This document shows, one piece after another, positions 1 to 64,000 of a stretch of DNA of 64,000 bases (position 1 is its first letter; each line of letters opens with the position of its first letter). The DNA lies in NCBI GenBank assembly GCA_902774055.1, contig CACYGX010000011.1:1-64000 (forward strand). Reading direction: 5' to 3'. The notes beneath the pieces are model-generated. The model saw only the letters and a program-made list of their open reading frames with translations, was not told where the DNA came from and did no database searches. The DNA comes from an uncultured Bacteroidales bacterium. GTDB lineage: Bacteria > Bacteroidota > Bacteroidia > Bacteroidales > Muribaculaceae. Both the position numbers and the translations under genes were made by a program.

Positions 1-71
1 TTCTTGTACAAACCGGCAGCCTGGATGTCGGCGAGCTCCTTCTGGAGATGTTCCTGAAATTTTCCAAACAT
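1..71 (-). CDS. kbl: 2-amino-3-ketobutyrate CoA ligase (glycine C-acetyltransferase), N-terminal fragment
   Basis: Only the first 23 codons are inside the window; the gene continues off the left edge. The peptide begins MFGKFQEHLQKELADIQAAG and then LYK, which resembles the N-terminus of bacterial Kbl, a PLP enzyme that splits 2-amino-3-oxobutyrate with CoA into glycine and acetyl-CoA. The call rests on this short match, so it is moderate. It is supported by context: the enzyme that makes its substrate, threonine 3-dehydrogenase, is encoded at 9537-10496. The two genes are not adjacent here, unlike the E. coli tdh-kbl arrangement. Confidence 0.6.
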   Translation of the reverse strand, partial: MFGKFQEHLQKELADIQAAGLYK

Positions 72-110
72 GATAAAATCAGTTATTTAAAGGTTTGACA
101 TTAATGTATT

Positions 111-145
111 TTAGTTTTTAGTCCTTAGTCCTTAGTCCTTAGTTT
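111..145. repeat. Tandem heptamer array (TTAGTCC type)
   Basis: Five consecutive 7-mers are present: TTAGTTT, three copies of TTAGTCC, then TTAGTTT. The array lies upstream of kbl in an AT-rich gap and has no coding potential. Similar 7-bp arrays with other unit sequences occur at 44676-44703, 45104-45135 and 54766-54797. The function is unknown. Confidence 0.8.
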
Positions 146-262
146 TTGGTTTTTTGACTCCTCTTGATTGGGGGGCAGAAAACCTTTAACAGCCCACAAA
201 GATAATAATATTTTTCGATTGTTTCGTTTTTTTTCTTTGTAAGATTTTAGACCCCTGGAACC

Positions 263-1015
263 CTAGTCATTATCGGCACTGGAGGCGACGCCACCTTGGA
301 CAAGCGGCGTGTAGGGCTGCTGCTGTTCCTGGCTTGGCTCCTGCACGGTGGCCTGCTGGGTGCGGTTGCGACGTTTGCGGTGGTGCCAGCGTCCGCTATC
401 GGTGGTCTCCTCGGCTTCTTCGACCTCGGCGGTGGCAGTGGCCACGGGAACGCCCATCCGCTTGCCGCCGTCAAGGGCGTAGAGCTCATATTGCTCGATG
501 ATGGAGATGAGCTTGGTGGGGTAGGCCTCGTCTTCGGCATATCCGCAGTCCCTGAGGCCCTGCGCCCAACTGCGGTAGTCGGTCACGTCCAGCTGGTACA
601 GCACGCTGTAGCGCGGTCCCTTCAAGAACTTGACGTGGTCGAGAAATGAATCCTCGGGGGCGCCATACTTGCGGTAACCCACAGTTCCCAGCGAGTCGCC
701 GCCATAGACCTCACCCTTCCAGTGATAGGCCTTGATGCCAAAGTGGTTGTTGGCCTCCAGGGCCATCTTGCTCTGGCCCACACTGCTCTCGAGGATGCCC
801 TGGGCCAGGGTGATGCTTGCCGGCACACCATAATCCCTCTCGTGCTCCAGCGCTACCATCTTGTAGCGCTCGATGTAGTCAAGATACCGTTGATGTTTGG
901 TCTGTGCAGTTGCAAAAAAGGTCGAAAACGACACAAAAATCAAGCAAATTAGCAATATTCGCTTGTTTATCGGGAAAAAAGCTATAATTTTGCGTTCCAA
1001 GTCAAATAAACTCAT
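263..1015 (-). CDS. Secreted glucosaminidase (GH73-like peptidoglycan hydrolase)
   Basis: This 250-residue protein has an N-terminal hydrophobic export segment (about residues 17-38, ending FFATAQ) and a glucosaminidase/GH73-type domain at about 45-187. The family motif ITLAQGILESSVGQS contains the likely catalytic Glu76, followed by ANNHFGIKA. Such enzymes cleave the N-acetylglucosaminyl bond of peptidoglycan in the periplasm during growth or division. Related Bacteroidales proteins often carry C-terminal LysM domains. Here the tail after residue 188 is instead low-complexity, first acidic, then basic and Gln-rich, with no LysM. The gene is divergent from cdd with only 8 bp between the start codons, and its -7 box lies inside cdd. 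Confidence 0.85.
   Translation of the reverse strand: MSLFDLERKIIAFFPINKRILLICLIFVSFSTFFATAQTKHQRYLDYIERYKMVALEHERDYGVPASITLAQGILESSVGQSKMALEANNHFGIKAYHWKGEVYGGDSLGTVGYRKYGAPEDSFLDHVKFLKGPRYSVLYQLDVTDYRSWAQGLRDCGYAEDEAYPTKLISIIEQYELYALDGGKRMGVPVATATAEVEEAEETTDSGRWHHRKRRNRTQQATVQEPSQEQQQPYTPLVQGGVASSADND
985..992 (+). promoter_or_regulatory. -7 box of cdd promoter
   Basis: TAATTTTG fits the Bacteroidota -7 consensus TAnnTTTG. A CTTG at 962-965, 19 bp upstream, could serve as the -33 element. The box lies inside the coding sequence of the divergent glucosaminidase gene. Confidence 0.6.
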
Positions 1016-1023
1016 AATTCGTT

Positions 1024-1488
1024 ATGGTCGAAAAGAAAATCACCACAAAGGTAAGGGTTTATTCTTATAATGAACTCACCGAGGAGCAAAAAAATTTGGT
1101 GGACATGGCTCGTGAAGCCACCACACACTCCTATTCTCCCTATAGTAATTTCAAGGTAGGCGCCGCCTTGAAGCTCGACAATGGCGAGGTGTTTATCGGT
1201 GCTAATCAGGAGAATGCGGCCTTTGCAGGCATCTGTGGCGAGCGTGCCGCACTCTATGCCGCCGGCGCTAAATTCCCGGGCGTCCCTGTCAAAACGGTAG
1301 CCATCACTTCTTTCACACGTGGCGATTTTGTGGTGGAGCCCACAGCACCCTGCGGTGTCTGCCGCCAGGCCTTCCTCGAGTTCGAGAAAAACGGACATCC
1401 CATCGAACTCATCCTTGCCGGCAAGGAGAAAATCTACATCCTCGACAGCTTCCAGGCCACCATGCCCCTGTCGTTCACCGAATTCTAA
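1024..1488 (+). CDS. cdd: Cytidine deaminase
   Basis: This 154-residue protein is a normal-length cytidine deaminase, which converts cytidine and deoxycytidine to uridine and deoxyuridine in pyrimidine salvage. The N-terminal motif HSYSPYSNFKVGAAL is followed by GANQENAAFAGICGERAAL, which supplies one zinc-ligand Cys and the catalytic Glu. PCGVCRQ then supplies the two further zinc-ligand Cys residues. The ATG at 1024 gives the expected N-terminus. The start lies 8 bp from the start of the divergent glucosaminidase, so each gene's upstream promoter region is inside its neighbour. Confidence 0.95.
   Translation: MVEKKITTKVRVYSYNELTEEQKNLVDMAREATTHSYSPYSNFKVGAALKLDNGEVFIGANQENAAFAGICGERAALYAAGAKFPGVPVKTVAITSFTRGDFVVEPTAPCGVCRQAFLEFEKNGHPIELILAGKEKIYILDSFQATMPLSFTEF
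1046..1053 (-). promoter_or_regulatory. -7 box of glucosaminidase promoter, inside cdd
   Basis: On the minus strand this reads TACCTTTG, a match to TAnnTTTG. It is 30 bp upstream of the glucosaminidase ATG (1015) and lies within codons 8-10 of cdd. Confidence 0.5.
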
Positions 1489-1493
1489 CATCG

Positions 1494-1557
1494 ATTGTGG
1501 GCATCACGCTATTCCGCTAAGGTGCTGAATTCCTAGTTGGCACCCACAATTAGCGTG
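1494..1557. other. Structured intergenic element with interleaved inverted repeats
   Basis: Two perfect complementary pairs interleave. ATTGTGGG (1494-1501) pairs with CCCACAAT (1543-1550). CACGCTA (1505-1511) pairs with TAGCGTG (1551-1557). The order A-B-A'-B' is that of an H-type pseudoknot. A third short pairing, GGTGC (1521-1525) with GCACC (1540-1544), competes with the first. The element sits between cdd and the YfhO-like gene, where no clear -7 box is visible. No T-run follows, so it does not look like a simple terminator. Confidence 0.45.
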
Positions 1558-1606
1558 CACCGCTTTTAGTGGTTGTAATTGAAAATAACAAAAAACAGGT
1601 AGATAC

Positions 1607-4132
1607 ATGAAGAGTAATTTAGACAAGAAATTGGTTGGGTCGGTGTCGCTGGGCGACGTGATCCACTTTGTCATCGCGGTGGTGGTGTTTGCCGCCATCT
1701 CGTGGATTTATTTCTATCCTAATGACGTGAACGGTGACGTCTTGCAGCAGCACGACATCATGCAGGGCGCGGCCAACGGTCAGGAAACCAGCTCGATGCT
1801 CGAGCAGACGGGCGAAAAGTCGTGGTGGACCAATGCGCTTTTTGGCGGTATGCCCACGTTCCAGATTGCGCCTTCCTACGAGGGCACGACGATGTTGAAC
1901 CCCGCCTCGGCACTCTATCGCTTGTATTTCCCGACGCCAGTGAGCTGGGTATTCCTGCTGATGTTGGGTTTCTTCCTGCTGATGCTGGCCTTCAAGGTCA
2001 AGTGGTATTATGCCGTGCTGGGTGCCATCGGGTATGCCTTCTCGAGTTACTTCTTCATCCTGATGGGCGCCGGCCACATCTGGAAACTCATGGTGCTCGC
2101 CTACATCCCGCCCACCATCGCGGGTATCGTGTGGTGCTACCGTGGTAAGTATCTGGGAGGTGCCGCCGTGGCTGCTTTCTTTGCCGCCTTGCAGCTGGCC
2201 AGCAACCATGTGCAGATGACCTATTACTCGATGTTCCTCATCGTTGCGCTGGTCATCGCCTATCTGGTCAAGGCCATCATGGACAAGCAGGTGGGCCGCT
2301 GGTGCATCGCTACCGCCGCCCTGGCTGTAGCAGCAGGCTTGGCCCTGATTGCCAACTCGCCCAACCTGTATCTGACTTACAAGTACTCTCAAGAGACCAT
2401 GCGTGGCGGCCACAGCGAACTTACGCCCCAGGGCGAGGACGCTGCCAACGCCAAGCCCACCAAGGGCGGTCTCGACAAGGACTATATCACCCAGTGGAGT
2501 TATGGCAAGGGTGAGACCTTTACCCTGCTCATCCCCAATGTGAAGGGTGGCGCCACCATCAAGCCCGAACACGGCGACAACAAGATGCTGGTGCTGAGCG
2601 AAACGTCCAAGGCCGAGAAATTGGCCAACTCGGGCGAAATGAGCCAGCAGGACGTGCAGGTATTGAGCCAGTTCCCGCAATACTTCGGCGACCAGCCGAT
2701 GACCAATGGCCCCGTCTATGTAGGAGCGCTCATTTGCGCCCTGTTCTTACTGGGCTGCTTCATTGTCAAGGGTCCCGTGAAATGGGCCTTGCTCATTGTC
2801 ACGATTATCTCCATCCTGCTCTCGTGGGGCCACAACATGATGTGGCTGACCGACTGGATGATTGACCACTTCCCGATGTACAATAAGTTCCGCACCGTGT
2901 CGTCGATACTCGTCATTGCCGAGATTGCGATGCCCATCCTGGCGGTGCTCGGCCTGCGAGAACTGTTCAGGGAGCCCGACGGCTGGCGCAAGCACAAGGT
3001 GGCGCTGCTGGCATCGTTCGGCCTGAGTGCCGGTTTCTGCCTGTTAACAGCCCTGTTCCCCGGCATCTTCGGGCACTACTCGGCCCAGGAGCATGAGATG
3101 CTCGTCGAGTCGGGACAGATTCAGCAATATCCTGGCGTTGACAATGCCATCGCTGCCGTGCGTGGCGCGCTGGTGAGCAGCGACGCTTGGCGCAGTCTGA
3201 TCGTCATCCTTCTGGGCTTCGGCATCATCTTTGCCTACCTCAAGGGCAAACTCAACGAGATGCTGGCTACGCTCGTAATCGCCGCCATCGTCCTCGTGGA
3301 CATGTATGCCGTGAACAAGCGTTACATCAATGCCGACACGTTCACGTCACACTACGACATCGGTGAGCAGCAGTTCACCCCGCGCCCTGTCGATACCCAG
3401 ATCTTGCAAGACAAGGACATGAACTACCGTGTGATGGACGTGCAACACTTTGGCGAGGCGATGCCTAGCTATTTCCACAAGACCATCGGCGGTTACCATG
3501 CCGCCAAGTTGTCGCGTTACAACGACCTGATCAACAGCCAGATTGCCAAGAACAACATGCAGGTGCTCAACATGCTCAACGCACGCTATTTCATCCTCGA
3601 TGACCAGACGATGCAGCGCAACCCCGAGGCCTTGGGCAATGCATGGTTTGTCGATTCGCTCACTTATGTCAAGAATGCTGACGAGGAGATGGCATTCCTC
3701 GACAACTTCAATCCCGCCCGCAGTGCTGTTGCCGACGCCAAGTTCAAGCAGCAGCTGGGCGAGGCTAAGGCCGTACAACCGGGCGACACCATCTATGAGA
3801 CCTCATATGCCCCCAACCACTTGACTTACAAGAGCCATAGCGCTAATGGAGGCCTGGCGGTCTTCAGCGAGGTGTATTTCCCGTGGGGCTGGAAAGTGAG
3901 CGTTGATGGCAAGCCAGTGGAGATGGGACGTGTGAACTACGTCCTGCGCGCCCTGCAACTGCCTGCTGGCGATCACGAGATCGACTTCAAGTTTGACCCC
4001 GACGAGGTGAACAAGACGCAGTCATGGGCCAAGATTGCCGTAGTCGCCATCTACATCTTGCTGCTGTTGGCCTTGAACTATGTCCTTTTTGCCGACAAGT
4101 TCCGCAAGAAAGAGGAGACCCCTAAGGCCTAA
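1607..4132 (+). CDS. YfhO-family multi-spanning membrane protein
   Basis: This 841-residue inner-membrane protein matches the architecture of Bacteroidota YfhO-like proteins. A cytoplasmic start is followed by a first membrane helix at about residues 18-36. A large loop contains the WWTNALFGGMPTFQI segment that follows it in this family. About a dozen helices follow, then a soluble domain from about residue 580 and a last helix near 810-830. Gram-positive YfhO is linked to glycosylation of lipoteichoic acid, and the fold is that of GT-C glycosyltransferases; the Bacteroidota substrate is unknown. The methyltransferase-like gene follows after 5 bp, so the two are probably co-transcribed. Confidence 0.75.
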   Translation: MKSNLDKKLVGSVSLGDVIHFVIAVVVFAAISWIYFYPNDVNGDVLQQHDIMQGAANGQETSSMLEQTGEKSWWTNALFGGMPTFQIAPSYEGTTMLNPASALYRLYFPTPVSWVFLLMLGFFLLMLAFKVKWYYAVLGAIGYAFSSYFFILMGAGHIWKLMVLAYIPPTIAGIVWCYRGKYLGGAAVAAFFAALQLASNHVQMTYYSMFLIVALVIAYLVKAIMDKQVGRWCIATAALAVAAGLALIANSPNLYLTYKYSQETMRGGHSELTPQGEDAANAKPTKGGLDKDYITQWSYGKGETFTLLIPNVKGGATIKPEHGDNKMLVLSETSKAEKLANSGEMSQQDVQVLSQFPQYFGDQPMTNGPVYVGALICALFLLGCFIVKGPVKWALLIVTIISILLSWGHNMMWLTDWMIDHFPMYNKFRTVSSILVIAEIAMPILAVLGLRELFREPDGWRKHKVALLASFGLSAGFCLLTALFPGIFGHYSAQEHEMLVESGQIQQYPGVDNAIAAVRGALVSSDAWRSLIVILLGFGIIFAYLKGKLNEMLATLVIAAIVLVDMYAVNKRYINADTFTSHYDIGEQQFTPRPVDTQILQDKDMNYRVMDVQHFGEAMPSYFHKTIGGYHAAKLSRYNDLINSQIAKNNMQVLNMLNARYFILDDQTMQRNPEALGNAWFVDSLTYVKNADEEMAFLDNFNPARSAVADAKFKQQLGEAKAVQPGDTIYETSYAPNHLTYKSHSANGGLAVFSEVYFPWGWKVSVDGKPVEMGRVNYVLRALQLPAGDHEIDFKFDPDEVNKTQSWAKIAVVAIYILLLLALNYVLFADKFRKKEETPKA

Positions 4133-4137
4133 TCGTC

Positions 4138-4833
4138 TTGTCCTCATTAAAACGATATCTGAATGCATGGAGCCGTCACCATCGTAGTGGCGGCTTCGGC
4201 ATACATTCGCCTTACGCCTACCAGTTTGTCCGCAACGTGTGGCGTCAACGTCTGCCCTATTATGCCTACGAGGGCATCCATCAACTGATTGATACCGTCA
4301 AGGCGGGCACCACACCGCGCCAACGACGCGATATGGACCTCATCGACGAGCGCGAAGCGCGGTTGCTGTTCAGGGTGGTGAATTTCTTTAATCCCGGCAG
4401 CATCCTGCAAGTGGGCGCTGCCACAGGCATCGAGTCTGTCGTGATGCTGGGGGTCAATAGCCAGAGCCGCTTGTACTTGTGCGACCCGTGTCTTGAACAA
4501 AATGCCCTTGCCATGCGAGTGCTGCAGTCGCAATTGCATAGGACAGAATGTTATGATGACGCTAGTGTCATGGTCAATGAGGTGCTGGAAGCTGGAGGAA
4601 CACCCTTGCTTGCCTTAATTAACAGGCCTCTCGACGAAGTCGTGGCAAAGCGGCTGCTGGACGCCCAATGCGTGATGGTCATGCGCAACCTGCTCCACGA
4701 CGACCAGATGTCAAGCCTGTACAATGCTTGTTGCGCCCATATGCAGGTGGGCCAGACCTACACCAACGGCAAAATCGCCATTCTCAACCCCAACCCCAAA
4801 CTCCAACGCGAGGACTTCCTCCTGTGGCTATAA
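4138..4833 (+). CDS. Methyltransferase-like protein (possible Rossmann SAM fold)
   Basis: The 231-residue protein starts at TTG (4138); no in-frame ATG lies near the N-terminus, and the AAGG at 4124-4127 could act as ribosome binding site. The N-terminus reads LKRYLNAWSRHHRSGGFGIHSP, a pattern seen in Bacteroidota proteins annotated as class I SAM-dependent methyltransferases. The segment ILQVGAATGIESVVMLG (about residues 91-107) resembles the SAM-binding motif I, but with VGAATG in place of the classical GxGxG. The substrate is unknown and activity may be lost. It follows the YfhO-like gene by 5 bp. Confidence 0.55.
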   Translation: MSSLKRYLNAWSRHHRSGGFGIHSPYAYQFVRNVWRQRLPYYAYEGIHQLIDTVKAGTTPRQRRDMDLIDEREARLLFRVVNFFNPGSILQVGAATGIESVVMLGVNSQSRLYLCDPCLEQNALAMRVLQSQLHRTECYDDASVMVNEVLEAGGTPLLALINRPLDEVVAKRLLDAQCVMVMRNLLHDDQMSSLYNACCAHMQVGQTYTNGKIAILNPNPKLQREDFLLWL

Positions 4834-4850
4834 AGAGAAGACCATAAAAG

Positions 4851-4884
4851 TATATAGACCATGCGATAGCACATGGCCTATATA
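4851..4884. terminator. Hairpin between convergent genes
   Basis: TATATAG-A-CCATG (4851-4863) pairs with CATGG-C-CTATATA (4872-4884) around an 8-base loop, with one mismatch. A second weaker pair, CTTAGTTTT (4898-4906) with AAAACTAAG (4925-4933), follows. Both lie between the ends of convergent genes and plausibly end transcription from either side, although U-tracts are poor. Confidence 0.45.
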
Positions 4885-4939
4885 TAAATATGATTTGCTT
4901 AGTTTTCGGTCCCTAAGTTGATCAAAAACTAAGAAGCAT

Positions 4940-5980
4940 TTATTGGTTGTTTGACTGTTTATCCATTACGATAAAGCCTCTGTAAAGGTGGTCGGAGATA
5001 GAACTGCCATTATTAACTGTACCGTCATGAATCTCGCTATCCACGATAATGGGAATGTCATTCTTGAAAATGATTGAATAGTGATCTCCCTTGCACAGGA
5101 CGAAAAGGTCTTCCCCGCGTTTGAGCATACTTCCTGAATTTGTCAACTTCTTATCATTTACAGGACTCTTAAAAATTCTTTCTTGGCCATCGGTGATGAG
5201 GACGGGTTGTTTTCCTTCACCCGATTCTTCGGTTTTCCTGCCAAGGATGTAAGGCTTGCCGTCATAGATGCTTGCCTGAACGGGGAAAAATGAGCCTAGG
5301 CTTACTTCATTGCCACTAAACCAATATTTGGTCTTGAGTGAATAATCCCAGTAGCACATCAATGCTTGATTATCACATACGTCAAAGCATAACATGTCCT
5401 GAAACTCCACACTAGGAAGAGTGAATTCTTGTCCATTAACCCATGGGCATTTTCCGTATCCGGTGTAGGAATCGACAACCACATCAGGTTGCCCAGTTGA
5501 TTTTGGATGTATTCTCAGATTACTGAATTTTGCTTGACCCACATACACAGGCAGGTCATAAAGAACTGATCCGTTTTTATTGATACTCCACTTGTCACCA
5601 TAGTATGTGTGCGAATTGGGGTCGGGGGAGTATAATGGTTCAGCCTCCAGTGTGTAGAAATCACCATGATCTACCACCAAGCCATTGATTTCGTTGTCGG
5701 TAGAATACAGGGTCACTCCATTCTTAATAACCGATTTACCATACACGGCATACCAGTTCTGGTCATCTGAAACAAGATACATGATTCTCTTGCCAGGCTC
5801 AGCTTGGAAAATCAACTCTCCATCAAGGTTGTAGATGAAGTCTTGGTTGTTCTCGATAAAAGACACACAGATGTTGATATTGTCTTTGGCGTACAGATAC
5901 TTTACTGGCTCATCCTTGTCGTCGTTACACGAAACTAGAGCAAGCATGACGGTAATAACTAAAAGAAGATACTTTTTCAT
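4940..5980 (-). CDS. Uncharacterised lipoprotein
   Basis: A 346-residue protein begins MKKYLLLVITVMLALVSCND, a lipoprotein signal with the acylated Cys at residue 18. The remainder has no motif I recognise. It is rich in short beta-strand-like segments with Trp/Tyr and repeated phrases such as LYSTDNEINGLVVDHGDFY, suggesting a beta-propeller-like or otherwise repetitive beta structure (inference). It is probably exported to the periplasm or the cell surface. It is a single gene, convergent with the methyltransferase-like gene. AT content appears higher than in its neighbours, which could point to later acquisition. Confidence 0.7.
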   Translation of the reverse strand: MKKYLLLVITVMLALVSCNDDKDEPVKYLYAKDNINICVSFIENNQDFIYNLDGELIFQAEPGKRIMYLVSDDQNWYAVYGKSVIKNGVTLYSTDNEINGLVVDHGDFYTLEAEPLYSPDPNSHTYYGDKWSINKNGSVLYDLPVYVGQAKFSNLRIHPKSTGQPDVVVDSYTGYGKCPWVNGQEFTLPSVEFQDMLCFDVCDNQALMCYWDYSLKTKYWFSGNEVSLGSFFPVQASIYDGKPYILGRKTEESGEGKQPVLITDGQERIFKSPVNDKKLTNSGSMLKRGEDLFVLCKGDHYSIIFKNDIPIIVDSEIHDGTVNNGSSISDHLYRGFIVMDKQSNNQ

Positions 5981-6064
5981 GATGTTGGGAATTTAGTTGG
6001 TTATAACTGCGTGTTATATTCATAAAACGTTGAGAAAGAGACTTTATTGTACAGAAACAAAAAA

Positions 6065-6094
6065 CAACCGCCCTGCGCTTCAAGCTCAGGGCGG
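6065..6094 (-). terminator. Rho-independent terminator of the FKBP operon
   Basis: A perfect 8-bp GC-rich stem pairs CCGCCCTG (6068-6075) with CAGGGCGG (6087-6094). On the minus strand it is followed by a T-rich run (complement of 6055-6067). It lies about 30 bp after the stop of the last FKBP gene. Confidence 0.85.
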
Positions 6095-6124
6095 TGATGA
6101 TTTAATCAGACTGTCAGTACCCGA

Positions 6125-7003
6125 TTACTTAGCGGGACGTACAGCGGGACGAGGCATCTGGGGAACAGAGGGCTTGCTGTCGTCAACACCGAGGGTCTCG
6201 ATGTCAAAAATCAGCGTCTCGTTGGGATCGATACCACGGTTACCCTGGGGACCGTAAGCGAGCTCACCGGGGATAACAACGGTTACCTTGCTACCGGGCT
6301 TCATGAGCTGGATCATCTCGGCGAAGCCGGGGATGACTTGCTTGAGGTTGAAGGGAACGGGTTGCTCACCGCTCTTGTCAAACACCTCACCATTGAGGTG
6401 GCGGCCCTCGTAGTTCACCTTAACAACGTCGCTGTCGCTGAAGTTCTTGCCCTCACCAGCTGCGAGCACCTTATAGGCGATACCGCTCTTGGTGAAAGTG
6501 TAGCTGTTGTCCTTCTTGAGCTTAGCCATATATTCCTCACCGGCCTTCTTGTTGGCGATGGCCTTGGGGGACTGCTCCATAGCCTTGTTCAGCAGGGGCT
6601 CAATCTTGCTCTGGATAGCCATGATTTCTTCCTGACCCATGGGAGTGGTCTTCATGATAGCCTCACGCAGGTGCTTCATGAACAGGCTCTTGTTGATGGG
6701 CATACCGCACTGCTGCTCGATACCCTGATAAAGTTGGGCAATCTGCATACCCATCTGGAGACCCATCTGGAAGTTCTTGCTGGTGTCAGCGTTGGCGATG
6801 AACTCCATACCCCTGAGGGCCTGATCGATGTTGACAGTAGAATCCATGCTACGCAGTTGCTGGCCCATACCGGCACCGTAGAGGTCACCAAAAGCCATGC
6901 TCAACGAGTCCATAGCCTCGCTGCTGCCGCCTGCCTTGCTGTTGCAGCCTACAAAACCTACGGTCAACAGACCGGCTGCTGCAATTGCTAAAATCTTCTT
7001 CAT
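6125..7003 (-). CDS. FKBP-type peptidyl-prolyl isomerase, lipoprotein with N-terminal dimerisation region
   Basis: This 292-residue protein has a lipoprotein signal ending LTVGFVGC (Cys20). An alpha-helical FKBP_N-like region follows at about residues 35-165. A C-terminal FKBP domain (about 170-275) contains VVKVNYEGRHLNGEVFDKS, FNLKQVIPGFAEMI and VIPGELAYGPQG. This layout resembles Mip/FkpA periplasmic chaperone-isomerases, which form dimers through the N-terminal region. It catalyses cis-trans isomerisation of prolyl bonds in the periplasm. The tail after the FKBP domain, rich in Pro, Arg and Ala, is unusual. It is the last gene of a three-FKBP operon, 55 bp after the middle one. Confidence 0.9.
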   Translation of the reverse strand: MKKILAIAAAGLLTVGFVGCNSKAGGSSEAMDSLSMAFGDLYGAGMGQQLRSMDSTVNIDQALRGMEFIANADTSKNFQMGLQMGMQIAQLYQGIEQQCGMPINKSLFMKHLREAIMKTTPMGQEEIMAIQSKIEPLLNKAMEQSPKAIANKKAGEEYMAKLKKDNSYTFTKSGIAYKVLAAGEGKNFSDSDVVKVNYEGRHLNGEVFDKSGEQPVPFNLKQVIPGFAEMIQLMKPGSKVTVVIPGELAYGPQGNRGIDPNETLIFDIETLGVDDSKPSVPQMPRPAVRPAK

Positions 7004-7058
7004 AATAATAAAACTAGTTTTTTAGATGATTTTTGAATGTTGTTATAAATGTTGTCTT

Positions 7059-7583
7059 TTATTTCTTCTTAGTAACCTTGATGAGCTTGACATCAAAGAT
7101 CAGTGTCGAGTTAGGCAGAATCTGTTCTCCTGCGCCCTTTGAGCCGTATGCCAGCTCGCTGGGGATGAACAGGCGGTAGTCACTGCCCTCGCTCATGAGT
7201 TGCAGACCCTCGGTCCAGCCGGGGATAACCTTATCCAGGGGGAAGGTGGCGGGCTCGCCGCGCTCCATGCTGCTGTCAAACACGGTGCCGTCAAGCAGCT
7301 TGCCGATGTAATGTACAGTAACGGTGTCGTTGGGGCCGGGCTTGATGCCAGTACCCTGTTTCAATACCACGTATTGCAGGCCGCTCTTGGTTTGAACGAC
7401 GCTGTCCTTCTTGGCGTTCTCCTCCAGAAACTCGCGGCCGATGGCCTTGTTGTCCTTGATCTGCTGGCCGTAGTCGGGGGCAGCGGCTTCGGTTGATTCC
7501 TCGGTGCTCTCCGTTTTGCTGTTGCAGCTTGCCATACCGGTCATGAGCATAGCAGCCATGGCCATTGCTAAAATCTTCTTCAT
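7059..7583 (-). CDS. FKBP-type peptidyl-prolyl isomerase, short lipoprotein
   Basis: A 174-residue protein has a lipoprotein signal ending LMTGMASC (Cys20), an acidic linker with TESTEESTEAA, a short helix containing IGREFLEENAKKD, and one FKBP domain. Key stretches are TVHYIGKLLDGTVFDSS, FPLDKVIPGWTEGL and FIPSELAYGSKG. It resembles the upstream cytoplasmic paralogue in the FKBP domain, with the N-terminal helical region nearly gone. It acts as a periplasmic or membrane-anchored prolyl isomerase. It is the second gene of the operon, 42 bp after the first. Confidence 0.9.
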   Translation of the reverse strand: MKKILAMAMAAMLMTGMASCNSKTESTEESTEAAAPDYGQQIKDNKAIGREFLEENAKKDSVVQTKSGLQYVVLKQGTGIKPGPNDTVTVHYIGKLLDGTVFDSSMERGEPATFPLDKVIPGWTEGLQLMSEGSDYRLFIPSELAYGSKGAGEQILPNSTLIFDVKLIKVTKKK

Positions 7584-7625
7584 CGTTTTTCTGATATGAA
7601 AATATTACGGGATTTTGATGACTTT

Positions 7626-8216
7626 TTAACTCTTTTTCTCGACCTTGAGGAGCTGAACGTCAAAGATGAGCGTCGAGTTGGGCTGGATTGGGCCAGTGCC
7701 GTGGGGGCCATAGGCGAGGTTGGACGGGATGAACAACCTGTAGGCTGAACCCTCGCGCATCAACTGCAGTCCTTCGACCCAACCGGGAATGACTTGACCC
7801 ACAGCAAAGGTGGCGGGTTCGCCGCGCTCTACACTGCTGTCAAACACGGTGCCGTCAATCAGTTTGCCCGTGTAGTGGACGGTAACCACGTCGTTGGGAC
7901 CGGGCTGGAGGCCGTCGCCCTCTTTCACTACCTGATACTGCAGACCGCTCTCGGTCACCTTCACGCCCTCAGTTTCCTTGTTCTTCTCGAGGAACTCGCG
8001 GCCCAGACGTTCGTTCACTTCGGAGCCTACCTTCTCCAAGGCAGTGAAAAATTCGGTGACAATTTGCTTGGCTTCGTCAAAGGTCATCTTCTGCTCTGCG
8101 CCTTCATAGATTGCTCTCAGTCCGTCAGCAAAGTCATTGATATCCAGTTCCTTGATGCCCGAGCCAATGAAGTTTCCACCCATGCTCAAGCCTAATGCGT
8201 AACTCAGTTTATCCAT
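7626..8216 (-). CDS. FKBP-type peptidyl-prolyl isomerase, FklB-like, no signal peptide
   Basis: This 196-residue protein begins MDKLSYALGLSMGGNF without a signal sequence, as in cytoplasmic FklB-type isomerases. An FKBP_N helical region (residues 1-85) has the LSYALGLSMG signature. A single FKBP domain follows with TVHYTGKLIDGTVFDSS, FAVGQVIPGWVEGL and FIPSNLAYGPHG. It is the first gene of the three-FKBP operon, so the same transcript encodes one cytoplasmic and two exported members. A -7 box, TATCTTTG, lies 32 bp upstream of the ATG. Confidence 0.9.
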   Translation of the reverse strand: MDKLSYALGLSMGGNFIGSGIKELDINDFADGLRAIYEGAEQKMTFDEAKQIVTEFFTALEKVGSEVNERLGREFLEKNKETEGVKVTESGLQYQVVKEGDGLQPGPNDVVTVHYTGKLIDGTVFDSSVERGEPATFAVGQVIPGWVEGLQLMREGSAYRLFIPSNLAYGPHGTGPIQPNSTLIFDVQLLKVEKKS

Positions 8217-8248
8217 TTAAAATGCTGTTATTTTTGTAAAAAACGGTG

Positions 8249-8256
8249 CAAAGATA
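8249..8256 (-). promoter_or_regulatory. -7 box of the FKBP operon
   Basis: The minus strand reads TATCTTTG, an exact TAnnTTTG match, 32 bp upstream of the first FKBP start (8216). No clear -33 TTTG is present. Confidence 0.6.
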
Positions 8257-8299
8257 GTGATTTCCTTGATTGGGGTGTATGTTTTTAGAAAATTTTTAT

Positions 8300-8307
8300 T
8301 ATTTTTG
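8300..8307 (+). promoter_or_regulatory. -7 box of the sirtuin gene; decides its start
   Basis: TATTTTTG fits TAnnTTTG. It lies downstream of the longest possible in-frame start (8257), so the transcript would begin near 8314. This supports translation from 8365 or 8371 instead. Confidence 0.6.
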
Positions 8308-8364
8308 CTTTCACATTATGTGTCCGATATACAGAGTATTCACTTAACAACCTATAATAGACCG

Positions 8365-9075
8365 ATGACTATGAGCAAGAAGAAATTAGTGATTTCGTCT
8401 GGTGCCGGCATCAGTGCCGAGAGTGGTATTAAGACCTTCCGCGATTCCGATGGCCTGTGGGAAAATTACCCCGTGATGGATGTGGCTAGCCATGAGGGCT
8501 TCCTTCGCAATCCGTCGCTCATCCACAAGTTCTACAACGAGCGTCGCCTGCAGTTGCAGGGCGCCGAGCCCAATGCCGCCCACCTGGGTCTGGTCGAGTT
8601 GGAAAAAGACTTCGATGTGCGTGTGATTACCCAGAATGTAGATGACCTGCATGAACGTGCCGGCAGTGCCAGTGTACTGCACTTGCATGGCGAGTTGATG
8701 AAGGTGCGCTCCCTCACCCACGAGGAGCGACTCTATGAATTGCCCTGCGACCAGTTGACCGATAAAGGGCTGGAAACGAGTGTCGATACGCGCGACCCCT
8801 ACGGCGACCCGGTGAGGCCCCATATCGTGTTCTTCGGTGAAGCCGTCCCCAACATGGATGCTGCCGCCCAGTTGGCTCATGACGCAGACATCTTTGTGGT
8901 GATTGGAACCACGCTGGTGGTCTATCCCGCCGCAGCTCTCATCCAGTATGTCAAGCGCGGTGTGCCCATCTACTACATTGACCCCAAGCCGGCCGCCGTG
9001 CCCAGTTGGGTCCATGTCATTCCCAAGCCGGCCACACAGGGCGTTGCCGAGCTCATCGACATCCTGCGCCGTTGA
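8365..9075 (+). CDS. Sir2-family NAD-dependent protein deacylase without the zinc-ribbon cysteines
   Basis: The protein is about 236 residues from the ATG at 8365 (8371 is equally possible). NAD-binding motifs are VISSGAGISAESGI near the N-terminus and TQNVDDLHERAG. HLHG holds the catalytic His, and FVVIGTTLVVYPAA lies near the C-terminus. The usual zinc-binding pairs of Cys between HLHG and the RPHIVFFGE motif are absent, with only one Cys in that stretch. Sirtuins remove acyl groups from lysines using NAD. Related Bacteroidota sirtuins I recall also lack the zinc cysteines. It is monocistronic and convergent with a small lipoprotein gene. Confidence 0.88.
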   Translation: MTMSKKKLVISSGAGISAESGIKTFRDSDGLWENYPVMDVASHEGFLRNPSLIHKFYNERRLQLQGAEPNAAHLGLVELEKDFDVRVITQNVDDLHERAGSASVLHLHGELMKVRSLTHEERLYELPCDQLTDKGLETSVDTRDPYGDPVRPHIVFFGEAVPNMDAAAQLAHDADIFVVIGTTLVVYPAAALIQYVKRGVPIYYIDPKPAAVPSWVHVIPKPATQGVAELIDILRR

Positions 9076-9100
9076 TGCAATTTAAACTGGAGAAATGTAA

Positions 9101-9133
9101 CAAGAGCCTGAGGCATCATGCTTCAGGCTCTTG
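9101..9133. terminator. Bidirectional terminator hairpin
   Basis: CAAGAGCCTGA (9101-9111) pairs perfectly with TCAGGCTCTTG (9123-9133), an 11-bp stem, between the convergent sirtuin and small lipoprotein genes. A T-rich stretch follows on the plus strand. Confidence 0.8.
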
Positions 9134-9155
9134 TTTCATTTCTTGTCTTTATTTG

Positions 9156-9512
9156 TCAATCCTTGAACTTGATAACGGTGTCCTCGCCCGCCCGTATCTC
9201 GACAATGTCCTGATAGAGCAATCGATCATTCTTTTGTCGTATCATCACGCGTCGGGTACCCTGTTGTGCGCCATATTTCATGCCCTTGACTTCGCCGTCA
9301 ACAATCTGGGCTGTCGAGGCCTGGAAGGTTTTGTCGAGTCCTGAGATATTGACCCACAGGTCGTCATATTGTTGTCCCGACTCACTGACGAACACCAGGT
9401 AACCGAACGTGTCGCGGGTCCGATAATCCTTTGCCAGCTTGTAGCTGCTGCCCGAGCATGAACTGAGCAACAGGCAGATGAGGCAGCCTAGTATCAAGAG
9501 GACCTTTTTCAT
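9156..9512 (-). CDS. Small uncharacterised lipoprotein
   Basis: This 118-residue protein has a lipoprotein signal, LGCLICLLLSSCSG. The remainder is beta-rich and polar. Its C-terminal half, TRRVMIRQKNDRLLYQDIVEIRAGEDTVIKFKD, reads like a small beta-sandwich or a peptidase-associated Ig-like domain (inference). I do not recognise the family. It starts 24 bp after the stop of the upstream threonine dehydrogenase gene and is probably co-transcribed with it. Confidence 0.65.
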   Translation of the reverse strand: MKKVLLILGCLICLLLSSCSGSSYKLAKDYRTRDTFGYLVFVSESGQQYDDLWVNISGLDKTFQASTAQIVDGEVKGMKYGAQQGTRRVMIRQKNDRLLYQDIVEIRAGEDTVIKFKD

Positions 9513-9536
9513 TCTAATGGTCTTGGACGCTATTCG

Positions 9537-10496
9537 TTACTTTTTCATGCCGAACTTGATGCGCAGCTTGTCGATCATGTCCTTGGTCATGGCGTCGAGG
9601 TCATACTCGGGCTTCCAGTCCCACTCAACGCGGGCGCAGGTGTCATCCAGCTTGTTGGGCCAGCTGTCGGCGATGCCTTGGCGCAGCGGGTCAACATCAT
9701 ATTCCATCTCAAACTCGGGGATGTACTCCTGGATCTTGTGATAGATGACCTCAGGATCAAAGCTCATCGACGCGATGTTGAACGAGTTGCGGTGAACCAG
9801 ACGGTTGGGGTCGGCCTCCATGATCTCGATGGCGGCGCGCAGGGCGTCGGGCATGTACATCATGTCCATCAGGGTGCCAGCGGCGATGGGGCAGATGAAT
9901 TTCTTGCCTTGAACGGCGCTGTAATAGATATCCACGGCATAGTCGGTTGTGCCGCCACCCGGAGGGGTAACATAGCTGATCAGGCCAGGGAAGCGCACCG
10001 AGCGGGTGTCCACGCCGAACTTGAGGGCGTAGTAGTTGCTCAGCAACTCGCCAGTAACCTTAGTGACGCCGTACATCGTGCGGGGCTGCTGGATGGTGTC
10101 CTGGGGCGTACCGTCCTTGGGGGCGTTGGGGCCGAAGGAACCGATGCTGCTGGGGGTGAACACTGCGCATTTCTTCTCGCGTGACACTTCCAGCACGTTC
10201 ATCAGGCCGTCAATGCCGATGTGCCAGGCCAGCTGAGGCTTGTTCTCGGCAACGGCGCTCAACAGTGCCGCCAGGTTGTAGATCGTGTCGATGTTGTACT
10301 TGTCCACCACGGCGCCAATCTGGGCGGCGTTGGTGATGTCAACGATTTCCGAAGGACCGCTCTCAGCGAGTTCGCCTTTAGGTTCGGCACCAGGAATATA
10401 GCCAGCCACCACATTGCCGGTGTAGATGCCTCTCAACTTCATTGTCAGCTCCGAACCTATCTGTCCTGTCGAGCCGATGATCAGGATATTTTTCAT
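9537..10496 (-). CDS. tdh: L-threonine 3-dehydrogenase, SDR (epimerase-like) type
   Basis: A 319-residue extended SDR protein. The NAD-binding motif GSTGQIG lies at about residues 8-14, with NLAALLSAVAE and the catalytic YGVTK (Tyr-x-x-x-Lys) further on. The segments SIGSFGP and PGLISYVTPPGGGTTDYAVDIYY are hallmarks of the UDP-galactose-epimerase-like threonine dehydrogenases of Bacteroidota and some other bacteria. It oxidises L-threonine to 2-amino-3-oxobutyrate, which Kbl (at the left window edge) then cleaves to glycine. The SDR type is unrelated in sequence to the zinc-dependent E. coli Tdh. A -7 box, TATTTTTG, lies about 50 bp upstream. Confidence 0.9.
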   Translation of the reverse strand: MKNILIIGSTGQIGSELTMKLRGIYTGNVVAGYIPGAEPKGELAESGPSEIVDITNAAQIGAVVDKYNIDTIYNLAALLSAVAENKPQLAWHIGIDGLMNVLEVSREKKCAVFTPSSIGSFGPNAPKDGTPQDTIQQPRTMYGVTKVTGELLSNYYALKFGVDTRSVRFPGLISYVTPPGGGTTDYAVDIYYSAVQGKKFICPIAAGTLMDMMYMPDALRAAIEIMEADPNRLVHRNSFNIASMSFDPEVIYHKIQEYIPEFEMEYDVDPLRQGIADSWPNKLDDTCARVEWDWKPEYDLDAMTKDMIDKLRIKFGMKK

Positions 10497-10544
10497 TACA
10501 GTAGTTCTAAAATATGTTCAGGTTTATGTTCGTTATTCGAGCCA

Positions 10545-10552
10545 CAAAAATA
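10545..10552 (-). promoter_or_regulatory. -7 box of threonine dehydrogenase promoter
   Basis: The minus strand reads TATTTTTG, matching TAnnTTTG, 48 bp upstream of the start codon. Confidence 0.5.
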
Positions 10553-10679
10553 CACCAATTATAATTAATGTGCAATATCTCCCCACTTTTTTTTGGTATC
10601 AGCCTAAAAACATCCCCAGCCACATCGACTTGTACTCAAGGTCCATGATGGTGATTGCTTGAAATAGGGAGCATAGGAT

Positions 10680-10710
10680 TTTGCTAGTGAGACAAAAATT
10701 GCTATATTTG
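10680..10710 (+). promoter_or_regulatory. Complete Bacteroidota-type promoter
   Basis: TTTG at 10680-10683 (-33) and TATATTTG at 10703-10710 (-7) are separated by 19 bp, an exact fit to the Bacteroides consensus. The promoter drives the lipoprotein gene starting at 10744. Confidence 0.8.
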
Positions 10711-10743
10711 CAGCATCGTTAGTAATTTAATTAAAAAAGATTT

Positions 10744-11235
10744 ATGAAAAAGAGTGTTTTTTGGAGTATGTTGACCCTTGCTGTGGTCGCAATGATGAGT
10801 GTCGGTTTCGCTTCATGTGGCAGTGATGACGACGATGTCAAAGGCGGTGGCGCCGAATTGACAGGGTCGTGGAAAAAGACTTATGAGCATGAAATTGAAT
10901 ATGAAAAGGACGGTTCTGGCAAGTGGGTTCAGCTGGGTGAATATGAGCATTCTTATGCTGATAATGATAATGTGAGCGGAATCAAGTTCATGGCAGGAGG
11001 TAATGCAAAAGGACTGTGGTTCTGGAACGGTACAGTTGAGGAGGAAGACGATTTTAAATATCAGATCAATAACGGTCACCTCTATCTTCTCGAGGTTGAT
11101 GAGGCTGATACCGATGGATGGGAAGACTGGGGTAAGATTACGATTTCAGGCAACACATTCGAGCTGAGTTACGAAGATTATGATGGCAGTAACTATAAGT
11201 ATGTGGGAGTAATGAGGTTTAAAAGAGTCGGATAA
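10744..11235 (+). CDS. Small lipoprotein, first of a tandem paralogous pair
   Basis: A 163-residue protein. A lipoprotein signal ends GFASC (Cys21) and is followed by an Asp-rich spacer, GSDDDDVKGGG. The mature part starts LTGSWKKTYEHEIEYEKDGSG and ends with MRFKRV. The pattern of a Trp after a Gly/Ser near the start and a series of beta strands suggests a lipocalin-like small barrel (inference). The next gene (11611-12105) is a clear paralogue with the same signal peptide and strand pattern. It has its own promoter and terminator. Confidence 0.7.
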   Translation: MKKSVFWSMLTLAVVAMMSVGFASCGSDDDDVKGGGAELTGSWKKTYEHEIEYEKDGSGKWVQLGEYEHSYADNDNVSGIKFMAGGNAKGLWFWNGTVEEEDDFKYQINNGHLYLLEVDEADTDGWEDWGKITISGNTFELSYEDYDGSNYKYVGVMRFKRVG

Positions 11236-11265
11236 GATTTTCAACCCTTTCACTTTAACTGATAT

Positions 11266-11297
11266 GGCCGCCCTTTCATGGGGCGGCTATTTTTTTT
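11266..11297 (+). terminator. Rho-independent terminator
   Basis: GCCGCCC (11267-11273) pairs with GGGCGGC (11281-11287) and is followed by TATTTTTTTT on the plus strand. Confidence 0.85.
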
Positions 11298-11298
11298 G

Positions 11299-11610
11299 GC
11301 ATCTCATGCGCTCGACAAGAGGGCGTTGCAATACTGATGTCTTTTTTATATAATCGCGCTGCGCCGATTAAAACTGAGTCAAGTGGAGTTTTGCGGCATC
11401 ATTTTCTGTCACTCGGAGATGCATTTGCATGAGATGCGTTCTTATGAATGTTAAAAATATGTTAAATCGGCTAGAAGTGACAGACAAGAGGTTAGGATAA
11501 CGTAAATTTGCAAAAATTAAGGGTTTCATTGAGGATGAAAACGGGTTCTTGCCTCAGTGTGGCCCCATGAAAGTAATATTAGAAAGGACCCACCAAAATT
11601 CAAGTATTTT
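11299..11610. other. Gap between paralogous lipoprotein genes
   Basis: No gene is visible. A -7 box TAAATTTG lies at 11503-11510 and gives a leader of about 95 bases before the ATG at 11611. The rest shows only short imperfect repeats around ATGCATTTGCATG (11417-11429). Confidence 0.5.
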
Positions 11611-12105
11611 ATGAACAAGAGATTTTTTTGGAGTTTATTGACCTTTGCTATGGTCGCAATGTTGAGTGTCGGTCTCGTTTCGTGTGGCGATGACGATAAG
11701 GATGACAATGGCGGAGGTGCTACCACCCAATTATCAGGCCTGTGGAGGATGTATTATTACTATGAAATTGAGTACTTAAAGAATAGTTCTGGCCAATGGG
11801 TTAAGAGCGATGAGTATGAAGAGACCTTTAAGGATGATGAAGAATCAGACGGAATCCTCTTTATGAATGGTGGCAAAGTTATGCCCGTATGGGTCAACCC
11901 CGATGGCACCTATGAGGAAGATGGCGGCGCTATCGATTACGTAATTAAGGATGGTCATATTTATACGAAATATGACGGCCCCGACATGTGGCTTGACGCT
12001 GGCGCTATCAAAATCAATGGCAATCTCATGGAAATATCAGGTGTTGACTATGAAGATGATAATTTTAAGGCTGAATGGGTTGAAAAGTATAAAAGAATCA
12101 AATAA
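11611..12105 (+). CDS. Small lipoprotein, second of a tandem paralogous pair
   Basis: The likely protein has 164 residues starting MNKRFFWSLLTFAMVAMLSV at 11611; an in-frame start 18 codons upstream has no hydrophobic character and is unlikely. The signal ends GLVSC, with an Asp/Gly spacer, GDDDKDDNGGG. The mature region (LSGLWRMYYYYEIEYLKNSSG, ending WVEKYKRIK) aligns with the preceding lipoprotein over its full length. The substitutions are numerous, so the duplication is not recent. The function is unknown; it is a probable envelope lipoprotein with a small beta-barrel fold. Confidence 0.7.
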   Translation: MNKRFFWSLLTFAMVAMLSVGLVSCGDDDKDDNGGGATTQLSGLWRMYYYYEIEYLKNSSGQWVKSDEYEETFKDDEESDGILFMNGGKVMPVWVNPDGTYEEDGGAIDYVIKDGHIYTKYDGPDMWLDAGAIKINGNLMEISGVDYEDDNFKAEWVEKYKRIK

Positions 12106-12133
12106 GATTTTCACCTTTCACGCTTGAACGAAT

Positions 12134-12166
12134 ATAGCCGTCCCTCGTTGGGCGGCTATTTTTGTG
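12134..12166 (+). terminator. Rho-independent terminator
   Basis: ATAGCCGTCC (12134-12143) pairs with GGGCGGCTAT (12150-12159), including one G-T pair, and is followed by TTTTTG. It resembles the terminator after the first paralogue. Confidence 0.8.
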
Positions 12167-12227
12167 CTATAACATATCTAAGTTATCTGTTTTGATGGCA
12201 AGTGTGTCGGTTTTTGAAAAAAAACCT

Positions 12228-12235
12228 TAATTTTG
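12228..12235 (+). promoter_or_regulatory. -7 box immediately before an ATG (possible leaderless transcript)
   Basis: TAATTTTG matches TAnnTTTG and ends only 9 bp before the ATG at 12245. It overlaps an alternative TTG start at 12233, which is therefore unlikely to be used. Confidence 0.55.
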
Positions 12236-12244
12236 CAGATTGTA

Positions 12245-13423
12245 ATGAGATGGTGTCATTTCATATTGCTATTGATGTTGCCGCTGCTGCTTGGAGCCCA
12301 AGAAGTGACAGAGGATACGGTTGTGCACATGAACAAGGTGCAGCGCCTGAAGCAGCGGGCTGTGGAGCGCATCCATGAAAAGATGAATGAGCCCTACGAC
12401 ACCATCCACGACAGCGGTTACTGGTGGCGTGCGTTGAAGCATGGCCATGTGGATTTTACTAGTGGAACAATTCATTACCCCAAGTTCATCAGATTCTGCT
12501 GGCGGACCTATATGTGGGGCGACAAGACCTTCAACTCCTATGACACCTCCTACGTGGTGAGCACGGGTAAGAACTGGAAGCTGATGTTCAAGTCCAATAA
12601 CTGGAATGACACCTACCGCGGCGAACCAACGGTTAATGACATCCAAATTGACCTGCGAAGCAAGTTGACGGCCAACGTGGGTCTGCAACTCTCGTTCATG
12701 GCAGTGAGTGTGGGCTATACCTTGGGCATCACTAACCTGATCAATGGGGAGAAGGTCTCTAAGAAGTTGGATTTCTCTTTTACCTGTGCCCGATTTGCCG
12801 CCGACGCCTACTACATGGAAAACAGCAGCACCTCGACAGCAAGGGTGACCGATAAGGGCACTGGTGGCAAGTGGACCATCAAGGACTTTGGTGGCTTGCA
12901 CCGCAAGTCCTATGGACTGAGCGCTTACTACTTCTTCAATAACCGCCGTTATGCCCAGGCTGCCGCCTACTGTTTCTCCAAGTACCAGAAGCGCAGCGCT
13001 GGCTCGTGGCTTGCGGGTTTCTGCCTTCAGCACCGCGATATGTCCATCGCCATGGATGAATTGCCCCAGTTTGTCCTTGACAACATCCCCTCCGATGGCT
13101 ATGGCGAGGTGCCGCATTTCCTCTATAATGACTATTGCCTGCTAGTGGGCTACGGCCACAATTGGGTGCTCAGCCGCAAGTGGTTGCTCAACTTGACGGT
13201 GACGCCCTATGTGGGTTATCGTCACCTGATTGCCACCTCCAACGAGGACCGCGCCAGCGCCTGGTCGCTTAACCTGCGTGCCCGCATGGGTGCCGTGTAT
13301 AACCACAAGCAGTATTTTGTGGGTCTTCAGAGTTTTGGCGACTTCCACCGCTACAAGTCCCAGAAGCATCACTTCATTGGCTCCCTGCTCGATTTCAACG
13401 CGCTTGTGGGCATCCGTTTCTAG
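12245..13423 (+). CDS. DUF4421-like outer-membrane beta-barrel protein
   Basis: About 392 residues from the ATG at 12245. A signal peptide (HFILLLMLPLLLGAQ) is followed by a charged helix-like stretch, a conserved WRTYMWGDKTFNSYDTSYV segment and then alternating amphipathic strands rich in Tyr, Trp and Phe to the C-terminal residue Phe. The terminal strand, FNALVGIRF, has the aromatic end expected for BAM-assembled barrels. The pattern matches the Bacteroidota DUF4421 family of unknown function. It has its own promoter and is followed by dnaX. Confidence 0.75.
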   Translation: MRWCHFILLLMLPLLLGAQEVTEDTVVHMNKVQRLKQRAVERIHEKMNEPYDTIHDSGYWWRALKHGHVDFTSGTIHYPKFIRFCWRTYMWGDKTFNSYDTSYVVSTGKNWKLMFKSNNWNDTYRGEPTVNDIQIDLRSKLTANVGLQLSFMAVSVGYTLGITNLINGEKVSKKLDFSFTCARFAADAYYMENSSTSTARVTDKGTGGKWTIKDFGGLHRKSYGLSAYYFFNNRRYAQAAAYCFSKYQKRSAGSWLAGFCLQHRDMSIAMDELPQFVLDNIPSDGYGEVPHFLYNDYCLLVGYGHNWVLSRKWLLNLTVTPYVGYRHLIATSNEDRASAWSLNLRARMGAVYNHKQYFVGLQSFGDFHRYKSQKHHFIGSLLDFNALVGIRF

Positions 13424-13509
13424 TAAATCGATATTCGCATTGCGCCATCATCCATATTATTGCCAAGAATAATTGATGATGGATTGGTGTGAATTTGCTC
13501 GAAAAGTAT

Positions 13510-13517
13510 TATCTTTG
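13510..13517 (+). promoter_or_regulatory. -7 box of dnaX promoter
   Basis: TATCTTTG matches TAnnTTTG, 35 bp upstream of the dnaX ATG. A possible -33 (TTGG, 13484-13487) lies 22 bp upstream. Confidence 0.6.
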
Positions 13518-13552
13518 CACACTAGACTAGAAACAGAGCATATAGTAAACCG

Positions 13553-15328
13553 ATGAGCGAGAAGTATATTGTTTCGGCGCGTAAATACAGGCCCTCGACG
13601 TTTCGTAGCGTGGTGGGGCAGCAGTCATTGACCCACACCCTGAAAACCGCGATAGCCAGTGGCCGCTTGGCGCATGCCTACCTCTTTTGCGGTCCGCGTG
13701 GCGTGGGCAAGACGACCTGTGCACGCATTTTTGCCAAGACCATCAACTGTGAGCACCCTACGCCCGAGGGCGAGGCCTGCAACGAGTGCCCGTCATGCAA
13801 GGCGTTCAACGAGCAGCGCTCCTACAATATCAATGAGCTGGATGCCGCCTCGAACAACAGCGTGGACAACATCCGCGACCTGACGGAGCAGGTGCGCATC
13901 CCGCCCCAGACAGGACGCTACCGCGTGTTCATCATCGATGAGGTCCACATGCTCTCCCAGGCTGCCTTCAACGCGTTTCTCAAGACGCTGGAGGAACCGC
14001 CCGAATATGCCATCTTCATTCTCGCCACAACCGAGAAGCAGAAGGTGATTCCCACCATCCTGTCGCGATGCCAGATCTATGACTTCGCCCGCATTACGGT
14101 GCCCGACATCGTGCAGCAGTTGCAATACGTCTGTGAACAGGAGAGTATTGAAGCCGAGCCGGCAGCGCTCAATGTCATCGCCCAGAAGGCCGATGGCGCC
14201 ATGCGCGATGCGTTGTCCATCTTTGACCAGGTGGCCGCTTCGACTGAGGGGCACATCACCTATCAGAGCGCGCTCGACAACCTCAACGTGCTCGACTATG
14301 ACTACTACTTCAGGCTTGTGGAGACCTTCCTTGCTGGAGATGTCAACCAAGCCTTGCTGATATATAAGGAAATACGCGACAAAGGATTTGACTCTCAGTT
14401 CTTTATCAACGGTCTTGCCCAGCACCTGCGTGACCTGATGGTCGCCAGTACCCCCCAGACGCGCAAACTCCTTGAGATGAACGATGAGGTGGCGCAGCGT
14501 TATGGCGAACAGAGCGTTAAGTTGGCCCCCGCCTTCTATTACCGTGCGCTCGACCTGTGCAATTACTGTGACCTGAATTACCGCAATGCCAGCAGCAAGC
14601 AGTTGCTGGTAGAGCTCACGCTGGTCAAGTTGTGTCAACTAGTGACTCCTCAGCCCCAACAGGCTGCCCAGCCGCCAATCCAAAAGATTGTGCCCCAGAC
14701 TGCCCCGCCAGCCCCGCAGGCACCAGCCCAACGTCCTGCTGCTCCGGCGCCCCAGGCTGCACAAGCGCCCCAAGCGCCAAAACCTCAGCCCCCTCGCCCC
14801 GCCGAACAGCCTCCTCATCCGGCCCAGTCGATGTCCCAAGCCGCTCCAGCAGGCAGTCCGATGTCGCGAGCCATCGGTAACACGCCACGCATCATGGTGA
14901 ACGTGCCCAATAGCACGGCTCCCCAGCAGCAAGCGGCTGTCGCCAGCAAGCCGCAGCGCACCCAGCCCTTCAGTGCCGAGCAACTGCAGGCTGCATGGCA
15001 AGGCTACATCGACCAGCACCCGCAGGAGCGCGCACTGTGCACGACGATGTCCTATGCCCTGCCACAGCCGGGCGCCACAGCCGAGCACTTCGTGATGACC
15101 GTGGGCAGCTCCACCGAACAGAAGAACGTCGAGGAGCACAAGGAAGCGCTGATGAAGTACCTGTGTGATGCCGTCAGCAACGACCGTCTGTCGCTCGACG
15201 TCAAGGTGAGTGAAGTGCCCATAGACACCCCAAAAATCTTGTCACCCCGCGAGGTCGTCGAGCAAATCAAGCAGCACAACCCCAACTTCAATCAATTCCT
15301 CAAGGATTTTGACCTAGGCCTCGCCTAG
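13553..15328 (+). CDS. dnaX: DNA polymerase III subunit gamma/tau
   Basis: This 591-residue clamp-loader ATPase has a Walker A, GPRGVGKTT (about residues 47-55), a zinc-binding Cys cluster (C66, C76, C79, C82), Walker B/DEVH in FIIDEVHMLS, and the sensor/arginine-finger region LSRCQIYDF. The AAA+ core ends near 370. A Pro/Gln/Ala-rich linker spans about 370-440, and a C-terminal tau-like domain of about 100 residues begins near FSAEQLQAAWQGYID. It loads the sliding clamp and organises the replisome. I saw no obvious slippery A-run that would give a frameshifted gamma form, but this was not tested exhaustively. Confidence 0.95.
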   Translation: MSEKYIVSARKYRPSTFRSVVGQQSLTHTLKTAIASGRLAHAYLFCGPRGVGKTTCARIFAKTINCEHPTPEGEACNECPSCKAFNEQRSYNINELDAASNNSVDNIRDLTEQVRIPPQTGRYRVFIIDEVHMLSQAAFNAFLKTLEEPPEYAIFILATTEKQKVIPTILSRCQIYDFARITVPDIVQQLQYVCEQESIEAEPAALNVIAQKADGAMRDALSIFDQVAASTEGHITYQSALDNLNVLDYDYYFRLVETFLAGDVNQALLIYKEIRDKGFDSQFFINGLAQHLRDLMVASTPQTRKLLEMNDEVAQRYGEQSVKLAPAFYYRALDLCNYCDLNYRNASSKQLLVELTLVKLCQLVTPQPQQAAQPPIQKIVPQTAPPAPQAPAQRPAAPAPQAAQAPQAPKPQPPRPAEQPPHPAQSMSQAAPAGSPMSRAIGNTPRIMVNVPNSTAPQQQAAVASKPQRTQPFSAEQLQAAWQGYIDQHPQERALCTTMSYALPQPGATAEHFVMTVGSSTEQKNVEEHKEALMKYLCDAVSNDRLSLDVKVSEVPIDTPKILSPREVVEQIKQHNPNFNQFLKDFDLGLA

Positions 15329-15385
15329 TTCTATTGAGAAGTTGACCCTGGAAGTTTCTTTAATGCGAATTTTGCTAAAAAGACA

Positions 15386-15423
15386 AATTGCACGAATCTA
15401 AGTTTAGATAGATTCGTGCAATT
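15386..15423. terminator. Bidirectional terminator between dnaX and the CotH gene
   Basis: A 14-bp perfect stem pairs AATTGCACGAATCT (15386-15399) with AGATTCGTGCAATT (15410-15423) around a 10-base loop, between convergent genes. Confidence 0.8.
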
Positions 15424-15446
15424 CTAATTCGTATCTGCACCAAGGG

Positions 15447-17381
15447 TTACTGGAGGGCGTTGATGGAGGCGGCTTTGACGGTGAAAAAGTTGTCGCTGTT
15501 GTTTTTCAGCAGATTGTATTCGCCGTGGTTGCTCCATGAGGCTGGTTTATCCTCGATAAAGGTGTCCTCGCCCGTATCATTGTCCACATAGGGCTCGATG
15601 AGCTGCTGCCAGTAGCGGATTCGCGCCTGGGATGAGGCACGGTCTATTAAGGCATTCTTGGGGTCAATGAGTTCCTTGAGATAGGAGATGTACTTAGCCC
15701 TGAAATCGTTGAACTTGAGGATGCGCGCGATGAGACGGTTGTTGTCGTTGCCCCAATTGAGAGGGTTTTGACGTCCGGCGTCATCTTGCACGCCACACCT
15801 CAGGCTCGTGCCCAGTGTGTTGTCGTAGTCGTAGGGGATAAAGAAGAACTTGTATCCCGACGTGCCTGGTGTGTTGAAATAGATGTAGTAATTGTTGGCA
15901 TTGTTCCAGTAGTCGTCCCACATGCCTACTGCCACGTTGACTGCATAGGTCTTGATCAACAGGTCGATGTCAGTCACCTGTTTAATCCAGGTGTAGAACT
16001 CGTAATCGTTAAGGTTGTTGATCTTGTTCATGAAGTCAACCAGTTGCACGCGAGCACTGTCAAACTCCTCGGTCTGGGTCTCGAGTGTATAGGCATGGCG
16101 GTCGTCGCTATCGTCATCATACCAGATGTCGCCGTTGGGATTGTTGAGTCCTGCGGCCGCATTGCGGCATTTCCACAGGTAGCCATTGTTAGAGCCAAAT
16201 TGAGCCTTGCGGTCCTTGAGGTATCGCTTGTCAATGGGTTCCATCATCTCATAGACGCCATAGTAGGCCTCTTGGCTGTCTCCCTCGACATGGATCCACA
16301 GTCGGCAGTAATTGTCGCGAACCGCTGTCCAGACGCCAGCGCGCTTGAACAGTTCGTAGCAGAACATCTCGCGCACGTAGGCAGGATCGTCCTTGAACCA
16401 CTTGAGGTGCAGTTTGCGCACGCCTTGGATGGTGTGGGCGTCGTCGTCAACATACTTGCGCAGGTTCAGGCCGAAGTGGGCATGGTGCCAGTCGGTGTTG
16501 TTGCGAACGTGGATTTCCCCGCTGCGGCCCTCGGGACGGCGGCGTGAGGTGTTGCCCTTGAGTCGAAGGCCCACGCTATCGATGACCGTGGTCTCACCAT
16601 CCTTGACAAACGATGCGGTTGCCATGACATACTTGGTGGTGTACATGTTGGCGTCAAAGAGGGTCAGCAGCCTGTTCCATTCGCCATAGCTCACACTGAT
16701 GTGCAACTCGGGCATGGCATCATCGTCCCACACGTAGTCGTAACCTTCCTTGATGACTTCGGGAAGCGCTCCGCCCAAGAGGTGGTCGATGAGCGTGGAC
16801 ACGTCACCGATGGTCACCTCCTTGTCAAGGTTGACGTCGGCGCGTTGCCTGGTGTCATAGTTGGCAAAGCCGCCCAGCAGCAGGTCGATCAGCGCCGAGA
16901 CGTCACCGATGGTGATTTCGCCATCGCCGTTCACGTCACCTCGGCTCAGGCTGAAAGGGCTGGGCACAGGAGGCTCCTGATACTCCGTGACGCTGAAGGT
17001 GAGGTTCGTCAGATTGAACGAGAAGGTGTAATCCACGCCATTGCCTGTGAATTTGTAGGAATGGTTGTTGTCGCTCTTTTGGGTCGTGTAGGTATTTCCC
17101 ACGACGACATCCTGGCTGCCATTGCCATTAGGGCCGTAGCGGTAGTTGGCGTTAAAGACAGTCCAATCGCTGTCCAGCCCGTCGGCAAACACAAACCACA
17201 CCGTGCCGCTGATGTTGGTGGTCAAGGTGTAAACGCCGTTGCCCTGGTTGGTCATTTCTACGCCTGCGGCAGGGTTCCAGTTGCCGAAGGGGTTGTTGCC
17301 CACCATATAGATGGCTGCCCGTGCCGGGATAATCGCCAGCACGAGAGCCATGATAGTTGTCAATAGATAATACTTCTTCAT
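15447..17381 (-). CDS. Secreted CotH-like protein with starch-binding-like and dockerin-like modules
   Basis: The protein has 644 residues. A signal peptide (1-22) is followed by a SusE/F-like beta-sandwich (about 23-135; IYMVGNNPFGNWNPAAG). A pair of dockerin-like Ca-binding repeats follows (148-204; DVNGDGEITIGDVSALIDLLL and DVNLDKEVTIGDVSTLIDHLL), then a CotH domain (about 220-600; LRLKGNTSRRRP, YGVYEMMEPIDKRYLK, FFFIPYDYDNTLG). CotH proteins of the spore coat are atypical protein kinases; the role of secreted Bacteroidota members is unknown. The protein is probably periplasmic or on the surface. The same dockerin-like module occurs in the amylase and galactanase of this window. Confidence 0.85.
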   Translation of the reverse strand: MKKYYLLTTIMALVLAIIPARAAIYMVGNNPFGNWNPAAGVEMTNQGNGVYTLTTNISGTVWFVFADGLDSDWTVFNANYRYGPNGNGSQDVVVGNTYTTQKSDNNHSYKFTGNGVDYTFSFNLTNLTFSVTEYQEPPVPSPFSLSRGDVNGDGEITIGDVSALIDLLLGGFANYDTRQRADVNLDKEVTIGDVSTLIDHLLGGALPEVIKEGYDYVWDDDAMPELHISVSYGEWNRLLTLFDANMYTTKYVMATASFVKDGETTVIDSVGLRLKGNTSRRRPEGRSGEIHVRNNTDWHHAHFGLNLRKYVDDDAHTIQGVRKLHLKWFKDDPAYVREMFCYELFKRAGVWTAVRDNYCRLWIHVEGDSQEAYYGVYEMMEPIDKRYLKDRKAQFGSNNGYLWKCRNAAAGLNNPNGDIWYDDDSDDRHAYTLETQTEEFDSARVQLVDFMNKINNLNDYEFYTWIKQVTDIDLLIKTYAVNVAVGMWDDYWNNANNYYIYFNTPGTSGYKFFFIPYDYDNTLGTSLRCGVQDDAGRQNPLNWGNDNNRLIARILKFNDFRAKYISYLKELIDPKNALIDRASSQARIRYWQQLIEPYVDNDTGEDTFIEDKPASWSNHGEYNLLKNNSDNFFTVKAASINALQ

Positions 17382-17426
17382 CTTGAATTTCAGTTTAAGA
17401 CTGAGTTCTCGGAAATCTTAGAGCGC

Positions 17427-17450
17427 TCGGAGTTCTCGAGAACTCTGAGA
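17427..17450. repeat. 24-bp palindrome
   Basis: CTCGGAGTTCTC is followed directly by GAGAACTCTGAG, complementary at every position except one G-T pair. The motif GAGTTCTCGG also occurs at 17404-17413. It lies between the carbonic anhydrase-like gene and the downstream CotH gene. No T-run follows, so a terminator role is uncertain. Confidence 0.65.
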
Positions 17451-17456
17451 TTTTAA

Positions 17457-17975
17457 TTAATCCTTGTCATACCAGGTGGAGTACATCAGGTAGTTCTTGG
17501 CGATTTTCACGTTGATTTCGCTGGCCTGCTTGGGGTCAACCATCTTCTTGAACTTCGCGGGACTGCCTGCCCACAACTCGTGGGGGCCCACCTTAGTGCC
17601 ACCCAGCACCACGCTGCCAGCAGCAATGATGGCCCCTTCGCCAATCTCGGCATGGTCCAGGATAATGCTTCCCATGCCGATGAGGGCCATGTCGCCGATT
17701 TTGGCGCCGTGGACGACCACGTTGTGGCCGATGGAGACGTCGTTGCCGATTTCGGTGACGGATTTCTCGTATAGGGTGTGTATCACACTGTTATCCTGAA
17801 TGTTGACGCGGTTGCCGATGGTGATGGTGTTGACATCGCCACGCAGCACGGCGTTGAACCAGATGCTGCAATCCTTGCCCATGGTCACATCGCCAACAAC
17901 GACGGCGTTATCGGCCAGGAAACAGTTTTCTCCAATCTTGGGCTCAAAGCCCCTTACTTTCTTGATGATAGCCAT
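17457..17975 (-). CDS. Gamma carbonic anhydrase family protein
   Basis: A 172-residue left-handed beta-helix protein with hexapeptide repeats across residues 12-140. The three histidines expected to bind the metal are H66 (NSVIHTLYE), H84 and H89 (IGHNVVVHGA), and the family motifs GDVTMGKDCSIWFNAVLRGD and NIQDN are present. Gamma-class enzymes form trimers with metal at subunit interfaces and may hydrate CO2. Many annotated members, such as YrdA/PaaY types, have other or unknown activity, so the activity is inferred. It lies downstream of the aminopeptidase gene on the same strand, 37 bp away. Confidence 0.88.
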   Translation of the reverse strand: MAIIKKVRGFEPKIGENCFLADNAVVVGDVTMGKDCSIWFNAVLRGDVNTITIGNRVNIQDNSVIHTLYEKSVTEIGNDVSIGHNVVVHGAKIGDMALIGMGSIILDHAEIGEGAIIAAGSVVLGGTKVGPHELWAGSPAKFKKMVDPKQASEINVKIAKNYLMYSTWYDKD

Positions 17976-18012
17976 TATAATAGGTTAAAGGTTAAACGTT
18001 TTGTATCAGATG

Positions 18013-19794
18013 TTAAATCTCTTTGGTCTTTTCTTCGAGCCATGCAATTTCGTCCATGTTCAACAACGGGGTGAGGCGTTTGCGAACCATGTTGTGGTAT
18101 GCATTGATTTGGGCCACTTCCTCGGCGGTGAGCATCGAGTGGTCGATGAGTTGCAGGTCATAGGGGAAGAGTGTCAACGGCTCAAAGGTGAGGAAATCGC
18201 CGTATTCCTCGGTCTTTTCGGCCTCGACAACGAGCAGCAGGTTCTCGGTGCGGATGCCATATTCGCCAGTCTTGTACAGGCCAGGTTCGTTGCTGGTGAC
18301 CATGCCGGGCAGCAGCTTGACGTCCACCAGGTTGGTGCGGATGCTTTGAGGCCCCTCGTGGCAACCCAGGAAGTGTCCCACGCCATGTCCCGTGCCGTGG
18401 CCGTAGGTCATGGCCTCATGCCACAGCGGCAGGCGGGCCAGCACGTCGAGTTGGCAACCGGTGGTACCCACGGGGAATTTGGCGCGTTGAAGAGCCAAGT
18501 GCCCCTTGAGGACGAGGGTAAAGTCGTGCTTCTCTTGCGGGGTGGGGTTGCCCAGGGTGATGGTGCGGGTGATGTCGGTGGTGCCGTCTTCATACTGGCC
18601 ACCGCTGTCGACGAGCAGGATGCCCTCGCCGTGGAGGGTCGATGCGCTCTCGTCAGTAGCCTCGTAGTGGACAATGGCGCCATGCTCCTTGTAGCCACAG
18701 ATCATTGCGAAACTGTCCTCGCGATAGAGATCTTGTTGGGCGCGGAATTCCATGCCCTTATGCCACACGTCCACCTCGTTGATGGTGCCCTCGGGGGCTT
18801 TCTCCTCAATCCACTTGAACAGGCGTACCAGAGCTGCACCGTCGCGCTCCATGGCGCGGCGGAAACCGTCGATCTGCACCTCGTTCTTCATGCACTTGAG
18901 GTCGGTGATGGGCGAGCGGTAATAAACTTTCTGGCAGGGTAGGGCATTGGCCAGGGTGTCGCTCACGCGGTTGGGGTCGATGAGCACCACTTCGTGTTCG
19001 CTCACGCGCTCCAAGAAGCGAACCACGTCGTCGTAGTCGCGCACTCTTACATCGCAGGCCTTGAGGTGCTGGCGCACCTCGTCGGTCACCTTGTTCTCGT
19101 CGATAAAGAGGCATTTCTCCTTGCGCGAAATGTAGGCAAAGGCGATGGCAACTGGTGTGAACGGCACATCGTTGCCGCGCAGGTTGAGCAGCCAGGCGAT
19201 GTCGTCGAGGGCGGTCACCAGCATGGCGGTGGCATCGTTCTCCTCGAGTACCGCGAGCAGACGCTCGATCTTGTCGGTAGCTTCCTCGCCGGCATATTTC
19301 ACGTCATGGACAAATGCGGGCTCGCCGGGACGTGCAGGGCGGTCGGGCCAGATGGTGTCGGCTGGATAGAACTCGGTGACGAGCATGTAGCCGTTCTCGC
19401 CGCAGAAGCGCTCCAACTGGTTGGCGTCCTGGGCGCTATAGAGGCGCCCGTCGATGGCGATGATCGAGTCCTCCTCGAGCACTTGCTGTAGCCACTCGTG
19501 GATGGTCGGGTCATTGCCCATATTCTCCTTCATCATCACAAAGCCGCTGTCGGCCAGCTCTATCTCGGCCTGCAGGAAATAGCGGGAATCAGTCCACAGG
19601 GCGGCCTGCTCCAGGGTCACCACGGCGGTGCCGTTGCTGCCCGTGAAGCCGCTGATCCAGTCGCGGAATTTCCAATGGTCACAGATGTATTCACTCTGGT
19701 GCGGGTCGGTGCCGGGGATGATCACGGCATCGACATTCAGGCGGCGCATTTCCTCGCGCAGGGCCTCAAGATGCTGAAAAGTCTCTTTACTCAT
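18013..19794 (-). CDS. pepP: Xaa-Pro aminopeptidase (M24 family)
   Basis: The protein is about 593 residues from the ATG at 19794 (MSKETFQHLEALREEMRRL). A longer in-frame start at 19893 would lie upstream of the -7 box at 19837-19844 and is rejected. Two creatinase-like N-terminal domains precede the pita-bread M24 domain. Metal ligands are visible in LLVDSGGQYEDGTTDITRT, in GHGTGHGVGHFLG, in NEPGLYK and in GIRTENLL. The enzyme removes N-terminal residues that precede proline. No signal peptide is seen, so it should be cytoplasmic. The length fits the long, eukaryote-like aminopeptidase P group. Confidence 0.92.
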   Translation of the reverse strand: MSKETFQHLEALREEMRRLNVDAVIIPGTDPHQSEYICDHWKFRDWISGFTGSNGTAVVTLEQAALWTDSRYFLQAEIELADSGFVMMKENMGNDPTIHEWLQQVLEEDSIIAIDGRLYSAQDANQLERFCGENGYMLVTEFYPADTIWPDRPARPGEPAFVHDVKYAGEEATDKIERLLAVLEENDATAMLVTALDDIAWLLNLRGNDVPFTPVAIAFAYISRKEKCLFIDENKVTDEVRQHLKACDVRVRDYDDVVRFLERVSEHEVVLIDPNRVSDTLANALPCQKVYYRSPITDLKCMKNEVQIDGFRRAMERDGAALVRLFKWIEEKAPEGTINEVDVWHKGMEFRAQQDLYREDSFAMICGYKEHGAIVHYEATDESASTLHGEGILLVDSGGQYEDGTTDITRTITLGNPTPQEKHDFTLVLKGHLALQRAKFPVGTTGCQLDVLARLPLWHEAMTYGHGTGHGVGHFLGCHEGPQSIRTNLVDVKLLPGMVTSNEPGLYKTGEYGIRTENLLLVVEAEKTEEYGDFLTFEPLTLFPYDLQLIDHSMLTAEEVAQINAYHNMVRKRLTPLLNMDEIAWLEEKTKEI

Positions 19795-19836
19795 AGTGTT
19801 ATTGTATTGTTCAATTTCTAGCTGATAATCGAATCG

Positions 19837-19844
19837 CAAAGTTA
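19837..19844 (-). promoter_or_regulatory. -7 box of aminopeptidase P gene
   Basis: The minus strand reads TAACTTTG, matching TAnnTTTG, 42 bp upstream of the ATG at 19794. Confidence 0.6.
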
Positions 19845-20039
19845 CAATTTTATCATTAAAGAAGACCACACCGCCCCATAAAAAATGACCCATAGGTCAT
19901 AAGTTGAGAATAGAGTGCCCATTTTAAGTGATGGTTCATCTAGTGAAAAAATCATTAGTCTCTGGTAAAAATACGATCTAACTCCATAAGCAGTTGAACA
20001 ACAACGCTATAATAATGGTTTCACATCAAGGGGCTTCTT

Positions 20040-20265
20040 CTAAGCCCGTAGGGCTGCAAGGGTATAGGCAGGGGTGGAGCAAAGCGGAACCCCTGTGAAC
20101 TGGCATTATAAGTGATAATAACCCCGTTAGGGGTGATAGGTTGTGTATCAAGTACTTACTGCCGCCCCGATGGGGCTTGAATGGGAGTGTGTTCTATTGC
20201 AGGAGTTGCGCTCGGCTTCGCCTCGCTGCACTCCTGCCTATGACCTGGTCGCCCCTAACGGGGCT
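20040..20265. repeat. REP/MITE-like mosaic of GC-rich palindromes
   Basis: Within a 466-bp gene-free gap, at least six short palindromes follow each other. They are AGCCC-gta-GGGCT (20043-20055), CAGGGGT with ACCCCTG (20069-20095), ACCCC-gtta-GGGGT (20121-20134), GCCCC-gat-GGGGC (20164-20176), GCAGGAGT with ACTCCTGC (20199-20237) and GCCCC-taac-GGGGC (20251-20264). CCCCGTTAGGGG at the third and its reverse complement at the last bracket a 144-bp unit. No coding sequence is present. It looks like a non-autonomous dispersed element; no transposase is nearby. Confidence 0.6.
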
Positions 20266-20359
20266 GTTTACCGGACAATAAAAGTAAAAAATGACCTATA
20301 GGGGTCCTATAGGTCAAAATGCGTTATGATTATGAATAAAACGGGCGATCGTTGCCGAT

Positions 20360-21184
20360 TTATTTGGCTGAAACCATTTTGTAGCTCAATTGAACAGACT
20401 TTTCTTCAGGGCTGCCGCTGCGCACGATATTGGAAACAAAGAATACGCCCTGTGCTTTCTCGTGGCCAACGATGATGATGTCGTTGATGCGGATATCGTC
20501 AATCTGATACTGAAGCTTGGAACTGTCAAAGATGTTTTGAATTGATGAAACGGTTGCTGCCGAATAGTTGAAATCATTGTATCTCACAAAGCGGGTTTGC
20601 GTATTACTGATAAAGGAGACGTTTTGATAATTCTCGTCAGCAACAATTTTAAGATCAACATCATCGGGATACTTTGCCGATCTAAATGTTTGTGTGGGAT
20701 CTCCAAGGTTGATGGCGTCGTTCAGGCCGTCCTCTCCACGGTGCAGAACAATCCCGGTATATTCACCAACAAGGACTTGGCTGTTTTTTACGATCACATA
20801 GCGCTCAACTTTATTGCTGGCGCCTGCTTTGTCCCAAGCCGTCATCCTTAATGTGACCTTGGCTGAGTCTGTGGCGTTATCAAATTGGGGTGCGACGTAA
20901 TCAAGTAGATAATCTCTTGTGTTCTCGCTGAATGTCTCGTCAACAACGGTCCTGACGCCGTTAGGCGACAGTTCCACGACCTGCAATCGGTTGATCTGTG
21001 AACTCTTGGAATACATCTCGATCGTGAAAGCCAAGTGAGTGCCCGAGGTGACGGTGTCCACGCGAGAAAGCGGCGGATTCACAAAGATTGCGACTTCGGT
21101 TGGCTCCAGATTCTTTTCATCATCGCAGGAAATCAGGCCAGCACAAGTGATGATCAGTAATAATAGCGGAAATATGTATTTCAT
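20360..21184 (-). CDS. Uncharacterised lipoprotein with Ig-like layout
   Basis: About 274 residues from the ATG at 21184, where the hydrophobic signal MKYIFPLLLLIITCAGLISC begins. Upstream in-frame starts add a polar stretch without export features. After the lipobox Cys20 come two beta-rich segments: 30-130, with VTLRMTAWDKAGASNKVERYVIVKN like a bacterial Ig/cadherin strand set, and 135-274. I do not recognise a family. Located downstream of two other envelope genes on the same strand; a 14-bp stem hairpin (21243-21303) separates it from them. Confidence 0.65.
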   Translation of the reverse strand: MKYIFPLLLLIITCAGLISCDDEKNLEPTEVAIFVNPPLSRVDTVTSGTHLAFTIEMYSKSSQINRLQVVELSPNGVRTVVDETFSENTRDYLLDYVAPQFDNATDSAKVTLRMTAWDKAGASNKVERYVIVKNSQVLVGEYTGIVLHRGEDGLNDAINLGDPTQTFRSAKYPDDVDLKIVADENYQNVSFISNTQTRFVRYNDFNYSAATVSSIQNIFDSSKLQYQIDDIRINDIIIVGHEKAQGVFFVSNIVRSGSPEEKSVQLSYKMVSAK

Positions 21185-21242
21185 TGCAAAATAGCTTTGA
21201 TAGACCTTGCTGTTCAGTCTGTCATTTCGATGATAACTAAAC

Positions 21243-21303
21243 ATAAAGGCACACTGTAAAGGTCACTAGTGTCATTTGTTGCCTTGTGGCAGTGTGCCTT
21301 TAT
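21243..21303. repeat. Perfect 14-bp inverted repeat with long loop
   Basis: ATAAAGGCACACTG (21243-21256) is complementary to CAGTGTGCCTTTAT (21290-21303), with a 33-base loop. It separates two lipoprotein genes transcribed leftwards. It may end transcription of the upstream gene, but there is no good T-run. Confidence 0.55.
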
Positions 21304-21323
21304 TTGCTAGTTAACGTTGATTG

Positions 21324-21767
21324 TTAATTCTTAAACTTATAGGCCCTAACGCGAGCAGTTCTTGTGGTTACTGAACCCAGGAACATGCGGTCAACCTTCT
21401 TGGTGTCGATAACGACCTGGAGATAGGTTGCGTCAGGATACATGCTGAGAACCTTGGCGGCAGCGAGGTTCATGCCCTTGCCCTTGAGTGCCGAGGTCAA
21501 CGAATTGAAGAGACCAGCCCCCTTAGAGACGGTAAAGTCGTTACCGGGAACGTATTCTTCACCATTCACCTTGTTGATGCGCTTGAACAGGCCAAGGTAG
21601 GTGGTGTACTCGCAGGAGATTTCGGTCTCACCCAGGAATTGCAGGTCGGTCATGCGCATCTCGAGACGCGGCGTGAGACCAGTCGTTGAACTGTGGGTCG
21701 ATGAACCGCATGATGTCATTGAGAGCAATGCGACAACGACCAGTATGAGTGATATGATTTTTTTCAT
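21324..21767 (-). CDS. Small uncharacterised lipoprotein
   Basis: A 147-residue protein with signal LILVVVALLSMTSC (Cys20) and a Ser/Thr-rich spacer. The mature part (LTPRLEMRMTDLQFLGETEIS, then DATYLQVVIDTKKVDRMFLGSVTTRTARVRAYKFKN) reads as alternating beta strands and one helix containing GMNLAAAKVLSMYPDATYL. I do not recognise it; small OM lipoproteins of this style are common in Bacteroidales. It starts 17 bp after the preceding outer-membrane protein gene and is probably co-transcribed and functionally linked. Confidence 0.65.
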   Translation of the reverse strand: MKKIISLILVVVALLSMTSCGSSTHSSTTGLTPRLEMRMTDLQFLGETEISCEYTTYLGLFKRINKVNGEEYVPGNDFTVSKGAGLFNSLTSALKGKGMNLAAAKVLSMYPDATYLQVVIDTKKVDRMFLGSVTTRTARVRAYKFKN

Positions 21768-21784
21768 TTTATTCTACTAAATGA

Positions 21785-22477
21785 TTATAATTTGAAGAAA
21801 TAGGAAAGGGTCAAACGGGCCTGGTTGCCGAGTTTGAATCTGTTCTGACTAAAGTCCTCGCTAACGCCTTCGATTACCTGAGAGTTGTAGTCTGAGGACA
21901 TCAGACCATTACCAACGTGCTGGTAATTGCAGCTAACACCATATTCCAAACCGAGAGCAATGGGAAGGTCGGCAATATAGGCTTGGAGACCGATGAAGGC
22001 ACCCAGACCAATCTGGAACATGCTGGCTGAGTTGGAGTTGTCATTTCCGTTGTCATATCCAAGACGGCCGAAACCAAAGGGCAGCTCACCGCCTACATAG
22101 ACATCAAGCAGGTTCTTATTGTTAAAGTGATAGGCTAAACCAGGATAGAAGTTGAATTCGCTTTCGCTCTTTGAGCTCTTGTAACTCTTGTTGTCTGCCT
22201 TCTCGTTCTTGTCCCACCATTCGATACCCAGACGCAGCTCAAGCTTGTCGGTCTTCATGTACTTCAGGTTGATAAGGGGGATGGCTTTGAAATCAATGTC
22301 CCCGTCAGCGATGTTGCGGAACATGTCGGTGGTTGCGCCGAGGTAAAGACCAGCATCGCCAGCTTGAGCGCGGTTGCCAGTGCGGACAACTTTAGAAACA
22401 CTTTCTCCGGTTGTGATTTGTGCATTTGAAACTACAAATGAAGCACACATCACCAGTAACAATAATGCTTTTTTCAT
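21785..22477 (-). CDS. Outer-membrane beta-barrel protein
   Basis: About 230 residues from the ATG at 22477 (MKKALLLLVMCASFVVSNAQ, a clear signal peptide). Longer in-frame starts lack this. The mature part has alternating hydrophobic and polar strands such as LELRLGIEWWDKN, FNFYPGLAYHFNN, LLDVYVGGELPFGFGRLGY and the C-terminal ARLTLSYFFKL. This fits an 8-10-stranded barrel assembled by BAM. The substrate or role is unknown. It is the first gene of a pair with the small lipoprotein downstream. A -7 box at 22625-22632 predicts a leader of about 140 bases. Confidence 0.7.
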   Translation of the reverse strand: MKKALLLLVMCASFVVSNAQITTGESVSKVVRTGNRAQAGDAGLYLGATTDMFRNIADGDIDFKAIPLINLKYMKTDKLELRLGIEWWDKNEKADNKSYKSSKSESEFNFYPGLAYHFNNKNLLDVYVGGELPFGFGRLGYDNGNDNSNSASMFQIGLGAFIGLQAYIADLPIALGLEYGVSCNYQHVGNGLMSSDYNSQVIEGVSEDFSQNRFKLGNQARLTLSYFFKL

Positions 22478-22748
22478 TGTGATTAAATGGTTGATTAATA
22501 AGTTTTGTGGCTTTGCCCATCTCATGCAAAACCAAGAAATTTACAAATAATTAATAATACGTTTTTTTCTATAGAGATGGCTGCCAGGATTCTTCACGAA
22601 TAAGGCATTTATAGAAAATTGCTGCAAAAGTAGTTTAAAAAATTTTACCTATTGTTGTCGGTGGGTTAAATTCTGTTAAATCTCTCGTTGGCTCCTTAAT
22701 TTTAGCTGCATGGGCTGCCCTTGAGGATTGAACATGGCACATGATAAT
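22478..22748. other. Gap with a minus-strand promoter
   Basis: No gene is visible. The minus strand has a -7 box TACTTTTG at 22632-22625, about 150 bp before the outer-membrane protein start. The leader is AT-rich; I see no further structure. Confidence 0.45.
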
Positions 22749-22794
22749 CCGCCCACAGGAAAGGATGAGTGATAATCTCTTTTCCGGTGGGCGG
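22749..22794 (-). terminator. Terminator-like hairpin after the phosphatase gene
   Basis: CCGCCCAC-a-GGAAA (22749-22762) pairs with TTTCC-g-GTGGGCGG (22781-22794), a 13-bp stem with one mismatch and an 18-base loop. It lies 46 bp past the stop of the leftward phosphatase gene. Confidence 0.65.
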
Positions 22795-22840
22795 AGTGGT
22801 GTTTTCTATTGCTCGTTTCGTGCGGTGAAATGGGCGTTTT

Positions 22841-24304
22841 TTACTCGAAAATGGGGGTGCCGATGCAGCCGTTGGGGGCCTGGATGTGGAGCATGGCGCA
22901 CACGGTGGCAGCGATGTCGGTCATGTGGGTCAGGCGACTGGTTTCGCCAGGAGTGATGTGCCATCCCATGAAGATGAGGGGGATGTGGGAGTCGCTCTGG
23001 CTCCACGTGCCGTGGTTGGACGCAGCCCACTCGGTTTTGCCGGAATAAACGCCCGTGCGGGGCACAATGTAGATTTCGCCGCTACGTCCAGCGAAATAGC
23101 CCAGCTTGACACGCTCCTTGAGAATTGTGGGAATAGGGTAGGTGTCGATATGCGCCACGTCGATCGCCCACTGGATCTCCTCGGGTCGCTGGAGTGCCAA
23201 GCAGGCAGCGCGCATGACCACATCATAGTCGAGATGTCCACTGTCGATGGCCTCATGGTTGAGGTAGAAGGTAAATCCCATGTCTTCCTTGATCAATTTG
23301 GGTATGCCGAATTGCCGCTCCAGCTCGGCATTGGCGGCAGCGAGGATGTCAGAGCTGCTCATGCAGCCGCTGGGCAGTCCGTGACTCGTCATGCGGGGAT
23401 AGCTGTGGGTGCCGCCATGGTCGGCAGTGAGAAACAGCAGGTAGTTATCTCGACCGATGCGTTGGTCCAAAACGTCGATGAAATGGGCGATTTCCTTGTC
23501 TAGCTGCCAGTAGATGGAGTCCACCTTGGGCGAATGGGTGCCGTAGTAGTGGGCGCACATGTCGGTGTTGGAAACACTGATGGTGAGCATGTCGGTGGCT
23601 TCGCCTTGGCCCAGTCGCTCGTTGATGAGGGCCTGTTCGGCGAGGGCAAACGTTATCGTGGTGCCCATGGGCAGGTTGCCCAAGTCAGTGGTGAGCTCGT
23701 CGTGATGCTTCTTGTTGAAGTCGGCGACCCATTTGGGCAGTTTTTCCATATAGTAAGTGCTGGTGACGAACGAGGCGCTGCCCTTGTCAAACCAGTACGC
23801 GCCAATGGGGCGATGTCCCGACGGCAGAATCGAAGCGCGGTCCTTGATGGCGATGCCCACAGTGCGGCTCTTGAAGTTGGTGGCCAGCAACAGCTGGTCG
23901 GCGATATTGGTGGTGATAAGGTTGCGCGGCGACTTGCCACGGGTGTCCTTGTTGCCGCCGACGCCACGTTCGCTGTCATCCTGCACACTGGTCACGTTCT
24001 TGCCGTTGAGCATGAAGTTGTTGCCCGCAATGCCGTGGAAGGCGGGTGTCGTGCCCGAGTATATGGAGGCATGGCCAGCAGCGGTCACCGTGGGCACATA
24101 GTCGATGATGGTGTTGTTGCACCGATACCCGTCCTGGAGCAGGGTCTTGAAGCCGCCCTCGCCCCACTGGTAATTATAGAGGTAGTCCCACCTCATCTGG
24201 TCCACAACGAGCCCGACAACCAATTTAGGCCTCTCCACCTGGGCGTTAACACACAGTGCCACAACCCCCATCACAACAACTAAAACTCTATTAATTCTCT
24301 TCAT
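22841..24304 (-). CDS. PafA-like alkaline phosphatase
   Basis: This 487-residue exported protein has a signal ending VNAQ (about residue 22) and the alkaline-phosphatase-superfamily fold. VGLVVDQMRWDYL gives a metal-ligand Asp. PTVTAAGHASIYSG (about 71-84) holds the Thr nucleophile. IAIKDRASILPSGH (about 153-166) carries the Lys and Arg typical of PafA-type phosphate monoesterases. DMCAHYYG and TADHGG supply further metal ligands. Such enzymes release phosphate from monoesters in the periplasm and, in Flavobacteria, are insensitive to phosphate inhibition. A monoesterase is more likely than a phosphodiesterase because of the Lys-x-Arg pair. Confidence 0.85.
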   Translation of the reverse strand: MKRINRVLVVVMGVVALCVNAQVERPKLVVGLVVDQMRWDYLYNYQWGEGGFKTLLQDGYRCNNTIIDYVPTVTAAGHASIYSGTTPAFHGIAGNNFMLNGKNVTSVQDDSERGVGGNKDTRGKSPRNLITTNIADQLLLATNFKSRTVGIAIKDRASILPSGHRPIGAYWFDKGSASFVTSTYYMEKLPKWVADFNKKHHDELTTDLGNLPMGTTITFALAEQALINERLGQGEATDMLTISVSNTDMCAHYYGTHSPKVDSIYWQLDKEIAHFIDVLDQRIGRDNYLLFLTADHGGTHSYPRMTSHGLPSGCMSSSDILAAANAELERQFGIPKLIKEDMGFTFYLNHEAIDSGHLDYDVVMRAACLALQRPEEIQWAIDVAHIDTYPIPTILKERVKLGYFAGRSGEIYIVPRTGVYSGKTEWAASNHGTWSQSDSHIPLIFMGWHITPGETSRLTHMTDIAATVCAMLHIQAPNGCIGTPIFE

Positions 24305-24342
24305 ATAAAATACTATTAATCATTTGGTTCAATACTCGTTCT

Positions 24343-24373
24343 AAAAGGAAAACAATAAGTACTATAAATACAA
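24343..24373. repeat. Left inverted repeat of the GxxExxY cassette
   Basis: The sequence AAAAGGAAAACAATAA followed by GTACTATAAATACAA matches, with three mismatches over about 31 bp, the reverse complement of 24834-24864. It ends 3 bp from the stop codon of the enclosed gene. Confidence 0.75.
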
Positions 24374-24376
24374 TTA

Positions 24377-24814
24377 TTATTGACGATATTTATGAACACT
24401 GCGTCCATCAACCGTCAGGATATTGCGCGTCTGGTCATCATAGAAATACCTTTCAACTTCAGCTTTCTTTCCGGCAAAGTTGACAATAATGCCACATGTG
24501 CATTTGAGCAGTCGCATATAATTGTACAATTGCGCTCTCATATCTCCATTTAGCTCGTCAACTGACTTGCATTCCACAATAATGTCACCCTTGCACAAGA
24601 AATCAACACGATACACGGCTTCCATCTCTTTGCCATGGTAAGTTGGATGAATAGTCAACTCTTTTTGATAAGGAATCCCTTGTTCTTCAAGTTGTAAGCG
24701 AAGCCCTTCCTGATAGCAGTACTCATTTAAGCCAGGACCCAGTTCAGTATGGACTTCGTACAGAGCTCCTACTATATCAAAAATGTAGTCCTTTAGATTT
24801 TGTAAATCTATCAT
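24377..24814 (-). CDS. GxxExxY family protein (PD-(D/E)XK nuclease-like)
   Basis: A 145-residue protein with the family signature GLNEYCY (GxxExxY) near residues 27-33, following IVGALYEVHTELGPG. RVDFLCKGDIIVECKS contains the Asp and Glu-x-Lys of a PD-(D/E)XK nuclease core. MRLLKCTCGIIVNFAGKKAEVERY follows. The family is widespread in Bacteroidota and its role is unknown. The gene stands alone between the phosphatase and lacI genes, and inverted repeats of about 31 bp lie on both sides, as if the gene and its ends form one unit. AT content is clearly higher than that of its neighbours, consistent with acquisition from elsewhere. Confidence 0.85.
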   Translation of the reverse strand: MIDLQNLKDYIFDIVGALYEVHTELGPGLNEYCYQEGLRLQLEEQGIPYQKELTIHPTYHGKEMEAVYRVDFLCKGDIIVECKSVDELNGDMRAQLYNYMRLLKCTCGIIVNFAGKKAEVERYFYDDQTRNILTVDGRSVHKYRQ

Positions 24815-24833
24815 TAGCAGCTATTTATAATTT

Positions 24834-24864
24834 GTATTTATTGTATTTATTGTTTTCTTTTTAT
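24834..24864. repeat. Right inverted repeat of the GxxExxY cassette
   Basis: On the minus strand this reads AAAAAGAAAACAATAA, then ATACAATAAATACAA. It contains two tandem copies of the 9-mer AATAAATAC. It lies 20 bp upstream of the GxxExxY start codon and is complementary to 24343-24373. Confidence 0.75.
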
Positions 24865-24898
24865 AATTTTGATAGTGAATTGATTATACTGTTGTTTT

Positions 24899-25939
24899 TT
24901 AGGAGTGGCGGGTGGTGCCGCGGATGACGAGGCGGGTTTTGACGATGCGTTTCTCGGCGCGGTCGGCGGGGAGAGTGCCCTCTACCAGGCCGATGAGGAT
25001 GTCGGCGGCCTCTTTGCCGACCTGTGAACCGCGTTGCTCGACCGTCGTCAGCATCGGGTCACACACCGTCGCGCGGAAACCGTTGGTAAAGCCGCAGATG
25101 CTCACGTCGTCGGGGACATTGTAGCCCAGCCGCTTCACTACCGACAGGATGCCGATGGCCGTCTCGTCGTTGACGGCGAAGAAGGCATCGGGCCTGTTTT
25201 CCATCTGCATCATTGCGGGCGTAATCCTTTCAGCATCAGCGCGGTTGTCGCATATGCGCACCAGCGATTCGTCCAATTCCATCCCATGGGCGTAGAGCGC
25301 GTCTCGGTAGCCATTGAAGCGGTTCTTGGCAATCATCATGTTCATCGGAGCGCCATAGAACGCGATGCGCTTGCAGCCTGTCGAGATCAGGTGTGAGACG
25401 GCGTTGTGCGTCCCCATATAGTCGTCAACGACCACGCGGCTGGCGTTCAGGGCAGGGCAGATGCGGTCAAAAAAGACCAACGGCACTCCTGCGGCCTCGA
25501 GATGCTCAAAGTGTTCATATCGCTCGGTGTCCTTGGCTTGTGACACGATGATGCCGCACACCTTATTCTTTAACATCGCCTCGCAGATTTTCACCTCTCG
25601 CTCATAGCTCTCGTTGCTCTTGGCGACCATGATCTGGTAGCCCCGCTCCGACGCCTCGCTCTCGATCCCATCGAGGATTGACGAGAAATAGTAGTGCACC
25701 AGTTCGGGCACGATAACCCCGATGGCACGCGACGGGTTGCGGCGGCTGTGCCTGAGCTGTTCGGCAATGACGTTAGGGAAATAGTTGTGCTCACGGGCGT
25801 AGCGCTGAATGGCCTCACGGCGTGCGCGTGAAATGCTGGGACTGTCGCTCAGCGCCCTGGAGACCGTGGCCACCGATACGCCCAATTCGCGGGCGATATC
25901 CTTCATTGTCATGTGTCTAGAATCATCCATTGATGGCAA
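24899..25939 (-). CDS. LacI-family transcriptional regulator of the starch locus
   Basis: This 346-residue protein has an N-terminal LacI helix-turn-helix (about 11-35; MKDIARELGVSVATVSRAL) and hinge helix (NVIAEQLRHSR). A periplasmic-binding-protein-like sensor domain follows from about residue 70 (RAIGVIVPELVHYYFSSIL, SICGFTNGF). The start is at 25939, or at 25930. It is divergent from the susC gene. The shared gap holds a LacI-type operator (26022-26035) that overlaps the likely -33 of this gene's promoter. Two further copies of the operator lie upstream of the amylase and the maltose transporter. The ligand is probably maltose or a maltodextrin derivative (inference). No SusR homologue is seen. 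Confidence 0.9.
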   Translation of the reverse strand: MPSMDDSRHMTMKDIARELGVSVATVSRALSDSPSISRARREAIQRYAREHNYFPNVIAEQLRHSRRNPSRAIGVIVPELVHYYFSSILDGIESEASERGYQIMVAKSNESYEREVKICEAMLKNKVCGIIVSQAKDTERYEHFEHLEAAGVPLVFFDRICPALNASRVVVDDYMGTHNAVSHLISTGCKRIAFYGAPMNMMIAKNRFNGYRDALYAHGMELDESLVRICDNRADAERITPAMMQMENRPDAFFAVNDETAIGILSVVKRLGYNVPDDVSICGFTNGFRATVCDPMLTTVEQRGSQVGKEAADILIGLVEGTLPADRAEKRIVKTRLVIRGTTRHS

Positions 25940-25995
25940 TAATTACTTGAGTCGGTTTAAATATATATTTAGAAATATTATACTGATAACAGCGG

Positions 25996-26003
25996 CGAAG
26001 ATA
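25996..26003 (-). promoter_or_regulatory. -7 box of the lacI promoter
   Basis: The minus strand reads TATCTTCG, one base off TAnnTTTG. TTTG at 26027-26024 lies 20 bp upstream as a -33 element and falls inside the operator, which suggests autoregulation. Confidence 0.5.
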
Positions 26004-26021
26004 GCACAAAAAAATGGATTG

Positions 26022-26035
26022 CGCAAACGATTGCA
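26022..26035. promoter_or_regulatory. LacI-type operator, susC/lacI intergenic
   Basis: CGCAAACGATTGCA is a near-palindrome with the central CG typical of LacI-family operators. It is 55 bp upstream of the susC -7 box and overlaps the lacI -33. It shares 13 of 14 bases with the site at 33926. Confidence 0.8.
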
Positions 26036-26090
26036 TTTATTTAGTGAAAAATTTAACATTATAAAAAAAGATATTTTATAGGGATTTTTC

Positions 26091-26098
26091 TATTTTTG
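26091..26098 (+). promoter_or_regulatory. -7 box of the sus operon
   Basis: TATTTTTG matches TAnnTTTG. No TTTG is found at the -33 position, as expected for an activator-dependent promoter. The leader to the susC ATG is about 120 bases. Confidence 0.65.
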
Positions 26099-26226
26099 CC
26101 CTGTTTTAACAGCCTTAAAAAGGCCATTAAAAACCAACTTGAGGCACATTATAGCCTGGAAAAGACTTATAAGGTGGAGATTAAACATTTAATTATCAAT
26201 ATTATATTAACTTTAAAAATTTAAAA

Positions 26227-29200
26227 ATGAAGCAGGTAAACATCAGAATTCCGTTTAGGATTCTAACCCTCGTGATGGGACTTTTCCTGTCACTGGGAGC
26301 CTATGCACAGATTACTGTGAATGGCCTTGTGAAGGATGCTACCGGCGAGCCTGTCATCGGCGCGAGTGTTCGTGTCGTCGGCACGCAGCAGGGTACAGTT
26401 ACCGACTTTGACGGTCTCTTTACCCTCGAAGGCGTGCCCCAGGGCGCCAAGCTCCAGATTTCGTCGATTGGCTATGATGCCCAGGAGGTGACAGCAGCCA
26501 GTGACGTGGTAGTAACACTTGCCGAGAGCAGCCAGATGCTCCAGAATCTGGTGGTCATCGGTTATGGTGTCGTTAAGAAAAAAGACTTGACCGGTTCGGT
26601 CGCTTCTCTCAAGCCCGATGAGAAGAACCACGGTCTGGTTGTTAACGCCCAGGACATGATCCAGGGTAAGATTGCCGGTGTGAACGTGACCAGCGGTGAC
26701 GGTGTGCCTGGCGGCGCTCCCACCATCCGCATCCGCGGTGGTTCGTCACTGAACGCATCCAACGACCCCCTCATCGTGATTGATGGTCTGGCTCTGGACC
26801 GCCAGGGTGTAAAGGGTGTTGCTAACCCCTTGTCTATGGTCAATCCCGCCGACATCGAGAGCTTCACCGTCTTGAAGGACGCATCGGCCACCGCCATCTA
26901 TGGTAGCCGTGGTTCTAACGGTGTCATCATCATCACCACCAAGAAGGGTCGCAAGGGTCAGGCTCCGCGCGTGAGCTACAATGGTAGCGTCGGCTTCTCG
27001 ACTGTTAAGAAGACGCTCGGTGTGCTCAATGCCGACGAGTACCGCAACTTCATCTACAACTATTATGGTGAGGAAAGCGATGCCGCTAAGTTGCTTGGCA
27101 ACGCCAACACCGACTGGCAGAAGGAGATTTACCGCAATGCCATGACTACCGACCACAATGTGACCGTTTCGGGTGGCTTGGCCAATTTGCCTTATCGCGT
27201 GAGCGCTGGTTATACCTATCAGGATGGTGTCTTGAAGACCTCCAACTTCCAGCGTGCCACTGTCAGCGCAACATTGAACCCCTCGTTCCTGAACGACCAT
27301 CTGAATTTCAACATCAATGGTAAATTCATGTATGCCAAGAACCGCTATGCTAATGGCTCGGCCATCGGCGAGGCTGTTCGCATGGATCCCACCCAGCCCA
27401 TTATGGTGGCTGAAGGCTTTGATAAATTCGGTGGCTACTTCACTTGGACCGACAAGGGTGATCTGGGTGATCCCAATTTCCCGCTAGTTCCCAACCGTAA
27501 CACGGCCAAGAACCCTGTCGCTCTGCTCAACGAGAAGGACGACCGCGCCAACTCCTACGACTACATGGGTAATGTTGAGGTGGACTATCAGATCCATGGT
27601 TTTGAGGACCTGCGCTTGCACATGAACCTCAGCGGTGACTGGAGCAACGGTAAGCAGAAGACCCACTACGATCCCTGGGGCCCGTCAAACTTCTACTATG
27701 GCAATGACGGCTTCACCAAGGAGAAAAAGTACAACTTGACCTATTCAGCCTATGCTCAGTACTTCAAGGACTTCACCGAGACCCAGCACTTCGACATCAT
27801 GGGCGGTTATGAGTGGAGCCACAATAAGTATTGGGGCAATTCCTACTATGCAGGATTATATCCATTAACTAACGAAACGTTCGATAAAAATGGTGTTCCC
27901 AATGCTGGCCGTCCTTATGACGAAAAGATTGGTGAGTGGAAGCAGGAGAACTATCTGGTATCGTTCTATGGCCGTGCCAACTATATCGGTTGGGACCGCT
28001 ATCTGTTGACCGTCACTGTTCGTCGCGACGGTTCGAGCCGCTTTAAACAGCACTGGGCAACATTCCCTTCGGTAGCATTAGGTTGGAAAATCAGCGAGGA
28101 ATCCTTCTTGAAGGACCTCGGCTGGATGGATGAACTCAAGCTCCGTCTGGGTTGGGGTAAGACCGGTCAGCAGGATGGTATCGGTAACTACAACTACTTT
28201 AATTCATATAGTGTAAATACCAATAACTCCGACGGTCGTTATCCTCTCGTGGGCCTGAACGACGAAGGTCTCCTCTATCGTCCCGATGCCTACAATTTGG
28301 ACTTGAAGTGGGAGACCACTACGACCTACAATGCCGGTCTTGATTTCATGTTCTTCCACAACCGCTTGAGCGGTAGTTTCGATTACTATTACCGCAAGAC
28401 CACCGACCTGATCAATACCGCTACTGTATCGGCAGGTTCTAACTTCCGCAACCAGGTGCCCCAGAATATCGGTTCACTGGAGAACCGCGGTTTTGAGGCT
28501 TCGATTACCGTTCGTCCCATCTCGACCGAGGACTGGCAGTGGGAACTCACCGGTAACTTTACCTATAACAAGAACAAGATCACTGAGTTGACAGGTGAGT
28601 CAGCACTCGTTAGAACGGGTGGTATCTCGGCTGGTACCGGTAACACCGTTCAGGCCCATGCTGTTGGTCATCCTGCAAGCTCGTTCTATGTCTATCAGCA
28701 GGTCTATGGCGAGGACGGCCGACCCTTGGAAGGCGTCTTTGTTGACCGTAACTCCGATGGTCAGATTTCGGAGGACGACCTCTATTTCTACAAGAGCCCG
28801 GCAGCACCCTACACCGCTGGCTTGAGCTCCCGCCTCCAGTACAGGAATTGGGACTTCGGTTTCAACCTGCGTGCCAACTTTGACAACTATGTTTACTGGG
28901 ATAGAGGCGCTGGTTATTCTAACGTCGCTAAGCGTTATGACAGCTCATACGGCTATCTCCAGAACGTGATTCCCCAGGCTGTTACTAACGGTTGGACGAC
29001 CTATGACAAGGTGGTCAGCGACTACTTCGTGCGCAACGCTTCGTTCCTCAAGTGTGACAACATCACGCTGGGTTACAGCTTCGCCAACCTCCTGCACAGG
29101 GGTAACTGGCAGGGTATGAATGGCCGCGTTTATGTAAGTGCTACCAACGTGTTCACCATCACCAAGTATGATGGCCTTGATCCTGAGGTCTTCGGTGGTA

Positions 29201-29262
29201 TTGACGGTGGCATTTATCCCCGTCCCTTCACAGTTCAGCTCGGTCTGAACCTGAATTTCTGA
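26227..29262 (+). CDS. susC: SusC-like TonB-dependent outer-membrane transporter
   Basis: A 1011-residue SusC-family receptor. A signal peptide ends AYAQ (about residue 28). A carboxypeptidase-regulatory-like domain follows (about 29-100; VNGLVKDATGEPVIGASVRV). The TonB-box/plug region is next (LQNLVVIGYGVVKKKDLTGSV, IRIRGGSSLNASNDPLIVIDG, DASATAIYGSRGSNGVIIITTKKG). A 22-strand barrel runs to the terminal Phe (VQLGLNLNF). It forms the pump of the starch system and imports malto-oligosaccharides across the outer membrane with its SusD lid. It is first in the operon, with susD 35 bp downstream. Starch specificity is inferred from the neighbouring enzymes. Confidence 0.93.
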   Translation: MKQVNIRIPFRILTLVMGLFLSLGAYAQITVNGLVKDATGEPVIGASVRVVGTQQGTVTDFDGLFTLEGVPQGAKLQISSIGYDAQEVTAASDVVVTLAESSQMLQNLVVIGYGVVKKKDLTGSVASLKPDEKNHGLVVNAQDMIQGKIAGVNVTSGDGVPGGAPTIRIRGGSSLNASNDPLIVIDGLALDRQGVKGVANPLSMVNPADIESFTVLKDASATAIYGSRGSNGVIIITTKKGRKGQAPRVSYNGSVGFSTVKKTLGVLNADEYRNFIYNYYGEESDAAKLLGNANTDWQKEIYRNAMTTDHNVTVSGGLANLPYRVSAGYTYQDGVLKTSNFQRATVSATLNPSFLNDHLNFNINGKFMYAKNRYANGSAIGEAVRMDPTQPIMVAEGFDKFGGYFTWTDKGDLGDPNFPLVPNRNTAKNPVALLNEKDDRANSYDYMGNVEVDYQIHGFEDLRLHMNLSGDWSNGKQKTHYDPWGPSNFYYGNDGFTKEKKYNLTYSAYAQYFKDFTETQHFDIMGGYEWSHNKYWGNSYYAGLYPLTNETFDKNGVPNAGRPYDEKIGEWKQENYLVSFYGRANYIGWDRYLLTVTVRRDGSSRFKQHWATFPSVALGWKISEESFLKDLGWMDELKLRLGWGKTGQQDGIGNYNYFNSYSVNTNNSDGRYPLVGLNDEGLLYRPDAYNLDLKWETTTTYNAGLDFMFFHNRLSGSFDYYYRKTTDLINTATVSAGSNFRNQVPQNIGSLENRGFEASITVRPISTEDWQWELTGNFTYNKNKITELTGESALVRTGGISAGTGNTVQAHAVGHPASSFYVYQQVYGEDGRPLEGVFVDRNSDGQISEDDLYFYKSPAAPYTAGLSSRLQYRNWDFGFNLRANFDNYVYWDRGAGYSNVAKRYDSSYGYLQNVIPQAVTNGWTTYDKVVSDYFVRNASFLKCDNITLGYSFANLLHRGNWQGMNGRVYVSATNVFTITKYDGLDPEVFGGIDGGIYPRPFTVQLGLNLNF

Positions 29263-29297
29263 TAACTAATGACAATAGAACTTCAATATTCTTAGAT

Positions 29298-31004
29298 ATG
29301 ATGAACTTAAGTTTTTTCAAAAAGATAATGCTTGGCGCAACCTGCCTGCTCGCTACAGGATTGAGTTCTTGTGTCAATGACCTGGATGTTACTCCGATCG
29401 ACCCGAGTACTACTATGGAGGCCGACGAGGTTGCTCTGTTCACCAAGTGCTATGCCACTATGGCCCTTGCTGGTAACACTGGCGCCAACGGCGATTGCGA
29501 CATCGACCGTCTGGATGGCGGTACCACAGGTTTCGTTCGCCAGCTCTGGAATGCCAATGAGTTGACCACCGACGAGGCCATCTGTGCTTGGGGTGACCCT
29601 GGTATTCCTGGTTTTAACTATAATCAGTGGGATGCATCCCATCCCATGCTGGAGGGTTTCTATAACCGCCTCTACTCGAGTATTTCCTATTGCAACCACT
29701 ATCTCGAGTTGTTCTCTGGTGTTGACAAGACGCGTGAGGCCGAGGTGCGCTTCCTGCGCTGCCTGTACTACTATCACCTGATGGATTGCTATGGCAATGT
29801 GCCTTTTGCAACTAGAATCCTTGTGACAGAATTGCCCGAGCAGATTCAGCGCGCTGACTTGTTCAAGTGGATTGAGGATGAATTGCTGGCCGTGAAGGAT
29901 GATATGATGACTCCCGCAGCTCGCAAGAGCTCGGACAATGGTTATGGCCGCGCCGACCAGGATGCTGCCAATCTGTTGCTGGCCCGTATGTACTTGAATG
30001 CTGAGGTCTATACCGGCACTGCCCGTTGGGCCGATGCGCTGAAGTATGCCAAGATGGTCATCGATGGTCCCCACAAGCTTTGGACCAACGGCACCGACCA
30101 GTGGAGCGCTTACCAGATGCTCTTTATGGGTGACAACGGTGAGAACGGTGCTTCCCAGGAAGCTATCCTTCCCCTGTTGCAAGATGGCTTGAAGACTACC
30201 AGTTGGGGTACTACCTTGTTCCTGATGGCTTCGACCTGGAAGAGCGACATGGATGAGAGCCTCTATGACCTTGGTAACGGTGACGAGGGCTGGTTGCCCA
30301 CTGGCACCGTGGATAACGATCCCGACGATGGCATTGACACCGTTCTGATTCGCAGCTATGCTTATGGCACCACCGAGTTCTGGGCTGGTAACCGTGCACG
30401 TTTCCAACTGCTTCAGAAATTCTTCCCTGGTGGTACTGTGCCCAGCGTGAATATCCAGCAAATGGTTGAGGCTGCTGGCGATGACCGTGCCTTGTTCTAC
30501 GGCAAGGGCCGCACCGCTAATGTGGACAATCCCAGTGAATATACCTCGGGTTATGCTGTTGGTAAGTACCGCAACACCTACTCGACAGGTGCAAATTCAC
30601 ACAGTACACAATTTGTTGACGCTGACTACTTCCTGATGCGTTCGGCCGAGGCTTACCTCATCGCAGCCGAGGCTGATGCCCGCCTGAATGGTGGTCAGAC
30701 GACTCCCGAGGGTGCCGGTTACATCAATGCACTGCGCAACCGTGCCAACACTTGGACTGTAAGCCAGTACTCTCTGGATCAGATTCTTGACGAGCGTTCA
30801 CGCGAGTTGTATTACGAGGGCTTCCGCCGCACCGACCTTATCCGTTACGGATACTTTGGTGGTGACAGGAGCGGTGCTTATCTGTGGGAGTGGAAAGGCG
30901 GTGCCCAGAATGGTGCCCCGATTCCCGCATTCCGCAACCTGTTTGCTATTCCTGCCGAGGACGTGAATGCCAATCCCAAGCTCGTTCAGAACCCAGGTTA
31001 TTAA
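29298..31004 (+). CDS. susD: SusD-like surface starch-binding lipoprotein
   Basis: A 568-residue lipoprotein (lipobox LLATGLSSC, Cys25) of the RagB/SusD family. The helical core contains tetratricopeptide-like helices, for example DEVALFTKCYATMALAG, AEVRFLRCLYYYHLMDCYGNVPF and YLIAAEADARLNGG. The C-terminal family motif INALRNRANTWT is followed by ILDERSRELYYEGFRRTDLIRYG. It is anchored on the cell surface and acts as the lid of the SusC barrel, handing glycans into it. The gene is 35 bp after susC. Confidence 0.93.
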   Translation: MMNLSFFKKIMLGATCLLATGLSSCVNDLDVTPIDPSTTMEADEVALFTKCYATMALAGNTGANGDCDIDRLDGGTTGFVRQLWNANELTTDEAICAWGDPGIPGFNYNQWDASHPMLEGFYNRLYSSISYCNHYLELFSGVDKTREAEVRFLRCLYYYHLMDCYGNVPFATRILVTELPEQIQRADLFKWIEDELLAVKDDMMTPAARKSSDNGYGRADQDAANLLLARMYLNAEVYTGTARWADALKYAKMVIDGPHKLWTNGTDQWSAYQMLFMGDNGENGASQEAILPLLQDGLKTTSWGTTLFLMASTWKSDMDESLYDLGNGDEGWLPTGTVDNDPDDGIDTVLIRSYAYGTTEFWAGNRARFQLLQKFFPGGTVPSVNIQQMVEAAGDDRALFYGKGRTANVDNPSEYTSGYAVGKYRNTYSTGANSHSTQFVDADYFLMRSAEAYLIAAEADARLNGGQTTPEGAGYINALRNRANTWTVSQYSLDQILDERSRELYYEGFRRTDLIRYGYFGGDRSGAYLWEWKGGAQNGAPIPAFRNLFAIPAEDVNANPKLVQNPGY

Positions 31005-31029
31005 TCCACTTACTTAAGAATACAGTAAT

Positions 31030-32250
31030 ATGAAAAAGATATTTTTCTATGCAATGATGTTGGTGGCCTGCACTATGGCATTCACATCGTGCAGTGACGA
31101 TAATGACTCTAACCCGACGCTCATTCAGCCCACTGAGTTCAAACTCAATGAGCTCACCCTTGATGCTAATGCACTGATTGACCTCGAGGAGAGCAAGACC
31201 ATCCCCATGTCATGGTCACAGCCCGTGTACACCACCTTTAATGCTCCCGTAATTGCCACCTATTCTATCCAGGTTTCTAAGAATGGCAACTACACTAACG
31301 AGTACGATGCTAGCCAGGAGGACAATTCAGCTGCCGACTTTGTGACGCTGGACGAGACCTTCACCACTTGCAAGGTTGACGTGTCAACCGAGAGCATTGA
31401 CAAAGCCCTGGTTCGTCTGTATGGATGGACCGAGGATTCTATCATCCCCAACGAGGTTCCCGTCTATATCCGTGTGAAGTCTGCCGTTCAGGACGCTTCG
31501 TTCAACGAGTATGGCACGGTTTATTCCAACGTGCTCAAGATGAGGGCTGTTCCCTATTACATTGAGTTGGCTAATGCTCCTATCGAGTTGTGGTACCTCA
31601 CTGGTAACTGCATTGCCGATGGTTCATGGACCAATAGCGAAGATGCTATCGGTACAAGGATGACTCCGATGTATCCTATCCCCGGCATGGAGTATGATAA
31701 GATTACTGGCCAGGGTGTCATTGAGTATGCTGGCTACTTCCCCGAGGGTGCCCAGTTCAAGATTATTGCTAAAGCCGGATTGAGCAACTGGAATTACGGC
31801 ATGTGTGGCGGTGATGAGAATGGTGGTCAGGTTTACCGTGATGGCGGTGACGATCCCGGTAATATCTCCATCACCGAGGCAGGATGGTACAGAATTGAGA
31901 TCAATACTAAGACTCACGAGATGTCTTGGGATAAACTCGGGGAATGTCCTGTCTTTACTCAGATCTCAATGCCTGGCGCATACCAAGGATGGGATACCAG
32001 CAAGAATCTCATGAATGCAGTGACTACTGTTACCGAGAACCATGACTGGTATGTTGGCAAGATGGAGATTACCGAGGACACTGAACTCAAGTTTGCTGCC
32101 GACAACGATTGGGCTGTAAACTGGGGTAAAGATGTATTCCCCTATGGTAAGGGTGAACAAGATGGCAAAAACATTCCCGTTACTGCTGGTACTTATAATG
32201 TGTTCTTCAACGACATTTTGGGCACTTATAACTTTATCCTTATTAAGTAA
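31030..32250 (+). CDS. susE: SusE-like starch-binding lipoprotein
   Basis: A 406-residue lipoprotein with signal FYAMMLVACTMAFTSC (Cys21). An N-terminal SusE-type Ig-like domain (about 35-180; IPMSWSQPVYTTFNAPVIATYSI) is followed by two carbohydrate-binding modules. The first is at about 185-295 (IELWYLTGNCIADGSW), the second at about 300-406 (FTQISMPGAYQGWDTSKNLM). The second is nearly the same as the last module of the next gene, so the two share a recent duplication. It binds starch at the surface and supports SusCD. Third gene of the operon. Confidence 0.88.
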   Translation: MKKIFFYAMMLVACTMAFTSCSDDNDSNPTLIQPTEFKLNELTLDANALIDLEESKTIPMSWSQPVYTTFNAPVIATYSIQVSKNGNYTNEYDASQEDNSAADFVTLDETFTTCKVDVSTESIDKALVRLYGWTEDSIIPNEVPVYIRVKSAVQDASFNEYGTVYSNVLKMRAVPYYIELANAPIELWYLTGNCIADGSWTNSEDAIGTRMTPMYPIPGMEYDKITGQGVIEYAGYFPEGAQFKIIAKAGLSNWNYGMCGGDENGGQVYRDGGDDPGNISITEAGWYRIEINTKTHEMSWDKLGECPVFTQISMPGAYQGWDTSKNLMNAVTTVTENHDWYVGKMEITEDTELKFAADNDWAVNWGKDVFPYGKGEQDGKNIPVTAGTYNVFFNDILGTYNFILIK

Positions 32251-32261
32251 TTAATAACAGT

Positions 32262-32306
32262 TCTGACGGATGGGCCGTGGCCCGTGCGACGGCCCACCCA
32301 GTCAGA
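32262..32306 (+). other. Intra-operon hairpin between susE and susF
   Basis: TCTGAC (32262-32267) pairs with GTCAGA (32301-32306), enclosing GGGCCGT with ACGGCCC in the same helix. The stem is long and GC-rich with a small bulge, in the 79-bp susE-susF gap. There is no T-run. It could act as a partial terminator or a site of mRNA processing that changes the ratio of the products. Confidence 0.55.
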
Positions 32307-32329
32307 TATAATATCGATACATAGTTATT

Positions 32330-33811
32330 ATGAAGAAGTTTTTATATATTGCCGCAATGACCATGTTGCTGGCAAGCTGTACCGAGGATTTCAAGGACTG
32401 GACCACTCCCCAGAGCAATACTCAGGGCGAGAAGGTGACCTTTGGTAACGGTACGATTACTCCTGTCGATGTGATTGATTTCGGCGCGCTCTCCGACGAC
32501 ATCGAGACGGTGCAGGTTTGCGAGATCAATGCTGTCACTTCGAGCGACCCCACCTATGTTCCCGAATATACCATCACTCTGAACGGCGAGGAATTCCCCC
32601 TGGAACCCGATGGTACGATGGATGCCAAGGATCTTGAGCAGTATGTTGTTGTACTCTACGGCCAGGAGCCCGTGGTGCGTACCCTCACCGCTCAGGTGAA
32701 GTGTATCATGAACAATGAAGCAACGGCAGTGGCAATCGTCAGCGACGAGTTCAATGTTAGGGTTATTCCCGATGCTCCCACGATTTCTAGCGCTTATTAT
32801 TACATCGGTTCTTCAAATAATTGGACCAAATGTGATGCCTCTTACCCGCTCAGCAACGGCGGTGGTGATGTTTATGCTAACCCCGTCTTCAGCGTTGTTG
32901 TTCCTGCTGTCTATGACGAGAATGGTGTTCGCACTGATAACAGGTTCAAGATTTACTCTCAAGAGACGATGGATCTGGGTGTTGATAATTTCTATAACGG
33001 TGACTTCATCGGTTATCCAGTCAATGGCGAGAATGAGATGAGCGGTGAATTTATTGAAGGTGCCAACGATGTAATTGCTTTTGACTTCAAGATTCCCGCC
33101 GACATCGAGGCCGACAAGTATCGCTTGACCTTTGACATGTTCAACCGCACGTTCACCATCGAGCCTCTCATCGACCTTGGTGAGCCCGACCTGTGGTACC
33201 TTGTTGGTAGCTGCATCGGTAACGGTTCGTGGGTCAACGAGGCAGGCAACGTGGGTATCTCTCTGATTCCCATGTATCCCAAGACCGATAACTACAACAT
33301 CAACACCTACGTTGGCTACTTCCCCGCTGGACAGGGCTTCAAGCTCATCCACACTCCCGGTAACTGGGACGAGCAGTGGGGTCAGAAGGACGGTATCTTC
33401 GTGAAGAACGATGGCGGTAGCAGTGATATCACTGTTCCCGAGGACGGTTACTACGAGATTACCTACGACATGCAGGCCGATGCACTGACCATCATGAAGT
33501 ATGCAGGCACCGTTGCTGTTTACAGTCAGATTGGTATGCCTGGTGGATATCAGGGTTGGGACACTGGTTCTAACCTGATGGATGCCATGAGCACAGTTGT
33601 TGAGAACCACGACTGGATCATCAAGGGTGTTACCTATGATGCTACCGAGTTGAAGTTCGCTGCTGATAATAGCTGGGACGTTAACTGGGGTGGTGCAGCC
33701 TTCCCCTTGGGACTTGGCGAGCATAACGGTCCCAACATCCCCGTCGAGGCTGGTACCTATGACGTGATCTTCAACGACATCCTGGGCGAGTACTACTTCA
33801 TCGCCAAGTAA
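32330..33811 (+). CDS. susF: SusF-like starch-binding lipoprotein
   Basis: A 493-residue lipoprotein with signal FLYIAAMTMLLASC (Cys17). It has an N-terminal Ig-like region and three carbohydrate-binding modules: about 155-275 (YYIGSSNNWTKCDASYPL), 280-390 (PDLWYLVGSCIGNGSWVNEAG) and 395-493 (YSQIGMPGGYQGWDTGSNLM). The last aligns closely with the end of SusE. The three-module layout is the usual SusF arrangement. It is last in the operon and followed by a hairpin at 33862-33894. Its function is to hold starch at the cell surface. Confidence 0.88.
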   Translation: MKKFLYIAAMTMLLASCTEDFKDWTTPQSNTQGEKVTFGNGTITPVDVIDFGALSDDIETVQVCEINAVTSSDPTYVPEYTITLNGEEFPLEPDGTMDAKDLEQYVVVLYGQEPVVRTLTAQVKCIMNNEATAVAIVSDEFNVRVIPDAPTISSAYYYIGSSNNWTKCDASYPLSNGGGDVYANPVFSVVVPAVYDENGVRTDNRFKIYSQETMDLGVDNFYNGDFIGYPVNGENEMSGEFIEGANDVIAFDFKIPADIEADKYRLTFDMFNRTFTIEPLIDLGEPDLWYLVGSCIGNGSWVNEAGNVGISLIPMYPKTDNYNINTYVGYFPAGQGFKLIHTPGNWDEQWGQKDGIFVKNDGGSSDITVPEDGYYEITYDMQADALTIMKYAGTVAVYSQIGMPGGYQGWDTGSNLMDAMSTVVENHDWIIKGVTYDATELKFAADNSWDVNWGGAAFPLGLGEHNGPNIPVEAGTYDVIFNDILGEYYFIAK

Positions 33812-33861
33812 AAAGTTGACCATGTAGAGACGCTAAATCAGGCGTCACTATCAATCCAATA

Positions 33862-33894
33862 GCGAGGGCGCATCTTCATGGGGTGCGCCCTCGT
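33862..33894 (+). terminator. Hairpin after susF
   Basis: GCGAGGGCGCA (33862-33872) pairs with TGCGCCCTCGT (33884-33894), an 11-bp stem including one G-T pair. A smaller hairpin, GACGC with GCGTC, precedes it at 33829-33846. T-run is weak. Confidence 0.6.
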
Positions 33895-33925
33895 TGTAAT
33901 CTTAAAAAACGGGCCAAAAAGGCTC

Positions 33926-33939
33926 TGCAAACGATTGCA
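33926..33939. promoter_or_regulatory. LacI-type operator upstream of the alpha-amylase
   Basis: TGCAAACGATTGCA, the best of the three copies. It lies 56 bp upstream of the -7 box at 33996-34003. Confidence 0.82.
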
Positions 33940-33995
33940 CATTGATTTTTTGTATAGATATTTCTGTTAAAGGCTTGGAATTAAGGATTATTTGC

Positions 33996-34003
33996 TATAT
34001 TTG
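33996..34003 (+). promoter_or_regulatory. -7 box of the amylase-galactanase operon
   Basis: TATATTTG matches TAnnTTTG and lies 32 bp upstream of the amylase ATG. The -33 region has only TTGG at 33975, 17 bp upstream. Confidence 0.7.
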
Positions 34004-34035
34004 CACATATAACCAACTAAAAAACGAGATAGACT

Positions 34036-36108
34036 ATGAAAAAGATTTTTACTACAGCACTTGTATTGATGTTGCCGTTACTGATGATGGCACAGGGCTG
34101 GCCGTCAAAGTATAGCGGCGTGATGTTACAGGGTTTCTATTGGAATTCCTTTAACGACTCCCGATGGCCCAAACTCGAGGCTCAGGCCGATGAGTTCGCT
34201 GAGTTCTTTAAGCTCGTGTGGATTCCCCAGAGCGCCAAGTGTAGCAATGGTCAGTCCATGGGTTATGATGACCTGTACTGGCTCACCAATTATACCAGCG
34301 CCTTTGGTAATGAGTCACAACTGCGCTCGATGATCAAGACCTTCAAGAACAAGGGCATCGGCACTATTGCCGACGTGGTGATCAACCACCGCGCCACCAT
34401 CAACGACTGGGTGACTTTCCCCGTCGAGGAGTATAATGGTGTGACCTACAAGATGCTCCCGTCCGACATTTGCAAGAATGATGATGGCGGTGCCACTCAG
34501 AACTGGGCAAGCCAGAACGGCATTTCCTTGAGTAACAATAACGATACTGGTGAGGACTGGGGCGGCATGCGTGACCTGGATCACCGCAGCACCAATGTGC
34601 AGGAGATCGTCAAGGCTTACGTCAAGATGCTGCTCGATGACCTGGGCTATGCAGGCTTCCGCTATGACATGGTCAAGGGCTACGGTGCGACCTATACGGG
34701 CATGTATAATTCCTATGCTGCTCCCGAGTTCTCGGTGGGCGAGTACTGGGATGGCAATCAGGGCGCTGTCAAGAACTGGATCGACGGCACCAAGGTGAAT
34801 GGCATTGTCCAGAGTGCGGCATTTGACTTCCCCTTCCGCTACGTCATTCGCGACGCGGTCAACAATAACCGCTGGACCAACTTGGGTACCTCTAGCAACA
34901 AGGGACTCTGCCAGGAGAACAATTACCGCCGCTATGCGGTTACCTTCATCGAGAACCACGATACCGAGTACCGCAGTGCCAACGAGCAGCAGGATCCCAT
35001 CCGCAACAACATCGAGGCCGGTAATGCCTACATGCTCGCCATGCCGGGCACTCCCTGCGTCTTCTTGAAGCACTGGATTGCTTACAAGGAGAGCATCAAG
35101 CAGATGATTTATGTGCGTCAGTTGGCTGGTGTGACCAACACGAGCAATACCTATAATGTGGACATGAATGCTGGCTCGAACTACTATGTTCAGCGCACGA
35201 TTGGTGATCGTGGCGTGATCCTGGCAGCCATGGGTAGCACTTCCTATCAGATTCCTCAAAACTATGTTGAGGTGGCCAGTGGAACTAACTACCGCCTGGC
35301 GTTGAGCCGCACCACCGAGACTGCATGGGTGAGCAAGCCCAGCGGTGAATATGAGGGCACCATCGACGTGAAGTTCACAGCCGTGAGCCAGACAGGCGAT
35401 GCCAAGCTCGTCTATACCACCGACGGCAGTGAGCCCACCGCCAGCAACGGCACCCAGGTCGCCGATGGCACTACCATCAGCCTCGACAAGACCACGACCT
35501 TGAAGGTGGGTCTGTTGATTGGCAACGCAGTGAGCGGCGTGATTGTGCGCAACTACACCATCGACAACTCGGAGTTTGAGCCCTATGAGATCACGGTCTT
35601 CCTCAAGGATCCTACCGTTGCGCCCAACAACTGGAGCGTGGTCAACTACTACACTTGGGACAGCTCTAACCAGCAGTTCAACGGCAACTGGCCAGGCCAG
35701 GCAACAACCGACACCCGCGAGGTTAACGGTGAGAAGTTCTATTACAGGACTTATATGATCACTGGCAAGGATTACTACATGAACTTTGTCTTCAACCAGG
35801 GCCCGAGCAACGTGCAGACCGAGGACGTGACCTTTATCAACAAGACTTCGTTCTTTGAGGTGACTACCCAGACCAACAAGTATCAGGTGAGGGATGTGAC
35901 CGAGCAGTACTTGCCTTATCTGGACGATGACGATGATCCCATTCCTGGCGATGTCAATGGTGATAGGGAGGTGACCATTGCCGACGCTAACGCCGTGATC
36001 AACATGATCCTGACTGGCAACTTCGAAGCCGTAGGTGATGTTGACGGTGACGGTGAGGTGACCATCAGCGACGTGAATTTTGTGATCAACCTTATTTTGT
36101 CGAACTAA
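34036..36108 (+). CDS. Secreted alpha-amylase (GH13) with starch-binding and dockerin-like modules
   Basis: The protein has 690 residues. A signal peptide ends LLMMAQ (residue 20). A GH13 catalytic domain spans about 25-430, with the nucleophile D211 (GFRYDMVKGY), acid/base E236 (FSVGEYWDG) and D309 (ENHDTEY). A chitobiase-like beta module follows at about 436-510 (LVYTTDGSEPTAS). A CBM26-like starch-binding module is at about 520-620 (EITVFLKDPTVAPNNWSVVNYY). A pair of dockerin-like repeats ends the protein (637-690; VNGDREVTIADANAVINMIL). It cuts internal alpha-1,4 bonds of starch outside the cell. No Cys lipobox, so anchorage is unclear. It is under its own operator and promoter, with the galactanase 16 bp downstream. 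Confidence 0.9.
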   Translation: MKKIFTTALVLMLPLLMMAQGWPSKYSGVMLQGFYWNSFNDSRWPKLEAQADEFAEFFKLVWIPQSAKCSNGQSMGYDDLYWLTNYTSAFGNESQLRSMIKTFKNKGIGTIADVVINHRATINDWVTFPVEEYNGVTYKMLPSDICKNDDGGATQNWASQNGISLSNNNDTGEDWGGMRDLDHRSTNVQEIVKAYVKMLLDDLGYAGFRYDMVKGYGATYTGMYNSYAAPEFSVGEYWDGNQGAVKNWIDGTKVNGIVQSAAFDFPFRYVIRDAVNNNRWTNLGTSSNKGLCQENNYRRYAVTFIENHDTEYRSANEQQDPIRNNIEAGNAYMLAMPGTPCVFLKHWIAYKESIKQMIYVRQLAGVTNTSNTYNVDMNAGSNYYVQRTIGDRGVILAAMGSTSYQIPQNYVEVASGTNYRLALSRTTETAWVSKPSGEYEGTIDVKFTAVSQTGDAKLVYTTDGSEPTASNGTQVADGTTISLDKTTTLKVGLLIGNAVSGVIVRNYTIDNSEFEPYEITVFLKDPTVAPNNWSVVNYYTWDSSNQQFNGNWPGQATTDTREVNGEKFYYRTYMITGKDYYMNFVFNQGPSNVQTEDVTFINKTSFFEVTTQTNKYQVRDVTEQYLPYLDDDDDPIPGDVNGDREVTIADANAVINMILTGNFEAVGDVDGDGEVTISDVNFVINLILSN

Positions 36109-36124
36109 CTGACTAGATTACTAC

Positions 36125-37486
36125 ATGAAGAATAAGTTAAAAGCCTTATTCTTGACGATAGCATTGGCGTTGACATCATTCAACGCCATTGCTGCTGTCA
36201 AGGGCGATGTGAATGGCGATGGCGAAGTCGGCATCAGCGATGTGAATGTCATTATCAATATGATTCTGTCGGGTGATACCGATTTATCAGGCGATGTCAA
36301 TGGCGACGGCGAGGTGAGCATCGGTGACGTCAGTGCTGTGATTGACCTGATCTTGAGTGACGACCCATGGCAGGACGATGATGCTCCTGTTGTGGGCGGT
36401 GACATCTCGATGTTGACCAAATATGAAGCCCACCAGCAGATGGCGCTAAGATATGGCGTGACCACGGCCTATTACCGCGACATCAACAACCAGCGCATCA
36501 ACGATGTCATCACCTGGACCAAGCAGCAGGGCTGGAATGCCGCCCGTGTGCGCCTGTTTGTCAATCCCGCCAACGCATCGACTGCCGACGTGGGCCAAGG
36601 TGTTATTCAGAACCTGGACACGGTCAAGGTCTTGGGCCGACGCATCAAACAGGCGGGCATGAAGTTCATGCTTGACTTCCATTACAGCGACAGTTGGGCC
36701 GATCCCGTCAAGCAGTTCACGCCTGCCGAGTGGGCTACGCTCGACGACGAGGCGCTGGTGCAGAAGGTCTATGAATACACCCGTGACTGCCTGCGTGCCC
36801 TCAAGGCCGCTGGCGCAACGCCCGACTATATCCAGACGGGTAACGAGATCAGCTACGGTATGTTGTGGGGACCTGTGGGAACGCCTACGTCTCAACTCAA
36901 GAAATGCTATAGCGGTGATGAGGCCAATTGGGAACGCTTTGCCAATCTGCTCAAGGCTGCCGGCCGTGCTTGCCGCGAGGAGTGCCCCCGTGCCAAGATC
37001 ATCCTGCACACCGAGCGTGTCGCTAAACCCAGCATCATGCTCAACTTCTACAACCAGATGAAGAGCAAGCAGGTGGACTATGACATCATCGGCCTGAGTT
37101 ACTATCCTTACTTCCATGGCGACTTGTCGGTATTGACCAATGCGCTCAACAACGTGGCAAACAATTACCAGGATAAGGACATCATGATTGTCGAGACGGG
37201 CTACAGTTATCACTATAAGGTGGGCGACATGGATTTCTCGTCAAAGTGGCCGTTGACCTACGAGGGACAGCGACAGTTCACCGAAGACCTGATTTCGCGC
37301 ATCAAGCCATATAAGCGTCTTAAGGGCCTCTTCTGGTGGTTCCCCGAGGCCAATGAATATGGCTTGGGTGGTAACCTCTGGAGTACGCTGCACGTCAATG
37401 ACGCCTGGTACAATGCGGGCTTGTGGGATCACGAGACGGGCAAGGTAACTCCCGCCCTCTACGAACTCAAGAATTTCGTTCAGTAA
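36125..37486 (+). CDS. Dockerin-like plus GH53 endo-beta-1,4-galactanase
   Basis: A 453-residue secreted protein. A signal peptide (1-24) is followed by two dockerin-like repeats at 27-77 (DVNGDGEVGISDVNVIINMIL, DVNGDGEVSIGDVSAVIDLIL) and an Asp-rich linker. The GH53 barrel runs from about 95. Catalytic residues are E241 (TGNEISYGMLW, acid/base) and E357 (IMIVETGY, nucleophile), with DFHYSDSWADP near 184. GH53 enzymes cleave beta-1,4-galactan side chains of pectin. It forms an operon with the amylase. The 3' end overlaps the convergent GT87-like gene by 20 bp. A galactanase is not expected in a starch locus. Confidence 0.88.
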   Translation: MKNKLKALFLTIALALTSFNAIAAVKGDVNGDGEVGISDVNVIINMILSGDTDLSGDVNGDGEVSIGDVSAVIDLILSDDPWQDDDAPVVGGDISMLTKYEAHQQMALRYGVTTAYYRDINNQRINDVITWTKQQGWNAARVRLFVNPANASTADVGQGVIQNLDTVKVLGRRIKQAGMKFMLDFHYSDSWADPVKQFTPAEWATLDDEALVQKVYEYTRDCLRALKAAGATPDYIQTGNEISYGMLWGPVGTPTSQLKKCYSGDEANWERFANLLKAAGRACREECPRAKIILHTERVAKPSIMLNFYNQMKSKQVDYDIIGLSYYPYFHGDLSVLTNALNNVANNYQDKDIMIVETGYSYHYKVGDMDFSSKWPLTYEGQRQFTEDLISRIKPYKRLKGLFWWFPEANEYGLGGNLWSTLHVNDAWYNAGLWDHETGKVTPALYELKNFVQ

Positions 37487-38606
37487 TCATCGACCATACC
37501 ATCTTGCACCACACGATGGTGTAGAGATATACATTAATGTATAAGGTGCCGTTCAGGAATTTGTGAATACTGGACGGCACTAGTACGTCGGTGGGTATGC
37601 ATCCAAAGAATACGAACAGAGCCCAGAACAAGACTTTGTCCAGCACAGTGTGGCGCTCTTGCAGGTAGTACCAGAGCATGTAACCCGACAGGGCGATGAG
37701 ATAGGTGTGAACCTCAGACGAGTCGCCAAACACAATGATCCAGCCCATGAGGACGCCGAGTGTCGTGGCGCGGAATTCAAACTCGTGCCACCGATGGCGT
37801 TTCATGAAGAACAAGGCGATAATCAAGCCTACAGTTACAAGTTGCACAATGCGGTAGTAGTCAAGGACGTACCTTAGCGGATAGGCATAGAGCAGGGACA
37901 TAAAGGTGTCGCCGCTCTGGTGCACCGCCAGCATGTTCCACCAGTTCATATAGCAGGGGATGAGCCCGTCAAGACCCACCTTGATTGCCGGTGTGATGAG
38001 TAACAGGATGCCAATGAGCGCTGCGAGGCCGAGGCGGCGGAATGCCTTAGGATAGCAAAACAGAATCAGCAACTCCACGATGCCATACACCTTGGTCGTT
38101 GCCGATATCATAATCAGCAACACGGCCCAGAACCCCTTTCCGCGTTCCAGCAGGCTGAACGAGAACAGGAAGAGGTAGGCGACAACGATGTTAAACTGAA
38201 AGGGGAAAACGCTTTGCTCGAGTACCAGCAGCAGGAAAAGGAAGATTTTTACCTTGTAGGCATCATAGCGTTTTGGCAGGGTGAATATCGACAAGGCAAA
38301 CAAGGAGTAGTTACCCAGATTCCATACAAACGGCCCCAACCAATTGGGCAGCATGGCAATGGGCCAGTAGAGCACCGAGAAGACAGGCGTATAAAGGAAA
38401 AAACGACCGTGTGCATCGGCAAAGTCCATCGTGTAAGGATTGACTCCTCTCCAGAAGCACAGTGTCGAGTCGGTATATACAAGGTAGTTGGCATACCGCA
38501 GCCTGAAGGTTTCGATCGCTGTTGCGATGATGGCAACGATGAGCCCCAGAATGTAAACCGAAATCTTGGGGTTTTGCTTGATATTCTCGGGTAGTTTTAG
38601 GGTCAT
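37467..38606 (-). CDS. GT87/DUF2029-like polyprenyl-phosphate glycosyltransferase
   Basis: A 379-residue membrane protein with about ten hydrophobic helices. TDSTLCFWRGVNPYTMDFAD after the first helix has the Asp and the NPY pattern of GT-C enzymes such as the DUF2029/GT87 mannosyltransferases. FFLYTPVFSVLYWPIAML and FSLLERGKGFWAVLLIMISATTKVY are also typical. It should move a sugar from a polyprenyl-phosphate donor on the periplasmic side. It overlaps the stop of the deacetylase gene by 4 bp (38603-38606), so the two are coupled. The acceptor is unknown. Confidence 0.7.
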   Translation of the reverse strand: MTLKLPENIKQNPKISVYILGLIVAIIATAIETFRLRYANYLVYTDSTLCFWRGVNPYTMDFADAHGRFFLYTPVFSVLYWPIAMLPNWLGPFVWNLGNYSLFALSIFTLPKRYDAYKVKIFLFLLLVLEQSVFPFQFNIVVAYLFLFSFSLLERGKGFWAVLLIMISATTKVYGIVELLILFCYPKAFRRLGLAALIGILLLITPAIKVGLDGLIPCYMNWWNMLAVHQSGDTFMSLLYAYPLRYVLDYYRIVQLVTVGLIIALFFMKRHRWHEFEFRATTLGVLMGWIIVFGDSSEVHTYLIALSGYMLWYYLQERHTVLDKVLFWALFVFFGCIPTDVLVPSSIHKFLNGTLYINVYLYTIVWCKMVWSMITERNS

Positions 38607-39421
38607 TTTACTGTGGATGAGTGGGTGACTTCGTTGAAATGCTGTGTATATTCAGTAAATGTGGCAAATTGTGCCCCGTGCTGCTTGAAGGTCTTGATGA
38701 TGGTGTCCAGACGCTTGACGGAAGCGGTTCCTGAGTTGCGCTTGATGATAAATGGTATCTTCCATTCGGGATGCTCCTTGAGTGGGTAGTATTCCCAGGG
38801 ATGGAAGTAGGTGACAAACAGGCCATCGTGACGCAAGGTCCAGAGCGTTAACTTCTTGTAGAGCCACATTGGGTAGTTGTGGCATGCCAACCAGAATACC
38901 GGCAGGCGCAGCCATGGTGACACCGATGCGGGAATCTGCAGTATTTTACCCTTGTAGAATGGGGTGCGTGGCACGTCCAGGTGCATGTATCTGCCAGGAA
39001 TGAAAGCGGGATGCAATGATGAGTTATAGAGGTAGCCGACGCGCTCCAGTTCCTCGTCATCGACGGGAAACATGCGAGGCTGGCGATAGCCGTTGGCTGT
39101 GATGTGGGTAAGACGTTCGATAATCTCCTTGGATTGGCTGGGGTCACTGTCCTTGAGATTGAAGTGATCCACGCCGTGACATGCCACCTCATGCCCCTCG
39201 TTGAGGATGCGCTGCATGACGTCGGGCGCATGCTGGGCAAAGTTTGCGGTGCAGAAGAAGGTGGCTCTCACCTGGTTCTTCTTCAGCGTATCCAAGATGA
39301 TATTGGTGCCGGCAGCAGAAACTTCAATGCTTCTGTCAAGCTTGATGTCCACGCCATGCTCCCGGGGCAAGTCAAACTCTTCGGTGTCAAAACTCAATAA
39401 TATCAAATTAGATCCCTTCAT
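38603..39421 (-). CDS. Polysaccharide deacetylase family protein
   Basis: About 272 residues from the ATG at 39421. The -7 box at 39431-39438 is only 9 bp upstream, so a longer start (TTG at 39433) is unlikely. NodB-type motifs are LLSFDTEEFD (Asp pair), HEVACHGVDHF (the His pair that binds the metal) and PASVSPWLRLPVFW. The C-terminal LFVTYFHPWEYY gives the catalytic His region. It probably removes N- or O-acetyl groups from an envelope glycan. No signal peptide. Co-transcribed with the GT87-like gene, suggesting modification of one glycan. Confidence 0.8.
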   Translation of the reverse strand: MKGSNLILLSFDTEEFDLPREHGVDIKLDRSIEVSAAGTNIILDTLKKNQVRATFFCTANFAQHAPDVMQRILNEGHEVACHGVDHFNLKDSDPSQSKEIIERLTHITANGYRQPRMFPVDDEELERVGYLYNSSLHPAFIPGRYMHLDVPRTPFYKGKILQIPASVSPWLRLPVFWLACHNYPMWLYKKLTLWTLRHDGLFVTYFHPWEYYPLKEHPEWKIPFIIKRNSGTASVKRLDTIIKTFKQHGAQFATFTEYTQHFNEVTHSSTVK

Positions 39422-39430
39422 ACAAGGGCA

Positions 39431-39438
39431 CAAAATTA
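39431..39438 (-). promoter_or_regulatory. -7 box immediately before the deacetylase ATG
   Basis: The minus strand reads TAATTTTG. It ends 9 bp before the ATG at 39421, predicting a transcript with almost no leader. Confidence 0.55.
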
Positions 39439-39460
39439 CAAATAAATGTGGAGGTGAGAC

Positions 39461-39490
39461 AAAAAAACTGGCTCAAAATGCGGGCCAGTT
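39461..39490 (-). terminator. Rho-independent terminator of the methyltransferase gene
   Basis: AACTGGC (39466-39472) pairs with GCCAGTT (39484-39490). On the minus strand the stem is followed by a run of T (complement of 39461-39467). Confidence 0.75.
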
Positions 39491-39529
39491 TATTTGAGAA
39501 GAGAGTATGTAACAATTATTGATGGACTG

Positions 39530-40162
39530 TCAGGCCTGTTTTTTCGCTGTGACGCAGACAAAGTGGCGTTGCTCATCCTGACGGACTTTGATGTCGGTAA
39601 ATCCAGCGTCTTTAAGGCTCAATTTTATCTCATCAGGCGTGTAGATGCGCATGCCGCCAACGGCTTTTGACATGGGATCGTGATTGGGGTCAAGACCGTC
39701 GAGCTCGTTGGCGATGACCACCATGCCGCCGGGTTTTAGCACTCTATAAATCTCAGAAAATCCACTGTCAATCGACAACCAGTAGTAAATGGCCTCAAAG
39801 GCGGTGGCTACGTCAATGACACACTTGGCGATGGGCATTTGAACGGCATTGCCGCCCATAACGGTGCAGTCACCGTCAACCACGGCAGGATAATTCTTGT
39901 CGGTGGTCATTTCTAGGGCCATGGCCGAGATGTCCAGGCCTGTCGCGCGGCAGCCAGGGTAGAGCTTGAGCATGCGGCCAATATTGGCGCCGCCTCCACA
40001 ACCCACGTCCAGGATTCTGCTGTTTTCAGGAATTTTAAGTTCGCTAAACACCCATTCTGGGAGGGCTGCATGCTTCTTGCCGTTCATGGCAAGGAGCGTG
40101 CGACGGCCCCAGAAACCCTTGGGATGTCTTCCGCGCTTATAATGACGTATGATGCTAGCCAT
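39530..40162 (-). CDS. Class I SAM-dependent methyltransferase
   Basis: A 210-residue protein with a clear SAM-binding motif I, ILDVGCGGGANIGRML (about residues 49-64), motif II acidic residue in ATGLDIS, and DVATAFEAIYYW and IYRVLKPGGMVVI (Methyltransf_11 type). A small-molecule or lipid acceptor is likely but cannot be named. It is a single gene upstream of the deacetylase, with a terminator between, so it may be transcribed separately from that pair. Confidence 0.82.
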   Translation of the reverse strand: MASIIRHYKRGRHPKGFWGRRTLLAMNGKKHAALPEWVFSELKIPENSRILDVGCGGGANIGRMLKLYPGCRATGLDISAMALEMTTDKNYPAVVDGDCTVMGGNAVQMPIAKCVIDVATAFEAIYYWLSIDSGFSEIYRVLKPGGMVVIANELDGLDPNHDPMSKAVGGMRIYTPDEIKLSLKDAGFTDIKVRQDEQRHFVCVTAKKQA

Positions 40163-40260
40163 AATTGTCCTTTACTTCAATCTGCAAAAATACTTGTAAA
40201 TGGGCGAATACACAATAACTGAAATCGGTAATTCGGCCTGTGGGACTGGTTCTGACGTCG

Positions 40261-42120
40261 TTAAAAGTCAAGAACGAGGGTGCCACGTGCGGGCAGCGTG
40301 ATTTCGCCGTTGGCAAGGTTGACGCTCTTGCCAGTGGGCACGTCGCGGGCAACTGTGGCGTTGCCAAATGCCTCGCGATAGCGGTCGAGCTTCATCTGTC
40401 GTTGCTGAGTGGTGCCGTTGATGATGGTCACAGCATGGCGGCCATTGTATTGGCGGGCAACAACGTAGATGCCGTTGTAGGGGATGAATTGGGTCATCTT
40501 GCCCTTGACGATGACATCGTTGTTCTGGCGCCAGTGCAGCAGGGCACTCAGCCAGTTGAACATGTCATTTTGGGCGGGTGTGCGGCCCTCGGCGGTAAAG
40601 GCGTTCTGCGGGTCGCCAGCGAAACCGCCAGGGAAGTCCTTGCGCACATTGCCGTCGGTCACCTTTTTAGTGCCGTTCATCAGGATCTCCGTGCCGTAGT
40701 ACAGTTGCGGGATGCGCTTGATGGTGAGCAACAGGGCTAGAGCCTGTTTCAGTGCAGGCACGTCTTGGCCTTCGCGCAGGAAACGATCCGTGTCGTGGTT
40801 CTCGATAAAGGCCATCACGCTCGACGGATTGGGATAGACGTAGTCGTGACACAGACTGTTATACACACGGTTATAGCCGCGCCACCAGCCATCGGTCTCC
40901 TCATGCTTGGCACTGTCTATTTTCTCATAAAAGGAGAAGTCCATCACTGTGGGCAGGTAGCTTTCGGGTTTGCCCATCTTGTTACCTTTCTGCCAGGCGG
41001 CAGTATAGGCGGGGTGCTCGACCCAAGTCTCGCCCACGACGTTAAAGTTGGGATACTCGGTGTCGAGGCGCTTCATCCAGCGCGCCATGGCGTCGGCATA
41101 GGCATAGGGGTAGGTGTCCATCCTGATGCCGTCGATGCCCACGGTCTCGATCCACCAGATGCTGTTCTGGATGAGGTAGTTCATCACATGAACGTTGTGG
41201 TGGTTCAAGTCGGGCATTGAACGCACAAACCAGCCCTCGACGGTCTCTTTGAGGTCGATTTCGCTGGCATAGGGGTCCATCACGGGCGTGAGTTTATAGC
41301 TCGTCTGCAAGTAGTTGTTCTTGTAGTCGGGCTGGTTGAACCAGTCGTGGCTGGGCATGTCCTTGAGCCAGGGATGATAGTCGCCGCAGTGGTTAAAGAT
41401 CATGTCCATCACCACCTTGAGGCCGCGGCTATGGGCCTCGTCGCACAAACGGCGGTACTCCTCGTTGGTGCCGAAGCGGGGATCCACCTGGTAGTAGTTG
41501 GTCGTGGCATAGCCGTGATAGGTCGAGTGGTTGTGGCCGTCGGGTGAATTGTTCTCCAGCACGGGGGTGAACCACAATGCGGTCACGCCCAACTGGGTAA
41601 AGTAATCCAGGTGCTGACGGATGCCCTCGATATCGCCGCCGTGGCGCAGGCTGGGCTGCGTCCTGTCGTTCTTGTAGGCTTCCATGCCGGGGATTTGGTT
41701 GTTGGCGGGGTTGCCGTCGGCAAAGCGGTCGGGCATCAACATGTAGAGCACGTCGGCGTTGGTGAAACCCCTGCGCTTGTCGCCGCTCATCTCGCGGGCC
41801 AGCAGTTGATATTTCACTTTCTTCTTGCTGCGTCCCTGCTTAAAAGTCATCTCCATCGTGCCAGGCTGCGCACCGCGGGTGTTCAGATAGATCAGCAGAT
41901 AGTTGGGCGAATCTAAGCGCACCAGACTGTCAATCGTCACGCCCGGATAATCAATGCTCACCTCGGTATCGCGAATGCCCTCGCCATAGACCATGAGTTG
42001 CACACTAGGGTCTTTAAGGCCCACATACCAGTTGGTGGGTTCAATGCGGTTAACCTTGACTGCAGCATGGCTGGCAAGCACACCCAGTGCTACCGCCATC
42101 AACAACAATAATCTCTTCAT
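40261..42120 (-). CDS. susA: SusA-like neopullulanase (GH13)
   Basis: A 619-residue exported enzyme with a signal peptide (1-20). An N-terminal beta domain (about 22-110) is of the cyclomaltodextrinase/neopullulanase type. A GH13 barrel contains MPDRFADGNPANN, VVMDMIFNHCGD, nucleophile D335 (GIRMDTYPY), acid/base E364 (VVGETWVEH) and D443 (ENHDTDRF). SusA acts in the periplasm on imported malto-oligosaccharides. In B. thetaiotaomicron it heads the sus operon; here it is separate, downstream of murF and on the other strand. I found no LacI operator copy in its promoter region. A -7 box lies at 42157-42164. Confidence 0.88.
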   Translation of the reverse strand: MKRLLLLMAVALGVLASHAAVKVNRIEPTNWYVGLKDPSVQLMVYGEGIRDTEVSIDYPGVTIDSLVRLDSPNYLLIYLNTRGAQPGTMEMTFKQGRSKKKVKYQLLAREMSGDKRRGFTNADVLYMLMPDRFADGNPANNQIPGMEAYKNDRTQPSLRHGGDIEGIRQHLDYFTQLGVTALWFTPVLENNSPDGHNHSTYHGYATTNYYQVDPRFGTNEEYRRLCDEAHSRGLKVVMDMIFNHCGDYHPWLKDMPSHDWFNQPDYKNNYLQTSYKLTPVMDPYASEIDLKETVEGWFVRSMPDLNHHNVHVMNYLIQNSIWWIETVGIDGIRMDTYPYAYADAMARWMKRLDTEYPNFNVVGETWVEHPAYTAAWQKGNKMGKPESYLPTVMDFSFYEKIDSAKHEETDGWWRGYNRVYNSLCHDYVYPNPSSVMAFIENHDTDRFLREGQDVPALKQALALLLTIKRIPQLYYGTEILMNGTKKVTDGNVRKDFPGGFAGDPQNAFTAEGRTPAQNDMFNWLSALLHWRQNNDVIVKGKMTQFIPYNGIYVVARQYNGRHAVTIINGTTQQRQMKLDRYREAFGNATVARDVPTGKSVNLANGEITLPARGTLVLDF

Positions 42121-42156
42121 TTTTGGTTATTCAAATTTGAAAGTTTCTATTTAATA

Positions 42157-42164
42157 CAAAGGTA
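42157..42164 (-). promoter_or_regulatory. -7 box of the SusA-like gene
   Basis: The minus strand reads TACCTTTG, 36 bp upstream of the ATG. CTTG lies 21 bp further upstream as a weak -33. No operator copy is found 55 bp upstream. Confidence 0.55.
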
Positions 42165-42228
42165 GAAAGAACTCCTTATCTTTTTCAAGCGAACCTTGAA
42201 TAATGGAGCTCCTTGCGGATAGTCTCGT

Positions 42229-43542
42229 TTATAGCAGTTCGGGCAGTTGGAACAGGCGGGTGCCGTTGGAGCCCTTGATGAGGATGTAATGGCCTTCGGG
42301 ACGGTTCTCGGCAATAGCTGCCTTGACCTGCTCCACGTCGTCAAACTTGCGGTATGGGCAGTCGATGTTCTTGAACTCCTGGCCCACGAGCCACACTTCG
42401 TCGAAGGGGCAGGTCGCTAACTTTTCGACCACTCTGTGGTGCTCCTCGGCGCTGCTGTCGCCCAACTCGCGCATCTCGCCCAGTATCGCCATCTTGGGAG
42501 CGACCTCCATGAGGCTGAAATTGTCCAGCGCTGCTGCCATCGAGGTGGGATTGGCGTTATAGGCATCGACGATGAGGTGATTGTGCTCGGTTTCGGTGAG
42601 CTGGGAGCGGTTGTTCGACGGTGTATAATTCTCAATCGCATGGCAGATCTGCTCGGCAGTCAAGTCAAAGTGCAGGCCCACGGTGACGGCTGCCAGCACG
42701 TTGTCGATGTTGTAGCTGCCGATGAGGTGGGTCTTCACCTCATGCCAGTCGCTGTCATTGCTTCGCCACTTGAGCCGCAGGAACGGATCACAAGCGATGA
42801 TTTTGCCGAATACTCGGGCATTGGTCTTGCTTTCGTCACAAGTGTATTGCTCGGCCTTGACGTTCTTGGGCAGGATGCCCATCAAGTGCTCGTTGTCGGC
42901 GTTGACAAAGATGACGCTGCCGTCGCGTTTCGCCAGGTTGTCATAGAGTTCGCCCTTGGTGCGGATAACGCCTTCCAGCGACCCGAAACCCTGCAGGTGA
43001 GCCTTGCCCACATTAGTAATAAGTCCGCAAGTCGGCTCAGCCGTCTCGGCCAGGGTCTTGATGTCGCCAGGATGGCTAGCACCCATCTCCACAACGGCAA
43101 TCTCATGCATGACGCTGAGGCGGAAAAGCGTCTTGGGAACACCCACGTCGTTGTTATAGTTGCCCTCGGTTGCCATTTCGTCATAGCGTTCGGCGAGGAC
43201 GGCGCGCACGAGCTCCTTGGTGGTCGTCTTGCCGTTAGTGCCCGTGATGCCGATAACGGGGATGTCAAAACGGCGGCGGTGTTCGCGCGCCATGTCTTTA
43301 TAGGCCTGAAGCGTGTCGGGCACGAGAATCATCTGCTTCTCACCTTTATATCCTTTATATACCTGCTCGTCGCTGACGATGGCGATGGCGCACCCTTTCT
43401 CGAGGGCTTGCTCGGCAAACTGGTTTCCGTCAAATGAATCTCCCTTCAAGGCGATGAAAATGCTGCCTTCGGGGCAGTCACGGCTGTCGGTGGTAATGAC
43501 AGGGTGTTGCTGGTAGAGAGCGTATAGATCTTTACTGTCCAT
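42229..43542 (-). CDS. murF: UDP-N-acetylmuramoyl-tripeptide--D-alanyl-D-alanine ligase
   Basis: A 437-residue Mur ligase. The ATP-binding P-loop is in VIGITGTNGKTTTKEL (about residues 94-109). EMGASHPGDIK is the conserved MurF segment, and NPTSMAAALDNFS near the C-terminus is also typical. An N-terminal domain contains DSRDCPEGSIFIALKGDSFDGNQF. It adds D-Ala-D-Ala to the UDP-MurNAc tripeptide in the cytoplasm, the last cytoplasmic step of peptidoglycan precursor synthesis. It is divergent from ddl, which makes its substrate D-Ala-D-Ala, with about 100 bp between the starts. Confidence 0.95.
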   Translation of the reverse strand: MDSKDLYALYQQHPVITTDSRDCPEGSIFIALKGDSFDGNQFAEQALEKGCAIAIVSDEQVYKGYKGEKQMILVPDTLQAYKDMAREHRRRFDIPVIGITGTNGKTTTKELVRAVLAERYDEMATEGNYNNDVGVPKTLFRLSVMHEIAVVEMGASHPGDIKTLAETAEPTCGLITNVGKAHLQGFGSLEGVIRTKGELYDNLAKRDGSVIFVNADNEHLMGILPKNVKAEQYTCDESKTNARVFGKIIACDPFLRLKWRSNDSDWHEVKTHLIGSYNIDNVLAAVTVGLHFDLTAEQICHAIENYTPSNNRSQLTETEHNHLIVDAYNANPTSMAAALDNFSLMEVAPKMAILGEMRELGDSSAEEHHRVVEKLATCPFDEVWLVGQEFKNIDCPYRKFDDVEQVKAAIAENRPEGHYILIKGSNGTRLFQLPELL

Positions 43543-43607
43543 GTTTTGTTGGTTTATCTGTTCATTTTATTTACCGCAAAGTTACACAAAAAGCCGATTA
43601 TTTTATG

Positions 43608-43615
43608 TACTTTTG
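43608..43615 (+). promoter_or_regulatory. -7 box of ddl; decides its start
   Basis: TACTTTTG matches TAnnTTTG, 29 bp upstream of the ATG at 43645. It rules out the longer in-frame start at 43546. Confidence 0.6.
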
Positions 43616-43644
43616 CACCGAAATTTAATGTGCGCAATAATCCA

Positions 43645-44646
43645 ATGAATACAACCAAGAGAACTATAGCCATCGTGTGTGGTGGCGACTCCTCGGAATA
43701 TGAGGTGTCCCTGCGTTCGGCAGAGGGCATTAATTCGGCCTTTGACCATGACCGATATGATGTTTATATCGTTATGCTCAGGAAGAACGATTGGCATGTG
43801 AACCTGCCCGATGGCAGCGAACCCCCGATCGACAAAAATGACTTCTCGTTTGTGAAGGATGGTGTTAAAATCCGTTTTGATTATGCTTATATCACCATTC
43901 ATGGCACTCCCGGCGAGGACGGTGTGTTGCAAGGCTATTTCGACTTGATTGGCCTGCCTTACTCGACCTGCAACGTGCTCGTCGAGGCGCTGACGTTCCA
44001 CAAGTTTGCCCTGAACAATTACCTGCGTGCTTTTGGCTGTTCGGTACCCGACAGCATCCAGGTGCGCCGCGGTGTTAAACACGACTGGACAGCCGAGAAA
44101 GTTGAGGCCTATCTGGGTATGCCCTGTTTTGTAAAGCCTACCGCCGACGGGTCGAGTTTCGGCGTGACCAAGGTGAAGAGCTGTGACCAGCTGGACGAGG
44201 CCATGGAGTTTGCCTTCAAGCAGTGCGACAACGTGATGATCGAGCGCTTCCTCGATGGCACTGAGGTCACCGTGGGCTGCTATAAGACCAAGACGAAATC
44301 GGTCGTTTTCCCCGTCACCGAGGTGGTGACCGATAACGAGTTCTTTGACTACGATGCCAAGTATAACGGCCAGGTCGATGAAATTACCCCTGCCCGCATC
44401 AGCGCTGAGTTGACCGCCGCCTTGCAGGCCGAGACGTCGCGCATCTACGATATCCTGCACTGCAACGGCATCATCCGCATCGATTACATCATCACCAAGA
44501 ATCCCGACGGCAGTGACCACATCAACCTGCTGGAGATTAACACCACCCCCGGCATGACCGTCACCAGCTTCATCCCGCAGCAAGTGCGTGCCGCCGGCCT
44601 CTCCCTCACCGACGTCCTCACCGACATCGTCGAGAACCAATTCTAA
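43645..44646 (+). CDS. ddl: D-alanine--D-alanine ligase
   Basis: A 333-residue ATP-grasp enzyme from the ATG at 43645. The N-terminus, RTIAIVCGGDSSEYEVSLRS, is typical of Ddl. FVKPTADGSSFGVTKV is the ATP-binding segment, and the end is LLEINTTPGMTVTSFIPQQV with the metal-binding Glu and Asn. It makes D-Ala-D-Ala for MurF, encoded next door. A bidirectional terminator follows directly. Confidence 0.95.
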   Translation: MNTTKRTIAIVCGGDSSEYEVSLRSAEGINSAFDHDRYDVYIVMLRKNDWHVNLPDGSEPPIDKNDFSFVKDGVKIRFDYAYITIHGTPGEDGVLQGYFDLIGLPYSTCNVLVEALTFHKFALNNYLRAFGCSVPDSIQVRRGVKHDWTAEKVEAYLGMPCFVKPTADGSSFGVTKVKSCDQLDEAMEFAFKQCDNVMIERFLDGTEVTVGCYKTKTKSVVFPVTEVVTDNEFFDYDAKYNGQVDEITPARISAELTAALQAETSRIYDILHCNGIIRIDYIITKNPDGSDHINLLEINTTPGMTVTSFIPQQVRAAGLSLTDVLTDIVENQF

Positions 44647-44647
44647 T

Positions 44648-44675
44648 AAAAAAAGAGCCATATGGCTCTTTTTTT
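44648..44675. terminator. Bidirectional terminator after ddl
   Basis: A-run, GAGCC-atat-GGCTC, T-run: a perfect stem of 12 bp including seven A-T pairs, ending on both strands in T-tracts. Confidence 0.9.
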
Positions 44676-44703
44676 AGATTAGGGATTAGGGATTAGAGAT
44701 TAG
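44676..44703. repeat. Left inverted repeat of the four-helix-bundle cassette (heptamer array)
   Basis: Four 7-mers, AGATTAG, GGATTAG, GGATTAG and AGATTAG, in tandem. Their reverse complements recur at 45104-45135. The stop codon of the enclosed gene (44700-44702) lies in the last repeat. Confidence 0.85.
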
Positions 44704-45068
44704 TGAGGCGTTTGTGCCAATTTGCTTGAACGCAAGCCACTGATTAGCTTTGATGTGTTGTTGATGATGGGCTTGATTTGATTAAAATCTTCCTCTGAAA
44801 TATAGTTAAGGTCAAGAGCTATCTGTAGTTGGCAATAAATCTCCATCACTGAACCATAAGCTATTTCAAGAAAATGAATCTGCTCTTTCACTGCCATCCT
44901 GCCATTGCCCTCTGCAATATTGGATGGTACTGAAATTGCTGCACGGCGCAACTGGTCACAAAGCGCATATCTTTCCTCATGGGGGAACTTTTTGATCAAT
45001 TGATATACAGCTGCAACCAACTTTCTGGACTCTTGCCATGCTTTCAATTTCTCAAATTGGTACTCCAT
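44700..45068 (-). CDS. Four-helix bundle protein (S23/intervening-sequence protein family)
   Basis: A 122-residue, all-helical protein. FEKLKAWQESRKLVAAVYQLIKKFP, the RYALCDQLRRAAISVPSNIAEG motif and KEQIHFLEIAYGSVMEIYCQLQIAL are diagnostic of the S23/IVP four-helix bundle family. Members were first found in intervening sequences of 23S rRNA genes and are common as single genes in Bacteroidota. The role is unknown; a related fold, Avd, works with diversity-generating retroelements, but no reverse transcriptase is present here. The gene fills the space between two heptamer inverted repeats and stands between ddl and the pullulanase. Confidence 0.9.
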   Translation of the reverse strand: MEYQFEKLKAWQESRKLVAAVYQLIKKFPHEERYALCDQLRRAAISVPSNIAEGNGRMAVKEQIHFLEIAYGSVMEIYCQLQIALDLNYISEEDFNQIKPIINNTSKLISGLRSSKLAQTPH

Positions 45069-45103
45069 CTGATTTCTTTAACATCATTTATTTCTCTAAT
45101 CAA

Positions 45104-45135
45104 ATCTCTAATCCCTAATCTCTAATCTCTAATCT
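45104..45135. repeat. Right inverted repeat of the four-helix-bundle cassette (heptamer array)
   Basis: ATCTCTAATCCCTAATCTC followed by TAATCTCTAATCT. The reverse complement gives AGATTAG repeats matching 44676-44703 with few substitutions. It ends 4 bp from the stop codon of the pullulanase gene. Confidence 0.85.
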
Positions 45136-45139
45136 GAAA

Positions 45140-47059
45140 TCAATTATGAATAATCAGGGCGCTTTGGGCGGGGATGGTGACTTTGCCGCCTTTTATGGTG
45201 GTCAGGCCGGCTTGGTCGCACTTGATGTTACGGCAGACGACGGTATAGGTGCCCTCGGGAACCTCGATGGAGCGGGCGCGCTTGTGGGTGTTAAATGCAA
45301 CGTAGATGTCATTCCATTGCTCGCCGGGCACGTTCTTGCCATTGATGTGGAAGGCCACGAGGCAATTTTCGGTAGGCAGGAAGTCCAGGTTGCGACGCAC
45401 CATGTCGGCACTGCCCATGTGGAAGGCGGGATGTGCCTTGCGCATGGCGATGAGGTTCTTGTAGTACTCCATCACCTGGGGATAGCGCTCCATGTTGTCC
45501 CAATCCAAATGGTTGATGCTGTCGGGGCTCTCGTAGCTGTTGTGGACGCCCTTCTTGTCGCGCAGCATCTCCTCACCGCTGAGCATGAACGGCACACCCT
45601 GTGAGGTCATCACCACGGTCTGAGCCAGCAGGTCGAGGCGGATGAGTTCGTCGGTAGTGATGCCCTTGACGCTTGCCTTGAGGCGGTCCACCAGACACAT
45701 GTCGTCATGGCAGCTCACGTAGGCGATCATCTGGGTCGGTTCGGTGGCATAAGGTGCCTTGCTGTAGTTTACCTTACTGTAGTCCACACCAGGATGCTGA
45801 ATAGCGCCCACGATGCCAAACTTGAGGCTCTCCTCATAGCCCTTGACGCCGCCCAGGAAGGCAGCCTTGCTATTGCTGTCCCATGGACCGCGCAAACCGT
45901 CGCGGATGCAGTCGCTGAATGCAGCAATGCCCGGCATCTGCTGGATGTGAGCCTTCATAGCCAGTTTATCGCCGGGATAGGCACAGTTGCCAGCGCTCCA
46001 GCCCTCGCCATAGATAAAGATATCCTGGGGCACGGCGTTGCGGATGGCGTTCATCGTCTCGATATCATGCACACCCATCAGGTCGAAGCGGAAACCGTCG
46101 ATGTGGTATTCATCGACCCAGTACTTCACGCTCTCGACCATGTATTGGCGCATACCCTCGCGCTCGCTCGCTGTCTCGTTGCCGCAACCGCTGCCGTTGC
46201 TGTAGCTGCCGTCAGCGTTCTTGCGGTAGAAATAGTCGGGGCGGGTGAGTTGGAAGTTGCTGCCGTCAATGTTCCAGGTGTGGTTATACACCACGTCGAG
46301 GATGACCTTGATTCCAGCCTTGTGCAAGGCCTGCACCATCTGCTTGAACTCGTTGATGCGCACCTCGGGCTTATAGGGGTCGGTAGAATAGCCGCCCTCG
46401 GGCACGTTATAGTTCACGGGGTCGTAACCCCAATTGTACTGCGGCTCGTTCAGGCGGGTCTCGTCAACCGACGCATAGTCGAATGAGGGCAGGATGTGCA
46501 CGGCATTCACGCCCAGGGTCTTCAGGTGGTTGATGGCGCGAGGCTCGGTCAAGGCAAGAAATTTGCCCTTGTAGGTGAAGCCACCCGACTCGTCGATGGA
46601 GAAGTCACGGTGGTGCATCTCATAGAGGACAAGGTCCTTGGCGGGAATGTTGGGCCGCACATCGGCTTTCCAACCCTGGGGGTCGGTCTCAGTCATGTCA
46701 ACGATGGCGCCACGCTTGCCGTTCACGCCAACCGCCGTTGCCCATATGCCGGCGCACTCACCACGGAACTTGCCGCCATATTTCACGTCAAAGGTGTAGA
46801 ACTTACCCTTCAGGTCCCCCTTGACGGTGGCCTGCCACAGCGTGCCTCCGGCCTGCTCGCGCTTCATGTTGACGGTCTTGACGGGTTTGCCGCCCAGGCC
46901 GTCCTTGTAGATGCGCAGTTTCACCTGCTGGGCATCGCTATTGGTCTCAATGGAGAAACCGCTCGCCCCGGGGCTATAGGTGACCCCGGTGCGGGCGTTG
47001 GTGGATTGCGGTACGAGTAATGCCATGATTATCGCAACCAGTAAAGTGAAGCGTTTCAT
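45140..47059 (-). CDS. pulA: Type I pullulanase (GH13)
   Basis: A 639-residue exported enzyme with a signal peptide (1-22). An N-terminal CBM48-like beta domain (about 25-135) precedes a GH13 barrel. The pullulanase signature YNWGYDP is at 208-214; catalytic D326 (GFRFDLMG) and E352 (YGEGWS) follow, with SCHDD near residue 455. It cuts alpha-1,6 branches in pullulan and limit dextrins. Its ATG overlaps the stop of the GH77 gene by one base (TAATG), so translation is coupled. It is last in the operon of transporter, GH77 and pullulanase. Confidence 0.9.
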   Translation of the reverse strand: MKRFTLLVAIIMALLVPQSTNARTGVTYSPGASGFSIETNSDAQQVKLRIYKDGLGGKPVKTVNMKREQAGGTLWQATVKGDLKGKFYTFDVKYGGKFRGECAGIWATAVGVNGKRGAIVDMTETDPQGWKADVRPNIPAKDLVLYEMHHRDFSIDESGGFTYKGKFLALTEPRAINHLKTLGVNAVHILPSFDYASVDETRLNEPQYNWGYDPVNYNVPEGGYSTDPYKPEVRINEFKQMVQALHKAGIKVILDVVYNHTWNIDGSNFQLTRPDYFYRKNADGSYSNGSGCGNETASEREGMRQYMVESVKYWVDEYHIDGFRFDLMGVHDIETMNAIRNAVPQDIFIYGEGWSAGNCAYPGDKLAMKAHIQQMPGIAAFSDCIRDGLRGPWDSNSKAAFLGGVKGYEESLKFGIVGAIQHPGVDYSKVNYSKAPYATEPTQMIAYVSCHDDMCLVDRLKASVKGITTDELIRLDLLAQTVVMTSQGVPFMLSGEEMLRDKKGVHNSYESPDSINHLDWDNMERYPQVMEYYKNLIAMRKAHPAFHMGSADMVRRNLDFLPTENCLVAFHINGKNVPGEQWNDIYVAFNTHKRARSIEVPEGTYTVVCRNIKCDQAGLTTIKGGKVTIPAQSALIIHN

Positions 47060-49740
47060 TAGCGTCCGTTTTGAGCAATCAGTTCTTTCACATGGCCATT
47101 AAACTCATTAGCCTTCATTAACTGCTCGATGGTCATGTGCATGCGATAGCGCCAGTAGTGGCGGGGATTGGCGGGGATGTTGATGCGTTCGGCGTCGGCA
47201 TCGGCCAGTCGCATTTTCTCATCGATAGCGAGCCAGTCTTGCAACGAGAGCAGGCACAGCATCGACGGACATGCCAGGTGAGCGCGCACGATGTCGTCGG
47301 CCAGCCATCCGGGCAGCGGGTGCGGAGCGGCATCATTGCGCCACAACGAGGTGTTGTAGTACTCCTGGGTGCGGTCCCAGTCTTCTTCCCACCACTGCCT
47401 CAACGTGGGCATGTCGTGGGTCGAGATGGTGGCGACGCTGCGATAGGGGTTGGCATTGAGGTTGCCGAACTTGATGTGGTTGTCCTTGGGCATCGATTGG
47501 ATTTCGAGGCTCAAGATGCGCAACTCATTCATTACCCATGCCACACAGTCGGGCACCATGCCCAAGTCCTCGGCGCAAACGAGCATGCGGGTTGCCTGAA
47601 CCAGCTTGGGCAGTTTCTTCATCGCCTCGTGATACCAGAAGTCGTTGTTGCGACGATAGTAGTACTCGTTGTAGAGCTTGTTGAAGGCAGCCTTGTCGTT
47701 GTCGTAGAGGGCCTCATAGATGAAGTCGAACTGTACCGAGATGCGCGGATGGAACAATGCGGGGTTCTTGCGGTCGCGCACGAACAGTACATCGCTGATG
47801 AGTGCATACAAGCCATCCCTGATCCACTTGTCATCATCGCTGTTTTTACCCTGGAAGGCGGCTTCCACCTTGCGTTGGGTGTCATATTCGGGCTTCATGC
47901 GGTAGATGTCGTCATGAACGCGCTCAACATATTTCTCGCGAACGGTGTCGGCCCACTTGCCAAAGATGCGGTCAAGCACCCAATCGGCAATGAACGGTTC
48001 GGTCATCAGCTGCTCCTGGAAGTTGAGGCCGTAGCTGCGGATTTCCTGGGCGCTCATGCCCTGGGAGGGGGAGAATTGGCCAAGCAGACCATGGACAGCG
48101 TTGATAGGAATCTCCCAAATGCGGAAGAAACCGAGCACGTGGTCGATGCGGTAGGCGTCGAAGTACTGCGACATCTTGCGGAAGCGCTTTACCCACCACT
48201 GGCAACCGTCACTGAGCATCACGTCCCAGTTGTAGGTCGGGAATCCCCAGTTCTGGCCGTTGGTCGAGAATGCATCGGGTGGGGCACCTGCCTGGCCGTT
48301 GAGGTTGAAGTACTTGGGCTCAACCCACGCCTCTACACTGTCGCGGCTGATGCCGATGGGGATATCACCCTTGAGGATGACGTGCTTGCTCTGGGCATGC
48401 TCGTGGGCTGCGTGCATCTGCTTGTCGAGATAGAACTGGATGTAGTACCACAGGGCAACGTCCTTGAAGGCCTTGGTGCGCGGATTGGACATCGCAGCCC
48501 GCTCTTCGTCGCTGAAGGTGTGGTTCGAGGGCCACTTGGAGAACGTTGATGTGCCATACAGGTCACGGTAGTGGCAGAAAGCAGCATAGGGTACCAGCCA
48601 ATCCTGGTTGGCACTGAAGAACGCCTTGAATTCGTCGCTCTTGAGAACTTCGGCACCTTCCTGTTCAAACAGGAGCTTCATGTATTCGCGCTTGGCGTTG
48701 TTCACGCGCTCATAGTCGATTTGCGGCAGGGCATTCAGCTCCTTGCGCAGTTTCTCAAACTCAGCAGCCTGTTTCTTGTCGGCGAGTTTGGGCAGTTGGC
48801 GCAGGTCCATGTACTGCGGATGCAGGGCATAGATGCTGATGCTGTTGTAAGGATAGCTGTCGCTCCAGGTGTGGGTGATGGTCGTGTCGTTGATGGGCAA
48901 TACCTGCAGGGCGCGCTGACCCGTGCTAGCCACCCAATCCACCATCAGTTTGAGGTCGCCAAAGTCGCCCACGCCGAAGCTACCCTCGCTGCGAAGCGAG
49001 AAGATGGGGACCACGGTACCCGCGAGCTTGACGGGATACAGCGGGAAGTAGGCCTGCGACAACTCGTAGATGGTGTGTTCGCCGTCCTTGAGCACGGGCA
49101 GCAAGACGGTGCGGTTGTCGCCCGTTTCCCAGATGATGGGGTTTCCCTTGCCGCCGAGGATGACGAACTTGAACTCAATAAACGCCTTCTTGAACGCTGC
49201 CGGGTCAAGCGAGATGCACCACTCGTTGTGGTTATGCTCGGTCATCTTCAAGGCCTTGCTCTCGTTCCAGTCGCCCAGGGTGGGCTCGTTGCCGATGATG
49301 GCAAGCGTCTCGCCGGTGCGCAGTTGGGGAGCACGGACCTTGAGTTGTACGCTGGACGGAGATTTGGCCTTGGGGACGGCCTGGTGCTTGCGCAGGGCGA
49401 CACAATCGGTAAATGCCGAGCTGTACAGGTAACTGTCGTCGGGAATGTCATTCCAGTGGTCGTAGGTGATATAGCGGGTCGCCTTAGCGGCATTCAGGTC
49501 AAGGCGGTGGGCAACTACCATCCACTCGTGGCGCACTTCACGGCCATCACGTTCCACGCTATAGAAATAATTGATGTGTCCTGCCCGTGCGGGAACATCC
49601 AGGTCACATTTCCACGACTTGTCATTCGCGGGTTTCATGACATGGCGGCTGACAACCTCGATTGCCTCTTGGTCCATGACATTGATAACCAGATTCTCAC
49701 CATAGATGGTGCTATACTCTACATTAAATCTTACTTTCAT
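47059..49740 (-). CDS. malQ: 4-alpha-glucanotransferase (GH77) with N-terminal CBM20 domains
   Basis: The protein has 893 residues without a signal peptide. Two CBM20-like starch-binding domains are at about 1-110 and 125-235 (TLAIIGNEPTLGDWNESKALKM). The GH77 amylomaltase domain follows from about 240 (VVPIFSLRSEGSFGVGDFGD). Catalytic residues are the Asp in YRIDHVLGFF (about 531), the Glu in CAEDLGMVP (about 721) and the Asp in STHDMPTLRQWW (about 776). It transfers maltodextrin segments in the cytoplasm. The CBM20-GH77 layout resembles plant DPE2 and is typical of Bacteroidota. Between the transporter and pullulanase genes. Confidence 0.92.
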   Translation of the reverse strand: MKVRFNVEYSTIYGENLVINVMDQEAIEVVSRHVMKPANDKSWKCDLDVPARAGHINYFYSVERDGREVRHEWMVVAHRLDLNAAKATRYITYDHWNDIPDDSYLYSSAFTDCVALRKHQAVPKAKSPSSVQLKVRAPQLRTGETLAIIGNEPTLGDWNESKALKMTEHNHNEWCISLDPAAFKKAFIEFKFVILGGKGNPIIWETGDNRTVLLPVLKDGEHTIYELSQAYFPLYPVKLAGTVVPIFSLRSEGSFGVGDFGDLKLMVDWVASTGQRALQVLPINDTTITHTWSDSYPYNSISIYALHPQYMDLRQLPKLADKKQAAEFEKLRKELNALPQIDYERVNNAKREYMKLLFEQEGAEVLKSDEFKAFFSANQDWLVPYAAFCHYRDLYGTSTFSKWPSNHTFSDEERAAMSNPRTKAFKDVALWYYIQFYLDKQMHAAHEHAQSKHVILKGDIPIGISRDSVEAWVEPKYFNLNGQAGAPPDAFSTNGQNWGFPTYNWDVMLSDGCQWWVKRFRKMSQYFDAYRIDHVLGFFRIWEIPINAVHGLLGQFSPSQGMSAQEIRSYGLNFQEQLMTEPFIADWVLDRIFGKWADTVREKYVERVHDDIYRMKPEYDTQRKVEAAFQGKNSDDDKWIRDGLYALISDVLFVRDRKNPALFHPRISVQFDFIYEALYDNDKAAFNKLYNEYYYRRNNDFWYHEAMKKLPKLVQATRMLVCAEDLGMVPDCVAWVMNELRILSLEIQSMPKDNHIKFGNLNANPYRSVATISTHDMPTLRQWWEEDWDRTQEYYNTSLWRNDAAPHPLPGWLADDIVRAHLACPSMLCLLSLQDWLAIDEKMRLADADAERINIPANPRHYWRYRMHMTIEQLMKANEFNGHVKELIAQNGR

Positions 49741-49782
49741 GATTGTAGTTATTAGACTTCAGACTTTACAGTCATTGGTTAT

Positions 49783-51114
49783 TTAGTTCTTGTGTTTCTT
49801 ATCCTCGATGATGAATACGCAACCTGCACCCACGATGAGCAGGATTCCTGCCAGCAGGAGCATGTTGCCCTGCACGCTGTTCATGGCAGCAAGCAGCAAG
49901 CCACCCAATGCGGCGGCAACGATCTGCGGAACGCAGATGGTGCAGTTGAACAGACCCAGTGCGGTGCCCATGCGGCTGCTGCCCTCAAAGGCGTTAGTCA
50001 CCATGGTAAACGGCATGGCGAGCATGGCGGCCCAGGCGAAACCGATGAGGAAGTAGGGCACAAACAGCATGTACTGGTTGTCGATATAGGGAACCATGGC
50101 GAAGCCGATACCACCGATAACGAGGCTCACGGCGTAGGCCAACTTGATGTTCTTGAATTGCGGCAACACAACGGCCCAGAGGACGCTGCCGATAGCCTGA
50201 ACGGCGAACAGGATGCCCACCCAGTTACCGGCTTTCTGATAACCCTCGCTGGCGGCATCGGTGGTCTTCCACACGGTGTCGGCAATGGTGCCGTTGGTGT
50301 AGGTCCACATGTACATGAAGGCTGCCCAGCAGAAGAACTGTACCAGACCCACCTCAAAGAACACCCTGATGGCATGCTTCTTCTGGGCGGGGCTCATCTC
50401 GGCCGAGGCCTGTTGGTCGGTAGCGCTCTCGGCATTGGCGGCAGCGTTAAACTCGGCCATTTGTTGGGGCGTATATTCCTTAACATGGCTGATGGTGTAG
50501 ATGACGCACAGGATCAAGATGGCGGCACCTACATAGAAGGACCACTTCACACTGTCGGGGACAACGCCCTCGGGGGCGATGTTGGCAATACCGATGGCCG
50601 TGAACAGGAACGGGAAGATGTAACCCACCAGCGAACCTGCGTTGCACAGGAACGACTGGATGCTGTAGGCTTTGGCCTTCTGTTTCTCGTTAACCATGTC
50701 GCCCACCATCATCTTGAAGGGCTGCATGGCCATGTTGATGCTCGTGTCAAGGAACATCAGGGCAATCAATCCAAAGGTCATTGCGCCGGCAATGGTCAAA
50801 CCGAAAGATCCCGCATTGGGCAGCAGGCACATCACGATGACGGCAGCAAGGGCGCCAATCAGCAGATAGGGAATGCGACGACCCCAGCGGCCCAACCACG
50901 TCTTGTCACTGAAGTAGCCTACAAGAGGTTGCACCACCATGCCCATCAACGGCGGAAGAATCCAGAAATAACTCAGGTTGTGAGGGTCGGCGCCCAGTGT
51001 CGCAAAGATGCGGCTGATGTTGGCACTCTGCAGCGCATAGGCGATCTGCACCCCGAAGAATCCGAAGCTGATGTTCCACAGCTGGTTGAATTTTAAATCA
51101 GGTTTAGTCTTCAT
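49783..51114 (-). CDS. MFS maltose/maltodextrin transporter (SLC45/GPH-like)
   Basis: A 443-residue inner-membrane protein with 12 predicted helices. After the second helix comes PLVGYFSDKTWLGRWGRRIPYLLIG, with the RWGRR motif of sucrose/maltose-type MFS carriers. DTSINMAMQPFKMMVGDMV and a central cytoplasmic loop (about 215-250) follow. It likely imports maltose or short maltodextrins from the periplasm in symport with protons. It is the first gene of an operon with GH77 and pullulanase, under a LacI-type operator and -7 box in the gap to ychF. Confidence 0.85.
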   Translation of the reverse strand: MKTKPDLKFNQLWNISFGFFGVQIAYALQSANISRIFATLGADPHNLSYFWILPPLMGMVVQPLVGYFSDKTWLGRWGRRIPYLLIGALAAVIVMCLLPNAGSFGLTIAGAMTFGLIALMFLDTSINMAMQPFKMMVGDMVNEKQKAKAYSIQSFLCNAGSLVGYIFPFLFTAIGIANIAPEGVVPDSVKWSFYVGAAILILCVIYTISHVKEYTPQQMAEFNAAANAESATDQQASAEMSPAQKKHAIRVFFEVGLVQFFCWAAFMYMWTYTNGTIADTVWKTTDAASEGYQKAGNWVGILFAVQAIGSVLWAVVLPQFKNIKLAYAVSLVIGGIGFAMVPYIDNQYMLFVPYFLIGFAWAAMLAMPFTMVTNAFEGSSRMGTALGLFNCTICVPQIVAAALGGLLLAAMNSVQGNMLLLAGILLIVGAGCVFIIEDKKHKN

Positions 51115-51174
51115 AATAATTGAGATATTTTATTGTTAAGTAATGATTTCTAAGGAATGGTTGATATTCACCTA

Positions 51175-51182
51175 CAAATATA
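51175..51182 (-). promoter_or_regulatory. -7 box of the transporter-GH77-pullulanase operon
   Basis: The minus strand reads TATATTTG, 60 bp upstream of the ATG. No -33 TTTG is visible. The operator at 51238 is 55 bp upstream. Confidence 0.7.
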
Positions 51183-51237
51183 ACGTAATATTGCCCTTTT
51201 GCTTTAATAATAATGTGACTTAGCCCCAAAAAATCAA

Positions 51238-51251
51238 TGCAACCGATTGCA
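51238..51251. promoter_or_regulatory. LacI-type operator upstream of the maltose transporter
   Basis: TGCAACCGATTGCA differs from the amylase operator at one central base. It lies 55 bp upstream of the transporter -7 box and 13 bp from the -33 of the divergent ychF promoter. Confidence 0.8.
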
Positions 51252-51264
51252 TTACCGCTTTCTG

Positions 51265-51296
51265 TTTGGAAGAGTGAGGGGAATTGTGTACCTTTG
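51265..51296 (+). promoter_or_regulatory. Complete promoter of ychF
   Basis: TTTG (51265-51268) and TACCTTTG (51289-51296) with 20 bp between, 32 bp upstream of the ATG. Confidence 0.75.
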
Positions 51297-51328
51297 CAGG
51301 CTGGAACATAAATAACAAAAGATAGACT

Positions 51329-52432
51329 ATGTCATTACAATGTGGAATCGTGGGGTTGCCCAATGTGGGAAAATCAACCCTGTTCAATTGCCTGTCGAAT
51401 GCCAAGGCGCAGTCGGCCAATTTCCCTTTCTGTACCATCGAGCCTAATGTGGGCGTGATCACTGTTCCCGACGAACGGCTCAACGAACTTGCCAAACTGG
51501 TGAATCCGGCGCGCATCGTCCCCACAACGGTCGAGATCGTCGATATCGCGGGTCTGGTCAAGGGTGCCAGCCGTGGCGAGGGCTTGGGTAACAAGTTCCT
51601 GGGCAACATTCGTGAGACTGATGCCATCATCCATGTGCTGCGTTGCTTTGATGACGACAACGTGACCCATGTTGACGGTACTGTGGACCCCGTACGCGAT
51701 AAGGAGGTGATAGACTTGGAGTTGCAGTTGCGTGACCTGGAAACCATCGAGAGCCGTATCAGCCGTGTGCAGAAACAGGCCCAGACTGGTGGTGACCGAG
51801 AGGCTAAGGCGCAATATGAGGTGCTCAAGCGCTACAAGGAAGCCCTGGAGCAGGGTCGCAGCGCCCGCACAGTAGAACTTGTCAATAAGGACGAGGAGAA
51901 AATCGCCCACGAGCTGTTCTTGCTGACCAATAAGCCCGTGTTGTACGTGTGCAATGTGGATGACAAGAGCGCCGTGAGCGGCAACGCCTATGTGGATGCT
52001 GTCCGCGAGGCCGTTAAGGACGAGAATGCTCAGATTCTTGTGGTTGCAGCCCAGACCGAGAGCGAGATTGCCGAGTTGGAGGACTATGAGGAGCGCCAGA
52101 TGTTCCTTGCCGAAATCGGCTTGGAGGAGAGTGGTGTGAACCGCATTATCAAGGCGGCCTACTCGCTGCTCAATCTTGAGACCTTCCTGACCGCTGGTCC
52201 CAAGGAGGTGCGTGCCTGGACCTATCGTCGCGGCAGCAAGGCTCCGCAGTGTGCCGGTGTGATCCACAGCGACTTTGAGCGTGGCTTCATCCGTGCCGAG
52301 ATCATCAAGTATGACGACTACATCCACTATGGCAGCGAGGCTGCTGTCAAGGAGGCCGGCAAGTTGCACATCGAGGGCAAGGAGTATGTCATGCAGGATG
52401 GCGACATCGTCGTGTTCCGCTTTAACGTGTGA
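51329..52432 (+). CDS. ychF: Redox-regulated ATPase YchF (OLA1 type)
   Basis: A 367-residue Obg-like GTPase-fold ATPase. G1 is GLPNVGKSTLF (about residues 8-18), G3 is DIAGLVKGASRGEGLGN, and a central coiled coil (about 125-190) and C-terminal TGS domain (about 280-365; EVRAWTYRRGSKAPQCAGVIHSDFERGFIRAE) are in place. YchF binds ribosomes and prefers ATP to GTP. It is a universal housekeeping gene. The divergent maltose operon shares its upstream region. Confidence 0.95.
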   Translation: MSLQCGIVGLPNVGKSTLFNCLSNAKAQSANFPFCTIEPNVGVITVPDERLNELAKLVNPARIVPTTVEIVDIAGLVKGASRGEGLGNKFLGNIRETDAIIHVLRCFDDDNVTHVDGTVDPVRDKEVIDLELQLRDLETIESRISRVQKQAQTGGDREAKAQYEVLKRYKEALEQGRSARTVELVNKDEEKIAHELFLLTNKPVLYVCNVDDKSAVSGNAYVDAVREAVKDENAQILVVAAQTESEIAELEDYEERQMFLAEIGLEESGVNRIIKAAYSLLNLETFLTAGPKEVRAWTYRRGSKAPQCAGVIHSDFERGFIRAEIIKYDDYIHYGSEAAVKEAGKLHIEGKEYVMQDGDIVVFRFNV

Positions 52433-52461
52433 TATAAGAGTTAGACTAAAGCCTTAAACCT

Positions 52462-53667
52462 ATGTCCCGAAGGGTACTGCTGGTCAATAAGTTCTATTAT
52501 CCCAGGGGTGGCGACTGCATCGTCGTCCTGAATACCGAGGCGCTGCTCCGTGACAACGGGGTGGAGGCAGAGGTGTTTGCCATGAAGTACCCCCAGAACC
52601 TGATGGCGCGCTATCAGGACATGTTTGCCAGCGAGGTTACTTTTGGTGGCGGTTTGGGCAATCAAGTCAGGGCGTTAAAACGCACATTGGGCTATGGTGA
52701 CGTGAGGGCGGGTTTTGAAGCCGTGCTCGATGAGTATAAGCCCGATGTAGTGCACCTGCACAACATCCACAGTTATCTCTCGCCCGTGATGGGCGAATTG
52801 GCTCACAAGCGCGGCATCAGGGTGGTGTGGACCTTGCACGACTACAAGTTGTTGTGCCCCCGCTATGACTGCCTGCTGGATGGCAAGCCCTGTGAGCGCT
52901 GTTTTAATGGTGGAAAGCATCATGTACTCTCTCACAGGTGTATGAAAGGCTCCCTGCCCGCTAGTGCTGTAGCGTGGGTGGAAGCCATGAAGTGGAATCG
53001 CCGCAAATTGGAGGATTTCACCGACGTGTTTGTGTGTCCCAGCGAGTTTATGGCAGCCAAGATGAGAGCGGGCGGTTTTGATCCCGCTAAAATCAAGGTG
53101 CTTAACAACGTCATCGATCCCGTCAAGTTTGAGCAGTACAAGGCTATAGACAAATCGGCTCCACACGGCGACTACTGTTGCTATGTGGGACGCCTCTCAC
53201 ACGAAAAGGGCGTTGACGACCTGCTGGAGGTGGCATCCCGGTTGCCTTATCGCCTCAAGGTCGCTGGCGGTGGACCGCTTGAAGAGGAGTTGCGGGCCAA
53301 GTACGCTTCATGTGGGAATATCGAGTTCCTGGGCATGCTCGATGCCGCGGGGGTTGTTAACGTGCTCACTGGAGCCAAGTTGTGCGTGATTCCCTCGCAA
53401 TGGTACGAGAACAATCCGCTGAGTGTGGTAGAGTCGTTGTGTGCTGGCACACCTGTGGCTGGCGCCCGCATTGGCGGAATTCCAGAGCTTATCAATAGCG
53501 AGAACGGTGTGGTGTTCCAGCCCTTTGACAAGGAAGCCCTCTCGGCCGCGATTACCTCATCGATGGCTCGGGAGTGGGATCATCAGGGTATTGCCAACAA
53601 TGCGCTCGAGCGGTTTGGCTTCAAGTCGCATCTGGACTCTTTGCTGCACGATATTTATTGTTTTTAA
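52462..53667 (+). CDS. Glycosyltransferase family 4 protein
   Basis: A 401-residue GT-B enzyme. RVLLVNKFYYPRGG starts the N-terminal Rossmann domain. A Cys-rich segment, CPRYDCLLDGKPCERC, at about 134-149 is shared by one GT4 subfamily. The C-terminal domain has YVGRLSHEKGVDDLL, the IPSQWYENNPLSVVESL region with the donor-binding Glu, and GIPELI. The sugar donor and acceptor are unknown. It starts 29 bp after ychF and opens a surface-polysaccharide cluster that runs to the right window edge. Confidence 0.85.
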   Translation: MSRRVLLVNKFYYPRGGDCIVVLNTEALLRDNGVEAEVFAMKYPQNLMARYQDMFASEVTFGGGLGNQVRALKRTLGYGDVRAGFEAVLDEYKPDVVHLHNIHSYLSPVMGELAHKRGIRVVWTLHDYKLLCPRYDCLLDGKPCERCFNGGKHHVLSHRCMKGSLPASAVAWVEAMKWNRRKLEDFTDVFVCPSEFMAAKMRAGGFDPAKIKVLNNVIDPVKFEQYKAIDKSAPHGDYCCYVGRLSHEKGVDDLLEVASRLPYRLKVAGGGPLEEELRAKYASCGNIEFLGMLDAAGVVNVLTGAKLCVIPSQWYENNPLSVVESLCAGTPVAGARIGGIPELINSENGVVFQPFDKEALSAAITSSMAREWDHQGIANNALERFGFKSHLDSLLHDIYCF

Positions 53668-53748
53668 TAATTTATGTTTTTTTTAGCTTTACACAATATT
53701 TTACGATAATAATAGTTAAATAGGTGTAGAAGCTTATTGACGATAGCG

Positions 53749-54756
53749 ATGAAGAATGTGATTCAGGGTAGTTTGATCACGACTTTCAGGTGCAATGCGC
53801 AGTGTAACATGTGCAATATCTGGAAGTTCCAGACTAATCCTAACGAAGAAATAGACGCCTCCTATTATGAGAAACTGCCTGCGGGGTTGCGCATCAACAT
53901 CACGGGTGGTGAGCCCACATTGCGTCGTGATATCGATAAGATTTTTGAGATTCTCTACCCGAAGTCCAGTCTTCTTGAACTGAGCACCAACGGTTACAAT
54001 ACGGCTAAAATCGTTGAACTTGCCAACAAGTATCCCAATATCCTGATTCGTGTAAGTGTCGAGGGCCTGCCCAAGATCAATGATGCAAAACGCGGAATTA
54101 AGGACGGTTTTGACCATGCATTGCGCACCATCCTGGAACTGAAGAAGACCAAGTGCAAAAACATCGGTTTCTCGGTGGTTATTTCGCCCGATAACTACGA
54201 TGATTTGCTGTATCTCTACGACTTGTGCGTGGCACTCGATGTGGAACTGGGCAATAGCGCAGTGCACAACTCGTGGTATTTCCACAAGGAAGATAACCAG
54301 ATCGAGAGCGAGAAAGCCCTGGAGCAGCATGAACGGTTTGTCAAGGCCTTGCTCACCAGTAAGCGTCGCCATCTCAAGGATCGCTTGAAGGACTACGGAC
54401 GTGCCTATTTCAACCGCTCTATCCACCGCCGCTTGCGTGGTGATACCGACGAGTATCGTCCGCCTTGTGGCGCCCTCACCGACTTCTTCTTTATCGACCC
54501 TTGGGGTAACGTTACTCCGTGTAACGGTAGCAGTGAGGAGTGGAAATTAGGTAATATCAAGGATGACACGCTCGAGAACATCCTGTCCAGTGACAAGGCC
54601 CGTGAGGCTATGGAAAAGGTGCGCAACTGTAAGCGCAACTGCACCTTTATCGTCACCGAGCGTCACGACATGGTGCGTCGTCCCTGGGTGCCCATCATGT
54701 GGATTCTCAAGAACAAGTGGCGCATCCGCAAGGGCCAAGATATCTGCTGGGACTAA
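53749..54756 (+). CDS. Radical SAM protein with SPASM-like C-terminus
   Basis: About 335 residues from the ATG at 53749 (a TTG four codons upstream is possible). The 4Fe-4S cluster motif is C15-x3-C19-x2-C22 (TTFRCNAQCNMCNIW), followed by INITGGEPTLRRDI and LSTNGY. The C-terminal part, PPCGALTDFFFIDPWGNVTPC with further Cys residues in NCKRNC, resembles a SPASM auxiliary cluster domain. It sits between two glycosyltransferases, so a sugar- or lipid-linked substrate is possible, but the reaction is unknown. No small precursor peptide gene was seen. Confidence 0.82.
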   Translation: MKNVIQGSLITTFRCNAQCNMCNIWKFQTNPNEEIDASYYEKLPAGLRINITGGEPTLRRDIDKIFEILYPKSSLLELSTNGYNTAKIVELANKYPNILIRVSVEGLPKINDAKRGIKDGFDHALRTILELKKTKCKNIGFSVVISPDNYDDLLYLYDLCVALDVELGNSAVHNSWYFHKEDNQIESEKALEQHERFVKALLTSKRRHLKDRLKDYGRAYFNRSIHRRLRGDTDEYRPPCGALTDFFFIDPWGNVTPCNGSSEEWKLGNIKDDTLENILSSDKAREAMEKVRNCKRNCTFIVTERHDMVRRPWVPIMWILKNKWRIRKGQDICWD

Positions 54757-54765
54757 CTCCTTCGA

Positions 54766-54797
54766 GTTAATAGTTAATAGAGAATAGTTAATAGTTG
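54766..54797. repeat. Tandem heptamer array (GTTAATA type)
   Basis: GTTAATA, GTTAATA, GAGAATA and GTTAATA in tandem, then GTT, in the gap between the radical SAM gene and a glycosyltransferase. No gene is enclosed. Confidence 0.8.
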
Positions 54798-54834
54798 GGC
54801 TCACGCATTCAACTTTAACCTTTAAACTGAAAAA

Positions 54835-55899
54835 ATGAAGGCGATAGCGGTTATCGGCACGCGCGGTTTCCCTGGCATTCAGGGTGGCGTTGAGTCTCAC
54901 TGCTATCATTTATATACCCACATGAAGGATGTCCGCGTGAGGGTGTACCGCCGCCGGTCATATCTTACCGACCAATCTCAACAGTCTTTCCCCAACATCG
55001 AGTTTGTAGACTTGCCTTCGACCCGTATCAAGGGTTTCGAGGCTGTGTGGCACACCTTGCTGGCTGCGCTTCACATCATGTTTCATCGTCCCGATGTGGT
55101 TCATATCCACAACATCGGGCCGGGCATGTTCGCCCCCTTGCTGCGTCTTGTGGGGCTGCCTGTGGTGCTGACATACCACAGCCCCAACTATGAGCACGCC
55201 AAGTGGAGTGCGCCTGCCCGATGGTTGCTGCGCCAGTGTGAGCGCATCTCCCTCAGCAGCAGCAACCGCGTGATTTTTGTCAACAAGTACCAGATGGAGA
55301 AGTGCGGAGCCCTTGACAAGAGCGTTTTCATCCCCAACGGCATCGATACAGTTAGCCGTAGCACCTCAACCTCGTTCCTCGACAAGCATGGTATCCGTCA
55401 AGGTGAATATCTGCTTGCCGTGGGGCGTCTCACACCCGAGAAGGGCCTGGAATACCTCGTCGAGGCCGCCAACCGTCTGCCCCAAGTGCAGCAAGTGGTC
55501 ATCGCTGGAGCCAGCGACCACGACAGCGCTTACCGCGAACTGTTGGAACGCTTAGATGTCAATAACAAAGTCATTTTCACGGGATTTACCAGCGGGGAGG
55601 ACTTGCGCCAGCTCTACAGCCATGCCCGAGCCTTGGTCTTGCCGTCGGTCAACGAGGGTTTCCCGATGGTGTTGCTTGAGGCCATGGCCTATGGTCTGCC
55701 TATCCTGTGCAGCGATATCCCCGGCACCCGCCAGGTCGATTTGCCCGAGCAGGACTATTTTACTGTGAAAGACGTCGATTCGCTGTGTGCTGTCATTACC
55801 CGCATGCTAGCGACTCCCAGCATCGCCCAGCACTACGACCTGGAACAATACGACTGGAATACCATTGCGGCACAGACCGCTTCAATCCTCACCAAATAA
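54835..55899 (+). CDS. Glycosyltransferase family 4 protein
   Basis: A 354-residue GT-B protein. IAVIGTRGFPGIQGGVESHC at the N-terminus is the classic start of GT4 rhamnosyl/galactosyl-type transferases of polysaccharide clusters. VVLTYHSPNYEHAKWS, YLLAVGRLTPEKGLEYLVEA and LPSVNEGFPMVLLEAMAYG (with the EX7E-type Glu residues) follow. It is cytoplasmic, using a nucleotide sugar and probably a lipid-linked acceptor. Its stop at 55899 is 2 bp from the end of the decayed CotH gene on the other strand. Confidence 0.88.
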   Translation: MKAIAVIGTRGFPGIQGGVESHCYHLYTHMKDVRVRVYRRRSYLTDQSQQSFPNIEFVDLPSTRIKGFEAVWHTLLAALHIMFHRPDVVHIHNIGPGMFAPLLRLVGLPVVLTYHSPNYEHAKWSAPARWLLRQCERISLSSSNRVIFVNKYQMEKCGALDKSVFIPNGIDTVSRSTSTSFLDKHGIRQGEYLLAVGRLTPEKGLEYLVEAANRLPQVQQVVIAGASDHDSAYRELLERLDVNNKVIFTGFTSGEDLRQLYSHARALVLPSVNEGFPMVLLEAMAYGLPILCSDIPGTRQVDLPEQDYFTVKDVDSLCAVITRMLATPSIAQHYDLEQYDWNTIAAQTASILTK

Positions 55900-55901
55900 T
55901 A

Positions 55902-56615
55902 TCAAGGAGTCCCTTCGCCCCATTGCTCGTTAAGAAACTTGACTTTGGCCTGCATCATGGGCTTAAAAGTGCTATTGATGCGGGCTCGTAGCATCCACCC
56001 TTGATAGGCAGCGGGCCAGCATTTGGCATCGGCTTCAGCGGCTTTTTCTATCTTGTCCACGCGAATCTTCTAGGTCACGAAGTACAGGCCGATGTATTGG
56101 CCATTGAGCACGACCTCGACAGGCTCCTGGGCGGGCGTGTAGGCCAAGCCGATGCGGCGGCTCAGCTCAAATCCCACCGTATTGGTCAAGAAGTCGTTGC
56201 GGTCCTGGTCGGCATGGGCCATCAGGATAAAGTGGCGGCTCTTTTTCATCCCCAGGAGCTTCTTTTTCTCGTCCAGCTTGATGCGATAGGGCTTCTTGTA
56301 GTAATGTCTCCACGACCAGTTGCCGCGTCCCTTGATGAGCATCCCCAGCGGCTCCTCGCGAGAGCCCATGGACTCGTAGCCCTCCAGCCCCAGGTTGTCA
56401 ATCCACCAGTCGGCATGCAGATACTCGTCCTGACTCACAATGGGCAAGCCCCCCTCGGTGTTGATATAGAGCACGGGCAGTGTGCCCGAGAAGGTCGCAT
56501 CGGGCTGCGGAAGGATGGGCTCTTCGGGTTCGTCATGGCAAGCGGTGAATGCCAGCATGAGAACCAACGACAGGAGCGCGAGCAAACGGTTAATTGGTGA
56601 TTGAGGTTTCATCAT
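55902..56615 (-). pseudogene. Decayed CotH-like lipoprotein gene (amber stop and internal deletion)
   Basis: Starting at 56615 or 56612, the reading frame encodes a lipoprotein signal (LLSLVLMLAFTAC) and the first part of a CotH domain: MLIKGRGNWSWRHYYKKPY, IKLDEKKKLLGMKKSRHF and VVLNGQYIGLYFVT. A TAG at 56070-56072 interrupts it exactly where relatives read TEKIRVDK. The same frame continues for 55 sense codons with KIRVDKIEKAAEADAKCW and ends KVKFLNEQWGEGTP before TGA at 55902. The distance between these parts is far too short for a complete CotH domain, so a central piece is also missing. This is a remnant, not a functional gene. Confidence 0.75.
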
Positions 56616-56732
56616 CAAGCACTGGGAGGCGTACGTCAAATAAAGTATATCTTATTAACGTATCTTGAGGGACTTTATTACTGTTTTTTCAAAAACTTGC
56701 AGCAAGCACACATGATTTTGAGCCAAAATGGT

Positions 56733-56740
56733 TACTTTTG
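56733..56740 (+). promoter_or_regulatory. -7 box immediately before a glycosyltransferase ATG
   Basis: TACTTTTG matches TAnnTTTG and ends 8 bp before the ATG at 56749. It overlaps an upstream in-frame ATG at 56728, which is therefore not the likely start. Confidence 0.55.
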
Positions 56741-56748
56741 CATCCGCA

Positions 56749-57816
56749 ATGAAAATCCTGTTCACGCCCAACTGGACTGTTCATCATCTCGACACCGATG
56801 ATGAGTTAATTCAACCGCCTGATAAGCAGGTGGTTGGGCAGGGCTATTGGTTCTTTAAATACTTCCCCAGAGGTTATCAGGTGGACATTATTGACCGTGG
56901 CCGTAAGAGTTGGTTCCGTGACTTCGAGAAGAAATTCAAGTTCTACATCAAGCAGCCCATTAAGGCTTTCAAGTGCCGTAACGATTATGACATTGTCATC
57001 TCTCACGGCGCCCAGAGTGGCCTGGTGTATGAACTGCTGTGCTCGTTTGTCAAGAACAAGCCACCCCACCTGATGTTTGACATCGGCGGCCTGAATGGAG
57101 CACGCATCAACCATTATGAGACGCCGCTCATCCGCTTTGCCCTGCGCAAGTCTCCTTACATCCTTGTCCACACATCGCGGCAAGTGGATTTCTATCGCGA
57201 ACATTATCCCGAGTTGGCCGACAAGGTAAGGTTTATCCCTTATGGTGTGGACTGCAAATACTTTGTGCCTCAGCCTTCAGTAGAGCGCACGCACACGATT
57301 CTCACATTCGGTAAGGCCAAGCGTGACAACGTGACCTTGTGTGAGGCTTTTGCCCGCATCGCCGACAAGCGTGGCTATCGGTTGATTGTGGTGGGTGAAC
57401 CCGAGTTGAGCAAGCGTTATGATTACATCGATGAGATTATATTCCGCACTGTCATCCCTTTGCCCGAGCTGATGCAACTCATGGCCGAGAGCGACTTCAT
57501 TGTCATTCCGTTACCCGAGTACCTCTATTCCTATGGCCAAATGAGCTTCCTGCAGTCGATGGCGATGGGCAAGGCCGCCATCATCACCCGCACGACCAGC
57601 AGCCGGGACTATATCGAGAAGGCTCCAGGCGTCATTGGCGTGGAGCCCTATGACATCGACGGCATGAAACATGCTCTCGAAGAGATGATGGACATGACCG
57701 ATGCCCAGCGCGACGCCATCGGCCTGGCCAACCGCAGCTATGCCACATCGCGCTTTGACGAACGCGAAATGAGCAAGGCCATCTGTGACTACATCAACGA
57801 GATCGTCAACGGGTAA
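56749..57816 (+). CDS. Glycosyltransferase (GT-B, GT4-like)
   Basis: About 355 residues from the ATG at 56749 (MKILFTPNWTVHHLD). The N-terminal half has the DIVISHGAQSGLVYELL and LMFDIGGLNG segments. The C-terminal donor-binding half has ILTFGKAKRDNVTLCEAF, IVVGEPELSKRYDYI and VIPLPEYLYSYGQMSFLQSMAMGKAAIITRT. The substrates are unknown. Single gene with its own promoter within the polysaccharide cluster. Confidence 0.8.
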   Translation: MKILFTPNWTVHHLDTDDELIQPPDKQVVGQGYWFFKYFPRGYQVDIIDRGRKSWFRDFEKKFKFYIKQPIKAFKCRNDYDIVISHGAQSGLVYELLCSFVKNKPPHLMFDIGGLNGARINHYETPLIRFALRKSPYILVHTSRQVDFYREHYPELADKVRFIPYGVDCKYFVPQPSVERTHTILTFGKAKRDNVTLCEAFARIADKRGYRLIVVGEPELSKRYDYIDEIIFRTVIPLPELMQLMAESDFIVIPLPEYLYSYGQMSFLQSMAMGKAAIITRTTSSRDYIEKAPGVIGVEPYDIDGMKHALEEMMDMTDAQRDAIGLANRSYATSRFDEREMSKAICDYINEIVNG

Positions 57817-57919
57817 TAATATCTTCCCTCGTCTTTCCTCCTACATAACCTCGAGACCAAGATTATCGGCCAAAATTGGCACGATAATTGTTTTTTATTA
57901 GATATCTAAAAAAATATAT

Positions 57920-57927
57920 TACCTTTG
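57920..57927 (+). promoter_or_regulatory. -7 box of the beta-helix protein gene
   Basis: TACCTTTG, 28 bp upstream of the ATG at 57956. Confidence 0.55.
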
Positions 57928-57955
57928 TGATTACAAACATAATCATCAAACCACT

Positions 57956-59692
57956 ATGAACACTTCATATTTCAAGATCCTGATAATGGCATTCTTAATG
58001 ATTGTGATGCCAATGACTCTCCAAGCTAGGGTTGTGACCATCAACCTGTCCTCATTTGGCACGACGGATGTTACCGAGGGGCTTCGCTCAAGCCTGTCCA
58101 AGTTGACTTATTCCGATAAGGCAATCATTAATATTGATAAGGCCGGAACCTATGTCCTAAGGGGCACAGTAACTGGTAATTGTAGTGTTGTAATGAAGGG
58201 ACTTGGCGCCAGGAATACGGTGATTGAGCTTGACAACGGCAAAAATAAAGGTCCTTTCAGAGCCTTCACCGATGACACTTTTCTCGAGTTCACGGGCACT
58301 AGGGACAATCCTATCACTGTGGAGATGAGCGACTTCAGCATCAGGCTCAAAGAGCATTCTGGTTACTGGTGGGTCAATGACTTGAATACGCAATCCAACA
58401 AACAGCAGGAGAAATATGCTGTCAAGATTTACCATGCCAATAAGGTTGACATTCAGCGTGTGGAAAGCTATATGAAGAATGCGATGATTACCAACTTCAA
58501 CCTGCGCGTCTGCCACAACGTGACTGTCAAGAATTGCATCCTGACCAATTACAACAACTGCTACACCGGTGGAAATCTGTGGTTCCAGGGAGAGGCCAAA
58601 AACGTACTGGTCGAGGACAACACCTTCAATAAATATGGCAATGACGAGGCGCTGGCTTTTTATGCTATCACGACCAATGCCTATGACTTCAAGACCAAGA
58701 ATCCTACCGATTGTGAGAAAAGCAACATTATGGTCCGCAATAACGTGTTCAACTATGGTGGCTATCCGGACAAAGACAAGATGGACATTGCTAATGATGT
58801 GCTGGTCAATGTCACAACATCTCACAACAAGGAGGAAGAATATGGTTCCCATGTGAGCAACATCACATTCAAGGGCAATACCTTTAACATCTCGGACGTT
58901 GTGAAAATTGGACTGGGTCTCTCGTTCAGCAGTAGCGACTTGCATCGCAATGTACTGGTGACTGAAAACAAGTTCCAGAACAATGCTTTCAAGACTGGCC
59001 ACAAATTCTACAAGGCCGATATCGTAGTCAAGGACTATAGCAAATCATACCGCACGGACTCCATTCTCATCAAGGGCAATACGTTTATTAATAATGCTGA
59101 TGTGATCAACCCAAGCGATGGCGCTGGGCTGTCTCACATCCAGTTGGAAAGAGGTAGTGTGATTTTTGCTGACAACCAAGTGACCAACACAGTAACGACG
59201 AGCAAGATTACAGGCAAGAAGACAGGCGGCCAGTTGCTGTGGGCTGCTGCATCTAATGGGCATATCATTCTCAAGAATAATGTGTGCCGCGGTCTTTCCA
59301 AGATTGCTAGCGTCATGACTGGTGACGGCATCGATTATTTTTCAATTGAGGCTTACAATAACTACTTTGTGGGAGACACCCGTATCTATTGTGACAAGGT
59401 TAAGCGTCTTGACCTGAATTTTACAGGCAATACCTTCAAGAGCAACGACATGAACTTCTTCTTACAGGAATTTGCCGCCGAGGGCTCCCTCATCTTCAAT
59501 TACAACGACGTGACCGCTTCTGGTGGTCAATTGATGACCCATTGGGATGGACGATTCAACACCAACTCCCTGCGTTTTAATAGCCTGGAGGTCAAGGGCA
59601 ACGTCTTTAACGGGATGAGCAACGAGAAATCAGTACTCACTAACTTTACCAACGTGAAGCGTCGCAAAGTGTCACAAAACAGATTCAGATAA
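57956..59692 (+). CDS. Secreted right-handed beta-helix protein (pectate-lyase-like fold)
   Basis: A 578-residue exported protein with a signal peptide ending MTLQA (about residue 23). The mature part is built of repeating short strands with the pattern x-I/V-x-N-N-x-F, such as VTVKNCILTNY, VLVEDNTFNKYGN, IMVRNNVFNYGG, ITFKGNTFNI, VLVTENKFQNN, ILIKGNTFINN and FSIEAYNNYFVGD. This is typical of a right-handed parallel beta-helix. Proteins of this fold are polysaccharide lyases, epimerases or glycan-binding proteins. No lyase catalytic residues can be assigned. Its place in the cluster suggests action on the exported polysaccharide. Confidence 0.75.
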   Translation: MNTSYFKILIMAFLMIVMPMTLQARVVTINLSSFGTTDVTEGLRSSLSKLTYSDKAIINIDKAGTYVLRGTVTGNCSVVMKGLGARNTVIELDNGKNKGPFRAFTDDTFLEFTGTRDNPITVEMSDFSIRLKEHSGYWWVNDLNTQSNKQQEKYAVKIYHANKVDIQRVESYMKNAMITNFNLRVCHNVTVKNCILTNYNNCYTGGNLWFQGEAKNVLVEDNTFNKYGNDEALAFYAITTNAYDFKTKNPTDCEKSNIMVRNNVFNYGGYPDKDKMDIANDVLVNVTTSHNKEEEYGSHVSNITFKGNTFNISDVVKIGLGLSFSSSDLHRNVLVTENKFQNNAFKTGHKFYKADIVVKDYSKSYRTDSILIKGNTFINNADVINPSDGAGLSHIQLERGSVIFADNQVTNTVTTSKITGKKTGGQLLWAAASNGHIILKNNVCRGLSKIASVMTGDGIDYFSIEAYNNYFVGDTRIYCDKVKRLDLNFTGNTFKSNDMNFFLQEFAAEGSLIFNYNDVTASGGQLMTHWDGRFNTNSLRFNSLEVKGNVFNGMSNEKSVLTNFTNVKRRKVSQNRFR

Positions 59693-59723
59693 GCCACGGT
59701 AATATCATCGTTTTTTTTAAGTT

Positions 59724-60452
59724 ATGGTTTCGCTCGTTTGCGTCTATAATAAACTAGATGTTTACCAGAACATGGTCAACTCTCTTGTCGGGCAAACGGC
59801 AGAGTATGAACTTGTTGGCGTGGACAATACCCGACAAGAGTTCAAGTCGGCGGCATGTGCACTCAACCACGGTGCCTCACAAGCCCATGGCGACACCATG
59901 ATTTTCCTGCATCAGGACATCTTGTTTCATGAGACGAATGCTTTGCATCGCATCATCCAGATGCTGCAATCGCTAGACGAGAGCAATGTCATATTGGGCC
60001 TTTATGGCGCAGGTGGAGAAGTCGTATATGGAGCTATCCCCACCACGGCATTGACCCGAGCTGAGACTCTGGACGAGTGCCTGGTCGTCATGCCCAGATC
60101 CACGTGGCAACAGTACAAGTTCAATGAACAGGTGTGTGACGGCTGGCACCTATATGCCGTTGAACTGTGCTTGAGGGCCTCTCGTGACGGCTGTTATATC
60201 TATCAAATGAATGGATTGCCCATAGAACACCTGTCAACAGGTGAAATCAATGGGCAATATATGGAGATTTATCGTCGCTTGATGAAGGCTTTTCCCGACA
60301 AAAAGCGTATCAAGACCACCTGCGTCTCGCTACCCAACAATCGGCTGGTATTTGCCTTGTATTACTCTTTGTGGCGCATCAAAAAGAAAATGCTAGGCAA
60401 TTATCCATTGCGTAGCACCCTGCGTGAAATGGCACACCGTTTCAAGAAGTGA
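59724..60452 (+). CDS. Glycosyltransferase family 2-like protein
   Basis: A 242-residue protein. MVSLVCVYNKLDVYQNMVNSL begins a GT-A domain. GVDNTRQEFKSAACALNHGA and MIFLHQDILF hold the Asp-rich metal-binding region in the variant form HQD. DGWHLYAVELCLRAS is near the C-terminus. Similar short GT2-like proteins occur in polysaccharide clusters. The substrate is unknown. Its stop is directly adjacent to the end of the convergent GT4 gene. Confidence 0.75.
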   Translation: MVSLVCVYNKLDVYQNMVNSLVGQTAEYELVGVDNTRQEFKSAACALNHGASQAHGDTMIFLHQDILFHETNALHRIIQMLQSLDESNVILGLYGAGGEVVYGAIPTTALTRAETLDECLVVMPRSTWQQYKFNEQVCDGWHLYAVELCLRASRDGCYIYQMNGLPIEHLSTGEINGQYMEIYRRLMKAFPDKKRIKTTCVSLPNNRLVFALYYSLWRIKKKMLGNYPLRSTLREMAHRFKK

Positions 60453-61577
60453 TTATTGGCCGAGAACCTTGCTTAGAATATCGTTAATCGATTCTTGCAT
60501 CGCCATCGGGCTGTAGATTGCGTCATATATTTCCCTTGTGGAGTCAGAAGATTGTAATGAACGTGAAATGGCCTTGGCCATTGATTCGCAATCTCCGTTC
60601 CTGAAGAACTCTACTCCCTTGAAATTGCCGCATGTCTGCACAAAGAACGGCAAGTCAGAGAGCACCATTTTGGTGCCAAAGTATGAGGCAATCGACACGA
60701 TGCCACTTTGGGTCGCCGAAATGTAGGGATAGACCACTGTTGCAGCCCGCGAGAATAGGTCCCTGATTTCCTCATCATCAATAAAGCGGTTGATAAAAAT
60801 GATGCGGCCAGGCTGTGGCTTTAAGTCAAAATACAACGTTCCAGCACCTGCAATCACCAGCGGAAGACCTTGCAATTCGGGGTGGTTGAGGTATGTGTCA
60901 TAGAGCAGATGAACCCCTTTGTATAGTAGCAGATTGCCAAAAAAGAGGATGTATTTTCCTGTAATTCCCTCCAACTCAGTCACACATCTCTTTCCAGTCA
61001 TGATGGCTTCATTGACCAGCGACGGAAATGGAGCGTAGTGCACATCGTGGCTAGGATAAAGCTGGCGGATACATTCTAGTTGCTCATGGCTGTTGGTGAT
61101 GATGTGATGTGTGGATTTAAGCATCAGGCGCTGTGGACGTGCCATGAGGATGCGGTCTCGCAACCATGCCTCGAACGTCTTGAATTTGATGTCATGATGG
61201 ATAGCGTCATGAACAGTGTATAGCACAGGGCACTTGCGTTGCAGTCGATGGATGCTGCCAGCGAGCACCAACTCCTCTGTAAGAGAATAGATGAGCTTAA
61301 TGTCATGCTCCTCTATCAACCGCTCTATCGTTTGTGTCAGACGGGTGGGATAGAAACGGAATAACAGCTTGGCCAATTTCTGCTTGGGATAATCAATCCA
61401 TGTGAGACTTTCAGGGGGTATATCAGCAAAATCCTGTTTGAGAGATTCATCCTTGGCCACAATGAGCACGTGGTCGCCTTGTTGCCACAGGTCATGAATA
61501 ATCCTGCATGCATAAGGCCGCATTCCGGCTGCATATTCAGTAGCAATGAACAATATGTGTTGTGACGTTGCTCTCAT
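60453..61577 (-). CDS. Glycosyltransferase family 4 protein
   Basis: A 374-residue GT-B enzyme. ILFIATEYAAGMRPYACRI starts the N-terminal domain. LYTVHDAIHHDIKFKTFEAWLRDR, ITGKYILFFGNLLLYKGVHLLYDTY and VVYPYISATQSGIVSIASYFGTKMVLSD follow, with the last covering the donor-binding site. Its ATG overlaps the stop of the upstream polymerase gene by 4 bp (61574-61577), so translation is coupled. It probably acts on the repeat unit that the neighbouring polymerase handles. Confidence 0.85.
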   Translation of the reverse strand: MRATSQHILFIATEYAAGMRPYACRIIHDLWQQGDHVLIVAKDESLKQDFADIPPESLTWIDYPKQKLAKLLFRFYPTRLTQTIERLIEEHDIKLIYSLTEELVLAGSIHRLQRKCPVLYTVHDAIHHDIKFKTFEAWLRDRILMARPQRLMLKSTHHIITNSHEQLECIRQLYPSHDVHYAPFPSLVNEAIMTGKRCVTELEGITGKYILFFGNLLLYKGVHLLYDTYLNHPELQGLPLVIAGAGTLYFDLKPQPGRIIFINRFIDDEEIRDLFSRAATVVYPYISATQSGIVSIASYFGTKMVLSDLPFFVQTCGNFKGVEFFRNGDCESMAKAISRSLQSSDSTREIYDAIYSPMAMQESINDILSKVLGQ

Positions 61578-63037
61578 TCGGGTTGGTTTTCTTCATTCTG
61601 TTCGGCTTCGTTCATCAGACGGCGCTTACCGGCCTCGACCGATTCAAACTCGGGATGCTCCTCAGCGGCATAGTGGGTACTGAGAGACAACGCCACGAAC
61701 ATGAGAGATAGATTGAGCACTTGAGGCGTGAGCGGTGCCCAGTCACTGTTACCCTGTACCAACCAGCAGAAAACGACACCCAACCCCGCTATGTTCAGAA
61801 TGTTGTAGTAGCGGTTTTGAGACAGGCGCGTTCGTCGCTTGAATGTCGCTATATACCAGATGATAAATGCCAGTATGGGCAAGAAGCCAATAAGTCCCAA
61901 CTCTGCAATCAAGATAATCCAGATGTTGTGAATGGGATTGGTGAACATGAATTCCTCGGGTTGATACAGGTCTGTCATGTCAAATACCTGTTCAAATATC
62001 ACAGCCGAACTGTTCTCTACCAAATAGACCAAATGAGCATTTAAGCCCACGCCAACAAGAGGATGATCCTGGAAAATCTCGTAACCGCAATAGTAGTGCA
62101 TCAGGCGGGAGGTCGTCATCTCGTCCAGGTTGTCCACATCGCTGAACAGAAAGCTCAACGGGCCCGTGAGCAGCAAGGCAATGAGGAGACCCAGAGGGAT
62201 GATGCCCTTCAAAATGCTCTGGAAACTCAACAGCTTATAACGGCGATAAACGTAGAAGACGATAATGCCTAATACGGCGAGAACAGCCGCCAACAGGGCA
62301 CTGCGGCTGGCGCTCAGGATAATGATGACAAATGACATACCAGTGAGGATAGCACTCTCATGCCGCTTGTAGGCCGTTAAAAACGCTCCAGCGAAGAATA
62401 CAAAATAATAAGAAGCATAGGTGCCCAATACATTGGGATGGCTCATGGTCGCCACTGCTCCGATACGATCATCGCTGCGGGTCGCTGCGTCTTTGTCAAA
62501 AATCTTGATGACACCCTCCATCCCCAAAACAGGATAGCAGATGGAAAGGATAAAGTGCAGGATGACTGTCGCTGCTAGGCCCATATATATGCCGCGCACG
62601 GCAGTCTTGACCGAGAAGCTGTTGGTGAACAAATAAATAAACACAGCAAACGACAAGAAGTAGAAAACCTCGATCAGCGTTCCACGGCGCGACAGGTTGT
62701 AGGGATTGAGTAGGGCATAGCACGCATAAGCCGAGAAGAGGAAAAAAAGCCAAATGTTGGGCCGTCGGATGCGCCACTGTTTCTCGCGTGCAACAATCCA
62801 TACCAGCAAGAGCGCCAAGGCATAGAACGGCCAAATCGAGAGGCTGTTGCCAAAGGAGCCTGTCGAGTCGGCATCTCCCTTTAGCACTGGCAGGAACAGG
62901 CGTGCAAAGCAGCACGAGAAGGTATAGATGGCAATGATGATTTCGTATAGACGCTCACGTGACAAGCGGGTGCCTTCGCGCGCGATAAAGAATACTAGCG
63001 CAAAGCCCAACGTCACGAATATGAGCGCTCTATCCAT
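61574..63037 (-). CDS. O-antigen ligase/polymerase (Wzy-like) membrane protein
   Basis: A 487-residue inner-membrane protein with about 12 helices. The large periplasmic loop (about 315-375) contains the O-antigen ligase family motif HPLVGVGLNAHLVYL and FTNPIHNIWIILIAELGLIGF. IIILSASRSALLAAVLAVLG is the preceding conserved Wzy_C-type segment. It either polymerises repeat units on the lipid carrier or ligates the glycan to an acceptor; sequence does not decide which. The C-terminal tail (about 450-487) is charged. The gene lies between the BY-kinase and GT4 genes. Confidence 0.85.
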   Translation of the reverse strand: MDRALIFVTLGFALVFFIAREGTRLSRERLYEIIIAIYTFSCCFARLFLPVLKGDADSTGSFGNSLSIWPFYALALLLVWIVAREKQWRIRRPNIWLFFLFSAYACYALLNPYNLSRRGTLIEVFYFLSFAVFIYLFTNSFSVKTAVRGIYMGLAATVILHFILSICYPVLGMEGVIKIFDKDAATRSDDRIGAVATMSHPNVLGTYASYYFVFFAGAFLTAYKRHESAILTGMSFVIIILSASRSALLAAVLAVLGIIVFYVYRRYKLLSFQSILKGIIPLGLLIALLLTGPLSFLFSDVDNLDEMTTSRLMHYYCGYEIFQDHPLVGVGLNAHLVYLVENSSAVIFEQVFDMTDLYQPEEFMFTNPIHNIWIILIAELGLIGFLPILAFIIWYIATFKRRTRLSQNRYYNILNIAGLGVVFCWLVQGNSDWAPLTPQVLNLSLMFVALSLSTHYAAEEHPEFESVEAGKRRLMNEAEQNEENQPE

Positions 63038-63059
63038 CTACAATGTGCCGTGTTTGGCG

Positions 63060-64000
63060 TTAATCCTCGTCTTTCTTGCTGCTGATGCCGTAGCCGTAGG
63101 TGTTGTCGTTGCTGGGCTTGGTATCGTTGAGCACGACGCACATGTTCTTGAGCTGCTTGTTGGCGGCAATGCGGTTCATGAACTTGATGAGGTTGCGGCG
63201 CGTGTAATTGGCGCGGGTGACATAGACGGTAGCATTGCTGTACTTGTCCAGAGCAAAGCTGTCGCTCACCTGGGCTACGGGGGCCGAATCCACAATAATC
63301 ACGTCATATTGCTCGCGCAGGTCGTGGAAGAAGTCCTTCACACGGTCGCTCAGCAGCAATTCTGAGGGGTTGGGCGGGATAGCGCCGCCAACAAAGACGT
63401 CCAGACCCTTGACCTCCTTGCACGACTGGGCAATCTGCTCCAGCGAGACACCGCTGCGCGACAGGTAACTGGTCACGCCCGGCATCTCGTTGAGGTCGAG
63501 CATTGTAGCCAGTTTGGGCGAGCGGATGTCCATACCCACGAGTGCCACGCGCTTGCCCAGTAGGGCGAACGACGAGGCGATGTTGGTGCTGATGAATGAC
63601 TTGCCCTCGCCGCTGACGCTGCTGGTAACCAGGATGACCTTGTCGTCCTCCTTGTTGAGCAGGAACTGCAGGTTGTTGCGCACATAGCGGAACAACTCGA
63701 CGATGGACGAGGTCTTGCCGTCCTTGACCACAAGCTGAGTGTTGTGGCGGTTGTGGTGAATGTGACCGATGACGGGCACCTGAGAGATTTCCTCCAGTTC
63801 TTCCTGGTTAGCGAATTTGGTGGTGAACAGGTCTTTCAAGTACACGAGTATCAGGGGCAGCATCAGGCCCATCAGCAATCCCAAAGCCAGGACAACCATC
63901 TTGTTGGGGCTGACGGGAGTGGATGCGGCATAGGCATGGTCCACAATCTTGCCCTTGGGCGTGGTGGCGGCAAGAACGAGCGCGTTCTCCTCGCGTTTCT
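63060..64000 (-). CDS. Wzz/tyrosine autokinase for polysaccharide export, C-terminal part
   Basis: 313 codons are visible; the 5' end lies beyond the right window edge. The frame is open through the edge, so the GTG at 63944 is not the start. A transmembrane segment, MVVLALGLLMGLMLPLILVYL, ends the Wzz chain-length domain. The BY-kinase domain follows, with Walker A SSVSGEGKSFIST, Walker A' VALVGMDIRSPKL and Walker B VIIVDSAP. The tail NTYGYGISSKKDED has two Tyr residues, a short version of the autophosphorylated cluster. It controls chain length and export of the surface polysaccharide made by this cluster. Confidence 0.92.
   Translation of the reverse strand, partial: KREENALVLAATTPKGKIVDHAYAASTPVSPNKMVVLALGLLMGLMLPLILVYLKDLFTTKFANQEELEEISQVPVIGHIHHNRHNTQLVVKDGKTSSIVELFRYVRNNLQFLLNKEDDKVILVTSSVSGEGKSFISTNIASSFALLGKRVALVGMDIRSPKLATMLDLNEMPGVTSYLSRSGVSLEQIAQSCKEVKGLDVFVGGAIPPNPSELLLSDRVKDFFHDLREQYDVIIVDSAPVAQVSDSFALDKYSNATVYVTRANYTRRNLIKFMNRIAANKQLKNMCVVLNDTKPSNDNTYGYGISSKKDED

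Follow-up and report, generated by a model that had tools for sequence, protein, structure and literature searches.

Operators at a fixed distance upstream of predicted promoters suggest a LacI-type activator of starch genes in Bacteroidales

How is a susC/susD-type starch locus controlled when the regulator encoded beside it belongs to the LacI family, and would such a protein switch the neighbouring genes on or off? The locus that raises this question lies in the window, the 64-kb stretch from the genome of an uncultured, rumen-type Muribaculaceae bacterium that we analysed as a whole (64,000 nucleotides), and its features are collected in Table 1. The window LacI combines an N-terminal LacI HTH with a periplasmic-binding-protein-like core (Pfam PF00356, PF13377, PF00532), which is the domain make-up of a LacI protein and not of a SusR-type membrane protein with a periplasmic sensor. 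Against the NCBIfam ccpA equivalog it scored 158.6 bits and did not reach the cut-off of 442.35. It is the sole LacI match above cut-off in the genome, a 94%-complete assembly, and we infer its pairing with the operators from this and from their co-location. Candidate palindromic operators with a central CG occur in the window, and a search of 61 genus genomes found them in all 61.

Table 1. Predicted regulatory sites and starch-related genes of the window
Feature	Position	Strand	Basis or remark
lacI, LacI-family regulator, 346 aa	24899..25939	-	Pfam LacI HTH 1.1e-15, Peripla_BP_3 1.5e-31; listed start TTG, next in-frame ATG at 25930
TATCTTCG, predicted -7-like box of lacI promoter	25996..26003	-	18 bp from operator; gap-18 class exists in relatives
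Predicted operator CGCAAACGATTGCA, common to lacI and susC	26022..26035		motif search
TATTTTTG, predicted -7 box of susC	26091..26098	+	gap 55; 53-56 in relatives
susC-like TonB-dependent receptor	26227..29262	+	Pfam
susD	29298..31004	+	Pfam SusD_RagB; NCBIfam SusD 1.8e-139, under cut-off
susE/F-like starch-binding protein	31030..32250	+	domain search
susF-like starch-binding protein	32330..33811	+	domain search
Predicted operator TGCAAACGATTGCA	33926..33939		motif search
TATATTTG, predicted -7 box of amylase	33996..34003	+	gap 56
Alpha-amylase with CBM26 and dockerin domain	34036..36108	+	domain search
Type I pullulanase	45140..47059	-	TIGR02104 over cut-off; probably in transporter operon
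4-alpha-glucanotransferase (MalQ) with CBM20	47059..49740	-	domain searches; probably in transporter operon, from spacing
MFS/GPH-type transporter	49783..51114	-	MFS_1; GPH_sucrose under cut-off; substrate probably maltose or maltodextrin, from context
TATATTTG, predicted -7 box of transporter operon	51175..51182	-	gap 55
Predicted operator TGCAACCGATTGCA	51238..51251		motif search

The initial annotation had placed operator-like sites upstream of susC, the amylase and the transporter operon, 55, 56 and 55 bp from TAnnTTTG boxes; all three sites are present, and recomputing the gaps returned the same values. Allowing up to 2 mismatches, the window holds seven motif matches where 3.2 would be expected, a count equalled or exceeded in 12 of 100 shuffles; since this is within chance, our analysis leans on spacing instead. 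Ten sites of the genome match YGCAANCGNTTGCA, three of them inside a repeat. Among the seven non-repeat sites, all with starch-related genes behind them, six show a perfect box 53-56 bp away and one shows a box with one mismatch. Outside the window, the same genome carries a CBM26/X25 protein (gap 55), a GH13 amylase (gap 56), an X25/SusE-F-like protein (gap 53) and an amylase-like protein (one-mismatch box, gap 56). Six separate promoters of this genome, with unlike spacers, have the same gap. A HAD-family gene also has a box, at 47, and the genome holds six further, one-mismatch operator sites besides those surveyed for targets. The CGCAACCGCTTGCA sites, three in this genome, were rejected as operators, as their flanks read as a dispersed repeat and they have no box; the repeat recurs in L092, L101 and L102, again with no box, and the CGCAACCGCTTGCA sites of L098, L106 and L118, likewise discarded, look like a coding stretch and have none either. 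The motif search of the window found no operator within 2 mismatches at a neopullulanase-like gene (40261-42120), so the regulon does not cover every starch gene.

Variable spacing among relatives had been named beforehand as grounds for abandoning the proposal; the spacing turned out to be constant within the genus, among Prevotella-type loci and across 19 loci from nine genera of family f59. Within the genus a box stands at 53-56 in 97 of 264 site-orientations versus 32 across 135 other distances, making boxes per distance about 100 times commoner at 53-56; distances below 20 and of 47-48 were left out of this control because they have peaks of their own (17 at gap 18, 9 at gap 47-48). In the mostly Prevotella set, L150-L212, a box lies at 53-56 in 118 of 176 cases versus 5 at other distances, and every one of the 19 family loci has at least one promoter at 53-56. 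Eighty named loci were examined: the motif is directly upstream of lacI in 75, and the susC side lies at 53-56 in 73 of the 75 with an operator. The fixed gap holds on separate promoters, a divergent operator often shows it towards both of its promoters, and L320 and L325 have two operators each, with 54-55 bp between every operator and the promoter that it serves. A survey of 15 genomes found no box at 53-56 for 4 of 59 A/T-centred sites (one of them at a contig end) and only a one-mismatch box for another 4 of the 59, while of 26 sites whose core is flanked by C or G, 18 had no box at 53-56. The targets are also consistent in kind, with 82 of the 83 genus targets that have a readable ORF falling into four similarity clusters, each with a member from the window genome that Pfam assigns to SusC, starch-binding or amylase domains, MFS or GH13. 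At title and abstract level, we found no literature description of an operator-to-box spacing of this kind.

Beyond these relatives the picture is looser. Gaps at 99 distant loci cluster at 53-57 (13), 64-68 (11) and 75-79 (9), with two at 58-63 and none at 69-74, and scattered values make up 16 below 40 and 12 at 80-101; of 30 distant loci viewed singly, six have a gap of 53-56 and five of 66-67. Clusters near 55, 66 and 77 could be read as strong helical periodicity, a claim that we toned down: tandem half-sites account for part of the pattern, and the 11-bp steps partly reflect them because 6 of 18 long-gap cases have a further half-site at 53-55.

A LacI-family activator of the starch regulon, making position-dependent contact with RNA polymerase from around -74, is in our judgement highly probable, a reading drawn from sequence and spacing. 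A LacI-family dimer would sit on TGCAAnCGnTTGCA operators whose centres lie about 74 bp upstream of the predicted transcription start and act on the susC operon, amylases, starch-binding proteins and the transporter operon, most likely by contact with the alpha C-terminal domain in a class I-like manner; the ligand would be maltose or maltodextrin. As for class I-type regulation, the upstream site stands at a fixed distance, here 53-56 bp from predicted boxes. The link between protein and operator, the sign of regulation, the contact surface and the ligand are all putative in this scheme.

Fixed spacing means position-dependent action and says nothing of sign, and contact-mediated repression is also compatible with it. 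LacI near -74 might hold RNA polymerase inactive, or block another activator, until released by maltodextrin. Escherichia coli GalR is an example of a LacI-family protein that represses by contact from an upstream position. LacI-family proteins are described as mostly repressors (PMC4451989), and at lev, CcpA bound upstream is reported to repress by obstructing LevR (PMC3463425). We nevertheless regard this explanation as unlikely. A second activator is not known in this system, although the stretch between operator and box, AT-rich and partly conserved, could hold a site for one, and in the window's clade lacI is the only place where an operator covers a core element. Promoters with no good -33 element argue weakly for weak promoters in need of help. 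The suggestion that the three window promoters lack a good -33 TTTG was borne out, none having TTTG at spacer 19-22 (at the amylase, CTTG stands at spacer 18). This absence is weak evidence and discriminates poorly, because most control boxes are without TTTG too, with TTTG at spacer 19-22 in 3 of 69 and 11 of 128.

It is far less probable that the boxes are spurious, with true starts elsewhere and the gap no more than a sign of common origin of the promoter sequences. In its favour are the brevity of the TAnnTTTG motif and the likeness of susC promoters among close relatives; however, the six promoters of one genome share a gap despite unlike spacers, the gap is kept in diverged loci, and the separate operators of L320 and L325 keep it for each promoter. 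Box quality argues the same way. A refined -7 consensus is given as TAHHTTTG (PMC6847099), and among gap-53-56 boxes positions 3-4 are free of G in 97 of 97 genus cases and 118 of 118 from L150-L212, so that 215 of 215 obey it; for other boxes in the two sets the figures are 175 of 216 and 223 of 322. Least probable of all is that the operators belong to a DNA-binding protein other than the window LacI, as the incomplete assembly and the predicted nature of the pairing would allow, given that this is the only LacI match above cut-off, that the motif precedes lacI in nearly all named relatives and that the 14-mer presumably represents a LacI-family palindrome.

Under the activator reading, lacI itself is a special case. 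The suggestion of autorepression fits the window's clade, where an operator at gap 18 covers the -33 region of the lacI promoter and would probably mediate self-repression. It does not hold generally: the lacI box of most Prevotella-type loci is at 53-56, and there a single palindrome, 53-56 bp away from each of the two divergent boxes, probably serves to activate lacI too. TTG fills the -33 slot of every gap-18 lacI promoter (37 of 37), which follows from the operator's own letters, and that of 3 of 65 gap-55 promoters. A further group, 9 of 122, has a gap of 47-48 and fits neither position. We think it likely, with somewhat less assurance than for activation itself, that the main role of this LacI branch across Bacteroidales is class I-type activation of starch genes from one fixed position near -74, and that the sign of autoregulation switched between lineages as the lacI -7 box moved between 18 and 55 bp from a shared palindrome.

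If this is true, Prevotella and the Bacteroidales of the ruminant gut place their starch use under a LacI-type activator that follows one strict geometry, and the fixed operator-to-box distance would make targets predictable from sequence alone. The lacI promoters would then offer a natural comparison in which promoter position decides between activation and repression, and one that concerns an RNA polymerase with an unusual primary sigma factor.

OsuR of Bacteroides fragilis may be a precedent for a LacI-type starch activator. It is reportedly, in work by Spence et al. in 2006, the activator of the osu starch operon, which is of susC/susD type, and mediates maltose induction; on that account it would resemble the proposed window system in activating an operon of this kind. 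The sus loci of B. fragilis and B. uniformis are described as having LacI-type regulators, MFS transporters and GH65 enzymes, without SusR (PMC11633381). In Bacteroides thetaiotaomicron, SusR is reported to activate starch-use operons in response to maltose (PMC3878776), and MalR is said to take part also (PMC12632263). Other Bacteroides members of the LacI family, KdgR, UxaR, UxuR and UxmR, are presented as controlling local sugar regulons (PMC3878776, PMC4052901); they are assigned to hexuronate and mannuronate genes, and the parts of those sources drawn on here describe no fixed geometry.

A further parallel comes from Bacillus subtilis, where CcpA, of the LacI/GalR family, is reported to activate ackA, pta and ilvB from upstream cre boxes, in a helix-face-dependent manner when these lie upstream of -35 (PMC3463425). 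CcpA is, however, a global regulator working with HPr-Ser-P that mostly represses, whereas the window system concerns a starch regulon with most sites at one distance. MalR of Lactococcus lactis belongs to the LacI family. The paper that terms it an activator of the mal regulon describes MalR of Streptococcus pneumoniae, a LacI-family protein, as a repressor of the maltose regulon (PMC4451989). The lactococcal protein would share with the window system the use of a maltose regulator as an activator, but in another phylum and on another type of promoter.

The initial annotation described three operators, 14-bp LacI-type palindromes, at a fixed distance upstream of the -7 box (TAnnTTTG) of starch genes; all three sites and their boxes were confirmed. 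The window carries lacI, susC, susD, two susE/F-like genes, an amylase gene and an MFS transporter gene with MalQ and pullulanase. Across its genome, YGCAANCGNTTGCA gave 10 forward matches, a count that refers to this form, with the CGCAA...TTGCG form and six further one-mismatch places outside it; the one-mismatch setting returned 16 places versus 9 for a backwards control. Of these matches, three are copies of CGCAACCGCTTGCA within a dispersed repeat (loci L313-L315, contigs C17, C22 and C36), which occurs with CGCAACCGCTTGCA in relatives too. Six of the seven non-repeat sites have a perfect box at a gap of 53-56 bp; the seventh, at the amylase-like gene, has a one-mismatch box at gap 56 and, on its opposite side, a perfect box at gap 47 upstream of a HAD-family gene.

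Operator targets in the window's genome, with other window features
Feature	Location	Position	Operator-box gap (bp)
susC	window	26022-26035; box 26091	55
Amylase	window	33926-33939; box 33996	56
Transporter operon	window	51238-51251; box 51182	55
Second box of transporter operator, TACCTTTG, toward divergent ychF-like GTPase gene	window	51289-51296	37
CBM26/X25 protein, 1696 aa	window's genome		
GH13 amylase, 1067 aa	window's genome		
X25 protein, weak SusE/F match	window's genome		
Amylase-like protein	window's genome		
Gene, 23S rRNA-intervening-sequence protein	window	44700-45068	

The 37-bp gap on the ychF-like side recurs in two other loci (L052, L065). Dockerin type I domains, unusual in Bacteroidota genomes, occur in the amylase, a GH53 enzyme, a CotH-kinase protein and a GH13 amylase (window 34036-37486 and 15447-17381; L309). 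In the window's genome, 94% complete as assembled, the window's LacI is the sole protein above the LacI-family cut-off, with a second, weak hit under it; no other transcription regulator was named among the subset of window proteins scanned with Pfam.

Fixed spacing, proposed by the annotation as a check in relatives, is kept in the genus and beyond. The motif was present in 61/61 genus genomes searched (backwards control, 0-3 hits per genome and strand). Sites were enumerated in 15 genomes (14 of 20 listed for the genus, plus the window's own) and 30 single loci were added; over 132 loci, five of them from other families, the 246 site-orientations (one operator viewed toward one side) gave gaps of 53 (5), 54 (12), 55 (46) and 56 (22), where about 0.1 per distance is expected, and smaller peaks at 18 (17) and 47-48 (9). 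Counted with 17 named loci added, the five other-family loci removed and the lesser peaks left out of the comparison distances, 97 of 264 genus site-orientations fall at 53-56, versus 32 across 135 other distances. Sites with A or T flanking the core on both sides (59 of 85 distinct sites in the 15 genomes) have a perfect box at 53-56 in 51 cases, a one-mismatch box in four and none in four; among the 26 others, eight have a box and 18 none. An ORF was readable for 83 of the 85 promoters at 53-56, with clusters, identified by Pfam scans of window-genome members, of SusC (34), amylases and starch-binding proteins (30), transporter (11), GH13 enzyme (7) and one unrelated. This sole target beyond the starch clusters (L072, genome G047, gap 56) is, judging from its N-terminus, probably a Fur-like regulator gene.

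The best 80 of 518 LacI relatives in named genomes include ruminant-gut Muribaculaceae, Prevotellaceae and Bacteroidales MAGs at 87-92% identity, and Prevotella and Segatella at 66-74%. Among these best 80 loci, 75 have an operator beside lacI, and 73 of the 75 a divergent-side box at 53-56 (TTTG or TTCG endings accepted), the divergent gene being susC as read from ORF starts among the loci listed; the lacI box lies 53-56 from the same operator in 47, 18 in 19 and 47-48 in six. In the mostly Prevotella loci L150-L212, 118 of 176 site-orientations fall at 53-56, versus five across 135 other distances. Family f59 has a LacI relative at E 1e-80 or better in 19 of 101 genomes; with one operator mismatch allowed, at least one promoter lies at 53-56 in all 19 loci and both do in 12, two loci having a separate operator for each promoter. 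Four of the 19 group among Prevotella on the tree, so the two sets are not fully independent.

More distantly, 99 LacI loci of Bacteroidota (many perhaps for the control of other sugars) gave for a 10-base core (174 site-orientations) gaps of 53-57 (13), 58-63 (2), 64-68 (11), 69-74 (0) and 75-79 (9), against about 0.1 expected per distance, with 16 scattered below 40 and 12 at 80-101. Individual inspection of 30 distant loci found 53-56 in six and 66-67 on one side in five. An extra half-site lies at 53-55 in 6 of 18 long-gap cases; contact may therefore stay at one position, with half-sites in a row behind it.

The -7 element of F. johnsoniae spans T-12 to G-5, with TAHHTTTG the better consensus, according to PMC6847099. 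With this borrowed numbering, the operator spans -81 to -68 at gap 55, its centre being -74.5; at gap 18 it spans -44 to -31 and covers the -33 element. All 215 boxes at 53-56 obey TAHHTTTG, versus 175/216 and 223/322 other boxes. TTTG at spacer 19-22 occurs in 3/96 and 2/117 gap-55 promoters; its absence says little, because control boxes seldom have it either (3/69 and 11/128).

For lacI's own promoter, 122 LacI proteins were compared (131 loci less two skipped and seven identical): the box lies at 53-56 in 65, 17-18 in 37 and 47-48 in nine, with none in 11. On a quick midpoint-rooted tree these three states need at least three changes, which may have gone either way; gap 18 occurs both in the window's clade and, apart from it, in family f22, and the gap-48 loci form one group. 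With its box at 47-48, this group (L153, L165-L167, L177, L179, L187, L022-L024) matches neither of the other two positions, 55 and 18.

A distance that stays constant between separate promoters, across several genera and to either side of a palindrome is difficult to account for unless the protein touches RNA polymerase. Activation is the simpler sign of regulation; repression through such contact from the upstream operator is improbable. Some caution applies to the two readings that follow, since f59 overlaps Prevotella and the distant gaps are scattered. Activation of the starch regulon by a LacI-family protein acting from about -74 is, on these sequence patterns, probable. It also seems reasonably likely, if less so, that this Bacteroidales LacI branch works mainly as a class I-type activator of starch genes at one position near -74, the sign of autoregulation changing between lineages with a lacI box at 18 versus 55.
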